DNA of 64,000 nt. Source: Magnolia sinica. Lineage: Eukaryota; Streptophyta; Magnoliopsida; Magnoliales; Magnoliaceae. The stretch spans positions 68,511,501-68,575,500 of the forward strand of contig NC_080586.1 in the NCBI RefSeq assembly GCF_029962835.1. Reading direction: 5' to 3'. This document shows positions 1-64,000 of this stretch, one piece after another. How positions within the stretch are numbered: the first letter of the stretch is position 1; each line of letters starts with the position of its first letter. The notes below the pieces were generated by a model, which made no database searches, was not told the origin of the DNA, and saw only the letters and a list, made by a program, of their open reading frames with translations. Both the position numbers and the translations under genes were made by a program.

Positions 1-960
1 TTCATCCATTTGGAGAGATCATTTTAGGGCAAGATCCAAGGAATAAGTTAAATCCAAAGCTCCAGTGGACCACGGCACAGAAAACAGTGGGGACAGTGAT
101 GCCCGCCATTAAAAACTTCTAAAGGCCTCAAAAGTTTTAGATGAAGCTGACATTTTTGTTTTCCCTTCTTTCGTGACTTTTTTTTAACTTTTGAACAGGT
201 TGGATTTCAAATAAACATTATGGTGGACCTTAGGATAGTTTCAACGGTGGGGATCACTCTCTTTACTGTTTTCTGGGGTGAGTCCACTACAGACTTTTAT
301 CTGCCTCATTCTTTGGCTCATGCCCTAAAATGATATCTCAAAATGGATGGACAGTGTGGATACAACACATACATCATAGTGGGGGCCCACATAACTTGGT
401 GACGTCACTTCAGTGGCGGACACGCCACTCAACCTGTCAGTATTCAATCCGCGTCAGTGCTGAGTAAACTCTGAGGAGCCCACACGTAATAGACCACACA
501 CCACGGGGGATAATGTATCCACACTGTCCATATATTTGAAGAGATCATTTTAAGGCATGATTCAAAGAATGAGGCAAATCCAAGGCTGGAGTTGACCCCA
601 CAATAGAGAACAATGGGAAGAGTGATGGCCACTGTTGAAACCTTACAAAGGTCCACCGTGATGTTTATTGGAGATCCAACCTGTTCATGTGTTAACGCAG
701 ACATAAAAGAAAGGAAAACACAAATATCAGCTTGATCAAAGACTTTTGTGGCCCTTAGAACTTTTTAATGGTGGGCGTCACTCTCTCCGTTGTTTTCTGT
801 GGTGGGGTCCACTTGAGCTTTGTATCTGACTCATTCTTTAGATCATGCCCTAATATGATCTCTGCAAATGGATGGATGGCGTGGATACAAAACATACATA
901 ATGGTGGGGCCCATAGACCTTGGTGACGTCACTTTAGTAGCAAGTCTCGCTACTCAACCT
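1..960. repeat. Two tandem copies of the GTGGGGCCCAC-type interspersed repeat
   Basis: Two similar blocks (about 1-450 and 485-955) share the same order of words: an 'agagatcatttta' block, 'aaacagtggg' or 'gaacaatggg', 'tttcaaataaacatta' or its variant, 'catgccctaa', 'aatggatgga' and a terminal 'gtggggcccac' followed by 'ggtgacgtcact'. Each block is partly palindromic: the beginning resembles the reverse complement of the end, as in foldback or MITE-like elements. No coding sequence was seen. The same words recur across the window, for example at 7600-8700, 14130-14480, 36120-36430, 42767-43344, 44260-44690 and 47670-48070. The superfamily is not clear to me. Confidence 0.6.
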
Positions 961-969
961 TTAGTATCT

Positions 970-2240
970 AAACGGATTGGCTAGTGACTAGGGCTCTACA
1001 TCGAGTCAAATCGCGGCTCGGCCACTAGCTGACCTCAGCTCGAACTCAGCTTGGCTCAGTCCTCGAGCCGGACTGACCAGCTTGGCTCGGTTCGGTTAGC
1101 AGCTTGAGCCAAGATTGAGCCGAGTTCACCGTTGTAACATTTTCACAAACACCTGAACTGCACTTTCAAAATCTCATTGTATTTGAGACAGCAGCAATGG
1201 ATTTACGAATATTTTATCAAATACCTTCTAAGCAGCATAAAAATCAAGAAAAAAAATGGTGTTAGTTTCGTATACATACCCTTCTTGCCACCAACCACAC
1301 TTCTTTGAGTCATTTAATCAAACACTTGGTGAGCCGAGTCACCGATTTGGTTCGATCCGAGTTCAATTCGAGCTGGGTTCGATCCGGGTTGAGTTGAGCT
1401 GAGGCCACCTTGAACTTGGCTTGAACTTATTTTCGAGCTAAAAAAATCAGCTCGACTCGGCTCAAACTCAACTTCGAATCAAGTTGAATCAAGCTTTTTC
1501 AAGTCAAGTCGCGCAAGCTAACCAAGGTAGCTTGGTTCGTGTACACCTCTAGGTAGTGACCCTGCCACTAGCCAATGGCTATGGTCAATGCTCTGTGGGC
1601 CCACTATAATGTATATGTTTCATCCATGCCACACATTCATTTTTCAAATCATTTTATGGTATGAACTCAAAAAATGAGGTAAATCTAAATCTCAAGTGGA
1701 CCACACAGTATTGACTGAATGTTTACCATTAAAAACTTCTTGGGGCCATAAAAGTCTTGTTAATATTTATTTTCTCCTTTGATCCAAATCTGCATGACTT
1801 AATCAATAAATTGGATGTCAAATAAATATTACGGTGAGCCCTGGGAGATTTTTAATAGTGGACATTCAATGTTTTCACATGGTGTGGTCTACCTAAGATT
1901 TAGATCTACCTCTATTTTTTGAGTCTGGATCCTTTGTTTGTCTCAAATCAAGAAAATTATGGTTGTTGCAATCTAATTGGACCGTATTATTATACGTTGC
2001 ATTTAATATTGCATTGCTAACTCCCACATACCACTGACGATATAGGAAAGTAGGAAAGTCATGCTCGTCACAAACAAAGTATCATTTCTACTATTTTTTT
2101 TTTCCTTTTTTATTATCAAGCCCTAAAATAATGTATAAAAATGGATGGACGGCATGGATAACACACATACATAAAAGTGGGGCCCACGGAGCAACGACCA
2201 CTAGCCAGTGGCTAGTGGCAGCGTGACTGGCCAAACCGCG
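970..2240. mobile_element. TIR element of the GGGCCCAC family, split by an hAT-like insertion
   Basis: The left end (cggattggctag, near 972) and the right end (ctggccaaaccg, near 2227) are inverted copies. Just inside lie 'actagccaatggctat' and the inverted 'actagccagtggctagt', then inverted GGGCCCAC/atccatgcc blocks. A sister copy at 42767-43344 has the same ends and order but lacks the inserted 563 bp, which shows that 989-1551 is a later insertion. Non-coding; mobilised in trans if it ever was. Confidence 0.55.
989..1551. mobile_element. hAT-like non-autonomous element rich in GAGCTCG/CGAGCC words
   Basis: Ends are short inverted repeats (tagggctctacat on the left, gtgtacacctcta on the right). 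The flanks are near-identical: gctagtgac at 980-988 and ggtagtgac at 1552-1560 (8 of 9 match), fitting an 8-bp hAT target duplication plus one base. The body is filled with inverted 'gctcggctcga' words and no ORF. It sits inside the element at 970-2240. A related copy lies at 13117-13800. Confidence 0.6.
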
Positions 2241-2355
2241 TCCGAGGCCGGGATCTCACTTAATCCGCTCCCCTCGGAAGGCGACACAAAAAGTTAACGG
2301 CTCGTCCATCCACGACGCGTGCCATACACGCAACAGCCCTAGGACCACGTTCGAC

Positions 2356-2386
2356 CATGCAGGTGCCACGTGCCGTGACACGTGTT
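2356..2386 (+). promoter_or_regulatory. RY box plus two ABRE/G-box motifs upstream of the dehydrogenase gene
   Basis: CATGCA (RY core) is at 2356-2361, GCCACGTGCC at 2365-2374 and GACACGTGTT at 2377-2386, 60-90 bp before the ATG at 2446. RY plus paired ACGTG boxes is the classic signature of seed-maturation promoters bound by B3 and ABA-responsive bZIP factors. This SDR subfamily is known for seed and ABA expression, so the arrangement is coherent, but regulation is inferred from motifs only. Confidence 0.45.
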
Positions 2387-2445
2387 TATCTAAAGCACTT
2401 CCTATTTCAACACCTCTCACCCCACGAACCCCGCAGAGGCTGGTC

Positions 2446-3840
2446 ATGCTGGGCCGTACAATCACATGTTGTAGAGCTTTGGCCTCAGTAACCTTTGGGA
2501 ACTTGTTTCATTTCCAATCGAAAGGAATAATAGCATTTCCCATCCAAACAAGATTTCAGAATCAAAATATAGGGAAGAGAATGGCATCTGGTGGACAACA
2601 GTTCCCACCCCAAAAGCAAGAGAGCCAACCAGGGAACGAGCATGCTATGGACCCCACTCCACAGTCCACCAGCCTTGAATACAGGCCCTCTGGCAAACTT
2701 GAGGTATTTGTTTAAAATGCATCCACACACCTATATATATATACACATACATACGGAGAAAAGGTACTATGCGGTCGTGCTCATGAGAACTTCCTATGAG
2801 GTCGAGCTGTGTGGGCCCCACTATGATGCTTGTCGACCATCAACACTGTGCATTTAATGGGTCCCCTTTAAATTATGGGATATCCCAAAAATCAGCTGTA
2901 TAAGGAACTCAGGGGAGCAATACCATCTAAAATCATGTCAAGGCATGCCTAAAACATATAAAAGTACTTGGTGGGGCCCACCTAAAATTTGGATGCGTCT
3001 AAAACTTGGTGTGACCCCTCATCCAAGTAGGACACACATAATGGATGGACTAGATTTGTGAACCACATCTCGGTGGGCCCAACAAATGATTATGAATGTT
3101 TTAACGGGAAGATAATCCCTCTCAACTTTTGTATGTAGTGTGGCCCACATGAGTCATGGATTGACTTGATTTTTAAGCCCGAGGCCCACCATGGAATGGT
3201 GCATCTGACTGATGGTGTTGATGTTCGAAATGCATCACGGTGGGGCCCACACAGCTTGACCTCATGGGAAGTTCCCATGAGCTCGACTGCATAGAACCTT
3301 CTATACATATATATATATATATATATAAGGAATTTTGTTTGAAAAAAACTTGGGTTTCCCTTGAGGTTAAGTTGTGTGGGGCCCACCGTGATGCGGGTCC
3401 AACATCCACCCCATCAATCAGATGCACCATTTCATGGTGGGACTCGGGCTTAAAAACCAAGTCAATCTATGACTTGTGTGGGCCACACCACATGCAAAAG
3501 TTGAGAGGGATTACCCTCCCATTAAAACATTCATAATCATTTTTTGGGCCCATTGACATGTGGTTCACAAATCCAGACCATCCATTATGTGTGTCCCACT
3601 TGGATGAGGGGTCAGACCAAGTTTCAGACGTATCCAAATTTCAGGTGGGCCCCACCAAGTGCTTTTATATGTTTTAGGCATGTATTTATATGATTTTAGA
3701 TGGTATGGCCCACTTGAGTTCCATATACGGCTGATTTTTGGGATACACAGTGTTGATGTACGACACACATAATGGTGGGGCCCACACAGCTCGACCTCAT
3801 GGAAAAAGTTCCCATGAGGTCGACAACATAGAACCATTTC

Positions 3841-3899
<59 letters not shown>

Positions 3900-6800
3900 T
3901 GCCTAATATGCTTGGGGTGCTCTTAACTAAATATGCATGTATTTTGGAAGTTAAGTTCTTGTCAATGGAACACTGCTGATATATTAAATAAGAAAAGTCA
4001 TACCCTCACGGGTAATGAGCGGATTAAATTTCTCGCTTGATCAAGGATCAAATTTAATGGTTTTTTTTTTTTTTTTTTGAGATAGTTTGCATCCATTAAT
4101 ATGATTTCTTGGTGCAGTAGATTCCTAATGCCCTATCTCTAGGGATATAATTGTCCAACATATGATTTCAAGAGTGTGCACAAGCTGCCTGAAATTTGAT
4201 ACCAAAATCACTACTTGGCCTCCTTGTACGCCTTATGATAGAGAGATAATTGAGTTTTGCAGAGGAGAAAAAAAAAGATTTTTTGTTCACTATGAAACAT
4301 TAAGAAAATCTTTTTCTTTTTTTTTTCTATTTGTAGATGAATACCACCTTATCAAATGTAAGGTATTTCCAGATCTAAATAGGCACATCTGACGTAATGG
4401 AAACGGCCTTACAAAGTTGGCCATATCGAATGGTTTAAAAAAATCATAAAATTGATAGTAATTAATTAAATTTAAAATACATTTTGCAAAACCAAGTCCA
4501 ATCAAGATTTAGAGTAAGACTCACTCAAGGAATTTAAACATATTACAAAGACATATTTGCTACCCCAGGATTCAGGATTCGAACACTTCACTTTCTAGCC
4601 TAATATCATATCAAATAACCACTTGCTCTGAAAGCTTGAGCTACTAAAGGCTGATGTATCAATGTATATCAAGAGACTTCAACAAAAAAAACCTTACCAT
4701 TTTCCCTTAGATGGTACTTCATTCAAGTTTTTGGACAAGATTTTCCAAAAACAATAATGAAGCCAAACACATTTTAGCTCACTTGGAAATGAAATTCCAT
4801 TTTTGAGTATTGCAATTTAGCTCACTTGGAAATGGAAATTGAGTAGCACATTTTAGCTCATTTGGAAATGGAAATCCATTTCTTAAAGTGATTTTTCTAA
4901 GGATCCAAATGCTTTCATTATGTATGCACATACCTGCCTTATGTATGCATTTGAATACACACACACACACATGAATCTCACAGATTGGAAGATCCTAACC
5001 ATTAGATCTGTGGCCTATAAATAGACAGTACTTAGAAATTGATCTGCTGATCAGGGAAGACTTTCCTCCCATTGTAAAATCTTGCCCGGGCCTATCAAAC
5101 AGCAACATGTATAAGATGGAACCTGGCAAATGGTGTTTGTATGCAAGCAATGTAGCTACCATATGCATTTTCATGTGCATGTGTTGTATGTGTATGGTTG
5201 AGTTGTGATATGTAGCATGTGATTTGCAGGGGAAGGTGGCCCTAGTGACTGGTGGTGATTCAGGGATCGGGAGGGCCGTGTGCCATTGCTTTGCGCTCGA
5301 GGGAGCGAAGGTAGCATTCACATATGTGAAGTCTGAGGAAGACAAGGATGCGACCGACACCCTCTGCATGCTCATGCAAGTGAAGAATAATGACCGGGAT
5401 GTGCTGGCCCTACCGGCCGATCTTGGCTTCAATGAGAATTGTAAGCGGGTCGTCGACGAGGTTGATAATATGTTTGGTCGGATTGATATTCTAGTGGACA
5501 ATGCCGCTGAGCAATATCGATCGAGCAGCATCGAGGAGATCACTGAAGTAAGGCTTGAAAGGGTGTTTAGGACTAATATCTTCTCTTACTTCTTCATGGT
5601 CAGGTAATGATCTATTTGGTCTAATTACTCATTTGGTTAATTAGAGAATGGCCTACATGGGTGACACATGGAAGGACATGATGAGGTTGATCAGCGTCTT
5701 TCTCAGGTATAGCTACTCCAAATCCACGGAGCTCTCTGGATTCCTCATAGAGTTTCTTCTAATCCATGAGAGATGAAATAGAAATAATTCATGATAAATT
5801 TAAAAATAAATTGATTGCTAATAAAGACAAAATTATAATCATTTAAATAATGAGTCCAACCTTAATACAGTTTTACACTTAAAACTCCAACTCACCCTAA
5901 AAATCTAAAAACAAGACTTACTATAAATGGTAAACATACTATTTATAGACGATCATCATTCTACTAGACTTCATGAATTTCGGCCAAAAATAGTAAGTGT
6001 CCAATTTGGCCTAACCACATTATTCTCTTAATTTTTCTAAGCCCTTTTCATGTTGGGCGTGACTCCTACAACTCAAAGGATCATAAATCAAAAGTTATGA
6101 TCGAATTAAAACTTACTATTTATAGTAAAAATAAAAATAAAAATAAAATGGACTTTTAACTGTCAATCTAATGGAATCTCGCAAATCCGGCATGGTAAAC
6201 TAGGCATAGCAGGTTGGTTGGCTAAAGTAGCTTCTCCTACCCCAAAATCATATATGATATGTCAAAAAACTCATTCCAATTTGTGAGATACGACTCTTTT
6301 AAGGTTCTCACAGCCTAGATAATTTTCGCATTCCATCGGGCCTTTTTTGATCTATCGATCTTTGCCATGAAAGTGTTCGCGAACCCCATTCCGTACTAGT
6401 TTCTATGCATATATGCACAATGATCGATACCCTTAGCTAGACCTAGATTGGCCGTTCATAGTACACACCCAATTGACCGGGACCTCAAGACCTTGAAACC
6501 TATCTCATATCGACCGCCCCATCGCCGCGATCATGGAGGTACCACCTGTGCGTCGGTATGATACTCCGTTAGTGAGATAAGCCGTGAAGAATAATAAGTG
6601 TATCATGTGTGCATGACACTATGTATTTCATTCCACACATGTGCACTACACATGTCATGCACACATGTACATGCCACACATGGGTGAGAGAATCTCTACC
6701 CATGTGTGTGATGTCACATACCCATACCTCTTCTCTCTCATGTGCATGAAAAGTCAACCTTTCTCCATGCCAAATACTATGCATGACATCACCACACCAT

Positions 6801-6956
6801 GCCATCCCATGCTCCTTTAATCCACCATTAATTACAAAGTATGAATTAAGTACCATAATCCTAGCCTAAGATAATATTAATCACATTAGCTTAACTTAAC
6901 CAAAATTTTATCCATTTCTTTATAAATACCCCTCTATCCCTTAGCATTTCACCATT

Positions 6957-7003
<47 letters not shown>

Positions 7004-10000
7004 TGATCTTGGTGGGCCATCAACTCCATCAATCTCATCCCTTCCATCCATCTCAACCATCAATTCCATCTCAACCATCCATCTAATTCATGAAGGTGAG
7101 TACACCCACCCTACTCATTCTTATTTTGTTTTTGTTGTGTTTTTGTATGGTGGAGATGATGTTGATCATAATGATGTGCTTAATGGTGTGGATGATGAAG
7201 ATAGTATGATTGATGGTGATGATAATTGCAATAAATGTTAGGAATGGTGTGGATGATGAAAATAGTATGATTGATGGTAAAGAAAATTGTAATAATGATG
7301 ATGATGTTATTGATGGTGTGGATGGATAGGAGAAAACATATAAAAATAAAATAAAATTAATTTATTATAGAGTTCATGTGGGACCCATTAATAGTAGGCC
7401 CCACAAAAATGTTTGTATGACATTCAAATCATCTAAGTGTGGCCCATTAGGCTGGCCACACACTCACACACACACACACACACACCCATGCACACATGTG
7501 CACAAAAAAAAATAAAAATATATATATATATATATATAAAAGAAAATAAATAAATAAATGAATTTTTTAAAAAAATATATAGAGGGAGTGAGATGCTATT
7601 AGCGCAGCATCCCAGCTGCATTGTAAAAGGGGCAGGCGCTGTGGGCCCCACCCATAATGTATGTATCAAATCCACGCCGTCCATTCAATTTTTCAAATCA
7701 TTTTAGGCGTTGAGCCAAAAAAATGAAGCTAATCTAGTTCTCTGGTAGGCCACACCATCAAAAATCATGTGAAAACATGCTAAAACATATAAAAGTACTT
7801 TCTGGGGGCCCACCTGAAATTTTGATTTATCTGAAACTTGGAATGACCCCTTAACCTAGTGGGACACACGCAATAGACGGACTGGATCATCCCGTTGTGG
7901 GCCCCAAATATGAAAAACAAAAAAAATGCAAAACTAACGCTACAGCAAGCAGCGTCTCTGCTGACGCTGGAAAGAGGTGGCCCCCACCACAGGCCCCACC
8001 ATGATGTGTGTCGAACATCAGTCCCATGCACTTGATGGGTCCCGTTTAAAAATGGGCCACCCCCAAATTTTAGCCATACACGGAACTCAGGTGGCCCACA
8101 CCATCAAAAATCATGTAAAGACATGCTAAAATATACAAAAGTACTTGATGGGGCCCACCTGAAACTTTGATGCATCTGAAACTTGGACTGACCCCTCCAC
8201 CAAGTGAGACACACACAATGGATGGACTGGATCTCTCAAGTGACCCACCTTGATGAGAAAATATACAAATAATAATAACAATAATATCAAAATAAAATAA
8301 TGGTGTGAGGAAGTGACGTCCACATTTGGGGTAAAATTTTGTGGGCCGATCATGGCCATACCACAATGTATGTGCTAAATCCACACCATTCATCCATCTT
8401 ACTAGCACCATTTATTGTATGGTCCCAAAAATCAGGCCGATTAGAAGTTCATGTAGGCCATGCCACTTGGACAGTGGAAATTGTACACAAAATACTTAGA
8501 TTTTTCTGGGGTCCACCTTAGTGTTGAAAGGTATATTTGGGCCATTCATCCACTCCTTTAGACCATTTTAAGTCATGAGTAAAAGAATGAGGCAGATCCA
8601 CAACTTCGGTGGACCACACTATAAGAAACAGTGGGAATAAAATTCGCTACTATTAAATCCTCTGAGTTCTACTGTGATGTGTGACTATCACCAAAGTTGG
8701 GTCAGCCATTAGATCATGGAGCCAACTCGTTACATGTATTTTACATCCCAGTCGTCCATCATTTAGACCATCCATGTGTCATAAGTCCCACTCGACGTAT
8801 GTACCTTATATCCATGTCATTCATCTAGTGGGTGGTATCAGCTATGATGTTGTTTGTTATATGAACTGTTCATGGGGTGAACCCCACCATGTCAATGAGA
8901 CCCACAATTATACAAAATATAATAATAATAATAATAATAATAAGGAAAGGGAATTGCATGCTTACCAATGAAAGCTTCCCTGGACATAATGTGATGCATG
9001 TGAAGCCCACCTAGGTGCATGTGTTGTATACCCACACTGCCTATGTATTTTTCAGTCACTTAGGAAGTGAGCCCACCTCTTGCCCGTGGACACAAGATGA
9101 AGTAGAACTCAATTTTAGGTGGGCCAGGCCATGCTACAAGTAGAAACAGTGTAATAACCATTAGAAATTCTTAGGCTCTAGTATGCCCTTATATGCTGGG
9201 ATGCTTCCTTGGCCATGGACTCCACTTTGTAGTATGATGTAGATCTATGCCTTTCATCGGTTTATCCTCATCATTTTAGGGTATGGTTCCATAGACTAGT
9301 CAGATTCAAATCTCATGCCACGGGAGCAATATTGATCACTTGTCCACCGTTAAATATTTCCTGGAGTTATAGTAATGTTTATGAGAAATCTATCCATCTA
9401 TTCCTTTTAATCGATCATGGACCACCTAATATACATGTTTTACTAGCCATTCATCTATTTTGATTAGATCATTTTAAAGTGTGGAGCTACCTATATATTT
9501 ACGGCAATCTAAGTCGTTTTCATGGTGCCTATTGTAATAGTTATTTCTCATTTAGTCCGCCAGTTGGTAGGAATCATGTGGATCACTACACTATAGGAAT
9601 TTGGGATCTCGAGTGGCCTAACTAGTAGTGTGGATTGGTGGAAGTTGTGTGGACTACCACATAAGAGTGCTTGATTTATTATAGCTCACCTAACTATATG
9701 AAAATTGGGGCAATCATGTGACTACTTGTTTAAGTAGATTTGTGATTGTTGTGGCCATTAACCATATGATCACTGACGGGATGAGTGATAACTAGATTTG
9801 ATAAAATGGTGCTAAATATGTAGCTCATAAATCTTGTGATCATGCGTGACGTGAATAGCCGTAAATCATGTGGGTATGTGGGGAACGTGTAGCCCGACCA
9901 TATGATCAAGTAGTGCTTTGGTGACTACTAAACTATGTGAAATTGTGGTACTGGCCGCCCGGCTTCGTGAAAATTTAGTAAAGCAGTTGCCCCATTATGC

Positions 10001-13000
10001 GAAATATGGTATAATAATAATAATAATAATAACAATAATAAGTAACCATCTCACCTTAAGTCCCTTATTATGACAAGTAGAGTGACATTTGTGTGGCCAC
10101 TCAACCATACGGACTTCTGATAATAGAGTGGCCATAAGACCATGTAGGCATATGAGAAATTGTGTGATTACTCAGACTCATGGACTATGTCGATGGTGTA
10201 ACTTCCTGAGTACATGAACTTAGGACTTGTGACAGATTGATCATAGGCCCATTGAGATATATTTTCGGCCCATATGATGAAGCTCATTATGATGTATTTC
10301 CTACCCATGTGATGTGGCCCATGGTGATGTGAATTAGGCCCAAGTATGTGGCCTACTTGTGAAATAGATTTAAGGCCACTTGCAATGTATTTGAGACCCA
10401 TGGGCGTGGCTCATTGAGATGTATTTTAAGCTCATGGGTTGTGGCTCATTGTGATGTATTTGAGGCTCATGTGTAGTGCTCACATCTTGTGTATTTGAAG
10501 CCCATGGGTCGTGAAGCCTGATGTGGTGTATTCATGGCCCATGTGACGAGGCCCATTGCGATGTGTAAGGCCCATATGATACGGCCCAATGTGATGTATA
10601 TGCGGCCCATGAGTGAGGCCCAATGCGATGAATGTGCGGCCCTTGTGTGAGACCCAAAGCGATGTATCTGAGGACCGATGTGATGTGTGATTTCACCATG
10701 ATGTATGTATTGATGTTTATGTGGGTCATTCCTTGGGGGCAATGTTGGTTAAATGTCCACATTGTCGAAGCCGATTGTTGAGGCCGGTTATTGATACTGA
10801 TTATGAGTATGTGACAGCATAGCATCATTATACATGCCCATACGCATCATCTGCATGTTTGTTATGAGATGTGGTTGACCATTGCATATGTCGTTGGGCA
10901 GATTGTTATGAGACTCCCTGATAGGCGGAGGTTATCTCACATGAGTGCACGGTATGCGCAGGATTGATGCATGACTGTATTGTATGACTCATGCATCTTG
11001 CATTGTGTGCCCTAGCGACATCAGGGCCGTAACCTCTACAGGCATATCATGGATGGCCAGATGGGACACCAGAAATGTTTGGTTCTAGCATACGGGTGCC
11101 ATAGATGTCCCTGAGTGAAAATTCCTAAACCTCTGAGGCCATGAGATGCCTCAACGTCGAGACCGAGTGGATACATGAGCGCCCAAGTGCCGAATACCAG
11201 GAGGCCACGTCTCCCACTGTGTCGTGGTCGGTTGGGAGGGGGTGTGGCCTTACCTGCCCGAGGGTAGGGACATAGCTTGGCTAAGTTTGACCATCTCATG
11301 AATGGGTCTGCTATCGACGTGCTGGATAGGTATTGGTAAACTATTGGTCAGGTGGATAGTGAGGTTTCTTACGCTCACTTGGACTATGCAGCTGGGAGAG
11401 AGAAAGTGTCATTTGGAGTGTACTAAACCCCGGTGATGATCCCAAAGAGGAACGGTTCTGATATGTGGACTTATTGAGCAGGGGTTGTATACTCATTCAT
11501 TTATTTATTCACCATCCACTTAGGCTGGTGGTGTGCAACTATTTGTTACGTGTGCCTTCGTAATGGCCAGGATTTCAGTTGGGGCGCGCGACTAACCTGA
11601 GATCAGGAGTTTACCACATTGAGTCTGACTATCCAAATTAGGTATGGGACTAGTTTGGATAGAAGTCCTTTGTGATAGACCCCATAGTCTGCGATACTAC
11701 GTACTACCATCCCGACTTCACTCCAGCATAGTCATTTCATTCGCATCACATGTTGCATTGCATTAGTAACATTTAGCATTTCGGGTTACTATGTTTCAGT
11801 ATTTAGATACGGCTGACGGTATTCGTGAACTCATCAGGAACTGTATATTGCATTGCATCCTCGACATCTGATATTTGGCTCTTTATAACTCCTCATTTAC
11901 ATGCTGATTTATATTGCGTACTCTGATATTGTATGACTCATGGACTTGTCAGTATTTTCGATATTGTATAATTATGGCATGACAATATGATGATGATGAT
12001 GTGATTATGGATGCATATAATATGGTTATGGCTATGGTATGATTTCCTTGTAGCATATTTATCTTGCCTGCATGTAGGATACACTGCATACACGTGTGTA
12101 CTCACTAGGCTTTTTGCCTAAGCCTCCTATTTTTCATTTTTTTCAGGACAGGAGTAGCTTGGAAGACTTAGCTTTCTCGATGCATTGTATCTTTTTTTCG
12201 ATTTGGCAATGTTAACGTCGTGTACCCTTAGAAAGCATGGTACTTGTAACCATTAGGATTTATAATGGAGAGTTTTGCTTGGTATTTTGATCATGGATCT
12301 TCATGCTCAGGTATTATTATATGTATATACAAAAAAAAATTCAGTCAAAAATCTTCCTTGTGGTGCGCCGAACTCGGGACTTATTGTAGGAAGTCGAGTG
12401 CCGGATTCGGGGCATCATGGAAGCTGTCCGTCCCCGGGTTTTTGCCATGAAAGTGTTCGCGAACCGCTCTACATCAATGGTGCATGCTGGCTGGCCTAAC
12501 CCAATACCAACCCCATGTGGGCCTCACGTTTCAATGATCCAAAACGTTTATACGATGTAATTTGTGTGTAGATGAAAAATGACAAAAAATAAAAAATAAA
12601 AATTGATAATGGATGATTCAAACCATTGATCATTTAAATCTTTGTCTTCGTAGACTAAGCTAAAAAATAGGGCCTAGTCTTAGAGGACTAGGGTTAACCT
12701 CTACCCTAGCCATAGCATAGCACTAAGTCTGGATCCTCTGTTATTTGTCAAACAGGAATACTCTGATTGCTTGCTTTCCATTGGTTCACGTCACTTCTTC
12801 ACTTTTTAAAAAACTAAAAGAAAAAACAAACGGATGTCAAAATATTATATATAAAAAGGGGGGGAGGGGAAGGAGAGAAAACGAGAAAAAAAAAACCCAA
12901 CTGAAAGAAAGAGTTTTTGGAGCCCTCTGCACTCCCTACTCTCCCTCTTCTCTCACAGCTTTTCCTCTTACGATTTCTGTTCGGTCTAGACTCATGCAAT

Positions 13001-16000
13001 GACGACGCTATCTATGCGTTCATGGATGCATGCTAATATGGAACAGGTATGTGGGATTTTGCTCATTCATTAGGTGATGTAACCATCTATGATCAATGTT
13101 AAATGCTTGGTATAAGTTAAGGTGTACATGAGCCGAGCTTTGCCCAGCTCGTGCTCGACTCAGACCGCTCGAGTCCTAGCTTGTGCTCGGCTTGGCTCGA
13201 CCTTTGAGCTCGGAATAGTAGCTCGTGCTCAGCTCGTCTGAGTTCGAGTAGAGTTTTTAAGTAGGTTTTGGATTTCTGATTTCAGTTTGAAATTGAATAA
13301 AACAATTACAGGACTGGCGGCGACCGGTCACTGAACTGAGCAGTGGCAGCCGGCAGGGGCGACCGAACACCGGACTGGCAGGGCCACAAGGGTAGAAGGC
13401 TTGAGGGTGAGGGAGAGAGTAGAGAGAGAGAGGGTAGGTGAGGATGACTGGATGATGGAGAGAGAAGAGAGATTTTGGACAGACGACTCGCCGGCCACCG
13501 GAAGAGAGGGAGGACTGGGAGAGAGGGGTTGGACGCACGAGCGGGGTACTTTTCAAAAGGGGTAGGATTTTTTTGTTTGGGAAGGGTATATACACCCTAT
13601 ACACGAGTCGAGTCCGAGTCGAACCGAGTCGAGTATTATTCGAGTCGAGCTGGGTCAAGCTCGAACTTGGCTTGAACTCATTTCGAGCTCCAAAAATCAG
13701 CTCGAACTCGGCTCGAGTTGAGCCAATTTCGAGTCAAGTCAAGATTTTTCGAGCCGAGTCGAGCGAGTTACCGAGCTTTTGCTGCTCGTGCACAGCTCTA
13801 GTTACAAGCCACAAAAGTTTTGATTATCCCACCATTTCCTGTGGTGTGGTCTACCTTCAACTTGGTCATTCTTCAATTTCTGCTCATGTCGTGAAAGAAC
13901 CTCGAAAAATGAATGGATGACATGGATATGACATATACATCATAGTGGGCTCATAGAGTTTACTCAGTGCAATTGGTGCTCCTTGAGATGAAAGGTCTTA
14001 TAGAAACTTTCTAAAGAATATGGGGTCCTCTCTAAAGTGTATATTTCATTCAATCCAGTTAACTGTCACACCACACCTAGATGAATGGATTCTCACAAAA
14101 TTAGGACATCGCTGATTAGTTGCAACCTCGATCCAATAGGTGGGTGCAATCTCTGACTATGGGGCCCACCTTGCTGTGTGTTGTGTATCTATGTTGTCTA
14201 TATAATTTGCCGGCTTATTTTAAAACATGGGCCGAGAAATAAAGTAGGTCTAGATCTTAAGTGGTAACAATGGTGGTATTAAACAATCATCATTGAAAGC
14301 TTCATACGGTCTAAATGGTTATTGGTCATCCAAACCATTGGTGGATCATGTAAGAGGTGCGGATTGGGTACTACCCCCACCAAGACCTACTTAGAGATGG
14401 ACAACCATACCAGAAGCTTTGTCGGGCCCACTGTGATTGATCATTCTAGGGCATTCATTAGGCCATTTAAAACTCTAGTGACCCACAGATTATATAAGAT
14501 TTAGGGATGATTTTTGTCAATTGCTCTTAATAGTGACCCTTTATATTTATTTAAAGTGTTTTTATATTTATTTGAAGTGTTTTATGTTAGATGACGGGTT
14601 ATATATGTTTTATGTATTTTTTTTTTATAATTATAGTCCTTATGTTAAATTTCTCGACATTATAGGTCAATGGAACATAGAGGTCTTATGGCTTCTTACA
14701 CGCCATGCCTGGTGAATTTTATACCTCAATCACGACATGATATAGACATTGATTCAGAAGTGAAAATTGGTATAGATGATCCAAACATGGATGAGAAGGT
14801 AACGAATTCAGAAATTAGTATGGAGTTTAAAACATAAATTCTACATATAGTTATGGAAGGAAAGTCGATTTCAGTATTCAGAAGCATGGTGTAAATAAAG
14901 ACAATAGGACGTGTATTGAAAATGAGAGATTTTGTTTTTTCCAAGCAAGATAAACGTTCATTTGATAAACGTGATGTTAATGTGAAGCATCATCGGGATG
15001 AAACAAAAATAGGTGAGGCACATGAAAATTAGATTGAAAGTTGATGGGAAATATCATGATACTGATCTTAAGATTGATCATAATCATATTCTTGAATCTC
15101 CTGAAAAAGCTCATTTGTTAATATCACAACGGAAATTTATTTAAGAAATAGTTGCCGATAACTGTGATAATTCAGATATAAACCTAAAAACAACATTTGA
15201 TTTCATGACTAGATAAGCGGGTGGTCGACAGAATGTTGGATATAATTTGGTAGATTACAAGAATTATTTATAGACGAAAATGGTAAAAGCAATGAAAAAA
15301 ATTGATGATGAAGGTCGTTTGATATTTTTCAAAAGAAAGCAATTTGAAGATCCAATGTTCTTTTATTCTAGAATAAAATATTGTCATTATATTTTTACTT
15401 TTTAAAATCACTATTTTTATAGTGATTACAGGGTGAAACAATCAATGTAACAAAATCATCAAACTCAAATGTAAGTGACATGAGTAAATAGTCATAACTC
15501 TTTTACAATCATTTTCCATTCTAGATTGGGAAACCAAATATGCCCATGTCTCTCAAAAAATGTATCAAACATGAAACCAAACCACACAAAACAGTGGTTG
15601 TTAAACACCCACCATTAAAACTTTTTAAGGTCCACCATAAAGTTTTTCCTACCATCTAACCTATGGATAAGGTTACAAAGACCTGGACAAAGGGAAAATA
15701 ATATATAGCAAGTTTATTTCATGGCATGAGAAGAAATCAAAGAATGGCCAAGTTGAAGGTAGACTACACCACAGGAAACAATGGGATAATCAAAACTTTT
15801 GTAGCTTGTAACGAGCATTTAACATTAATAATAAATGATTACATCACCTAATGAATGGGAAAAATCCCATATACCTATTCCATATTAGCATGCATCCATG
15901 ACCACACATAGATAACCTCATCATTGCATGAGTTTGGACCTAACAAAAATCTTAAGAGAGGAGGAAAAGCTGGGAGAGAAGGTGAGAGAAAAGAGGGAGA

Positions 16001-17286
16001 GCAGGGAGTGCAAATGGCTCCAGAAACTCTTTCTTTCTATTGGGTTTTTTCTTTTCTCGTTCTCTCTCTTTTTTTCTTTTTCTTTTTTTGATAATATTTT
16101 GACGTTTGTTTTTTCTTTTAGTGTGAACCCATGAAAAGCAAGTAATCATGGTATCCTTATTTGACGAATAACAGAGGATTGACTCCGTAGCGCATTGCCA
16201 TCGCTAATTTGTGGGAGTCCACCATATGGAGTGGACTAGATCATTGTCCATGCTGACATGGGTCCCATCATTACTCGGTCCAAGGTCCAATCTTCCTGAT
16301 TGCATGTCTAAAGATATACAAATTTAATACTCCATATATACCATTGAGTGCAACATAGCTTAAAAATTACATTGATGACAATTCAAGTAATTGATTTATG
16401 GTCACCAAAATGGATGGTTAAAAGTGGTCCAAGTGCATTGGGCTCTTCCAGTATATGCTCCATTCATAACTGGGCCCATGATATGAACTGTCCACATTTC
16501 AGAACGATTAGAAATGTTGGCGAAAATGTATCATGATTATTACTTGTTTTCACATTGGTATGGAAGGCATGCACTCAAGCTCATGAGAGAAGGGAGTAGC
16601 ATCATCAACACGACGTCGGTGACTGCATACAAGGGTAGCCCGGAGCTCCTCGACTACTCGTCGACCAAAGGAGCGATCATAGCGTTCACGAGGGGGCTTG
16701 CGCTGCAGCTGGTGAAGAAGGGCATACGTGTTAATGGGGTGGCGCCGGGGCCCGTGTGGACCCCACTTATTCCAGCCTCATTTAGTAAGGAGAAGGTGAA
16801 GATCTTTGGGACAGAGGTGCCGATGGGAAGGGCTGCGCAGCTGGAAGAGATTGCGCCGTCCTACGTCTTCCTCGCCTCCAGTGATTCATCTTACTACACT
16901 GGCCAGGTCCTCCACCCAAATGGTACGTTCTTTTATTGTTGTTGTTGCATTGTTGGTAGCCGTTGGGGCTGTCAATGAGGCTGCTGGCCCATAAGGCTTC
17001 TGGTCATGGCCTGATTTGAGCTAGGTTGGAGAGGGTATAAAATTCAATGCTTTTTGTAAATAGGCCGGGCCCAGCCTAAGTAGGCCCACTGTGTATCTTT
17101 ATGATAGTTCATCAAGATCATTGATATGATGTCTCCCACTTTCAATGGGAGATCCCAAAAACCACCATGACCAGAAAAAAAATTGCAGCAACCATATGAA
17201 GAAAAGATTTTAAGGTTGTCTTATAATCTCTCTCCCTGATGGATGTTTGTGGGCCTTTTGCAGGTGGGACCATAGTGAACGGCTAG
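2446..17286 (+). CDS. Short-chain dehydrogenase/reductase, glucose and ribitol dehydrogenase homolog / NADPH-dependent aldehyde reductase (4 exons)
   Basis: Exons 2446-2703, 5230-5603, 16567-16922 and 17264-17286 join in frame at GT-AG borders to give 336 aa, about the length of the plastid-targeted Arabidopsis At1g54870 type. The first ~45 residues are rich in basic, hydroxylated and hydrophobic residues and look like a transit peptide; an internal ATG at 2581 would give the shorter cytosolic form. Cofactor motif TGGDSGIG is at residues 93-100, catalytic Asn202, Ser228, Tyr241 and Lys245 (YSSTK) are present, and the C-terminus VLHPNGGTIVNG is typical. Members reduce small aldehydes and sugars with NADPH. 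Oddities: the adenine-side NNAA motif reads DNAA (Asp176), and the usual Arg after KL at the exon 1-2 joint is Glu. Intron 2 is ~11 kb and full of transposons. The ORF has no stop, so it is probably functional, but expression is not visible here. Confidence 0.9.
2755..3845. repeat. Giant palindrome: two GGGCCCAC-type repeats head to head in intron 1
   Basis: The left arm (~2755-3300) and right arm (~3325-3845) are inverted copies through their whole length, sharing 'ggtcgagctgtgtgggcccc', 'taaaacatataaaag', 'cttggtggggcccacct', 'cccctcatccaagt', 'tgattatgaatgtttta' and 'gtgcatctga'. TA-repeat tracts lie at both outer edges and in the centre (3305-3327), so both copies probably inserted at TA microsatellites or were duplicated with them. 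The RNA of intron 1 could fold into a ~500-bp hairpin. Confidence 0.7.
3843..3898. repeat. (TA)n microsatellite
   Basis: An uninterrupted TA run of about 56 bp next to the palindrome in intron 1. The remainder of intron 1 (3900-5229) has no recognisable element apart from short A/T runs and a few CA repeats near 4955. Confidence 0.95.
5604..6960. other. Intron 2, first part: no gene recognised
   Basis: AT-rich intron sequence without a protein match. It holds the first copy of a 25-bp exact direct repeat (6361-6385, core 'gaaagtgttcgcgaacc') whose second copy is at 12441-12465. Confidence 0.6.
6964..7000. repeat. (AG)n microsatellite
   Basis: An uninterrupted GA run in intron 2 of the dehydrogenase gene. 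Downstream, 7080-7330 is rich in degenerate 'gatgatg' words and has no ORF of note. Confidence 0.95.
7590..8700. repeat. Cluster of GGGCCCAC-type repeats in intron 2
   Basis: At least three partial copies occur: 7640-7900, 7985-8260 and 8330-8680. They share 'gtgggccccacc', 'accatcaaaaatcatgt', 'acatgctaaaa', 'ggggcccacctgaaa' and 'caatggatggactggatc'. These words match the palindrome arms in intron 1, so one family populated both introns. No coding potential is seen. Confidence 0.6.
8980..12430 (+). mobile_element. Probable non-coding LTR-retrotransposon derivative (fossil)
   Basis: The stretch has the look of plant LTR/LARD sequence: 'gtgtactcactaggctttttgcc' type text near 12100, followed by a block ending in 'ggattcggggcatca' near 12415, which resembles the conserved 3' end of many plant Gypsy LTRs. 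No gag or pol domain is visible. Boundaries are estimates; neither a second LTR nor a target duplication was identified. It is old and broken. Confidence 0.3.
10240..10690. repeat. Degenerate tandem repeat of 'ggcccatgtgatg' type
   Basis: Roughly a dozen imperfect units of about 35-40 bp, each with a 'ggcccat' or 'ggctcat' box followed by 'tgatgtat' or a variant, run in the same direction. The array lies within the putative LTR-derived stretch and is too diverged to be recent. Confidence 0.5.
12840..13010. repeat. Purine/pyrimidine-rich tract in left TIR arm
   Basis: An A/G-rich run followed by a CT-rich run, mirrored as the reverse complement at 15950-16110 in the right arm. It explains the apparent short ORFs on both strands here. 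Confidence 0.5.
13117..13800. mobile_element. hAT-like non-autonomous element nested in the left TIR arm
   Basis: The ends are 'taaggtgtacatgagc' and the inverted 'gctcgtgcacagctcta'. The body carries the same CGAGCTCG/gagccgag words as the element at 989-1551. The opposite arm of the host element keeps the empty site (gctcgttacaagcta near 15800), and the flanks here (ggtataag / gttacaag) look like a decayed 8-bp target duplication of that site. This is clear evidence of a later insertion. Confidence 0.65.
13900..14520. repeat. GGGCCCAC-type repeat remnants
   Basis: Partial copies with 'atgaatggatgacatgg', 'gacatatacatcatagtggg', 'atggggcccacc' and 'gtcgggcccactgtgattg' lie inside the long-TIR element. 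No gene is seen. Confidence 0.45.
14700..15375 (+). pseudogene. FAR1/FRS-like transposase relic
   Basis: Read across frames, the stretch shows the N-terminal part of the FAR1-RELATED SEQUENCE / MULE family: a zinc-binding-like segment, then HNHILESPEKAHLL, a FDFMTR-AGGRQNVGY block and VDYKNYL, followed by a KKIDDEGRLIFF-type block that ends near PMFFYS. In the family this order precedes the MULE transposase domain, which is absent here. Several stops and frame changes are visible (for example TAA after the ISQRKFI block), so it is non-functional. It belongs to the surrounding long-TIR element rather than being a host FHY3/FAR1 gene. Function of intact relatives: DNA binding and transposition, or in domesticated copies phytochrome A signalling. 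Confidence 0.6.
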
Positions 17287-18740
17287 TGTGGGATCTCAAG
17301 TGGGCCATCCTTCTATGTATCCGTTTGGATTGTTGTATGTAGTAGATTTCTCATGTTATCAAAAGGTCTTTTGCGAGAAGCTAGCTTGATGTGAAAAAGT
17401 AATGTTCGTACATATAATAAAGCACTTGCATAAGAACCATGTATTTGAATGTGAAGCTATTGCGTGGTCCACCAAAGGCATGCACATTAGGGCCACTGAG
17501 TGTATGTATGCAATTTTAGAGTGGCATGGTTCGACAGTGCTTGTGGCTATTGTGGCTGTTGATGTGGTTGATTGCAGCCACTGATTAATTTACTCCCTAC
17601 TATTTAGAGGGTCCTATTGATGTGGTTGATTTCAGCCACTGATTTACTTTCTTCTGTAGTGGACAGTTAACATTGCTGTTAGATAGTTATATTCCAATTT
17701 TAGTGAGCAAAAACTTGGCTATACACATTGAAACTCTTAGCCATGGACTTCTTTGGCTATGGTCTGTGCTTGTGGTGGCCCGCCAAGTTTGCGGTCGATA
17801 TGGTTATGGTCCACGTGATTTTATTTGGATCATGTATGTATATATCCACTGACTAGGTCAGGTTTGGTGGACTTTTATCCCTAGATTTCAATTCAAAACC
17901 AGAGTTGGGTCATCCTGGTTGAGATGGATCAATTCACCCTGACCTAATTACAATCAAATGGGGTCCACAAATTATAAGTAGCTTGAGTTTAGCCCGGGTT
18001 AGAGTTAGGTTTATGGTTGAAGGATTTGGCAATTGGTCCAAGTCAGGAGACTTGTTTGAATCAGGGGCATGAATAGAGGGTGGAGTGGCCCACTTGTTCG
18101 AGCCGGTCTGTCTAGATGAGTTGTGGTGTTGAATTAGATCAGGTCTACGTGAGTCCAAGCGATCTTGGGCGAGTCGCATGGACTGGTCAGAATCTAGCCA
18201 TGGTTCAAATAAAATTACTTGTGGCGGCAGCCTTCACCCAGCCTGTTGGCACCGCCACTCACCCTTGATAGAGAGAGATGAAATACACCATGCTACCCAT
18301 GTCCTACCACTTACAATAATTGCTTATATTTTCATTGAGTATAGTTCTGGATTACAAGAGGAATGGCCTCAAAAGTAATTAGATTGCAATTAATTACAAC
18401 ATAATCAAATCTTGATAAGAATAAAAATGAATATATCCTTTCTAATAATTGGACGGCCCTCTTGGCTTTGCCTTAGATGGCCACAGATCAAGAAATACAT
18501 GGAAATATTTATTTATCGATTTTTCCCTTAGATGGCCACGGATCAAGAAATACATGGAAATATTTATTTATCGATCGGGCATTCCTACAACTTGATTGGT
18601 GGCCTTCAATGGACGACGATGAAAAATAAATGTTTAAGGATGGACCACCATTCGCTTGAAAGGCACATAAAATTAATGGCTAGGGCTGTATGATGGGAGT
18701 GGTTTTTGAAAGGCCGGCCCCATCAATGGTATGTCCCACT
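17287..18740. other. 3' flank of the dehydrogenase gene, no further gene seen
   Basis: Contains the presumed 3' UTR and about 1.4 kb of AT-rich spacer with isolated short reading frames lacking similarity. Confidence 0.5.
18471..18575. repeat. Tandem duplication, period 55 bp, two copies
   Basis: The block 'ccttagatggccac(a/g)gatc...aaatatttatttatcgat' starts at 18471 and again at 18526 with a single difference over about 50 bp. It is a recent local duplication. Confidence 0.85.
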
Positions 18741-18744
18741 AGAT

Positions 18745-18905
18745 GAACAATAATGGTTGAGGGTTGAGTCCTTACCTCAGCGGTAGACTTGAGGAGTTTC
18801 AACATGAGGTCTTGGGTTTGATATCACCCACTACGACGTGTGGGTGTGTGTGTTGTGTGCGCGTGAAAAAAAAACAAAAAAACAAAACAACAACAACAAC
18901 AACGT
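18745..18905 (+). mobile_element. Probable tRNA-derived SINE
   Basis: A-box-like 'cttacctcagcggtagac' is followed ~30 bp later by B-box-like 'gggtttgatatcac', then a short body and an A-rich tail with (CAA)n at 18868-18903. Box spacing and the tail fit a plant SINE copied by LINE machinery. Target duplication is unclear. Confidence 0.5.
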
Positions 18906-19033
18906 ACGTTGGATGGGATGAGGCATGACAACGTATGTTGGATCGCCTTGCATGGTAGCTGTGGTGGGACCACACTCTTCTTTTTCTTATTATTTCCTTT
19001 GTTGATTCGGTAGTAAATGGATAGAAAGAGCAA

Positions 19034-19181
19034 GAGAAAATGACCACTGTAGACAAAACCTTTTACCCAGCGGTTTTTATGAAGGAAGACAAACTTAAGT
19101 TACCAAGTTAGACTAGCACGTGCGGACAGCGACTTTGAGGACGAAACTACCCCTCCTTTTTACTGCCGTTGCTTTTCCTCT
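19034..19181 (+). repeat. Left terminal inverted repeat of the 24.8 kb MULE
   Basis: 148 bp aligned without gaps to the reverse complement of 43664-43811, with three mismatches (one near 19140 and two near 19163). Similarity stops at 'gcttttcctct'. Confidence 0.9.
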
Positions 19182-19689
19182 CCCTTTAACAGAAAACACA
19201 TGCGCTTTTTCTCGGTACACATCCCTACGTTCCATTGCAACGAAAAACCGACGCACGGCCGTTTTACTTATCATTTCCCTTACTAAAATTCGAACTTTAT
19301 CATCTCCATATTATCATTCTACATTTGGCATTTTCTATCTTGGTGAGGGTTACGTAGAATCCTTCAAAGTGGTTGCACCTCCGATCTTCAGAAAGGTACA
19401 AATTAATCCCTCATTTGAAAGCATTCGTCCTCAACTTGCATTGAGCGAGGCTACGGTTGCGGGAGGAACAGATATTAAAAAAAAAAAAATACCCTAGTGT
19501 GGTTTATAGATTCTTTCCTTTGTATTATTGAACAACGATTAACTAAGTACTTGTGGAAATTCAGCTTGTAATTCAGCAAAGGTGCTTGGTCAAACTTAGC
19601 CATTGCACACTTTAATTTGAAGAAAGAACTCACAGAAATTGAGACGAGTGGAAGTCAACGACAATTGATCGACTACTCATCGAATTTTA

Positions 19690-20690
19690 TGTGAAGTTCG
19701 GTGAATTTCATGTCAGGCTCTTATAATTTCATTTGTTAGGCTTAGTCAATTTTATGCGTTGATCGTTCAAATTCATGTGAAACTTGTTTAATTCCATTTT
19801 AGGGCTCACTCAATTTCATTTTAGAGTCGCTCAATTTCATGTTTGCCCAGCTCAATTTAATGCTATGCTAGCTCAATTCAATGTTTGCCCAACTCAATTT
19901 CATGGTAGGCTCGCTCAATTCAATGTTTGCCCAACTCAATTTCATGCTAGGCTCGCTCAATTCAATGTTCGCCTAACTCAATTTCATGGTAGAATTGCTC
20001 AAGTTAATGTTTGCCAACTCGATCTCATGCTAGGCTCGCTCAATTTAATGTTTGTATTGATAAATTTCATGTTTGCCTCAATGAATTTCATTCTTGTCTC
20101 ACTGAATTTCATGTCTGTGTTGCTCAATTTCTAGTTTGCCATGCTCAATTTTCAGTTTGCCACGCTCAATTTTCAGTTTGCCATGCTCAATTTCAGCTTT
20201 CCTCGATCAAATGTTAGTTTGCCTCGCTCAATATATACTTTACCTTGCTCAATTTTCCCTCTTCCCTTGCTGAATTTCTTGTTTGCCTCGCTCAATATAT
20301 ACTTTACCTTGCTCAATTTTCCCTCTTCCCTTGCTGAATTTCTTGTTTGCCTTGTTCAAAATCTAGGTTGCGTCGCTAAATTTCCAGGCTTCCCTTGCTC
20401 AATTATTTATTTTGTGTCACTCAAATTCGAACTTCCCTCGATCGATTTCATTTTTCCCTCGTTCAATTTGTAGTTTGCCTTGCCCAATTTCTAGCCTGTC
20501 TCGCTGAACTTTCGCTTTTCCTTCATTGAATATCTAGTTTGCCTCGTTCAATTTATAGGCTGCCTCGTTGAATTTCTAGTTTGCCTCGTTCAATTTATAG
20601 GTTGCGTCGCCGAATTTTCATGTTTGCCTTAATCATTTCCATGTTTGCCGCGCTTAATTCTAGTTGAGGTTTATTCCATTTTATCCGAAC
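19690..20690 (+). repeat. 21-bp minisatellite, left block (type A, diverged)
   Basis: About 45 units in the order 'gctcaatttc' + 'atgtttgcc' or 'agtttgcctc'. The period is mostly 21 bp, so two or three frames stay open and give heptapeptide repeats (e.g. AQFNVCP). Units are diverged compared with 25640-26125. It is not a host gene despite the open frames. Confidence 0.85.
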
Positions 20691-20699
20691 CTCGCTCAA

Positions 20700-22471
20700 A
20701 TTTATCAAGTGCTTGATATTTAGTATTAATGTATATGATGTAATGCTTAAATTCTTATTACTCTAATTCTAATTAACCATGTGTAGAGAATTTAGCCTTC
20801 TATCCCCTTATGGTACATTTGTAATTGCTTAAATATAGGTATATTTCTAGTAGATATGACATGAACCGTCAAATTACATTTTATTTTGTCTTATACACCA
20901 TACAATGTGGAATATTTGTTGAATATTGAATGAACTTTTAAATATTCCAAATTGCTTAACCATACTTGAGATTGATATGACACATTTGTGGGCTGTCATT
21001 TGAGCTTAGAGGAATTATAAGAATCCATCTTAAATTCATGTGTTGATGTTTAATATAATGATTTGATAATATGTACAATTTAAAGAGCAATCTGGACAAA
21101 ATTTAAGGGATGTACGTGGGTACCATGATGCCATGATGTATAACATCCACCCATGACATATGAGCTTTACCGGGTGCTCAATGTAAGCCACATGCTGCTC
21201 CAGTTACTAGAATAGCTAATTGAACCTATATAGAATTCCCTCAGAAGAAGTAAAATTGCGAACCTAGCGACGTAAAAGTTTAGGACCTTAGGAAATTTCA
21301 GATTTAGTTGTTTGAACGTAGAAATGAAACTTAGGTTCCCTTAAAATCATTAGAATAGCCATTCAAACTTGGTTGGAATCACTCTGGAATTATGACATTT
21401 GAGAAGATAGAGACTCAATATTTTAAGTTCTCTAGGAGATTGATTGCATAACCATGAAACCTAGGAACAAAACGTAGGTCCCCATTAAAAACTTTTAGAA
21501 TGATTGTTTGAACTTAGAACTAAACTTAGGAATTATGGGAGAACAAACAATCTGTTATGATGTATATTAGACTAAACAAGAATGTTCCTTGAACTTGACC
21601 TTCATTGAACTTTTTAGTAACTTAGGATTTGAATTTTACCATAATTTTCCTTAGTTGAAATGACATTGCGAAGGCACTCAGTAGACAGTAGGTGAAATGA
21701 GTTTAGGCATTGTAAGCAGTTCCTTACCCATTACATTGTACATTAGATCCAATTTAAGCACTCCCTACACTTAAAACCCGCACTAGGAGTTAACAATGAA
21801 AATTCAATAAGAAATCTCATAAGTTAGAGATGATATTTCTCATAACTTTTAGCAATTAGCACTAACTAGAAGCAAATGTATAAAGGTTTGAGAAAAAAAT
21901 TCCAGCACTAAATGGAGCATATTGAGATTAGGATTTTGTATTTCGAATCCTCAAATACATCTCGTTGATCAGAAACAACATCTCTCGTGTGCTTTAACAA
22001 TTAGAAATAATTAATAGTGAAATTTTAGGTGAAATTTCAACCCTAGACTCTACTTGTTGAGACTATCTTTGAAAATATATGTAAGTTTAACATATTTTGA
22101 ACCCAAATCCTCATGTAGAAATGTTAGGTTTGTATATTTTTTTTGAAAGTGTACTAGGCCATCATAGAATTGTCCCTTGTTAAAATAGAAGACTATATGG
22201 ATATCCCATGATAGATAGCATCACTGAATTTAACAAGCACCACATGAAATCATTCTTATCTCTGAATTTGTAATCCATATAAGCTCTTCTTGTTTATTTA
22301 AAAAAAATTAACGCATTGTTTACATTTTATTTCCTTAAGCTATGTATCTTCGTCATCTATTATGGAACGTCAGTACTCACTCCTCTATTATTTAATCGAG
22401 TTTTGTCTTATGGCAAGCTTCCATGGCTTAATGATTCACTAATATAATGTCATTGTATCGGTTTTCAAATA
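20700..22471. other. Non-coding spacer between the left minisatellite and transposase gene
   Basis: AT-rich and without a long ORF. It presumably contains the transposase promoter and 5' UTR, but no motif was convincing. Confidence 0.5.
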
Positions 22472-24877
22472 ATGTCTACTACGAGAATCATCTGCTGTTA
22501 TGGCGGGAAGATTAAATATGAGAACAAGCGATACTCGTACACTGGTGGGGATTCGAAAACTTTTTCACTACATGTCGAGACTACGTACGAGGAGCTTCTA
22601 TCTAGAATTTACAGGATTATTAAGAGTCAACCAACAGATTGTGATATTAGGATGAAAGTAATGTATCCTTACACAAATGAATCAATCCCTCCAACTGTAA
22701 TCGCAGACGACGATGACGTGCGAGAGTTCCTGGCAACACAGTTGGAGCATTCGGATAAATTCATTCCCTTAGTCATCGAGACAACGCAACACATTAATTG
22801 GAAAACACACATAGATAGCTTGCCTGAGGAGCATGGCGTGGAATTTGAATACAGGGCATCTCCATTACAAGTGGTAGTGAGCAATGATCAACTGCCCGAG
22901 CCGCCTCAAACATCAAACTTTGTGAGTAGCCAAGTCAGCTGGGCACGTGACCTTAACCTCACTTATGAGTATATGGCACCGCCTTTAGCAACAACAGCAG
23001 ATCTGCCATCATCATCCACCACCCGAGCTGTACGTGTAAGCGACACTCCGCTTTCAGACCTTGCTAAAAGCGGAAACTTCATCACTCGTCAAGTTCCCGT
23101 GCCATTTGATGATGCTGCATTCACCAATGCAGCACTGCTAGAATATACAGATTCGTTGGGTGAACCGATCGATATAGCTGTTGGACAAACATTTAAGGAC
23201 AAGAGTCGATGCCAGTATGTTCTAAGCCAATTTGCAATTCGCAATAAATTCCAGTATAAGGTACTGTACTCAAATTCCAGCAGATTTAGCGTGGTGTGCT
23301 TTGAAGATAAATGCAACTGGAGGGTTGACGCAAGTCGGTTGAATGATACCGGAATATTCAAGATACGAAATTATATGTCAGAACACACGTGCGGCATGTC
23401 GTGGATGAAGAGTGATCACCGGCAAGCAAGCAATAAGTTAGCATGTGATCTGGTTGTTAGCCGCATTGAGCAACGGTTAGGTTTGAGGCCACGTGATATT
23501 ATCTTCGCTGTGCAAGAGAAATATAATATTCTTATCAGTTATAGGAAGGCATGGAAAGCTAAGGAGCTTGCAATTAAACAGGTGATGGGGTCTTACGAAG
23601 ACTCTTACAATCAACTCCCCCTGTATTTGCATGAGTTGAGGATGGTCAACCCAGGGACGGTGACTGCCGTGCTCGTTAACCAAGAGACTTGGAGGTTTGA
23701 GAGGTGTTTTGTAGCGCTCGGACAATGCGTTCGAAGTTTTCAGAATTCTATGCGGAGGGTATTAGCCATTGATGGGACACACTTAAAGGGTAAATACAAG
23801 GGTGTTCTATTCATCGCCACGGCCTTAGATGGGGACAATCGTATATTTCCAATTGCGTTTGGCATCGGGGAATCAGAGAACAGTATGAGTTGGAATTGGT
23901 TCCTTACCTACCTTAACGATGCGTTAGGGTATCTGGAGGGTCTTGTGATTATTTTCGATCGACATAAAGGTTTAATAAAAGAGGTTCTCCAAGTATTCCC
24001 ACATGCAATTCATGGGTATTATGCGTACCATATTTATAGAAACTTGGTGGACACCTTTAAAGACAAGTCGTTGGAGATATACTACTGGCGGGCAGTTAAG
24101 ACTTGCAGGAGGGCTGAATTTGAAAAATTAATGCATGATATTGAAATGGCCAACCCCCCAGTACATGCATGGCTGACAGAAATCGGCTACGAAAGATGGG
24201 CATCGTCTCACTTTACAGGTAAAAGATTCAACTTGGTCACCACAAATATATCTGAGTGTGTTAACGCCCTCTTCAAAGAAGCGCGGGAATACCCTGTTAC
24301 CAAATTGATAGAGGCTGTAAGATGTAAGATACAAGAATTATTTTACAAGAGAAGAGAATCTGCAGCCTCATTTGTCGGTCCGTTGACACCATGGGCGGAG
24401 CAACAGTTGAAGGATCTTATACAGAAGGCGCGAGATGTTCGCTGTCATCCGATTTCTCGAGATGAGTACCACGTCGTGGGAAATTATAATGATACAGTCA
24501 AGCTCAGCTCGCTTTCATGTACATGTCGTGAGTTTGACATGAAGGGGTACCCTTGTTTGCATGCCCTGTCCTCATGTATAAATTACAATCTTCCTCATTA
24601 CTCGTACTGCTCCCCATTCTACACAGTGCAAAATTACTTGAGCACATATAACGAATCGGTGTACCCAGTACGTGATATGAGCGAATGGGAGATTACCGAT
24701 GGCTTCAAGGAGTACTGTGCGAAAATTAAACCCCCGGGACAGAAGAGGCCATCTGGAAGACCAAAAAAGTTAAGAATTCCCTCACGTGGAGAAGAATCAA
24801 AAACATTAAAGTGCGGTCGATGCAAACAATCCGGACATAATCGTCGGACGTGCAAGTTTCCCATACCTGATGTGTAG
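22472..24877 (+). CDS. MURA-type (MuDR/MULE) transposase, open 801-aa ORF
   Basis: A single uninterrupted exon. Residues ~1-110 look like the PB1-like N-terminal domain found in many plant MULE proteins. About 235-305 is the MuDR DNA-binding region (TFKDKSRCQYVLSQFAIRN, CNWRVDAS, HTC). The MULE catalytic domain has Asp434 (AIDGTHLKG), Asp496 (IIFDRHKG) and Glu595 (TNISECVNALFKEAR). A SWIM zinc finger is at C683-x-C685-x9-C695-x-H697 and a CX2CX4HX4C knuckle at C781-C784-H789-C794. The protein would bind TIRs and catalyse cut-and-paste movement. Oddities: the family CxxH motif next to the second Asp reads YAYH (Tyr517 replaces Cys), and the usual ISDRHKG is IFDRHKG. The full length and position inside matched TIRs mark it as the element's own transposase. 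A domesticated MUSTANG-type gene is less likely because of the TIRs. Confidence 0.9.
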   Translation: MSTTRIICCYGGKIKYENKRYSYTGGDSKTFSLHVETTYEELLSRIYRIIKSQPTDCDIRMKVMYPYTNESIPPTVIADDDDVREFLATQLEHSDKFIPLVIETTQHINWKTHIDSLPEEHGVEFEYRASPLQVVVSNDQLPEPPQTSNFVSSQVSWARDLNLTYEYMAPPLATTADLPSSSTTRAVRVSDTPLSDLAKSGNFITRQVPVPFDDAAFTNAALLEYTDSLGEPIDIAVGQTFKDKSRCQYVLSQFAIRNKFQYKVLYSNSSRFSVVCFEDKCNWRVDASRLNDTGIFKIRNYMSEHTCGMSWMKSDHRQASNKLACDLVVSRIEQRLGLRPRDIIFAVQEKYNILISYRKAWKAKELAIKQVMGSYEDSYNQLPLYLHELRMVNPGTVTAVLVNQETWRFERCFVALGQCVRSFQNSMRRVLAIDGTHLKGKYKGVLFIATALDGDNRIFPIAFGIGESENSMSWNWFLTYLNDALGYLEGLVIIFDRHKGLIKEVLQVFPHAIHGYYAYHIYRNLVDTFKDKSLEIYYWRAVKTCRRAEFEKLMHDIEMANPPVHAWLTEIGYERWASSHFTGKRFNLVTTNISECVNALFKEAREYPVTKLIEAVRCKIQELFYKRRESAASFVGPLTPWAEQQLKDLIQKARDVRCHPISRDEYHVVGNYNDTVKLSSLSCTCREFDMKGYPCLHALSSCINYNLPHYSYCSPFYTVQNYLSTYNESVYPVRDMSEWEITDGFKEYCAKIKPPGQKRPSGRPKKLRIPSRGEESKTLKCGRCKQSGHNRRTCKFPIPDV

Positions 24878-25639
24878 CATACTTTGTAATTTATTTAGTG
24901 TTTTGTATGATATATGTTGTAATATATTTTCTCTCATGCAATAATGTTTTGGTTGTCTTGCTCAATTTCTAAGTAACCTCGCTCATTTTCAGTTTGTCAT
25001 ACTAAATTTCTTATGCTGCCTCACTTAATTTCTTATGTTGTAATATATTGGCACTGATATGATAGGCTGAGTATTTGACACAAGCATAAGGAGCCCTGTT
25101 CAAATCTATTGTGTAAAACGAAGTTGCCAGGAGCACCGGAGCATTAAACTAAGGCTGGACAATTACACGATGATACAAAGATGACAATGGAACAAAGGAA
25201 ATTAAGAGGAATGTCAGAAAACAAAAAAATTGAGCAGAAAAGAAAAGAAACACAAAAGAAAAGGTACATTTGGTTAAGAAAGTCAAGTGAAGCCAACATA
25301 TGTGGGAAAATGGCAAAAGAACATTTCAATCAACCACATGACAGTACCGAGGAAAAGTTACAAAAGATTAAGGCATGATAATTTGAGATATAAATGACCC
25401 GTAAAGCAGCTGCTTTCTTTGGTAGAATCTACACCTATATAAGAAAAAATAAAAGTGTAACAAGAAAAAGGATGATTTGGTGGATATGGGAAGCATACCA
25501 GGACAATCACATTATTGCACTGCCTGTTACCCATTGACTACAACTCAGCACCGCAACCTAGTTGTTGTTAGTACCTCACTGGTTTCAAATGGCTGATTTG
25601 AATTTAGAAGTATACCCAGGGCAATTTGACAATGAGCAA

Positions 25640-26125
25640 GTTGCAACTTCCACAATTTCCAGTTTGGCCCGCTCAATTTCCAGTTTGTTCCACTCAATTT
25701 CCAATTTGGCCCACTGAAATTCATTCAATGTCCCGCTCAATTTCCAGTTTATCCCACTCAATTTCCAGTTTGGCCAGCTTAATTTCAAGTTTGGTCCGCT
25801 AAATTTCCAATTTGGCCCGCTGAAATTCTAGTTTGTCCCGCTCATTTCCACGTTTGCCCGCTTAATTTCCAATTTGGCCCGCTCAATTTTGGCCCCCTCA
25901 ATTTCCAGTTTGGCTTGCTCAATTTTCAGTTTGGCCCACTCAATTTCCAATTTGGCCAACTCAATTTCCTGTTTGTCTCGCTCAATTTCCAGTTTGTCCC
26001 GCTCATTTCCATGTTTGCCCGCTCAATTTCCAATCATTTTCCAGTTTGTCCCGCTCATTTTCCAGTTTAGCCCGCTCAATTTCCAGTTTGGCCCGCTAAA
26101 TTTCCAGTTTGTCCCGCTCAAATGA
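25640..26125 (+). repeat. 21-bp minisatellite, type A block
   Basis: About 23 units built from GCTCAATTT and CCAGTTTGGCCC cores, fairly uniform, starting ~760 bp after the transposase stop. Some units carry a -1 or +1 change, and some have 'cgctcatttcc' instead. Confidence 0.9.
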
Positions 26126-26799
26126 ATATTCCAAGGACTACTAGTTGAGCACTAAAATAAATCCCCAACTAAAAGGAGTAATATGCATATGAAAGAATCT
26201 ATTTCTTACAAGGGAAAATAAACCATGCCTACATAAAGAAAACATAGCAACTTAAAGTTTCCCAATCAGTTATGGTAACAAACCCACTGGCTTATCTTCC
26301 AATAAGACCTGTCTCAACCACTACTACAATAATGAATAAGCTTCATGTTTACATGCTTGGAATGTGCATCTGATAGTGATATGGACCAGCTGTAACGATT
26401 GAGGAATTCTAGGAATTATATACTTTCATGATTTTCCAGCAACAAAAACATAAGATAAGCTTACCAGAAATAGATAAAGGTTTCCAGAAAGTCAATCAAG
26501 TTTCATGGCAATTGCCACAAGATATCTAGCTCTAGATTCTTTTGATTAGTGCTTTTTGCAATTTTCAGATATCTTGAGGAAATAAAACCAACTTTTCATA
26601 GGAATCCATGATAAAGAGATTGAGGACCCCACTTTTCAGATATCATGAGGAAATAAAACCAACTTTACTTAGGTGTATTTTATGTAAATTGCATATCTTG
26701 TTTGATAAACACAGTAGGGTTGGACATCTAACCCCACTAGTCTTTCCTTTCTTTCAAAGCTTTTCTACTTACATAGAAAATAGGAGCTTTTAATGAACA

Positions 26800-27075
26800 T
26801 CCAATCCCGCTCAATTTCCAGTTTGGCCCGCTCATTTCCTAGTTTGGCCCGCTCAATATCCAGTTTGGCTCGCTCATTTCCTAGTTTGGCCCGCTCAATA
26901 TCCAGTTTGAATCGCTCATTTCCTAGTTTGGCCCGCTCAATATCCAGTTTGTCCCGCTCAATTTCCAGTTTGTCCCGCTCAATTTTCAGTTTGCCCCGCT
27001 TATTTTCGAGTTCGTCCTGCTCAATTTTCAGTTTGGCCCGCTCAATTTTCAGTTTGGCCCGCTCAATTCCCGGTC
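26800..27075 (+). repeat. 21-bp minisatellite, type A block
   Basis: About 13 units alternate 'ccgctcaatatccagtttgg' and 'cgctcatttcctagtttggc'. It leads without a gap into a type B block and gives the peptide heptad RSISSLA. It is part of the left arm of an internal inverted structure. Confidence 0.9.
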
Positions 27076-27425
27076 AATTCGCTTCACTTCACGGTCATTT
27101 CCATGCATTTCACGGTCATTCCCAGCGATTCCGTGTTGATTCACGATCATTTCCATGCATTTCATGGTGAATTCCCTTCACTTCACGGTCATTTCCATGC
27201 ATTTCACGGTCAATTCGCTCCACTTCACGGTCATTTCCATGCATTTCACGGTCAATTCGCTCCACTTCATAGTCATTTCCATGCATTTCACGGTCAATCC
27301 CGTCGATTCCGTGTTGATTCACGGTCATTTCAATGCACTTCACGGTCATTTCCCTTCACTTCACGGTCATTTCCATGCATTTCACGGTCAATTCCCTTCA
27401 CTTCACCATCATTTCCATGCATTTT
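27076..27425 (+). repeat. 21-bp minisatellite, type B block
   Basis: About 16 units of the 'ttcacggtcatttccatgca' kind, often in a 42-bp higher-order pair with 'ttcacggtcaattcgctcca'. Period and partial sequence (GGTCAATT versus GCTCAATT) suggest common origin with type A. Confidence 0.9.
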
Positions 27426-28000
27426 TTCTAAACAAACAAACTAAACTATAGGACTACTCCATTACAAGTCGTATTTTGTATCAAGCAATTTATTTGGGAG
27501 AGGGAAATCCAGCATATCTTGTTAGCTTGAGGGGAGGCATTGGAATTTCCTTTGCCTTCAACACAGATGATCTGCACTCAATTATAATTAATTTATAAGA
27601 AACTTATATATTAATCGAGTTTGTGTTGGGTCAGGCAACCCAAGACCTCAATCCGAGCTCAACCCAAGTTTTATCAGGTTGGTGTTTGTATGGCCCAACC
27701 CCAAGACCAAACTCGATACATCCTGCCCAAGCCCAACCCAATGTTGGGTCGGCCACAGGTTGGTCGGGTTGAGCCCGCCCAACTTCTAGCCCTATAATCA
27801 TATACGGTATGTTAAGTAACTAATTTTGGTTTAGAAGATATTCTTGTTATATGAATAAAGAAAGAAATTTTAAAAAAAAGTGATAAATTTTTTTTTTTGC
27901 ATATGCTTATATATACATATTTATATAAATGTTATCTCAGCATCCTCTACCAAAACCCCAATCAGCTCAAGGCAGCAAGGATTATGTACAATAGCTAAGA
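27426..28000 (+). repeat. Left copy of the internal inverted arm (unique part)
   Basis: Matches the reverse complement of about 36700-37200: 'ttacaagtcgtattttgtat', 'gaggggaggcattggaattt', 'cagatgatctgcactcaatt', a hAT-like 'gttgggcgggctcaa' element and 'atgaataaagaaagaaat'. Partial direct copies lie at 31430-31560 and 34445-34600. Confidence 0.75.
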
Positions 28001-28439
28001 TCTGCACATCTTTCTATTGGTCAGAAAGGAATGAAGAATAATATAGCAAAAACAATGTATTTTACTATTAGAATATCATTAAGAAGACAACATGTTGCTT
28101 TGCTGCAGATAACATTTGAGGAAAGAGCTCTTAAGCTACAGTATCTTTTATGATCATTCATTTCCCTTAGGCATCAATACTCATAGACTGCAGTTAGGAC
28201 TTAAGAGTCCTACCTTGACTAATGAGAAGCCTTTCTGACATCACAGTGGTCTGACATCCATTTAGTGTGATTTTCAGCTTTAGTCCATTCAGAATGGAGG
28301 TCATGATTTGGACTGGTCTAAATTGGCTTACACGTATGCCAAATATATCGATGGGTAAATGGTGATGGCATTATGCACACCCATGGTTCTGAATGTCAGT
28401 ATCAGTTGGTGTATCGGGCCAGCGAAAAAATGAATAAAT

Positions 28440-28440
<1 letters not shown>

Positions 28441-28478
<38 letters not shown>
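28441..28478. repeat. (AG)n microsatellite
   Basis: 38-bp GA run beside the captured PFP-beta piece. Confidence 0.95.
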
Positions 28479-28483
<5 letters not shown>

Positions 28484-28732
28484 CTTTATGAGAAAACAAT
28501 ACTTGTAAATTAAAGAACGAAATTTTCTTTTTATGAGAAAACACCACGAAGAATTAGAAGGCAGCACTGAAGATCCCTTTTTTCCTGTTGAGGTAAAAGG
28601 TAAGCTGATTTCATTTTTGTATGAAACTTCCAATTTCTCCATTTTTGCTGCTGGGAACAATCTCTGACATTTCCTTGTAGGAATCAGAACTAACGAGCAT
28701 TTTGATCTAATTAAATAGAACAGAGAACATAC

Positions 28733-29020
28733 TATAATTGGAGCAGCACCACATCGCCACTTGTTCACGGGATTTTTCAGGTTGGTCACAATTGCCATGT
28801 ATCCATTCAAACCAGCAGCTAGAATGTGATAGCAGATGTGCCCAAGAACCTGCACAGATTTGATTCTTAATCATGCACAGATCATCAACATAACTCGAAA
28901 AGGAAAGAAAGCTGTTGTTTTTTAGAACATACATAGGCATATTCACAGTCAAACTTCAATGGTAAAGAACCCCGGGCCTGATAGCCAAAGAAGTGGCAGA
29001 TAGCATTGAATTTCTTTCCT
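28733..29020 (-). pseudogene. Captured fragment of PFP beta subunit (pyrophosphate--fructose 6-phosphate 1-phosphotransferase)
   Basis: On the minus strand, the first exon piece (about 29020-28933) reads [20 protein letters not shown] and ends at a GT donor. After an 83-bp intron, a second exon at 28849-28733 (39 codons) starts [19 protein letters not shown] and ends [10 protein letters not shown] at a GT donor. Intact PFP-beta is ~560 aa and catalyses reversible PPi-dependent phosphorylation of fructose 6-phosphate in the cytosol; this piece covers ~65 residues near the middle. Start, active-site N-terminal half and C-terminus are missing. Retention of the intron shows capture from genomic DNA, as in Pack-MULEs. 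It lies between inverted minisatellite arms inside the MULE. Confidence 0.8.
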
Positions 29021-29374
29021 TTGTAAGTACCTTCTTTCTGAACAGATCCACTAATATGTCAGTCTACCAGAATATTAGGGATAAAGATAATGAACCTACA
29101 ACATTGAAGTTTACCAATCTCTTGTTCATCTCATTCTCTACCAACTGCGCTAGGAGTATCGAGTCTCAATCTGAACAAAAATTTCAAAGCACAAAATCAT
29201 GGCACCGTGTAACAAGGACTTGAAATAAGCAAGTTAACCATGTCAATAGACTCAGCATCTATGATTTTCTTTTTCTTTTTTGTTCCCAAATAATTTCATT
29301 GTTTTTTCTTGGTTTTCTAGCTTTGCTATCTCTGCTTTAATGTATTACCAATTCTCCATTAATAAGATGGATAG

Positions 29375-29545
29375 ATAAAGCCTGCATCTATGATGACGTC
29401 ATCACCTACTACTCGAGTCTCCTCTCAGAAGAGAAGTGGATGCAGCCGAGCCCAGACAAGCAAATGTTCGATAGGATCTTGGAGGTGGAAGCTGAGGCCC
29501 TTAGCATGTCAGGCCCCATTGTCGGACAGCCTGGATAGAATACAT
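29375..29545 (+). pseudogene. Unrecognised exon-like fragment inside the MULE
   Basis: A GC-richer open stretch reads DDVITYYSSLLSEEKWMQPS, then a DKQMFDRILEVEAEALSMS block, and stops after GPIVGQPG. Composition and acidic/helical character look like real plant coding sequence, unlike the surrounding AT-rich DNA, and it is followed at once by a minisatellite-arm copy. I do not recognise the protein. It is probably another captured piece, but this is inference. Confidence 0.4.
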
Positions 29546-29559
29546 ACCTCAGGTGGGTC

Positions 29560-29760
29560 CCACTCGACGACTTGTAATGGAGTAGTCCTATACTTTAGTT
29601 TGTTTTTTTAGAAAAAAATGACCCTGAAATGATGGTGAAGTGAAGGGAATTGACCGTGAAATGAAATGGAATCACTGGAATTGACCGTGAAATACATGGA
29701 AATGACCGTGAAATTTTGTGGAAATGACCGTGAAGTGCATGGAAATGATCAGTGACCACA
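29560..29760 (-). repeat. Short inverted copy of the minisatellite arm (type B)
   Basis: Reverse-complement type B units (gaaatgaccgtgaagtg and variants), preceded by 'gacttgtaatggagtagt', the same junction text as at 37155. With 27076-27500 it brackets the PFP-beta piece as an inverted pair. Confidence 0.75.
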
Positions 29761-29999
29761 CTAGCTTCCCTCGAAACGTGATAAAAATATCAGCACGGAC
29801 CTTATACCAACTTTTTTAGTTTTGCTGACAATGAAATTTGATCTGCATTTTCTACATCTCTTTCCACTTTAACCAGCCTAGAAAATAAATGAGACTCACC
29901 TGCCTTGTTGGAGTCTCACCGGTCTGAAACACCATATTGTTTCTCCCTAGTCACTTCTCATAACACCAACTAAATTTTTTTGTTCCGTGTTGTCGCTGT

Positions 30000-30480
30000 T
30001 CAAGCTCTTTCCATACAGATGCCAAAGTGACACAAAACTCATTTTCACTAATTTTAACCAACTGATAAAAAATTCTTGATTATGTCTCTCACTCACTTCT
30101 AATGATACTCTATTTTCAAAGAATTTCTTATTCCTTTCCTTCTAGATCCACCAGATTATGTCAAATGAAAGCATCCTCAAAATTCGCCCTACTTGATTAA
30201 ACAACAATTTCATTCACCCACCTACGACCAAGGCCACTTTTCTGGAGAACCCAACAAATTAAAAAGCGTTTGAAGAAGTTCCATATCCCTAGGCATTCTA
30301 CAAACAAGATATAGGTGATAGAATGATTTTTCTATTTCTCTACACAAGTAGCACATTTCTTGCTTGCTGAGGTCATATCATCTTTGCTGAAATCTCAGAC
30401 TCTAGAAGATCCTAGCCTTTTTTTGCTGTTGTGGCCTGAAAATATCTTTGGAGGCTTCCTGTCTCTTCATGGCACCCAAC
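30000..30480 (-). mobile_element. LINE ORF2 3' fragment (zf-RVT region), degenerate
   Basis: The minus strand near 30360-30200 reads CYLCREIEKSFYHLYLVCRM followed by PRDMELL and LGSPEKWPWS, matching the Cys/His region at the C-terminus of plant L1-type ORF2. Stops interrupt it and the rest of ORF2 is absent. Confidence 0.5.
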
Positions 30481-30595
30481 AATGTAATAATGACATTAAG
30501 TAAACATGACAATTAGAAAACACTGGTTTGATGAGAGTAATTCAGCCTCTAGACAAATTGAATGTTTTTTTTTTTAAAGACAAATTCAATACCAA

Positions 30596-31430
30596 ATTGG
30601 CCCGCTCATTTTCCAGTTTGTCCCACTCATTTTCCAGTTTGGCCCGCTCATTTTCCAATTAGGCCAGTTTGGCCCGCTTAATTTCCAGTTGGCTCGCTCA
30701 ATTTCTAGTTTGGCGCGCAATTTTCGGCTTGTCCCGCTCATTTTCTCGGTTTGTCCGCTCATTTTCGATTAGGCGGTTTGGCGCTCATTTTCGGTTTGTC
30801 CGCTCATTTTCGATTAGGCTTTGGCGCTTAATTTCCACTTTGGCCCGCTCATTTTCTAGTTTGGCCCGCTCATTTTCGCCCGCTCATTTTCCTATTTGGT
30901 CCGCTCAACCAGCTTAATTTTCAATTTGGTTCGCTCAATTTCTAATTTGGCCCGCTCATTTTCGTGTTTGCCCTGCTCAATTTGATTTCCATGCATTTCA
31001 CGTTAAATTCGCTTCACTTCACGGTCATTTCGGCAATTCCGTGTTGATTCACGATCATTTCAGTTTGTCCGCTCATTTCCATTTGGTCCGCTCATTTTCT
31101 AGTTTGGCCGCTCATTTTCAAGTTAGGCCAGTTTGGCCCTTTTGTTTTTGGTTCACTCAATTTCTAGTTTGGCCCGCTCATTTTCTTTGCTTTGCTTAAT
31201 TTTCATAATTGCCTCTCAATTCCTGCTAAATTCGCTTCACTTCACGGTCATTCCCGGCAATTCCGTGTTGATTCATGATCATTTCCATGCATTTCACGGT
31301 CAATCCCGGCGATTTCGTGTTGATTCACGGTCATTTCCATACACTTCACGGTCATTTCCATGCATTTCATCATTTCACGGTCAATTTCCTTCACTTCACC
31401 CTCATTTCACGGTCATTTCCCTTCACTAAT
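30596..31430 (+). repeat. Mixed type A/type B minisatellite block
   Basis: Type A units (gcccgctcattttccagtt and shorter, eroded forms) run to ~30985. Type B units follow at ~30986-31060, type A again to ~31215 and type B to 31425. Unit lengths vary more than in other blocks, so this copy is older or rearranged. Confidence 0.85.
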
Positions 31431-31597
31431 TTTGGTTTAGAATGTATTTTTGCTATATGAATAAAGAAAGAAATGAGACAAAGTATAACCGTAAATTTTT
31501 TTTAATATGCTTATATATATACACATATTTATATAAAATACGTGTTAGAGAAAAATTGTAGGTAGAATAAAATTTTACGTGTCAAAACAGGAATACG

Positions 31598-31760
31598 ACT
31601 ATAGCTACGGTTATAATCCGTAGCCATAGATTCGGCGATCAATCGCGAATCCTGCGATTCCGCCCCAACTCGCTGTCCCATTCGGGGATCAATCGTAGAT
31701 CCCGCGATTCTACCGCCGATCTATGGCTACGAATTATAACCGTAGCTATACCTGTATTCC
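31598..31760. mobile_element. Foldback MITE with CTACGGTTATAATCCGTAG ends
   Basis: The left end 'tatagctacggttataatcc' and right end 'ttataaccgtagctata' form an inverted pair, and the end itself is palindromic. The middle has two 'cggcgatcaatcg/cgggatcaatcg' boxes. A second copy, inverted, lies at 36490-36655 in the opposite arm. Confidence 0.6.
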
Positions 31761-31900
31761 TATATCTGTATTCCACCGCCCCAACTCGCTTTCATTTTTT
31801 TTTTTTTTTTTTAATGTTGTAATCCCCACATCCTTTTGTGGGTCCAATCATGAGGTCTGTGTTATATCCCCACAAAGAGATGATGGATAAGAAGCATTAC

Positions 31901-32027
31901 CTTGAAGCTACATGTATAATCTTTGCAGCTTTTTCCCTCAGTTCAGGACTACCAACAGTAGAACCAGATGCTCCAGCAATTATGAAAGAACTGAAGTCCT
32001 GATCTGTGGCACTCCCATTCTGTTTGG
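31901..32027 (-). pseudogene. Captured single exon, protein not recognised
   Basis: The minus strand has a GCAG acceptor at 32030-32028, a 127-nt open exon reading KQNGSATDQDFSSFIIAGAS, then GSTVGSPELREKAAKIIHVAS, and a GTAATG donor at 31900. The clean borders and coding look argue for an internal exon of a host gene carried in the MULE. I do not recognise the family. Confidence 0.5.
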
Positions 32028-32540
32028 CTGCACCAAATATCGTGAAATTCATGATATCTAATGATTAATCAGTCTGATTTGGCGGAAATAATCATTATAG
32101 TTCAAAAATTTTTTTGCAACCAAACACACCCTAACTAAAATGAGATGAACTTTTTTTTTGCCAAAAGAAAAAAAGAGAGAGAGCTTGTTTTCCCAAACTA
32201 CTGCCATTTATTACTATCGTTTTGCAGCTGAAAATCTCAGCATTTTTTATGGTGGTTAGGCTTGATGATGACATGCAACGATGCTCTCGAGTTGCACCAA
32301 AAGAACCAGGTCCAGTTACAACAGTAACAAGATCAATCCCCTAAGAATCTCAACCAATTGACAGACTTGACTGAAGGGGTAAATTACAGCACACGTGTGA
32401 GGATCCATTCCATGTACCAGGTGGATCCCAGATGAACATGGGCAGGATTCCTTTTTTCTTCCTCTGTTTTTTTTTTTTTTTTTTAAAATGCAATAATATT
32501 ATGAAGATCAATGAAACAAAAACAAGATGGATCAACTGAC

Positions 32541-32937
32541 CATTTTTTCTGGCAGCACGAAAGAGAAGCTCCGCGATAAGGTACTGTGCAGGGTCACCTT
32601 CAGGGACGTTTTCAATAAACCATGCGACATGGTCCCATACTTCTTCATTGCTGAAGTACTGGTAAAGCCCATCAGAAGAAAGGACTAAAAAGCGGTCATT
32701 CGAGCATGGACGGTGATGGAGAACAGAAGGAATACAGATGAGGTATGGAGCACTCCCAATGTACTCAATCTGAAACATCTCCAACAAAGCTTCATTGCAT
32801 TTCGGCTGCATCCAAGAAATGAAACATAACCACAGATAAATCAGTTTCACAGAAAAGATGGAAGATCTCCAAGAAATATAATCAAACCAGTTGCCTTCTG
32901 ACTTATGCTGAAACAAAGAACCAGTTCAGAAATGAGA
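32541..32937 (-). pseudogene. Captured exon of a protein phosphatase 2C (POLTERGEIST-like type)
   Basis: The exon at 32805-32541 (88 codons plus one base) reads PKCNEALLEMFQIEYIGSAP, LHHRPCSNDRFLVLSSDGLY, QYFSNEEVWDHV and PEGDPAQYLIAELLFRAARKNG. It has an AG acceptor at its start and a GT donor at its end; the ~130 bp upstream to 32937 looks like the native intron. The Asp of SSDGL is the PP2C metal ligand. The match is to the C-terminal third of PLL-type PP2Cs, whose next exon (DFHELLDIPQGDRRRYHDD) is missing. Intact members are Mn/Mg-dependent Ser/Thr phosphatases acting in meristem and receptor-kinase signalling. As a lone exon inside the MULE it cannot encode a phosphatase. Confidence 0.8.
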
Positions 32938-33266
32938 AGCTTTACTTGCAGCTGCTCTTCTATTTTAATTTATTTGTTAATTTTTCTCAGTTGGTTGATT
33001 CAACTCCGACGGCCCAAAAACAAACAACTGGGAAGAGGAATGATCATCACCATCAGCCAATGCATGTCACATCATATATAAATTTTGGAATTTGGAAATG
33101 CTGCCCACCAACCTCTTGTATGCCACAACACGAGATAACACCTCCAGGGAAGCTGTGTATCTGAATTCTCTTGTTGCATCTTAGATTGAAAAGATGCACT
33201 TCCAACTCAAGCAGCAGGCTGCTATGTGCAATTTCTCCTCATGCAAATAAACTCACATTAGACTAT

Positions 33267-33267
<1 letters not shown>

Positions 33268-33312
<45 letters not shown>
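33268..33312. repeat. (GA)n microsatellite
   Basis: 45-bp GA run. Confidence 0.95.
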
Positions 33313-33316
<4 letters not shown>

Positions 33317-33435
33317 GAAAAGGGACAAACTTTTAGACTTTTAGTAGATGCATTTTAGACGGAGAGGGCATTTCCATCTTTTGTGCATCTTTCTTTCCTC
33401 TTACAAATGACCACAATATCAGAAGCCCTCAAGCG

Positions 33436-34385
33436 ACGTTATGGATTTTATATCAGAATTCTATGATAGAGGTCACCTCTCTAAGGAACTTGGAGCCACC
33501 TTCATTGCCCTTGTCCCCAAAATTGAGCCTATAATTCTAATTGGGAGCCCTTCTAAAATCCTCACCAGAGTTCTTTCCCTAAGAATTAGAGGTGTCTTAT
33601 AAACGGTGATATCAGAAAATCAAGGTTCTTTCATAGCAAGTAGATGGATCCTCAACACTGCCCTAATGGCCCATGAATGTATCAACTCCAGACATAGAGA
33701 AGGGAAGAATGGATTAGTCTACAAGCTAGATATTAAAAAGACTTACGATCATGTTGACTGGAACTTTTTAGACTATACGCTAGAAAGACTTGGTTTTGGT
33801 CTCAAGTGGAGAGGTTGGATTCAATCTTGTATTCAATCCCCATATTTCTCAATTCTGATTAATGGCTCACCTTTTGTTTTTTTCAAGGCCTCTCGCAGTA
33901 TTGGACAAGGTGACCCAATACATTGTTACCGGATAGGCTTTTGATAGGATGCTTCATAAAGCAAAGGGAAATGATTTAATCCGAGGTTTTAACGTTGCAG
34001 AGGCAGGGGTGCAATGTGCAAGTTAGCCATCTTTAGCATGCGAACGACACAATCCTCTTTTGTGATGCAAACCTTACTTCGATTGATAATCTCCAAAAAA
34101 TCACATTATCCATCGAAGCGGTTTCGAATCTAAATGTTAATGCCTCCAAAAGCGAATTATTGGGGATTCATGTGCCTCATGATGTCCTAATCCAAATGGC
34201 AAATGTCTTCATGTGCAAAACAGGATCCTTCCCGTTATCATATCTTGGCTTGCCTCTTTGCATAGGTAAGCTAGTGAAGCATCTATGGGACAAGGTTATC
34301 GAGAGAATTGAAAGAAACTTATCAAGTTGGAAGCATTGTTATCTTCCTTAGGAGGGTGGTTAACTCTTATCAAAACTACTTTCTC
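33436..34385 (+). mobile_element. LINE (L1-type) ORF2 reverse-transcriptase fragment
   Basis: Reads RGHLSKELGATFIALVPK, then ISENQGSFIASRWILNTALM, LVYKLDIKKTYDHVDWNFLD, WIQSCIQSPYFSILINGSPF and GQGDP, and after frame changes a SYLGLPLCIGK and LTLIKTTFSNMPI region. These are RT blocks of plant L1 elements in order. The endonuclease and C-terminal zinc region are missing. The YADD box region is frame-shifted. Its 3' end is cut at ~34385 by a minisatellite-arm copy. Confidence 0.8.
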
Positions 34386-34610
34386 CAACATGCCAATCTA
34401 TTTCCTTCACTTCACCCTCATTTCACGGTCATTTCCCTTCACTAATTTTGGTTTAGAATGTATTCTTGCTATATGAATAAAGAAAGCAATGAGACAAAGT
34501 ATAACCGTGAATTTTTTTTATATGCTTATATATATACACATATTTATATAAAATATGTGTTAGAGAAAATTTGTAGGTAGAATAAAATTTTACATGTCAA
34601 AACAGCGATA
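34386..34610 (+). repeat. Partial direct copy of the internal arm
   Basis: 'cttcaccctcatttcacggt' to 'gaataaaattttaca' repeats 31395-31590 with few differences. It abuts the LINE fragment, so a template switch or insertion joined them. Confidence 0.8.
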
Positions 34611-35751
34611 CAAATAAACAATAAAAAAAAAAAAGAAACGGTTGGTTAAAAAAGAAAAAGAAAAAGGTAGTTCTTGGGCTCGTTCATGCACATCTCAAAC
34701 ATTGTTCTCGCCCACAAATGTCAATATTGGGCTGTGTCATTGGCTGTTACAACTTAAAACATACAAGATTCAATTTATTTAACTTTTTGTAATCCAGCCA
34801 GATTGAACGGGATCTCACAACATTAATAAAGATGATTTCAGAGCCCAAATGAGAGTGAAATGGTAAATTAGTCACTGTAGAGAGAGATTTGTGATCAGTC
34901 ATTTCTTCAAGTTTGCATTTTGAAATGGCTTGCTAGTTCTACTAGGAGATAGATACATGTAGAGCCAACTCCTAGATTGCCCGCTGATTTGCATGACCAT
35001 TCCTTCAAAACTGAGAATTGCCTTTGAAAACTACCAAACCTCACCAAGAGTATATGACCATGACGCAACCAGCAGTTTAGATAAACCAGATGCAACTGAT
35101 AACTATTATAGTTTCATTCTTACAACCTAGATCACACAATGTTCCTAATATTGAAGCTCCATTCCAAATAAAATCTTTGAAACAATCAGTGTAATGACAA
35201 AAAGAATAAACAAAATTTATAATAGAAGCAAAGGAAATAAGCACTACCAAATGATAGAGCAAAGGTTAGTACATTATCAAACTGATTCAGTCTATGAGAT
35301 TCTTCTCCTCCTCATATATACTAGCCTGAACAAAGAAAACAAGCCCACAAACATGAATGAATTTGTCTAATGACTTGAACTCATTTAACCTAGAGAGCAT
35401 CGAAGAACCAAGGCCCACAAGTACATATCAAGTTCAATATTGTGCTAAAAGTGAAATCGATCAATTTCTGGACAAAACTAATAGGAACAAAAAAAATTGG
35501 AGATTTAATATTGTTGCTGCATTTTCTTAATGATCTATATGTAGCTAGCACATCCGTAGCTGGCTCAGATCAATAGCCTAGCTCACCAAACCATGGACTG
35601 CTTTTGCATCTTTTTACTGACCAACTGTTTTCTTAACTGATGGGTTGCAAACAAACGATTAAGAAAAAGCTGAAACAAAAATCAAAATTTGTTAGAAAAA
35701 AGACAACATTTGGACCTATTTACAAAAGTCACTTGCCCATCAGTTAGGTCA

Positions 35752-35842
35752 GCTTAGCATCAAATTCCTTCTCCAATTCCACCTCTTCTTCCAAATACCT
35801 CCACTTCAGCTCAGTCTTCTTATCTTCATGCAATCGTATCAG

Positions 35843-35919
<77 letters not shown>

Positions 35920-35980
35920 CTCTTTTATCTGATTTGACTGGCTATCAATGAATTGAGCAATCTCCTCAAGCCTACTTTAA
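35752..35980 (-). pseudogene. Captured coiled-coil gene fragment broken by a (GA)n expansion
   Basis: The minus strand reads LEEIAQFIDSQSNQIKEF, then a 72-bp GA run, then EKLIRLHEDKKTELKWRYLE followed by EEVELEKEFDAKLT and a stop. Both sides are charged helical protein-like sequence, but they are in different frames across the GA run. This is probably a host gene piece in which the microsatellite grew. Family not identified. Confidence 0.45.
35845..35916. repeat. (TC)n microsatellite
   Basis: 72-bp uninterrupted CT run inside the coiled-coil fragment. Confidence 0.95.
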
Positions 35981-36119
35981 GGACTATTTGGATGTGTTAG
36001 GATTTTTTATTTGTTATTTATGAAGAAAATGGAGGTTATAAAGCCTTGGGTCAATGTGAAAGAGAAACTCAGAGCAATATAATAAACAAAGCACACCAAA
36101 CTAGAAACGGAAGAATGCG

Positions 36120-36430
36120 TCGACCATTAAAAACTTTTTGGGGGTCCACTGTGATGTTTGTGAGAAATCCTCCCCGGCTAAGTTCATTCATAGGGTCACA
36201 AAGACCTGGATGAGGAAGAAAAATAAATTTCATAATGATCCAAATCTTCTATAACCCCTAAAAGGGTTTCAATGGTAGACGTTCAATTCCCCATTGCCTT
36301 ATACAGTGTGGTCTACCCGATAGTTAGATCTATCTTATTTTTCGTCTCAAGCCTTAATATGAGTTCGTCAAATAGCCATAGGTTTGGATATAACACAGAC
36401 CTCATTATAGGACCCACAAAAGGCGGTGGG
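36120..36430. repeat. GGGCCCAC-family remnant nested in the MULE
   Basis: 'cgaccattaaaaacttttt', 'tccactgtgatgtttgtgag', 'agggtcacaaagacctgga' and 'cagtgtggtctaccc' match the internal parts of copies at 1700-1900 and 42950-43150. Confidence 0.5.
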
Positions 36431-36489
36431 GATTACAACAGCAAAAAAGAAAAAAAAGAATGGAAAAAAATGAAAGAGGAAAGAACCTA

Positions 36490-36655
36490 TGGCTACGGTT
36501 TTCTATGACTACGGATTATAACCGTAGCCACAGACGGGCGATCCATCGCAGTTCCCACGATTCCACCGCAAGTCGCTGTCCCGAACGGCGATCAATCATA
36601 GATTCGGCGATTCCACCCCCGATCTATGGCTACAGATTATAACTGTAGCTATAAC
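36490..36655. mobile_element. Foldback MITE, second copy
   Basis: The inverted counterpart of 31598-31760, with 'ctacggattataaccgtagc' inside and 'tatggctacagattataact' at its right end. Its place at the inner edge of the right arm matches the left arm. Confidence 0.55.
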
Positions 36656-36699
36656 CGTATTCGTATCCTTTTTTTTTTTTAACATAGGGAATTTTATTC

Positions 36700-37200
36700 T
36701 ACCTACATTTTTCTCTAACACCTTTATGTAAATATGTATATATAAGCATATAAAACCAAAAATTATCACTTTTTTCAATTCTTTCTTTATTCATATAATA
36801 AATACTTATAAACCAAAATTAGTTACTTGACGTACCATATATGATTTTAGGGCTAAAAGTTGGGCGGGCTCAAACCGACCAACCTATGACCGACGTAACA
36901 TTGGGTTGGGCTTGAGCAGGATGTATCGAGTTTGGTCTTAGGGTTGGGCCATACAAACACCAACCCGATAAAACTTAGGCTGGGCTCGAGTTGGGGTCTC
37001 GGGTTACCCTGATTAATATATAAGTTCCTTATAAATTTATTATAATTGAGTGCAGATCATTTGTGTTGAAGGCAAAGGAAATTCCAATGCCTCCCCTCAA
37101 GCTAACAAGATATGCCGGATTTCCCTCTCCCGAATAAATTGCTTGATACAAAATACGACTTGTAATGGAGCAGTTGTCCTATATTTTAGCTTGTTTGTTT
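36700..37200 (-). repeat. Right copy of the internal inverted arm (unique part)
   Basis: Reverse complement of 27426-28000, including the hAT-like 'agttgggcgggctcaa' stretch and the 'gatacaaaatacgacttgta' junction. Differences are scattered, roughly one in ten bases by eye. Confidence 0.75.
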
Positions 37201-37450
37201 AGGAAAAAATGCATGAAAATGATGGTGAAGTGAAGGGAAATGACCGTGAAATGAAACAGAATCATCGGAATTGAACGTGAAATGCATGGAAATGACCGTG
37301 GAGTGGAGCGAATTGACAGTGAAACGTGTGGAAATGACCGTGAAGTGAAGGGAGTTGACCATGAAATGCATGGAAATGATAGTGAATCAACACGGAATCG
37401 CCGGGAATGACCGTGAAATGCATGGAAATGACTGTGAAGTGAAGCAAATT
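37201..37450 (-). repeat. Type B 21-bp minisatellite, inverted
   Basis: About 12 units of 'tgcatggaaatgaccgtgaa' kind, the reverse complement of 27076-27425. Confidence 0.9.
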
Positions 37451-38045
37451 GACCGAAAATTGAGAGGACAAAATGAAAATTGAGCAGGATAAACTAGAAA
37501 TCGAGGGGGCCAAACTGAAATCGAGCGAGACACTAAATCGACATCGAGCCGACCAAATTGAAAATTGAGCGGCCAGAGCGGACAAACCGAAATTGAGCGA
37601 CAAACTAGAAATCGGGACAAACCGGAATTTGAGCAAAACCGGAAAATGAACGGACAAACTAGAAATTGAGCGCCAAATCGAAAATCGAGCGGACAAACCG
37701 AAATTGAGCGACGAACTAAAAATTGAGCACCAAACGAAAATCGAGCGACAAACTTAAAAATGAGCGGGCCAAATTGGAAATCGAGTGGGATAAATTGGAA
37801 ATTGAGCGGGAAAACTAGAAATTGAGCAGCAAACATGGAAATGAGCGGACAAACTAGAATTTCAGGGCCAAATTGGAAATTGAGCGGCAAACATGGAAAT
37901 GAACAGACAAACTAGAATTTCAATGGGCCAAACGGAAATTGAGGAGGCAAACATGGAAATGAGCAGCCAAACCGAAAATTGAGCGACAAACTAGAAATTG
38001 AGAGGGCCAAACTGAAATTGAGCGGGAACTGAAAATACAGTGGGA
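37451..38045 (-). repeat. Type A 21-bp minisatellite, inverted
   Basis: About 28 units of 'gggccaaactggaaattgag' kind with many one- to three-base losses. It is the reverse complement of 26800-27075 and ends in 'actgaaaatacagtgggaca', text repeated at 42508. Confidence 0.9.
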
Positions 38046-38144
38046 CAGTACAAAGATCATTTCATTATCCACCAAAATTACATAGCATGCTATACATCCA
38101 CCCATGTACTTCCGGTAAATATGCAGCAAATTTTCAAGTATGTG

Positions 38145-38384
38145 CATTTCAGTCTGAGTTCCTTCTCTAATCACGATGGCCTTGGGAGGGTTGATCCGAG
38201 GGATGGGTTGATTGCAAAAGGGCCTATTAAAACTATATTGGGTTATCTTCCTGGCTGGCATAATGGTTTCAAAACCAGCAAGATAACCCAATATGGTTTT
38301 AATCGACCCTTTTGCAGCCAACCCATCCCTCGGATCAACCCTCCCAAGGCCATCGTGATTAGAGAAGGAACTCAGACTGAAATG
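38145..38384. repeat. Near-perfect 240-bp hairpin
   Basis: The arms, about 38145-38256 and 38274-38384, are inverted copies with only a few mismatches: 'catttcagtctgagttcctt' pairs with 'aaggaactcagactgaaatg', and 'ggttgatccgagggatgggt' pairs with 'acccatccctcggatcaacc'. The loop is ~18 nt. It lies between the minisatellite and the 3' end of the ULP1 gene. A transcript would fold into a long dsRNA stem. Confidence 0.85.
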
Positions 38385-38558
38385 AACAGAGCTGGAAATT
38401 TTCTGTCACTCCAAGAATACTGTCAACCTCATACAATGTATATAACATGAAATGGTACATGAGCGGGACAACAATGTACAAAGTATATTCAACAATGAAA
38501 TTAATAATCTATATAATACAACATCTTTCCAAAAATCCTCCCATGCCCTGGACAAATA

Positions 38559-41449
38559 TCATCTACGGACTAGAGACAAACAATCATATGCTATTGACTT
38601 CCTCCAATCGGCAGTGAATTTTTGCATGTCTGTTCCCGCCAAGGTGAGACCGCTACACAAAATGTCAATGAATTTCATTACGAATATGCCGCAGTCATAA
38701 CCATTGTGCTGCTTCGGCGCAGATTCATCCACTCTAACGGACCAATTCTTCCCTTCAAGCGCAGTGCTGTCTCCAGTGGCATGGAAGAGAATGGGGAGTG
38801 CATCAGTCATGTTCTTCATCTGCTGCTTATACTTCGGCATTACATTTGTGCATAAGCTATCTACAACAACGATTTCTCTTGCTCTAGGGTAGATGACCAA
38901 CAGAAACCAATGTGAATTTTCATAATTTATGGGCGCATAGACCTGTCCATGATTCACAAAATAATATATTAGTCAAAACATGATAGAACACATAACAGTA
39001 ACAGATGATGTTCTGTGACGAGTGCATTACCCGTTCATAACACCAAATCGCTTTGGCGTATGGTTTATCTCGCTGCTTGGCAATTGCGTAAGCCGGAGTC
39101 AGCTGGCCTATTAGCGAGGCCCGTTCTGATGCCGATTTTGAGGCCCGGTATGCGATCAAAACCGGCAAACACCCCTCAAGGCTTTGCTGTTACAAACATG
39201 CTCAAAGTTCAATACATGTAAGAAAATAAAATCTTCAAACAAATTAAGGTTTGGCGAAATAAACAGTTACCGTAAAATACGTAGGACAGAACTTGCAATC
39301 CTGGCGATATGTTATTGAAAGGTCGTTATGCCTTTTTTCAAGGAACTCTATGTATGTGTCGATAGCCTTATCAATAGGATAGTACGATTTAGTCATAGAT
39401 TAATATAACAATTAATTATATGTCAATCAATGCATATAGAGAATAAATTAGTAATGATTACCTCGCTATCAACCCACGCATCTTTCATCCATATCGTACT
39501 AAACCATTTCCATGCTGGGATGTCCTTGTTTGCTTCATACCAGTCATCTACCTCTTTCACCTCATGTGCGGATAATGCTCTGAAAGGATCCATATGTAGA
39601 GGAAATGGTATCGGAGAAGTAGCAAAAGCGGTTACTTGGTTGGGTTCGGGAACCGACCCATGGGTTGTGTCGAATGCAGACAGGGACAAGTACGGAGACA
39701 TCTTGTAATATGATGGCTTCGATATCCTTTTGGCTCTTCTTTCATAAACGGGATGAGAAGTGGATGCATTCAATACATTACCTTTGGCATTACTATACGA
39801 TTGCACACCCAGATCCTCGTATCCAGGTTCTTTATCGTCAATATTTACTTCCCCTCTATTCCTCAACTCCTCACCCTCCTCCATCACAAAATGTCCCTTT
39901 TGTGTATGAGTACCTTCCTTCTCCTTATTAAACTCCTCCCTCTCATTCGCTAACTTTTCCTTCTCCTCAAAAAACAAGTCCTTCTCCCTCTTAAATTGTT
40001 CTTTCTCTTTCAGTAAGGTATCCCTCTCATTAAACATTGCTTCTTTCCTCCTTATCTCTTCCCTCTCTTTTCTCAATTCGTCCCTCTCCTTCTTCAATTC
40101 CTCTCTCTCCTTCTTCAATTCCTCTCTCTCCTTCTTCAACTCTTCCCTCTCAATCCGACATTCCTCCATAAAAAGAACATTCTTCATAATACCCACCCTC
40201 GGTCCCTCTCCCTCCATGCCTTTCTTATCATTATCATCTGACTCGTCATCCTCTTCATGATCAATCTCATTACCCTCCTCATCCTCCTCATCATCTTCCT
40301 GACTCTCAGTGAGCTGCAAAATGTATACATGGATATGTCAGAGTAAGGATATCGAAACAATGGTAGATAAAATATAGTTCATTTTTCACAACAGCTCACC
40401 TAGAAACTGTCACGCACCGAGCGAACGGCATCTGTTTCCCATTCTCGCAGCGTTGGTTCTAATTTCAATACTACTGATGTCTGCAAAAAAATAAAGAGTA
40501 ATGTTAAATATAAAAGCATATACGTCAAGTTAAGCAAAGTAGATGGAAGAGAGAGATATATATATATATATATAAACTTACAGCTCTACTCTCGAAAATA
40601 GCATGTATTCTCTTGTACCTCCAACCCTTCCAGCCTCGATATTGAATGAAGCGTGGAATTTGATGGGGAACATATGAAACAACACATTCTTGTAGGGCTG
40701 GTAATATCTCTACTGCCCATACCTATTAGAATGGAATTGCACCCGGTTAAAAATTCAAAATTAACTATAGAGGGAAAACATATAGAAAATAAAAGGTGTT
40801 CTTACTTGTAAAGGAAGGACACAACCATACACAGTGTACCGAGGGGAACTTGATGCGGCAACGGCAGATTCGATTCCTTGCGACATTGTATTGTATCCCA
40901 AACTACCCCAGGGATACCTATAGAAATCATCTAGCGAGTCCACCAGATGAATATAATCCATGTTACACCTGGTTTTTGGTTCGTTTCCCCTAAGAAAGTA
41001 CTCCACAACTAGAAGTAGGGCAACCTTCACGACGTCTTCATGCTTATTGGTGTCAATTAATCTCTCAAACACGTCCATTAGGTGCTTCTTTAATACTGGA
41101 TATTCTTTAAAGTATTTGTCTCTTAATGTACTCGTAGTGCAAGAAATATTTGGTACAGTAAGATCTCCAGTCTTAAGACCGGTAATGAGGGCGAAGTCCA
41201 TCTCGGTAAACTGTAATCGTCTCCCCCTGATCTCAAATACTAGATCACCTTTGTATCTTACAAGAAGAAGGTGAAATAGAGCCCCTATAAATCTAAATGA
41301 TGTAATATGCAATAGAAACGAGAAAGGGGATTGCCTAAACAGATTTAGCCGACTATCGTGCTTCTCTACTCCACCCTTCACCTTGTCAAACCACCATGTC
41401 AGTGTACACCTAGATGTTGGGTTGGAGATTACAACAGAATATTCGTCGC
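38559..41449 (-). CDS. MULE-borne ULP1-like (C48) protease with DUF1985 domain, partial 5' end
   Basis: Seven GT-AG exons read on the minus strand: 41449-40806, 40722-40582, 40480-40400, 40313-39462, 39366-39271, 39186-39031 and 38942-38559. Exon 1 is a DUF1985 domain (LNLFRQSPFSFL, FTEMDFALITGLKTGD). Exon 4 is acidic then a long coiled coil made of REELKKE heptads. Exon 7 is the peptidase: His in NSHWFLLVIYP, Asp in VVDSL, Gln-Cys in KQHNGYDCGIFVMKF, so the triad is complete. The total is ~783 residues without the unseen first exon. C48 proteases cut SUMO or similar conjugates; plant MULEs of the Kaonashi type carry such genes on the strand opposite the transposase. The last codon of exon 3 is TAG (40402-40400), probably CAG before, so the copy may be dead or mis-predicted there. 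Confidence 0.75.
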
Positions 41450-42407
41450 CTGCAGAGATGAATTGAAAAACATATCAAAAATAAAATTCATAAGATAAAC
41501 ATAGTGGACAAAATCAGACATAATTGAAAACAATGTATCTATGATCTTATGAATAGGTTTGATAACAAACAAACAAGTTATCCTAATGAGCATGTTATCC
41601 ATGTTAACACAATGAACATGGTGATGTATTATTGACATCCTTATACATTGGTGATCTAATATTCACAGACAATGATAGTGTTATGATTGATGAGTTTATA
41701 AAGGCTACTTCGTAAATTTGAAATGACAAATATGGGTCTTATGGCGTATTATCTTGAATCAGGATAAATTAAATACATGATGTAATTTTTTCATTTGAGA
41801 ACACGTATATTCATGAAACTCTAAAAATCATTGCGATGAAAAATTCTAAATTAGTGTGCATACTCATGGAAATTACGTTGAAATTGAGCAACGACAAGAA
41901 AAACAATCTAATAGATCCTAAAGGGTTTCAAGTTGTTGATTAGAAGTTTTAAATACTTAACTCATACTAGCCTAAAAATCTTGTATATTGTGGAATTACT
42001 TAACTATCACATGAAATTTCTAAATTAGATTCATTTACAAGTAGGGAAAAAGATTTTGCATCATTTGAAAGGTATACTTGATCATGGTATTTATATGTGT
42101 GCTAAAGAATATACTCTTTTTTTCTTCACAAATAGTGATTACGTAGGCCAATTTATATAGACAATAAAAAAGTACGTTAGGCTACTTATTCTATATTCGA
42201 AGCGGTTCATTCACATAATTTTTAAAAAAGAAAGATGTGATAACAAACAAACATCACTGTTGGGCCCACTACGGTTTCAATGGTGGAAATCATTATGCCC
42301 ACTGTTTACTGTGGTATCATCCACTTGATCTTTTGATATGCTTCAATTTGGGGTTAAACCGCTTAAATTAGATGGAAGAATGGATGGACAGCGTGGATAT
42401 ACTACGG
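41450..42407. other. Spacer upstream of the ULP1-like gene
   Basis: AT-rich. Should contain the missing first exon and promoter of the ULP1-like gene; no convincing start exon with a matching phase was found. Confidence 0.4.
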
Positions 42408-42660
42408 GCCAAACTAGAAATTGAGCGGGCCAAGCTGGAAATGAAATTGAGTGGGCCAAACTGGAAATTGAGCGGGCCAATCTGGAAATTGAGCGAGACA
42501 AACTGAAAATACAATGAGACAAAGTATAAAGATGATCATTTCATCATCTACCAAAATTACAAAGTATGTTATACATCCACCTATGCACTTCCAACAAATA
42601 TGAAATTGAGTGGATCAAATTAGAAAATCAGCGGGACAAACTAGAAAATCATTATGCTCA
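42408..42660 (-). repeat. Short inverted type A minisatellite block near the right MULE end
   Basis: About 5 units at 42408-42500 and 2-3 at 42600-42650, separated by 'aaaattacaaagtatgttat' text that is a direct copy of 38080-38115. It mirrors the left block at 19690-20690. Confidence 0.8.
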
Positions 42661-42766
42661 CTGTTTCTCGTGGTATGATCCACTTCATATCTTCATATGC
42701 TTCAATTTCAGGCTCAACCCCTTAAATTAGATAGAAAAACGGATGGATGGCGTGGATATACTACAT

Positions 42767-43344
42767 GAAACGGATTAGCTACTCCCCATGCCACCAGCCA
42801 ATGGCTGGTGTTCGGTGCTCTGTGGGCCCCATCATGATGTATGTGTTTCAACCATGCCGTCCATCTATTTTTATATATCATTTTACGATATTATACAAAA
42901 AATGAGGTATATCCTAATCTCAATTGAACCACATTACAGGAAACAGTGTTTAATGAACATCAACCATTAAAAAGTTTTTGGTGGCCATAAAAGTATTGGA
43001 TCAACATGATCTTTGTTTTTACCCTTCATCTGGGTCTTTATGACGTAATAAACAGATTGGATTTCAGGTAAAGAGTACAGTGGGCCTCAGGACGATTTAA
43101 ATGATGGATATCCAATCACTATTGTTTTCCTGTATTGTGGTATATCTAAGATTTATATCCCTCTTATTTTTAGGATAAAGCCCTGGATGAACTTTAAAAA
43201 TGGATGAACGGAATGGATGAAACACATACATCATGGTGGGGCCCACAGAGCACCGACCGGCGACCATATACATCATGGTGGGGCCAACGGATCATCGACC
43301 ACCGACCACGGGGCTGGTGTTAGGGGGAGTAGCCAATCCGTTTC
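42767..43344. mobile_element. Complete TIR element of the GGGCCCAC family, nested in the MULE
   Basis: The ends 'gaaacggattagctactccc' and 'gggagtagccaatccgtttc' form ~20-bp inverted repeats. Inside are inverted 'caccagcc/ggctggtg' and 'gtgggcccc/ggggcccac' boxes. Near the right end, 'acatcatggtggggcc' is duplicated in tandem. Non-coding, 578 bp. The flanks ctacat and ctatat are similar but too short to prove a target duplication. Confidence 0.65.
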
Positions 43345-43663
43345 CTATATTAAATACATTCAATGTGGGCCCAACTGAGTTTAAAATATACCTGTGGTGC
43401 GTGCTTTCTTCATTGGACGGACCATTTTCAGAAGAAGACAAAATGTTGATAAGAGGGGCCCACAGAAAGGGTGTTTTTTGGTCTTTCTAACGGGTGAGGA
43501 AAGGAGGTGAAAGTAATGGCAGTAAAACAGCAGTGGAAAAGGAGAGGAAAAGCAACAGTGAAAAGGAGGGAGAGAAAAAACAAACAGTTGAAAGGGAGAG
43601 TAAAAGCAGCGGTGCTGGAGTTTTCGTCTTCGTTTTTCGAAAATGTAAAGAGGGAAGTGAGGA

Positions 43664-43811
43664 AGAGGAAAAGCAACGGAGGTAAAAAGGAGGGGTAGTT
43701 TCGTCTTCAAAGTCGCTGTCCGCACGTGCTAGTCTAACTTGGTAACTTAAGTTTGTCTTCCTTCATAAAAACCGCTGGGTAAAAGGTTTTGTCTACAGTG
43801 GTCATTTTCTC
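43664..43811 (-). repeat. Right terminal inverted repeat of the 24.8 kb MULE
   Basis: Partner of 19034-19181. The adjacent inner sequence (43500-43663) is purine-rich on the + strand with repeated 'gaaaaggag' words and does not match the left inner flank. Confidence 0.9.
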
Positions 43812-46734
43812 AAAAGAGAAAAAAGAGAGTGAGGCAGAGGTACCAGAGTCCACACCACCCGTTTTACTCACCACATAAAACACCAATTCAAGGGCCGGCC
43901 CACCATGTTTTAAATGTAAAATCCTCTTCATCCATTAGGTTCATCAGGCTCTATGCTTGATGTTAGGTCAAGATTTCAAAAAAACAAACAGCTACATCCA
44001 CAACTCACGTGTTACTCTACATGAAACAGTGGGAATGGAATGTCAACCATAGGTTTGTGTGAGGGCTGCCATGTGGTGTATCTTTCATCAAACACATTAA
44101 TCAAACTTAACCCACGAGGATGAATAGAAGATACACACAAAGATGAATGGAGTAGCCCGCTTGAGTTATTAATCAGGCTTACAATTCAATGATGGTTCTC
44201 ACCTAATAGATGGAGTGGATTTTACATACTGAGTTATTGAGTATGCTTTTATTGTACTAAGTAAATTGTTGGGCCCACCATGAATGTATGTGGTTTATCC
44301 ACTTGGTGCATCCATTTTCCCAGCTCATTTTATCAATTGACCCCAAAATTTCAGTATATCCAAAGCTCAAGTGGACCACACCACAAGAACAGAATAGGAA
44401 TAATGATTTTCATGGTTGAAACCTTCCTAGGGCCCATGGTGATTTTTATTTGTCATCCAACCTCTTGGTAAGATCACACATAGATGGATGAAGGAAAACA
44501 CAAAGATGTGCTTGATCCAAAACTTGCATGGCTCCCAAGAATTTTTCAATAGTAGAAGTTCAATTCCCACAGTTTCTTGTGATATGGTCGTCCTGACCTT
44601 ATGATATTCTTTGTTTTTGGTCTCAAGCTCTAAAATTATTTTGCATTGGATAAAATACATAAATCACGGTGACCCTGCAAAGTTTTCTCAATTGTAAGCA
44701 TGCAATATGCTTACACTCCACAGAGCTTCTCTAGATTTTTTATTTGTAAATGTGAAGTTTTTATCAAGCTACATGCATTAAAAGAAGTGAGGAAGCAGAT
44801 CTAATCTTAGCCATCTTTAGCGTGATAAAATATTAACTATTCTTGGCCAAGCAACTACATTTTTATGTTGTATTTATCCTCTCTTTTGGGACTAATTGCC
44901 ATGGCAAAAATAAAAAAATAAAAAAGACATCATATACACTAGATATTAGGAAATAGGAATTGCTTATTTTCATTTCATTTTTTTGAATTTAATAGCATTA
45001 ACCATATAAATAAATAGTAGATTAAAAAAATACCCTATATTTTTTAAAAGATTCAACATTTCACGTGTATTTACTAACAATGTTCTCAATATTAATTTCC
45101 AGAATTTTGGGCCACTTCCCAATTACATGGCTGTGTTCCAGAGAAAGCAATCACATGTGCCGACTCAGTATTTCAGATGGAAGTTGTTTCCTCTACAAAG
45201 AATGAGGTTTGCCCATGAATTTTGGGCTAAGGCATCTACATGATGGTCCCACTTGAAGATGGTTCTGGATCCCAAGGGTTGCTTGAAATGCATGGCAATC
45301 TGTTATATATCCCATTTGGCATCCAAAATCATTTGCACTTGATGCATGGTCCATCATCCCACCCGCATATTTAGGTATTATGGTTAGCAAACCGGGGAGC
45401 AGGGGCTGTAACTAACATGAGCCTGTTTGGGAGTCTAGATTTGGAACCCTTGGATTTTGGAATGATTTGGAATTGCCCGTGTTTGAAACCACCTAGATTT
45501 GAAATCCTTTATGTTGTGTTTGGCACCCTAGACTAGATTCAAAATTCCTATAATCCAAAAGTAGCTATGCATAATATATTTATAAGAGTTTGAATTTAAT
45601 TACTAAATCAACTTCAATATCTTTAAGCAGTGTACATGTGTAATGTTTGACACAATGGTTGCGATAAGCCCGTTGAAATATATACTTTGCTTGAAAATGA
45701 TGAAATTGTCGGTCTGAATGAGCCATAAGCAAAAGATCATATCCAAGTGACCAATTGATGATTTTTAACCATTGATTTTACATGAACAATGTTTAGACAG
45801 CACAAATCATCATATTTGAAAAATTATAGTGATGTGATTGATAACTAATTGTTTTAAGATGTCATCATAGGGTTATGTGCCTAATAGATTAATACTCTAA
45901 TTCTAAATTTCAGATGTAATCCAAGCTCTCATCCTAGATTTCAAACCCCCTCTTTTAGGAGTTGAAATCCCTAATTACTTTATGGTGCCAAATATTCTAT
46001 GGGGTTTGAAATCCCCTCAATCTCCTCTAGATCCATGGTGCCTAATGGCCGCTCAAAAACTTTTCGTAGTGGTGGATTATTCATAGCTGGTACTTTAGAG
46101 CATGTTCAAGCTCTTACTGATACGAAAAAAGAAAAAGAAAAAAGAAAATATAATAAAATAAAATAAAATAAATAAATGAAGATTTGATTAATCCCATACA
46201 TACCGCATCGTGGACATTATATTTTTCCATGTTATATAAACTCATGGAATGTAAGTATTAAATTGTCCAAAAAATAATGGGCCTCAACTTAGAAGTATCA
46301 AGAATGGAAAAAAATAAAATGCATACTTGACAATCAACTAAATGGTATATTATCTGGTGATTAAATTAAAGCATTCAATGCTACTATCTAGGCAAACAAG
46401 TGTCCATGAATTCAAAGATTGGGATCATTTAGATAATCTGATTTTGAGCTTGTGATTGAGACAGTAAGTGATTGGAAATGCTCTAAAGTGGATGTAAGGT
46501 AAAGAATACAGTGGGCCTGGGGTTAGCTTGGCCCGGATTTTGAACTATTTTGGGCTGGGTCCTGTGGGCCGGGCCTAGTAAAAAATGATTTTTACAGGCC
46601 AAGCCCGGCCCATAGATAGCCCTTCCGTGGGCCTCACAGTGGTATATGAAGTTTCACTAGCGGCCGGAGCGTCATATAGAAAAAGAAGAAAAACCATCGT
46701 GCCTTTCCACTCAGTCACGGTTCCTCGTCTAAAA
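43812..46734. other. Intergenic region between the MULE and PRXIIF
   Basis: Contains a GGGCCCAC-type copy (~44260-44690), an AT-rich stretch with an inverted-repeat element at about 45420-46055 (ends 'gagcctgtttgggagtctag' and the inverted 'ctagatccatggtgcctaat') and a 'ggcccggcccat' palindromic patch at 46520-46625. No gene was recognised. The proximal PRXIIF promoter lies within the last few hundred bases. Confidence 0.5.
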
Positions 46735-46927
46735 ATGGCGATGTTTGCAGCGGTGAAGCGTTCTGCAGTAGCAAAAGGTGTAGGAGGATGGAGGAGGGCG
46801 TTCGCGTCCCTGGCTGTTGGGAGCGATATCGTCTCGGCAGCTCCAGGCGTTTCTCTCCAGAAGGCTCGTACCTGGGACGAGGGCGTCTCTTCCAAATTTT
46901 CCACAACTCCCCTCTCTCATATCTTCC

Positions 46928-46986
<59 letters not shown>

Positions 46987-47115
46987 TTATCCATCTATAC
47001 TGTTACACTCCTATCTGTTTGATTTGGGGAGAGCCTCTTTTCCATTTCTTTGGAATTGAACTAGTACCACCTTTTCCATCCTCTAAAATGGAAAATGGGT
47101 GTGTGCAAAATCAGT

Positions 47116-47179
<64 letters not shown>

Positions 47180-47295
47180 ATTCACATATTTGTTTCCTTT
47201 CTTATGCATGCACACATTGGCCATTTTTGGAATTGAACTAGTACACTTATGTACTACTCTAATTCCCAAAGTAGGAAAAGGGTGTATGTGTGATA

Positions 47296-47369
<74 letters not shown>

Positions 47370-49317
47370 ATTCTACATTTTCTCTCTGATTGATTTGCAT
47401 GCACACATTGGCCATTTTTGGAATTGAACTAGTACACTTATGTACTACTCTAATTCCCAAAGTAGGAAATGGGTGTCTCTCTCTCTCTCTCTCTCTCTCG
47501 CTCGCTCTTTGTATGTATGTATTTATGTGTACATGAGCTGGGTAATCCCTCATGGTGGCGTGATCACATTGCGATCACATTGGACAGGCTGGATGTGGGT
47601 CACATACGGATCAGGATCCTCCGCAACACTTGTTGCAGGGAGTGCCTTGCAACAAAAAGCTATGAGGGCCCACTCTGATGTGGGTGTAACATCCGCTCTG
47701 TCATTCATTTGTGCCAGCTCATGTTAGGACATGGCCCCAAAAATTGGGCCAATCCAAAGTCGGCTGCAGTATAGGGAACGGTGGGGATGGGGATGGCTGC
47801 CAATGGGACTTTCCTGGGCCCACTGAAATTTTGGATCAGGTTGATATTTGGGTTTTCCCTTCATCCTGGTGGGATTCACCTTATGAATGGGTTGGATGGT
47901 ATATAAACATCACATTGGGCCCCAGGTAGATTTCGATGGTGGCGTCCCCATCTCCGCTGTTCGCTGTGGTGTGGCCCACATGAGTTTTGGATCAACCTGA
48001 CATTTAGGTTCACATCCTCACATAAGCTGGCGCAACAGATGGACGGAGTGGATGTCACACACACTACTGTGAGGAATCCGGTTCATCACTTACCATTTGG
48101 GCTCCACAACAGCTTGAGACAACCACTAACACCATGTGCGCATTGTCATTTGTGTGTTTATGTATGATTTCCCTCTAACTGACCGTAATTTGTTGTTGTT
48201 CGGGTTTTCAGGAGAAGAAAGTGGTCATCTTTGGCCTCCCTGTAAGCTGCCTTCTTCCCTTCCAGTCTTGTATTTGGGATGATTTACTTTTCTATTCCTT
48301 TTTCTTTTTTCGCCCCCTTTTGCTGGATATTTAAAAATCTGATTTTAGGAAATTAGATTGGTTCAAGAAATTCAGATGGGTTTTCTGTGTTTAGTGTAAT
48401 ATGCCAAGAGGTTTGCTAGGTAGGCTAGCTTATGCCCGTCATCTCCACTGTATACAGTTGTAGGTCTAGCTAATGATTGTCAGGGAAGTTTGGTGGGAAT
48501 TTAAATGTGTGATTTTAAGGTTTTGTTTTCTCTATCGAGTAGGATGTTTCAATTTTAGATGGGTGAAAGAGAGATCCTTTTCCATTTTTTCACAGGGTGC
48601 ATATACGGGTGTTTGTTCAGCTCAGCATGTTCCCAGCTATAAGAATAACATTGATAAGTTCAAAGCGAAAGGGATTGATTCTGTAATTTGTGTGGCTGTT
48701 AATGATCCGTATGTTATGAACGGGTGGGCCGAGAAGCTCCAAGCAAACGAGGCTGTAAGTGTTTTCCTCATACGTTGATTTTATTGCATCAAGCATTTGA
48801 ATGCTAGTTCATGGTTGAAATTCTTGTGGTGATTTTGGTTTGAGGCACTAGTGAAGTTCCAACATGCTTAATCTCTTGTTGGCACAGTGCCTAACTGCTT
48901 GGGATTTATTTCAAGGTTTAGAAACTTTGTTATGACTCCATAACAGCTGACTGGTGTCACCTTTATGTAATTGCAGCGTCTATTATGAAACTGAAAAATG
49001 GGAAAAACACGTGACCCATGGGAAATAATCAATTAAGGGTGAGCTTTTTCACCGGAAAATATTGTTATAATCTATAAAACCAACAATGTTAAAGAACTGC
49101 TTTCCTATACAACAGCCACTATTTAAACAGATGGGTGTTATGACATTTTTAACACCTTGGTATGCTTTCATCGAATGTTTGCCTCTATGGTTTCAATTTC
49201 ATCCTAGATTATTTCTCTTGTTACTAATATAAAAATGTTGACCGGATAGAGATCAGTTTTAACATCTTGCCATGCATCAGTTCAATGCTTCACCAAAAAA
49301 AAAGAAAAAAGAAAAGA

Positions 49318-49383
<66 letters not shown>

Positions 49384-52203
49384 CATTGTCTGGTTTTTTT
49401 TTTTTTTTTACTTTGAGGATTCAACATGGATGTGGATGATTGATCAAGAAAGGAAAAAAAAGTGATGCAATATTGATGTGTATGTATTTGACACTCAGTC
49501 AAGGAAAGTTTATGACATCATGACAATATATATAATATTTATATGCATGTGTGTGTGTGTGTGTGTATATGTATGTGCGTGCGTGCGTGTGAACTGGTTA
49601 ATGCCAGCACATAATGTTTCAACTTTCATGACATGTTTCACTACATACTCCAGTATCAAGATTTTAACTCATGATTAGATTTCTAGGATGGAAATAGCCT
49701 TTATTACTCAGTACTTGATAAAGTGCAATATCCGTTTTTGGAAAAGTGGCAAGGTGCAATATCTAATACCAAAGTAATTAAACATAGTAGTTTAAGCTTA
49801 CACTTGACCCAAGGCTTACATAAAGAGAATCCTTTTCAATAATCCATCAATGATCATCTTTCCATGAAAGAAAAATTAAAGGTATCAAATACTGTGTATC
49901 AATCCTTCCACCTATAGGCAAATTGGTTTGTAATAAGAAGACCTACAAAAATGAGTTAACCTCCTCCAAGATCTTTTTATTTATTTTTATTTATTTTTTT
50001 AAGATGTTGCAATTTTATTGAGGCTGTAGGCTGAAAGAAAAGGACAGGAAAAGGGAAAAAAACCAAATAGGCCTAGCACAACACCCAACAGGCCCAACAC
50101 AAGAAACCCTTAGGGAGCACACTCATACAAAATAGAAAGCAGCCAACTATACACTCTATCTGCACGGCTACATTGATTACAAAAAAAACACGATGATTCC
50201 TGTCCATCCGCAATGACCAAAGCATGACTAACATGGTGAGCCTCCATCTTTGATGACCAAAGCTTCCTCTTGGATCACAATGCCAAGCTTGGAACATCAC
50301 AACGATTGAGATTGGCATCACTCAAAGAACGTTCAAAGATCGGAATATGCTTGACCACACCACCCGAGAGAAAGAACAGTGGATGAAGAGATGGTCCACG
50401 GACTCAGCTTCTAAACACAACAAACATGCATTAGGGAGCACCGTAGATCTTTTTCGAAGATTTTCTATCGTTAAGATCCTATTCCTCTCAGTGAGCCAAG
50501 CAAAAGTAGCAACTTTAGGCAGGGCACCATAGAATCAGACCTCCGTTGTATGATGATGCTCGGCACCCCTCTTAGCCCAAGATAATCTCAAGTACCGAAC
50601 GAGAACTTGTCGGACTCACGAAAATGCCATAGAAGAGAGTCCTCAATTTCTATCAGAATCAACACATCCTGTAAACAAGATAGAAGACAGAGCAAGTTAT
50701 CTAGTTCAGAGTCTAGCAAATCCCTATGACAAGGGGGGATCCAAACACCCTTGCTATCAGAGGAGGAAAAACAATTTACCACAAAAATATTGGCCTTAGG
50801 GCAAAGTTTAGCCAAATCCAAAAAGGAATGATGGAGCAACATCCTCACACCATAAATCCTCCTTGGAACTAACTCTGGAGCCATCCCCCACAACGAAACT
50901 AAACCTATCCCTTTCCTTAGGAGCCAAGTGGGCAATCACTTTCCAAATAAATGAGGCACGAGAAATAGAAGAATCTTTAATCCACCTTCTGAAAGGGGAA
51001 GACCCTTATTTGGCAGTGATAATTTTCCTCCATGAACTAGATTCTTCAACTTGAAATCTCCAAACCCATTCACCCAACCTCTTTCCAACTCAAGAGGTGA
51101 AATTTTCCATTAGGAGCATCTCCTTGCCACAAGAAATCCCTTCTTAGGTTGTCGATACGCTCAAGCACGGCCTTAGAACATTGAAAACAAAACAAATGAT
51201 AGAGAGGCATATTAGATAGAGAAGATTTGATTAGGGTGAGCCTACCCCCCAAGCAGAGCAATTTGCTCTTCCAAAGGCTAAGCTTCCGCTTGATCCTCTC
51301 CACCACTTTGTCCCAGAGATGACAAGTAGGCTTCCCTAAGCATAGAGGCTAGCCAAGATAGGAAGAAGGGAAAGAACCCACCCTACAACGAAAAATTTCA
51401 GAAAAATTGGAAACCTACTCTTGAGATAAATGGATCCCAAGAATTTCAGACTTGGATAGGCTGATTTTAAGCCCGGAAACAATGTCAAACCAGAGAATAG
51501 CAATCCAAAGATTAGCAACCTTAGACTCCTCAGCTTCACAGAATAGAATAGTATTGTTCTCAAATTCCAGATGATTGATCGGCCGCGGGAAATTAGCCAC
51601 AAAGAAACCATTGAACAGCCCAGCCATTTGCCCTTTGAAAAGCAACCAGCTAAGGGCTTCTGAAATGACCACTAATAGGTAAGGGGATAAAGGGTTCCCC
51701 TGCTAAAGGCCCTGGGGTAATTTAAAGAATCCAAATGGAGAAACATTAATGAGAATGGAGAAAGAAACCGAGGAGATGCAACCTTGAACCCACCTTCTCC
51801 ATTTAATACCAAAACCCATTCTCTTTTTGAAAGGCAAGATAATGGGTTTTGGTATTAATTTAAAAAAGACCGGTCCACGCAATTTTAAGCCCATTCTAAA
51901 TCCAATTTACAAACTACACATTTGACTTTTGATTTATAACAAGAGTCTACACATTCACACGGTATAAGCACACTATCTAGGATCTGCGTCCTGGAAATAA
52001 AAGCACTTTGCAAAGGGGAGATTTCCTTAGGCAAAACCATCCGATGTTTCTGACTCAAAACCTTAGAAATAATTTTATATTGACCACCTGGCAAACTGAT
52101 GGGTGGTCGATATAATAGTAGTAATAAAATTTATGTTTTACAATTACATATAATAATAATAATTATAATAATAATACTATTAAAATTTATGTTTTACAAT
52201 TTC

Positions 52204-52234
<31 letters not shown>

Positions 52235-54356
52235 TATTATTATTATTATTGCTACACCCCAAAATCCAGGTACAGAGTGTGCACCCTTAGACCCGAGTTT
52301 CGATTTGTAACTCATACACAAAATATACCAACTTCATCCATTGATCAGTTTAATCAGAGGTGAGAATTGCGTTCATTCTAAGTTCCGCCCAAGTTCATCG
52401 AATTCCAATGATGCATACATAACACTTAGTACCAATCAACCAGGCATATATAAATTTTCACGACCATTCAAATAACATAAATCTCAAACATTATTCATTT
52501 GTTATAACATCTTACTATAAATATATTTATTCCAAACTCACAATGTCTCAATCAAATAAATCTAAACAATTGCTTAAAATCCTATAATCAAATATGTACT
52601 GTACATCAAACTATCCTAGCAAATAAATTAAATATTTAGAAATGGCCTAATGCCACCAATTCATCTTCAGAAAAGTATGACCACGTATCATGTGGGTCTT
52701 GTTCAGGTTCAGTGACCCATTCCGGTTCCTACGCCACATTCTCTGCTAACTGCTCATCTGTATGGTTTTTCCATCTATAAAAAGGTAAGCTGGCTAGGCT
52801 TAGTAAAATAACCCAGCATGGTTCATAAACTTAACAATTAAAGTAGTACGAAACACTGAATGGAAAATGTATGCACACGATGTATGAATGCACCAGGTGG
52901 GGTGATTGTCCACCTGCTTAGGTTGGAGATTGTCAGCCCGCATCCACCTGTTGGGTAGGCTTCTACATTTTGGTAGGCATGGGCATGGCCCGTATCTGGT
53001 AACTCTTTACCAAGATCGACATTTCTTCCGAGGGCCCTCAGGATTGACATTGCAAAGTGCGTATGCGATGGATGATGTATGATTTCATCATTTCGTAACT
53101 ATTCATAAATCCTTATCTTATTAGGAATATACGTATGTGATTCCATTGTGTTTCCAGTAATCAAATGTGAGATCATAGATTAGTATGTGTCATAATTTCA
53201 TGTATTAGTATATTACCATCAGTTAAATCAACAAAATAATACATCAATAAACACAACACATCAATCAATCAACCACACGATCAATTCTATTTTAATTTCC
53301 ATGAACATGAGACATATTGGGATTATTCACCTATGTCTAGTAGTGAAAAATTCACAAGATGATCAGATTGATTTGAATTCAGAAATCCTAACAATTATAT
53401 ACACCACATTATTGTTTGATCCAGTTTCATCATAGTGGGGCCCTTTTTGATTAATCACCGTAGGTGGCTAACCACTATTCAATAAACCCTAAGCAATTTA
53501 TACATTTTTAATAAGTTTTTTATTGAAGATTAATTTAATATTGTGAAAGTTTTTCCTTTATTCTTAGATTAATGGGTTACTTGTGTCTTTGAGTTAGATC
53601 CAAACCGTCCATTAGCTTCCACTTGATCGATTTAAGGAAAAACCAATGAATTATCCAGATCTAGACTATTTAGGATCCAAATTTCCCATAAGACCATGTT
53701 AATAATAACCCTTCTTACGATCATTGTGGCCCACCAGACGATCATATCCATCCACAGTTCTAGATTTCATGATAGATTTGTCCCAAAGTATATATGAATG
53801 GTAGGGATCAGATCTGATACGTCCAATCACCCATCTTAGAATCAAACATAAAAATTAATGTCTATAATTAGATCTAACTTGTGTGGCCCATCTGATGGTC
53901 AAATCGATTTGGAAGTTAGGACCCTCGTATATTTTGGCCTTAGGGAACTTATGATTCATTCAGATCTAACTGGACACATACAAAAGGCCTCGCACCAATC
54001 TCTATAACCAAGAGGTTTTCGTATGAAATCCAAGTCTTTTAATCAAATTAGCCCATGGATCAATGTGATGATCGAGCAGCCGATCCGCCCCGATCATTGC
54101 ATAGATTCGACAAAAATAAGCTAAATACACAAAAAATAATGAAAGAACAACAAACTTACTGGATTTGAGTTCTCCAAAGTCCTCCCTCTTTTTCTCAATA
54201 GTACGCAGGGCGTCTTTTGGTTAATATTTGAGTTGGAGTAGATCTCCTTTTACCTTTCTTAAAAGAAAAGGCTTGTTGGGAGGTTGAGAGATACGGGGAG
54301 AGAGTTATGGAGATAAAAATGATAGAGACAAGATAAGAGATTAGGGATTATGTTTG

Positions 54357-54400
<44 letters not shown>

Positions 54401-54415
54401 TACGAAATCTCTCTC

Positions 54416-54446
<31 letters not shown>

Positions 54447-56831
54447 TGTAACGCCCGTGAAATTTATTATTATTATTATTTATTTGAGAGAGATTTTGTA
54501 TCTCATCTCTATCTCTTATCCAAACTTAATCCTTAATCTCTTATCTAATCTCCTATCTTATCTCTATCTCTTTTCTCTCTGACTCTCTGCCTATATCTCT
54601 TAACCTCCCAACGAGCCTTTCCTTTTAAGGAATGTGTTGTAAGAGGAGTTCTATTCCAACTCAAATATTAACCAAAAGACATCATTCGAGCAATTGAGAG
54701 AGAGAGAGAGGACATTGGAGAACTCAGATCTGGTAAGTCTGTTGTTCTTCTTTCATTAATTTTTGTGCATTTAACTTATATTTGTTGGATCTATGCAATG
54801 ATCGGGGCGGATCGGTCGCTCGATCATCCCATTGATTTATGGGCTGATTCGATGAAAAGACTTGGATTTCATATGAAAACACCTTGGTTATAGAGATTGG
54901 TGTGGGGTCATCTGTATGCGTCAGGTTGAATATATCATAAGATCCCTAAGGCCAAAATATACAAGGGTCCTAACTTCCAAATCGATCTGACCAGCAAACG
55001 GGCTACACTAGTCAGATTTAATTGTAAACATTAATTTGTATATTTGATTCTAGGATGGGTGATCGGTCGTATCGTATCTCATTCATATACATTTTGGGAC
55101 AAATCTATCATAAGATTTAGAACTGTAGATGGATCAGATTGTTTGGTAGGCCACATTGATCGTAAGAAGGGTTATTATTAACATGGTCTTAGGGGGATTG
55201 TTGATCCTAAATGGTCTAGATCTTGATAATTCATCGGCTTTTCCTTAAATCGATTCTGCCAATGGACGGTTTGAATATGATCCAAAGACATAAGTAACCC
55301 CTTAACCTAAGAATAAAAAACTTTCACAATATTAAATTAATCTTTAATCAATAATTTATTAAGAATGTATAAATTGTTTAGGGTTTGTTGAATAGTGGTT
55401 AGCCACCTAAGGTTATTAATCAAAGGTGGACCTCACTATGTGATGAAATTAGATCAAACAATAATGTGATGTATATGATCGTTAGGATTTCTGAATTCAA
55501 ATCAATCTAATCATCTTGTGAATTTTTCACTGTAAGACCCGACGAGTAATCCTAACATGTGTCATGTTCAAGGAAATTAAAATAGAATTGATTGTGTGGT
55601 TGATTGACATTGTTTTGTTGATTTAACTAGTGGTAATATATGAAATTGTGTCACATGCTAACCTATGATCCCACATTTGATTATTGGAATCACATACGCA
55701 TAAGCACTTTACATTGTCGATCTTGAGGGACCTCCCTGGAAGAATATCAATCCTGGTAGAATCGTTATTAGATGTGGGCCATGCCTATGCCTACTGAAAA
55801 TTGGAATCTTATCCAACGGGTGGATGCGGGTTGATGATTATCCAATCGAAACAGATGGACGATCACCCCATCTGATTCATTCATACATCATGTGCATTCA
55901 TGCAATTTTGCATTCTATATCTTATACTATTTTAATTGATATGTACATGAACCATATTGGGTTATTTCACCAAGCCTGGCCAACCTACCTTTTTATTGAT
56001 TGAAAAATGTACAGATGGAGAAACGGTTGATGAAGTTGCTCAGGAACCAGAGCATGCAGTGGAACCTGAACATGACCCATAGGAAACGTGGCCGTATTTG
56101 TCCGAAGATGAATTGGCAGCGTTATAACATTTTTTTATTCATGATAGTTGATTTTAGCATCTAGCATAGTAGTAATAATTATGGAAATTTGAGAATTTGA
56201 GTTGGTTTCATTTGATTTAGACATTTTAAGACCGGATTGAGCATATTTTTGGTTGGTTGCTAAAAGCAATGAATAATGTTTATAATTGAGGTTATGTGAG
56301 TAAGTGTGGAGATCTATGTGTGCATGGTTGAATATTACTAAGAGTTATGTATGTGTGAATGAAAATTGATGGACTTGGGTAGAACTGAGAATGCACGTAA
56401 TTCCCACCTTTGATTAAACCGATCAATATATGTAATTAGTACACTTTGTGTACAGGTTACGAACCAAAACTTAGGGATGATGGTGCACACTCGGTATCCG
56501 AATTTTGGGGTGTGACAGATAGGTCTAAAATTGGACAGATTATCAGCTCCAAAGATCTTTGGGACGAGGGCAAAAAGGTGCACACACTACACTTCCATTT
56601 TTGTGTGTATGATTTGCTTGCAATTTTGCACATAGGCATAATTTGGACTTATTGTATGGTTCTCTCTTATGAAAGCAAACATAAATTCCAATGATTCAGC
56701 TGAAGGTGTGATTTCTGTTTGTTTGTCCACTTATAGATTGAATTTTATGGAGATTTTGATGGGAGCTTCCACAAGAGCTTGGATTTAGGCATAGATCTCT
56801 CTGCTGCTCTACTTGGGCATCGTTCTCAAAG
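46735..56831 (+). CDS. PRXIIF: Mitochondrial type II peroxiredoxin (PRXIIF), exons 1-4, 3' end not found
   Basis: Exons 46735-46929, 48212-48241, 48596-48754 and 56737-56831 join in frame. Exon 1 carries a basic presequence (AAVKRSAVAKGVGGWRRAFA) and the family block ITSAAPG-like DIVSAAPGVSLQKARTWDEG. Exon 2 is EKKVVIFGLP. Exon 3 gives GAYTGVCSAQHVPSYK with peroxidatic Cys82 and VICVAVNDP with resolving Cys107; their spacing of 25 matches known PRXIIF. Exon 4 reads EFYGDFDGSFHKSLDLGIDL and SAALLGHRSQR. The enzyme reduces H2O2 and alkyl hydroperoxides in the mitochondrial matrix using thioredoxin or glutaredoxin. The last ~40 codons (SAYVEDGKVK region) are not seen downstream within 7 kb. Intron 3 is 8 kb and loaded with retroelements. 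Intron 1 has CT tandem tracts near the donor. Confidence 0.92.
46930..47510. repeat. Compound tandem repeat with four (TC)n tracts in PRXIIF intron 1
   Basis: CT runs at 46932-46980, 47120-47177, 47301-47367 and 47474-47507 are separated by related ~120-190 bp spacers. Two spacers share 'gcatgcacacattggccatt' and 'acacttatgtactactctaa' almost exactly. The first spacer shares only 'ttggaattgaactagta' and 'aaaatgggtgt'. The unit has thus been duplicated stepwise. Confidence 0.85.
47670..48070. repeat. GGGCCCAC-type repeat in PRXIIF intron 1
   Basis: Has 'gggcccactctgatgtgggt', 'ccaaaaattgggccaatcc', 'cgctgtggtgtggcccacat' and an inverted end 'ggatgtcacacacactactg'. The beginning and end are inverted copies. 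Confidence 0.6.
49323..49381. repeat. (AG)n microsatellite
   Basis: 59-bp GA run in PRXIIF intron 3. Confidence 0.95.
49977..52095 (-). mobile_element. 5'-truncated L1-type LINE in PRXIIF intron 3
   Basis: The minus strand reads RT blocks in order: GGQYKIISKVLSQKHRMVLP, ISPLQSAFISRTQILDSVLI, WVQGCISSVSFSILINVSPF, QGNPLSPYLLVVISEALSWL, ISLSKSEILGI, GGRLTLIKSSLSNMPLYHLF and RRDFLWQGD, then a zf-RVT-like tail. It ends in an AAATA-rich tail at ~49977-50003. The FADD active-site box is replaced (EFENNTILFC), and stops and a frame change are present, so it is dead. The endonuclease and ORF1 are missing. Confidence 0.85.
52140..52249. repeat. (TAA)n/(TTA)n microsatellite with a short duplicated unit
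   Basis: 'aaatttatgttttacaatt' occurs twice (52117-52145 and 52176-52202), each followed by ATA/TAA repeats; the second run switches to TTA and forms an inverted AT-rich stem. Confidence 0.8.
52250..54425 (+). mobile_element. LTR-like copy, Gypsy-type (fossil), plus orientation
   Basis: Starts tgctacaccccaaaatcc, like many plant Gypsy LTR 5' ends, and is collinear over ~2.1 kb with the reverse complement of 54447-56517. No internal gag-pol region is attached, so it is a solo LTR or remnant. Divergence between the two copies looks well above 10%, so it is not young. Confidence 0.5.
54361..54446. repeat. (GA)n run and A-rich run at the centre of the inverted LTR pair
   Basis: GA run at 54361-54396 and an A run at 54421-54446 form the junction between the two LTR-like copies. 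Confidence 0.9.
54447..56517 (-). mobile_element. Solo LTR-like copy, Gypsy-type (fossil), minus orientation
   Basis: On the minus strand it runs from TGTCACACCCCAAAATTC to TTTCACGGGCGTTACA, with TG...CA termini and a length of 2071 bp. It is head to head with the copy at 52250-54425. No internal coding region was seen; flanking 5-mers do not match. Confidence 0.55.
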
Positions 56832-58590
56832 GTGTGTATTTATTTTTCTAACGCATTCCATTCTCCGGGTTTCATTTTGTTATTACTTTTGTCAAGGTAC
56901 TTGGATGCAGATATGAGCGTTTTGATTTGAAATGTTGGTGTTCAGCATGTGGGGTCTTCAAAAACTAAATTCCATGGCTTCATTTGTTTGCATATAGGTC
57001 TGTGCTCATGTTTATATGCTGTGTGCGCATTTTTGCACATGCAGATATGATATTTAACTATTTTCTAATGCGCATGTAAAATATATATTATATTCTGGTT
57101 CTCATTCTTTACTATGATGCTGAAGGCCAGAATATTGTTCTTGGTGTGGTCTTAATACTCCAGGAATTCATGGAGTTTGCTCTAGTAGATGTGTAAATTT
57201 TAGTAAGAAAAGAATGAGATAAATATGTGAGAGTGCTCATTGACACTTTCCTTAATTTGTTTGTTTTGCTAATTGACAACAACTCTATCTGAAAAATTAG
57301 ATTCCAGATTCTTTGTTTGCAATAAAATAATGGGCAGGCCTATCTATTTGAAAACAAATTGCAGATTGTAGGAACCTTATGGCACTCGAAAATCTTCAGA
57401 AACATCAGACACAGGACACATAGCTGGAATAGGAAAGAAAGAGGAGATTACCATATGGAGTTGCACCACACAAAGAGGAGTCTCACTTCAAGAATCAAGA
57501 AGAGTCTCACTTCTAGGTCCCTTTCCAGTCATAGGAAAAAGGAAATTTTGAGTTGAATCAATCAAATGAAGGTGTTCTTTATTTATTGCTTATATATATA
57601 TATATATATGCAAGACATGTTATAGTCTTTGACAAGAAAGAGAACTTCAATTCCAACAGGGACTGTAGACTGTTGACACTTGACGGATGAGGAAAGCTTT
57701 TCTGGAAAAATAAGACAATTAATCTAAATCAATAAAGGAAGTGATTCTAAAAAGCATGGAAACCAATCCAACTATGTGGCTTGCTTTCCAAGATGGATTA
57801 GAGCTCTCAACCATCAACCTTATGCTCTAAAAGCCTGTAGTTTGTATATTCTTTGTTGCCACATGCATGGTACCGCATGTGGGGCCCACAGAACAATCTC
57901 CACTCCATTTGTGGACGATCCAATCATTACTATGATGTCCAAGATTCATACTGATTAAGGATCAAACCTTAGTTTGGATGGCCAGGTCTTCCAACTGTGT
58001 TAATGCCGGGTCCACTCTGGCCCTGCCATTCTTTCATTCCTTTGGTGGTTTGGGTAAGAGGTGATGATGAACACTCCAACTTGTGAATCAGAGTCATCCT
58101 CCCAAAGCAGTTCCTGTCCATTCAGGGAAGCTATATCTTCTACTCGCTTTTTAATTGCCCTCCACACTTCACTTTCTTCCTCTCCCGCCATCTTATTATC
58201 TTCTCAAATCTTCTTTGATTCCCCAGGTGACTTTGACTATGAATCGTCATCGTTGAATAACCTACGTTTTGGGGTGAATGTTGTAGTAAGGAGTGGAATA
58301 TGGTTATGGACCGGTGTGATAAGTGTTGGAACATGGATAAGGATTCTCTTGGCAAGAATGGGTATATGGAGAGGAACTGCCATGAGAAGTTTAGGAATGA
58401 CCTCTTCTAGTTGACATCTCACATTAAGCAACATGTTCGATGGTGATGGATTATAAGCTGTTTAGGTGTGTGATATGAGCTGAGAATTTGGGACTGATCT
58501 CGAGGGATTTCATCATTGGATCTTCTTGAAAAATGGTTTGTTGTTGCTGGTAGTGAGGCTTCTAACTTCTCTGTCGTCCTGCTCTGGATT
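56832..58590. other. Region after PRXIIF exon 4, no gene identified
   Basis: AT-rich intron or intergenic sequence with a (TA)n run at 57592-57609. The minus-strand frame 58191-58000 (63 aa, MAGEEESEVWRAIKKRVEDI...) looks protein-like but matches nothing I know. Confidence 0.4.
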
Positions 58591-59060
58591 TTGCACACTG
58601 GAGGGCTGTTGAAGCTAAACTTTGATGGCTCCTCTCAGGGCATTACAGCCCTCTGCTGTGTGCAAGGTGTCGTCTAGGATGACTAGTGCTTAACTCCCCA
58701 TGCTTTCACCCAAGTTGGTTTTGGGGTTGCAAACTGATGCAAAGCCTTTAGGAAATTCTTAGATAAGGGGGAAAAAAAAACACTGCTCATGGAGCCCACA
58801 AATGCATATCCTCCTCAAAGGGATAAAGGGTGTTGCTATTTAAGATATCAAGAAACTCAACCAACACAGCATCTGATAATCCCGGAGGCCAAAATGGAAT
58901 TGCAAAGACACTAATTTCTTCAACAAGCTCATAAGACTCCTTGAGTAGAGTGTTTCGCCTAGCAATATGGAGAAAAGTCTGGGAAATCTAGATGCTAGGC
59001 TATATCCCTGATCCAAAGGATTTCCCAAAAATGAACCCTCTCACCATGGCCCACGTTAAG
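58590..59060. mobile_element. Decayed LINE pieces
   Basis: The plus strand at ~58600-58640 reads GLLKLNFDGSSQG, the start of the RNase H-like domain of plant LINEs. The minus strand at 59030-58840 reads NPLDQGYSLASRFPRLFSIL, matching the segment before zf-RVT in LINE ORF2. The opposite strands mean at least two fragments. Both are short and degenerate. Confidence 0.4.
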
Positions 59061-59154
59061 GGGCCCTTTGGTTATTGAAAAAGTTTAAATTGGGCAACCA
59101 ATTCCTTTCGTTAATGCTAATAACATCGAGACCACCTTTTTTTTGCTTTTGGAC

Positions 59155-59722
59155 TTCTCAACCAAAAAGTACATTGTATCCTTCCTTTAAAAAACCAAAA
59201 AGGACATCGTATCAATCAAATATTATTGACTATGTTGTTAAAAGATGTGGTTCCATGCACGTGGAGAGAGGTGGTTTGCATGAAATGGGAGAAAGGGGTG
59301 GAGAAGCAATTGAATAGGAGTTAATATGCTGCCAAAGTGTGATTGTTAGTATTCATGCACTTTGAAATTGCACATGCGGACGTGTTTGCAGGACGGTTGG
59401 GTAGTGATTGACCCTAGGGTAGTTTTCCTCCCAAATCCTTCTCAACCAAAAAGGACATCATATCCTTCCTTAAAAAAAACCAAAAAGGGCATCGTATCAT
59501 CAAATAATTTTTTACTATATTGTTAAAAAATGCGGTTCCACGCGTGGAGAGAGGTGGTTTGCAAGATATGGGAGAAAGGGGTGGAGAAGCAGTTTAAAAT
59601 GAGTTAATATGCTGCCAAAGTGTGATTGTTAGTACTCATGCACTTTGAAATTGCACATGTGGACGTGTGTTTGCAGGACGGTTGGGTAGTGATTGACCTC
59701 AGGGTAGTTTTCCTTGCCCCCC
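59155..59722. repeat. Tandem duplication, period 284 bp, two copies
   Basis: 59155-59438 and 59439-59722 share long identical stretches such as 'atgctgccaaagtgtgattg', 'gcaggacggttgggtagtga' and 'gggagaaaggggtggagaag', with small indels. A C-rich then A-rich run (59719-59764) follows the second copy. Confidence 0.85.
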
Positions 59723-60999
59723 ATCCCCCCCCACCCCCCAACAAAAAAAAAAAAAAAAAAAAAAACACAACAACAATGTCAGTTGTTCCTGATTATTTGA
59801 CCAAGCAGTAACCCCCTGACGACAAATCAATTAGCTTGTGATTGCCCATCAAAGCTAAAAGGTCTTGCTTACCCGCGTTTATCCTGCACCGTCCTCTTCT
59901 TTTATGCAGAAACCTGAATAACATTAAAAACCCTCACACAAGCAGCATGGCCTGATCTATTTGGATCTGTCTCTGTTTAGATCCTCCCAAAATCAACTCC
60001 CAAGCTTTGAGTACCAGATCAAAAATGTTGTCAGAACCCAAGAAAAGTTCCCCACAACTTTAAATAAATTGGAGATGGAATATGTGCTGTTGAACATATC
60101 AATTTTGTTCAGAGAAGATCTTTTCAAACCTACTGCTATACGACCTGAGACTCCATTGGAATTTAGAACCCGACTCAGACCTGTGATGTCCCCACACAAA
60201 TTGGAGCAATGGCACTTTTGTTGTTTGAATCCTTGTTTCTTGAAGAGGCACATTACGAACCTTATTTACCAGGCATATTTCCTTTATAAGTGCCCTCGTA
60301 ATCGGGCATACCAGCTCCCTGACATTCCAAGAAATTATGCTAATTGGTCACCTCCTGCTATATCTCGTCCTCAACTTAGCACCATATGCACCTCGCTATC
60401 CAACACCACGTACCTAATTGCTATCTCATTGCTTCGCTTATCGCAGTTAATCAATGATTTGAGATTTTTAAGCTCCCGCTTGCCTTTAAATTTCCTTATG
60501 TACACTTCTTATTTTGCTTTCATTTGTTTTTCATTCTTCGTTTCATCCACAAATCGCATAATGGCGTAGTATTCCTCCACATAGTTCCCAAACCATACAC
60601 TAGTATATCTGCTTACTTTCTCAAGAGGTTGAAAGGTCTGTCTGTCCTCCTGTAATTGTTCCTTCGATCGGTTCTGCAGTACCCCTTATACCTGTTCTGT
60701 TGCTATCACATGATTATGCTGCTCCTACTGAATTGACGCTTCCGTCACCATCACCCGAGAACACGAGTTCAACTCTGGGTTGACTTGTGTGGACCTTCAG
60801 CTGAGACTGACTCAGCCACCTGTACCCTGGGGCTAACTCTACTTTGGGCTTGCGACGAAGGCGACATCCAGGAAGAGGCTAAAGATAGGTGACTATCTGA
60901 GGAGTTCATAGAGTCGTATCAGACGAGGTAATTACACCTTCAATTGATTGGACCACCTTGTGCCTCACTGCAACAGATGGTTCAGATCTTAGAGTCATC

Positions 61000-62400
61000 T
61001 TGGCCCACTGGATTTATCTATATGTGCATGGTTTCTTGAATGCGCACCCAATATTACATTTTTGTCATCCACATGTGCAACCTCAGTATCTTGGATACAA
61101 GTGTCATTTTTTGAATTTGAAAATGAGTTAAGAGGGGTCCATGAATGTGCTTCTCCTGTATCGAGGGTTGATGCAATAGCTATTGTTCTCTCTGGAGAAC
61201 ATTTGTGCCACCTTTTGCTAGACTTGTGATAACTCTTATAGCTGACTGGCTCACTGACATCTCAAGCCTTCCTCCAGCTCCTTTAACACCTTGTCTCCAT
61301 TACTGGCTTTCTGGAAACACCTTATTGGAAAGACTAGCTCAGCCATCTGTAATTCCGCCGTGTCTAGCATCGGAACCATACTTCTTTTGCTGATTTTCAG
61401 TCTAGTACACAACACAATCTCCCTTAGAAGTGATCTAAAATTGATTCCTGTGATGGTTCTCAAGCACGACCTATCTCCCTTGACGCCTTTTCTGTCTACA
61501 TGTCCACTGGGATTCCAAACATTCGAGCCTGCATGTACTCAAATCCAAGTGCTGACCATTTCGACCACCTCTGGATCAAGCATATTGGACCCACTGGGAT
61601 GAAGGATCTTCCTTCCAGCAGGCTTTTTGTCAGAATACTGGGCTTTAACATAAACCATCTCTACCATCTGTTAAAGGACATGAACAAGGACTCCTCCATG
61701 TTTAATCCCCATTTGAGATTAACCCACTCTACAATCTCTTCATTGGAGCAGTGCTTCGACCTCACCAATAGGACAAATTTGGTCAAGACATCTTAGGATT
61801 TTTTTTCGCTACCGACAGTTCTACAGTGACTACTTCCCTCCCATCAGCTCCATTTTCACTGTAGGACCCTCACCTCCCTGATCTGGGAAAACTGTATTGT
61901 CCCACCCATCTTTTCATTCTTTTTGGAGCCCGCTGCGACATCTCTATAAGATCGACTTCCCTTAACAGAGACCTCCAATCTCCTCCTCACAGTTTTAGAT
62001 CCCTCAGGAGAGCTGGTTTTCTTCCTTTTTTCTTGTTTTCTCATGCGGAATCATTGGTATCCTACCATGTTTCCTAGGCCTGAGAAACTGTCCCATGTTT
62101 AGCAATTTTCACTTTGATCTTTCTCACCTGCACAAATTGCCCAACTAATCCTTGATTGCATCATCTGCCTCTTCCTTGCTAGCAATTTTGATGAAGGCGA
62201 AGCCCGTAAGACCTCCCGACTTGCGATCAGTTGCCATGACAACACCAATCACCTCCCCAACTTTACGAGGTGATATCACAGCCCTGCAAAACCCCGATTT
62301 ATATAGCATTCCATAAACAACTTCACTTCACCTTCTTCCGGGCTTTATCATGATGCTTGGCCTTCTTACGGACCTCCTTCCAACCTTCTTTGCTCATATC
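61000..62400 (-). mobile_element. Possible degenerate LINE ORF1 region
   Basis: The minus strand near 62300-62160 reads EVIGVVMATDRKSGGLTGFA then FIKIASKEEADDAIKD, which resembles an RRM fold. Downstream, broken frames (MQARMFGIPVDMQTEKASRE and similar) resemble the low-complexity ORF1 body of plant L1 elements. Many stops are present. It could instead be a decayed RRM-protein gene. Confidence 0.3.
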
Positions 62401-62917
62401 TCATGCAAGAGGTGTGTTTGTCTCAGTTGAAATGGCAATCAAACTGCATGATTTCACTTGTCGATGCCCAATATTTATCTCAAATGAAATTGAAATCAAC
62501 TTCAACACGCTTTTCGCATTCATGGAAAGAATCGAAGCAATACACAGTCTACTCATGTTGTCGCCATAGAGTGTAGGTGTTCGAAGATGGATATTTAAGT
62601 CACAATATGAGTTAGCCACCACAACCAGTATAGCCCAAGTTACTTCGAAGACAGGAGCATGCATGGAGAATGGAAGTGAATAACGCTACTTGAGCACTAC
62701 AAAGCTTACAACTTTTTGACATTTCGGAGGTTGGCTAGAAATGAGGACCCCTCATATAAGGCTGAACCTTCTAGCAACTTTACATGAATGCCGGGATAGT
62801 GCCATGTGGCAATGATCCAATGGCTAGGAATACTCTAGAAACCTACTAGATACTTCTACAATCCTCTCTACAAAACCCACTAGAAACTCTAGAATATTCC
62901 AAAGATTTCTACGCTAT

Positions 62918-63410
62918 TTATTATTATTATTATTATTATTTTGAGAGGAAACAACATTTATTGGAAAGCCCACACAAAGCGAGAAAAGAATACAAAAAAC
63001 ATTACAGGCCAAAGAAACCAGAAAAATTAGAAGCTAAAATCTGCATTTACAGATTCGGCCCAACCCGTGGCAAGAAACTTGATGTTGCTAATTGCAGCTT
63101 CTACACTGATATTCTCATTACTGAAACACCACCCATTCTGGGTTCCCCAAATTACCCAAAACATGGCCATGAGAATCATCCTCCACTTGGCCTTTTCTGC
63201 TTTACCCACTCCCCCATGCCAAGCCCGAAGGAAAATTTCCACCAATTCCGGCATAACCCATTCAGTCTTGAGCAAACCAAGAAAATGCTCCCATAGACTC
63301 TGCACAAAAGAACAATGAATGAAGAAATGATATATCGATTCAGTGTTGTCCATACACACGATACATATATTAGGGAGAATTAATGCTTCTACATTACTCA
63401 TTCTTTAGAA
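62918..63410 (-). mobile_element. 5'-truncated LINE 3' end (zf-RVT) with (TAA)n tail
   Basis: The minus-strand frame 63401-63027 reads ALILPNICIVCMDNTESIYH, HFFIHCSFVQSLWEHFLGLL and MILMAMFWVIWGTQNGWCFS, the zf-RVT Cys/His segment and following helix of plant LINE ORF2, then stops. The 3' end on this strand is a TAA repeat (62918-62940). Only the last ~490 bp of the element are present. A target duplication was not evident. Confidence 0.8.
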
Positions 63411-64000
63411 TTTCTATAATTCCCTATATACTTCTTGCCTACTTTAGAAGCCTCCACTACTTTACATGCTTCTAACATTCTCTAGAATTCTCTACATGCT
63501 TTTTGCCTACTTTAGCAGCCTCCACACCATGAACACATCCTCTGTTGTACAAGAAGTGCCAAAAATTGGCTGTCCCTGACTTAACCTCCTGCAAATGTTT
63601 GGTTTGTGACAATTTGCTCACAGGTAGAGAGAAGAACTAGAAATAAGGATTTCTCTATGAGTCGGCTGTACCCTAAAGGTAACAAATGATATGATAGATA
63701 ACACTAAGATGGATATGGCAAGGGTCCACAACAAACCAGCCCACAACTTGAACACCACAGTAGACATAAGGGCAAGTCATCATAAGATAGATAAGATTCC
63801 CAACAAGCTGTCCATGATGAGTTGGATCTGATAGCTTTGCCCATCTATCTTGTATTTAGCATTCACTTCTATGGGGTATCTACGTTCTTGTTATCAAACA
63901 AATTGTCGAGTTTGGTTAGGTCAGTGGTAATACTTTCATTGGTGATCATATTCATCTACAGAACAAGGGACCTCTAACCAAGGAAGTAGGTAACAGATCC

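Follow-up and report, generated by a model that had tools for sequence, protein, structure and literature searches.

A 64-kb stretch of the Magnolia sinica genome (the window) contains a 24.8-kb span that is closed at both sides by matching terminal inverted repeats (TIRs) and carries two convergent genes. This raises the question of whether the span is one Mutator-like element (MULE) that moves as a unit and what function its second gene might have. The features of the element are listed in Table 1.

Table 1. Features of the 24.8-kb element (positions in the window)
Feature	Position	Strand	Basis or remark
Candidate left target duplication, AAAGAGCAA	19025..19033	.	Degraded, compared with 43813-43821
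Left TIR, 148 bp	19034..19181	+	End alignment; genome copies
21-bp tandem array, left TIR to transposase interval	19762..20664	.	In 7/7 elements compared
MURA-type transposase, 801 codons, open; MULE, DBD_Tnp_Mut and SWIM domains	22472..24877	+	ORF, domain search
21-bp tandem array 3' of transposase	25642..26166	.	Repeat analysis
21-bp arrays, unit A (CAATTTCCAGTTTGGCCCGCT) and unit B (TTCACGGTCATTTCCATGCAC)	26776..27447	.	Repeat analysis
Degenerate 21-bp arrays, units A and B	30597..31419	.	Repeat analysis
Frame with captured PP2C phosphatase exon fragment	32353..32925	-	Pfam; common to 2/6 sisters
Reverse transcriptase fragment	33603..34351	+	RVT_1 for 33603-33941 only; both frames common to 2/6 sisters
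1.5-kb segment, absent at the same place in the 17.7- and 35.9-kb sisters	34990..36513	.	
21-bp arrays past Ulp1 gene 3' end, unit A in opposite orientation	37255..38025	.	
DUF1985-coil-Ulp1 gene, six predicted exons and stop	38559..41447	-	GT-AG introns, domain matches
Ulp1 gene exons, in order of reading	41447-40806, 40722-40582, 40313-39462, 39366-39271, 39186-39031, 38942-38562	-	Predicted
21-bp array, opposite orientation, Ulp1 gene to right TIR interval	42379..42651	.	In 6/7 elements compared
Right TIR, 148 bp, 3 mismatches compared with left	43664..43811	-	End alignment
Candidate right target duplication, AAAGAGAAA	43813..43821	.	Degraded

Ends and sister elements

The original prediction described 148-bp TIRs aligning without gaps and with three mismatches, and realignment gave the same result, with 145 of the 148 bases identical. 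The element thus has the long terminal inverted repeats of a MULE together with a MURA-type transposase with MULE, DBD and SWIM domains. Within the 64-kb window, full-length TIR matches were confined to the two ends, and a partial match of 31 bp was located at 43543-43570, immediately inside the right end. Among the matches listed, nine other genomic copies were 100% identical to the left TIR. A 36-bp pattern from the TIR end was found at 607 places in the genome, compared with 0 in the reversed control, and in the first 100 of these places 28 of the 31 neighbouring TIR pairs less than 100 kb apart were convergent; copies with these TIRs therefore do not always end elsewhere, the case that had been named as fatal to a single unit. 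Spans bounded by TIRs ranged from 1.06 kb (by TIRs alone) to 35.9 kb among the places listed.

Six sister elements with both ends recovered were compared with the 24.8-kb copy, leaving aside one-ended regions on C71, C77 and one on C4. All six sisters, with lengths from 8.7 to 35.9 kb, were flanked by perfect 9-bp target duplications and had the same pairing of left-type and right-type ends, which shows that a MULE unit closed by TIRs and perfectly duplicated at its target can be as long as 35.9 kb. The interior is mostly not private to the 24.8-kb copy: 22,387 of its 24,778 bases (90%) were colinear with the 35.9-kb sister, or 92% if a 381-bp block that matches this sister out of order is counted in. 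Because of the perfect sister duplications, the shared ends and the colinear sister, we regard the 24.8-kb element as one transposition unit, as originally proposed. Among the seven elements compared, only the 24.8-kb copy had both the MURA frame and the Ulp1 gene frame without stops or frameshifts. The locus is best explained as a full-length copy of a giant Mutator-like element with TIRs, whose family is high in copy number and has been mobile recently.

Genes and carried material

The predicted 801-codon MURA frame was present and open, counted from the first ATG in a stop-to-stop frame of 809 amino acids. A stop-free MURA was found in 4 of the 22 scored copies of at least 89% identity, including the 24.8-kb element. 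In total, 56 of 2,481 candidate MURA copies were scored, a list that is incomplete even for close copies, as it lacks the MURA of the 17.7-kb sister, in which 2 bp are deleted. The MURA changes between the 24.8-kb copy and the 35.9-kb sister (21:8, P = 0.44) did not deviate significantly from the neutral expectation. Over the four tests of coding constraint (uncorrected, with all four sharing one branch), nonsynonymous changes were significantly below the 3:1 neutral ratio in three, and dN/dS was between 0.23 and 0.61 across all ten comparisons made.

A convergent C48/DUF1985 gene, also part of the original prediction, was found on the minus strand. Its predicted exons were open across 756 codons with GT-AG introns and joined DUF1985 to Ulp1, with domain matches of the product to Peptidase_C48 (3.5e-26) and DUF1985 (2e-14). 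The His, Asp, Gln and Cys of the Ulp1 domain aligned with the catalytic residues of yeast Ulp1, and the protein may have Ulp1-type protease activity. The 2.2 kb upstream were searched for an exon with a start codon, at least 60 nt long and closed by a GTRAG donor in the correct phase, and none was found. With 150 of 1,514 candidate DUF1985 exons scored, all 27 MURA copies for which such a scored exon lay at most 45 kb away were convergent with it, while 29 of the 56 scored MURA copies had no scored DUF1985 exon inside this distance. MURA identity in the clade with convergent pairing went down to 75%.

The claims of captured host exons and nested elements were borne out by the PP2C fragment, identified by Pfam, and by the RVT_1 fragment, which we read as LINE-type, together with the 1.5-kb segment. 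The PP2C and reverse transcriptase fragments are not a private capture, as two of the six sisters carry both in the same block. The 1.5-kb segment had no sister match of at least 88% across at least 200 bp, and 435 bp of it matched elsewhere in the 35.9-kb sister at 90%. A further fragment at 28442-28870, which we take to resemble a pyrophosphate-dependent phosphofructokinase exon, had no Pfam or PDB match. Host gene fragments are also carried by Pack-MULEs, but Pack-MULEs in the usual sense have no transposase, and the 24.8-kb element was therefore not assigned to this group.

Tandem arrays of 21 bp

The minisatellite blocks noted originally were found to be 21-bp arrays. Sequence repeating at a 21-bp lag amounted to 2,793 bp inside the element, of which 189 bp were coil-coding exon, versus 0 in the other 39.2 kb of the window. 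In the 64-kb window, GCTCAATTT occurred 42 times in the noncoding parts of the element and was absent from the MURA frame, from the Ulp1 gene span and from everything outside the element. The 35.9-kb sister had interior arrays in both directions. Across the genome there were 4,188 unit places, and of the first 100 of these, 54 faced inward with a listed TIR no more than 36 kb away, compared with an expectation of 0.29%, none near a listed TIR faced outward only, and 46 were away from any listed TIR; this comparison used 91 TIR places up to C9:12.8 Mb, the same stretch as covered by the unit places.

An origin of the noncoding arrays from the 21-bp repeats that encode the coil in the Ulp1 gene was unsupported at the DNA level (unit A, P = 0.14; unit B, P = 0.46), and no relatedness between units A and B was detectable (P = 0.67); the coil repeat and the noncoding units have the 21-bp period in common. 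The first 100 exact matches to the 30-bp unit were compared in position with 71 of the 150 scored DUF1985 exons, limited to the stretch covered by the unit places. A match lay no more than 30 kb away for 5 of 15 exons with at least 90% identity, 3 of 18 with 86 to 89% and 0 of 38 with 80 to 85%. As inexact matches did not count, this trend may simply reflect the divergence of the sequences.

Proposed function, alternatives and known systems

VANC proteins combine DUF1985 with peptide motifs in tandem and target noncoding tandem repeats (PMC5735166); KIU has Ulp1 in addition (PMC13317346). As the 24.8-kb element encodes a DUF1985 protein and has noncoding tandem repeats of its own, we likened its anatomy to the published VANDAL/KIU anti-silencing, which by analogy would be the likeliest function of the DUF1985-coil-Ulp1 protein. 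On balance we favor, with some reserve, a giant MULE unit that is moved by its own MURA and whose second protein relieves silencing at its own arrays. The element-encoded MURA would act on the 148-bp ends, move the unit and leave the 9-bp duplications. The convergent gene would give a DUF1985-coiled-coil-Ulp1 protein working like Arabidopsis VANC/KIU, and this protein may be directed to, and bind, the noncoding 21-bp arrays flanking both genes, where host silencing would then be relieved. More tentatively, one lineage of giant TIR-MULEs in magnoliids might have self-contained anti-silencing, with the DUF1985-coil-Ulp1 protein reading a 21-bp unit with the core GCTCAATTT in mirrored arrays beside both genes, and with the unit changing along with the protein lineage. 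If true, Ulp1-type anti-silencing would be placed outside eudicots and in TIR-bearing elements, and giant size might be tied to array growth.

A different function for the second gene, which we consider unlikely, is that of a captured SUMO-protease relative which assists transposition or the turnover of host factors; the arrays would then have arisen passively by slippage or serve as subterminal binding sites for the transposase. The aligned catalytic residues are compatible with such a protease, the arrays lie close to the left end in 7/7 and the right end in 6/7 elements in mirrored orientation, as subterminal transposase sites might, and ULP1 is described as recurrent in distantly related MULE and CACTA families of grapevine (PMC2528002). 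Slippage alone could also account for array growth. However, arrays are also found deep in the interior, the DUF1985 exons near MURA are all convergent with it down to the 75% identity of the clade, and DUF1985 is described as a domain of VANC proteins (PMC5735166), all of which argue against this alternative.

As to the unit itself, its own target duplication is degraded, and the 24.8-kb copy may therefore be a recombinant, formed by exchange or deletion between two elements of the same family so that its flanks come from different insertions. The previously reported match of 8/10 between the 10-bp flanks was reproduced, but the duplications of the sisters are 9 bp long, and over 9 bp the flanks of the 24.8-kb copy agree at 5/9 positions in register, compared with perfect agreement in all six sisters, and at 8/9 if a slip of one base is allowed in an A run. 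One sister has an apparent tandem copy on C13, and a joined-flank query of the Magnolia sinica assembly gave no match across the junction that would mark an empty site in the 40 of 66 candidates scored, where matches besides the locus covered one side and a few had edges close to the junction. Against recombination, only about 0.05 to 0.09% of random flank pairs attained the observed scores (8/9 with the slip or 8/10 ungapped), and in the purine-rich right flank 1 to 2 of 500 positions attained the same scores. Both histories would give the same colinear sister, so it does not decide between them; we consider recombination improbable. Two separate short elements, convergent by chance, were rejected as having a negligible probability: no point in their favor was found, the window holds just two full-length TIRs with no further one inside the unit, and the same end pair and plan recur in the six sisters, one of them colinear over 90%.

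With the single unit and its anti-silencing protein as the preferred reading, the closest functional parallels are the VANDAL/VANC and KIU (Kaonashi) MULEs of Arabidopsis and other eudicots, which are described as having a transposase and a DUF1985 protein (with Ulp1 in KIU), noncoding tandem repeats and tandem peptide motifs in the protein (PMC5735166, PMC13317346, PMC10398659). VANDAL and KIU are described as non-TIR MULEs (PMC13317346), whereas the Magnolia family carries TIRs of 148 bp, reaches 35.9 kb per unit and has a magnoliid host; because of these TIRs, the 24.8-kb element is described as one that would work like KIU and is not classified as a VANDAL. The capture of Ulp1 by non-TIR MULEs has been dated to the monocot-eudicot separation, and the same review states that what exactly the Ulp1 domain does in such elements is unknown (PMC13317346). 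The Magnolia family offers a high-copy, non-eudicot system in which TIRs go together with an open DUF1985-Ulp1 gene and with arrays that are concentrated in the family's elements, and its predicted recognition sequence and natural array variants could be used to probe the role of Ulp1 in anti-silencing.

The original prediction also considered the size unusual, and the element is indeed large, but it has parallels. A literature search for giant, large or longest MULEs returned no transposon paper by title. CsMULE of cucumber has 117/115-bp TIRs, 9-bp duplications and a MURA-like gene but is 7 kb long, and a second gene is not part of its description (PMC6305189). Mutavine-1 of grapevine is a very long TIR-MULE (17.7 kb, with 70-bp TIRs), in which ULP1 is not marked and which is smaller than the 24.8-kb copy (PMC2528002). 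Mutavine-18, Mutavine-3 and Mutavine-4 are TIR-MULEs with ULP1 downstream of the transposase and TIRs of 141 to 263 bp, with 9-bp duplications listed for Mutavine-4; they are smaller (up to 16.2 kb, for Mutavine-18), and their descriptions mention neither arrays nor DUF1985 (PMC2528002). Overall, large TIR-MULEs with ULP1 are already known in grapevine to 16.2 kb, and the 24.8-kb Magnolia element is a larger variant of such elements.

Transposition unit and flanks of the element

In agreement with the original prediction, the two terminal inverted repeats (TIRs) of the 24.8-kb Mutator-like element (MULE) aligned over 148 bases with three mismatches, and no further full-length copy of this TIR was found in the 64-kb window, which occupies C14:68511501-68575500 in the 1.84-Gb genome assembly of the magnoliid Magnolia sinica. 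Genome-wide, a 36-bp TIR pattern (up to 3 mismatches) occurred at 607 places, divided 297 to 310 between the strands; the reversed-pattern control gave no matches. Among the first 100 of these 607 places, 31 pairs of neighbors lay less than 100 kb apart; 28 were convergent and 3 otherwise. The convergent pairs had a median span of 17.8 kb and ranged from 1.06 to 35.6 kb. A perfect 9-bp duplication was present in all six distinct convergent pairs for which both flanks were in hand, a count that leaves out the outer copy of an apparent tandem duplicate, whose right end is common to both. The paired TIRs of these six sister elements (named here by their sizes of 8.7, 12.7, 16.8, 17.7, 20.9, and 35.9 kb) differed by 0 to 4 mismatches. 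Because the TIR pairs are convergent and their duplications perfect, the TIRs of this family delimit single transposition units, as had been predicted for the element, and the family has been recently mobile. A 1.06-kb stretch between two perfect end patterns (C5:15118998-15120056) is perhaps a short nonautonomous derivative. Two plus-strand ends with an identical flank, 16.7 kb apart (C13:21588027 and C13:21604728) and each with a MURA transposase copy, suggest that an entire element of 16.85 kb was duplicated in tandem.

The predicted match of 8 of 10 flanking bases was found as claimed, but duplications in this family are 9 bp long, and the element scores only 5/9 when read in the 9-bp register. 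When one extra A was allowed beside its right end, the flanks matched at 8/9. Either score was reached by 0.05 to 0.09% of random window placements and, within the right flank itself, at 1 to 2 positions out of 500. We read the flanks as a putative decayed target duplication; the rival reading is that the element is a recombinant copy. A joined-flank search of the M. sinica assembly for an empty site found none across the junction, a result neutral between the two readings.

Interior and genes

The 35.9-kb sister covered 22,768 of the 24,778 element bases on the same strand at identities of at least 88%; 22,387 (90%) were strictly colinear, the exception being a single displaced block of 381 bp, and the sister carried approximately 13 kb extra between two of the blocks. 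Only 2,010 bases had no match in any of the six sisters (blocks of at least 88% and at least 200 bp), chiefly at 34990-36513, of which 435 bp matched elsewhere in the 35.9-kb sister at 90%. Since most bases are colinear with this sister and few lack a sister match, the interior is mostly family cargo and not a pile-up private to the locus.

Positions of features in the window
Feature	Position	Strand	Description
Left TIR	19034-19181
Right TIR	43664-43811
MURA frame	22448-24877	+	Matches to MULE, DBD_Tnp_Mut, Transposase_mut, and SWIM domains
Second gene (DUF1985-coil-Ulp1)	38559-41447	- (opposite MURA)	Six predicted exons bordered by GT-AG, every one made up of whole codons
Inverted repeat	38124-38405		131-bp arms, directly past the stop of the Ulp1 gene
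Inverted repeat	2881-3745		390-bp arms, 89% complementary, 85-base spacer
Near-palindrome	53335-55538		Long; successive arms 84-92% complementary, ~1 kb per side; hairpin or foldback element
Short-chain dehydrogenase frames	5209-5604; 16487-16975		Two exon-like frames, ~11 kb apart; element starts ~2 kb past the second
Redoxin-type frame	48470-48775		Downstream of the element

Of 2,481 candidate MURA copies, 56 were scored (a known frameshifted sister copy is not among them), and 22 were at least 89% identical. Four of the 22, including the element's own, had no stop in this count, which is blind to frameshifts. The frame was open in the 35.9-kb sister, carried 2 and 4 stops in the 12.7- and 20.9-kb sisters and deletions of 2 bp and 1 bp in the 17.7- and 16.8-kb sisters, and was absent from the 8.7-kb sister. 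Stops were also absent from four of the scored copies that fall, with 80% identity, in a related clade (C35:28763, C1:18852683, C10:35176284, and C9:75010467).

The predicted exons of the second gene gave 756 open codons followed by TGA, with matches to Peptidase_C48 (3.5e-26) and DUF1985 (2e-14) and, between these domains, a coil of EREELKK-type heptads. The catalytic residues of yeast Ulp1 (His, Asp, Gln, and Cys) align with identical residues in the protein. No start exon was found in the 2.2 kb upstream. Five of the six sisters carried the gene, the 16.8-kb sister being without it. Stops and frameshifts were both absent from the 17.7-kb copy, which had one in-frame deletion of 3 bp; single stops were found in the 8.7-kb sister (with a 2-bp alignment gap where exon 2 begins), the 35.9-kb sister, the 12.7-kb sister (with one frameshift), and the 20.9-kb sister (with three frameshifts).

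In four tests (of ten comparisons) against a neutral ratio of 3:1, which share one branch and have uncorrected P values, nonsynonymous changes were deficient against the 20.9-kb sister in both MURA (42:34; P = 0.00014) and the second gene (47:29; P = 0.008) and against the 35.9-kb sister in the second gene (9:10; P = 0.009), with no significant deficit in MURA (21:8; P = 0.44). Across all ten comparisons, dN/dS was 0.23 to 0.61. A scored DUF1985 exon lay within 45 kb of 27 of the 56 scored MURA copies, convergent in every case; the other 29 had none within this distance. As 24 of the 27 pairs belong to a related clade (75 to 84% identity), the plan of two convergent genes seems to predate the element's family.

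Tandem 21-bp arrays

At a 21-base lag, matches extended over 2,793 bases of the element, of which 189 belonged to the coil-coding exon, whereas the remaining 39.2 kb of the window had none; among lags of 17 to 25, the only other matches were at 24 (129 bases). An array lay between the left TIR and MURA in 7/7 elements compared and between the second gene and the right TIR in 6/7, with further arrays in the element after MURA, in the interior, and past the Ulp1 gene. The 9-mer GCTCAATTT occurred 42 times in noncoding parts of the element and was absent from the MURA frame, the Ulp1 gene span, and the remaining window. In the left 15 kb, 35 of 38 occurrences of CTCAATTT pointed forward, and in the right 6.4 kb all 20 pointed backward, so the element's arrays mirror the directions of its genes; some interior arrays of the 35.9-kb sister had the opposite direction.

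A 30-bp unit pattern matched 4,188 places genome-wide, and its control matched none. Among the first 100 of these places, 54 faced inward within 36 kb of one of the 91 TIRs listed, versus 0.29% expected, and none was solely outside-facing. These 100 places formed 65 clusters, 30 of them inside-facing near listed TIRs; the other 35 may belong to unlisted TIRs or related families. Among the matches listed, exact units lay within 30 kb of 5/15 DUF1985 exons at identities of at least 90%, 3/18 at 86 to 89%, and 0/38 at 80 to 85%, a fall that fits both codivergence and plain divergence.

Proposed mechanism and known systems

The second gene's protein would most likely be directed to the 21-bp arrays and would counter silencing of both genes, leaving MURA able to act on the TIRs. 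Array binding, protease activity, and demethylation by this protein are postulated. In the cited passages, the VANC proteins of Arabidopsis VANDAL elements carry DUF1985, have tandem peptide motifs in their variable parts, bind short motifs that their own elements repeat in tandem in noncoding DNA, and bring about a loss of DNA methylation (PMC5735166; PMC10398659); KIU genes, described there as VANC genes with a Ulp1 domain, occur in non-TIR MULEs (PMC13317346). The Magnolia element has every such structural feature except the absence of TIRs, and we file it as a MULE that would work like KIU elements and not as a VANDAL. No earlier description of the family was found by title or abstract start, and we make no firm claim of novelty; the words Mutator and MULE are absent from the main text of the M. 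sinica genome paper (PMC10999834). For grapevine, the cited passages report long ULP1-bearing TIR-MULEs that reach 16.2 kb, along with one MULE of 17.7 kb that is not marked for ULP1 (PMC2528002). The Magnolia family differs from these grapevine elements in size, copy number, the concentration of arrays in its elements, and host lineage.
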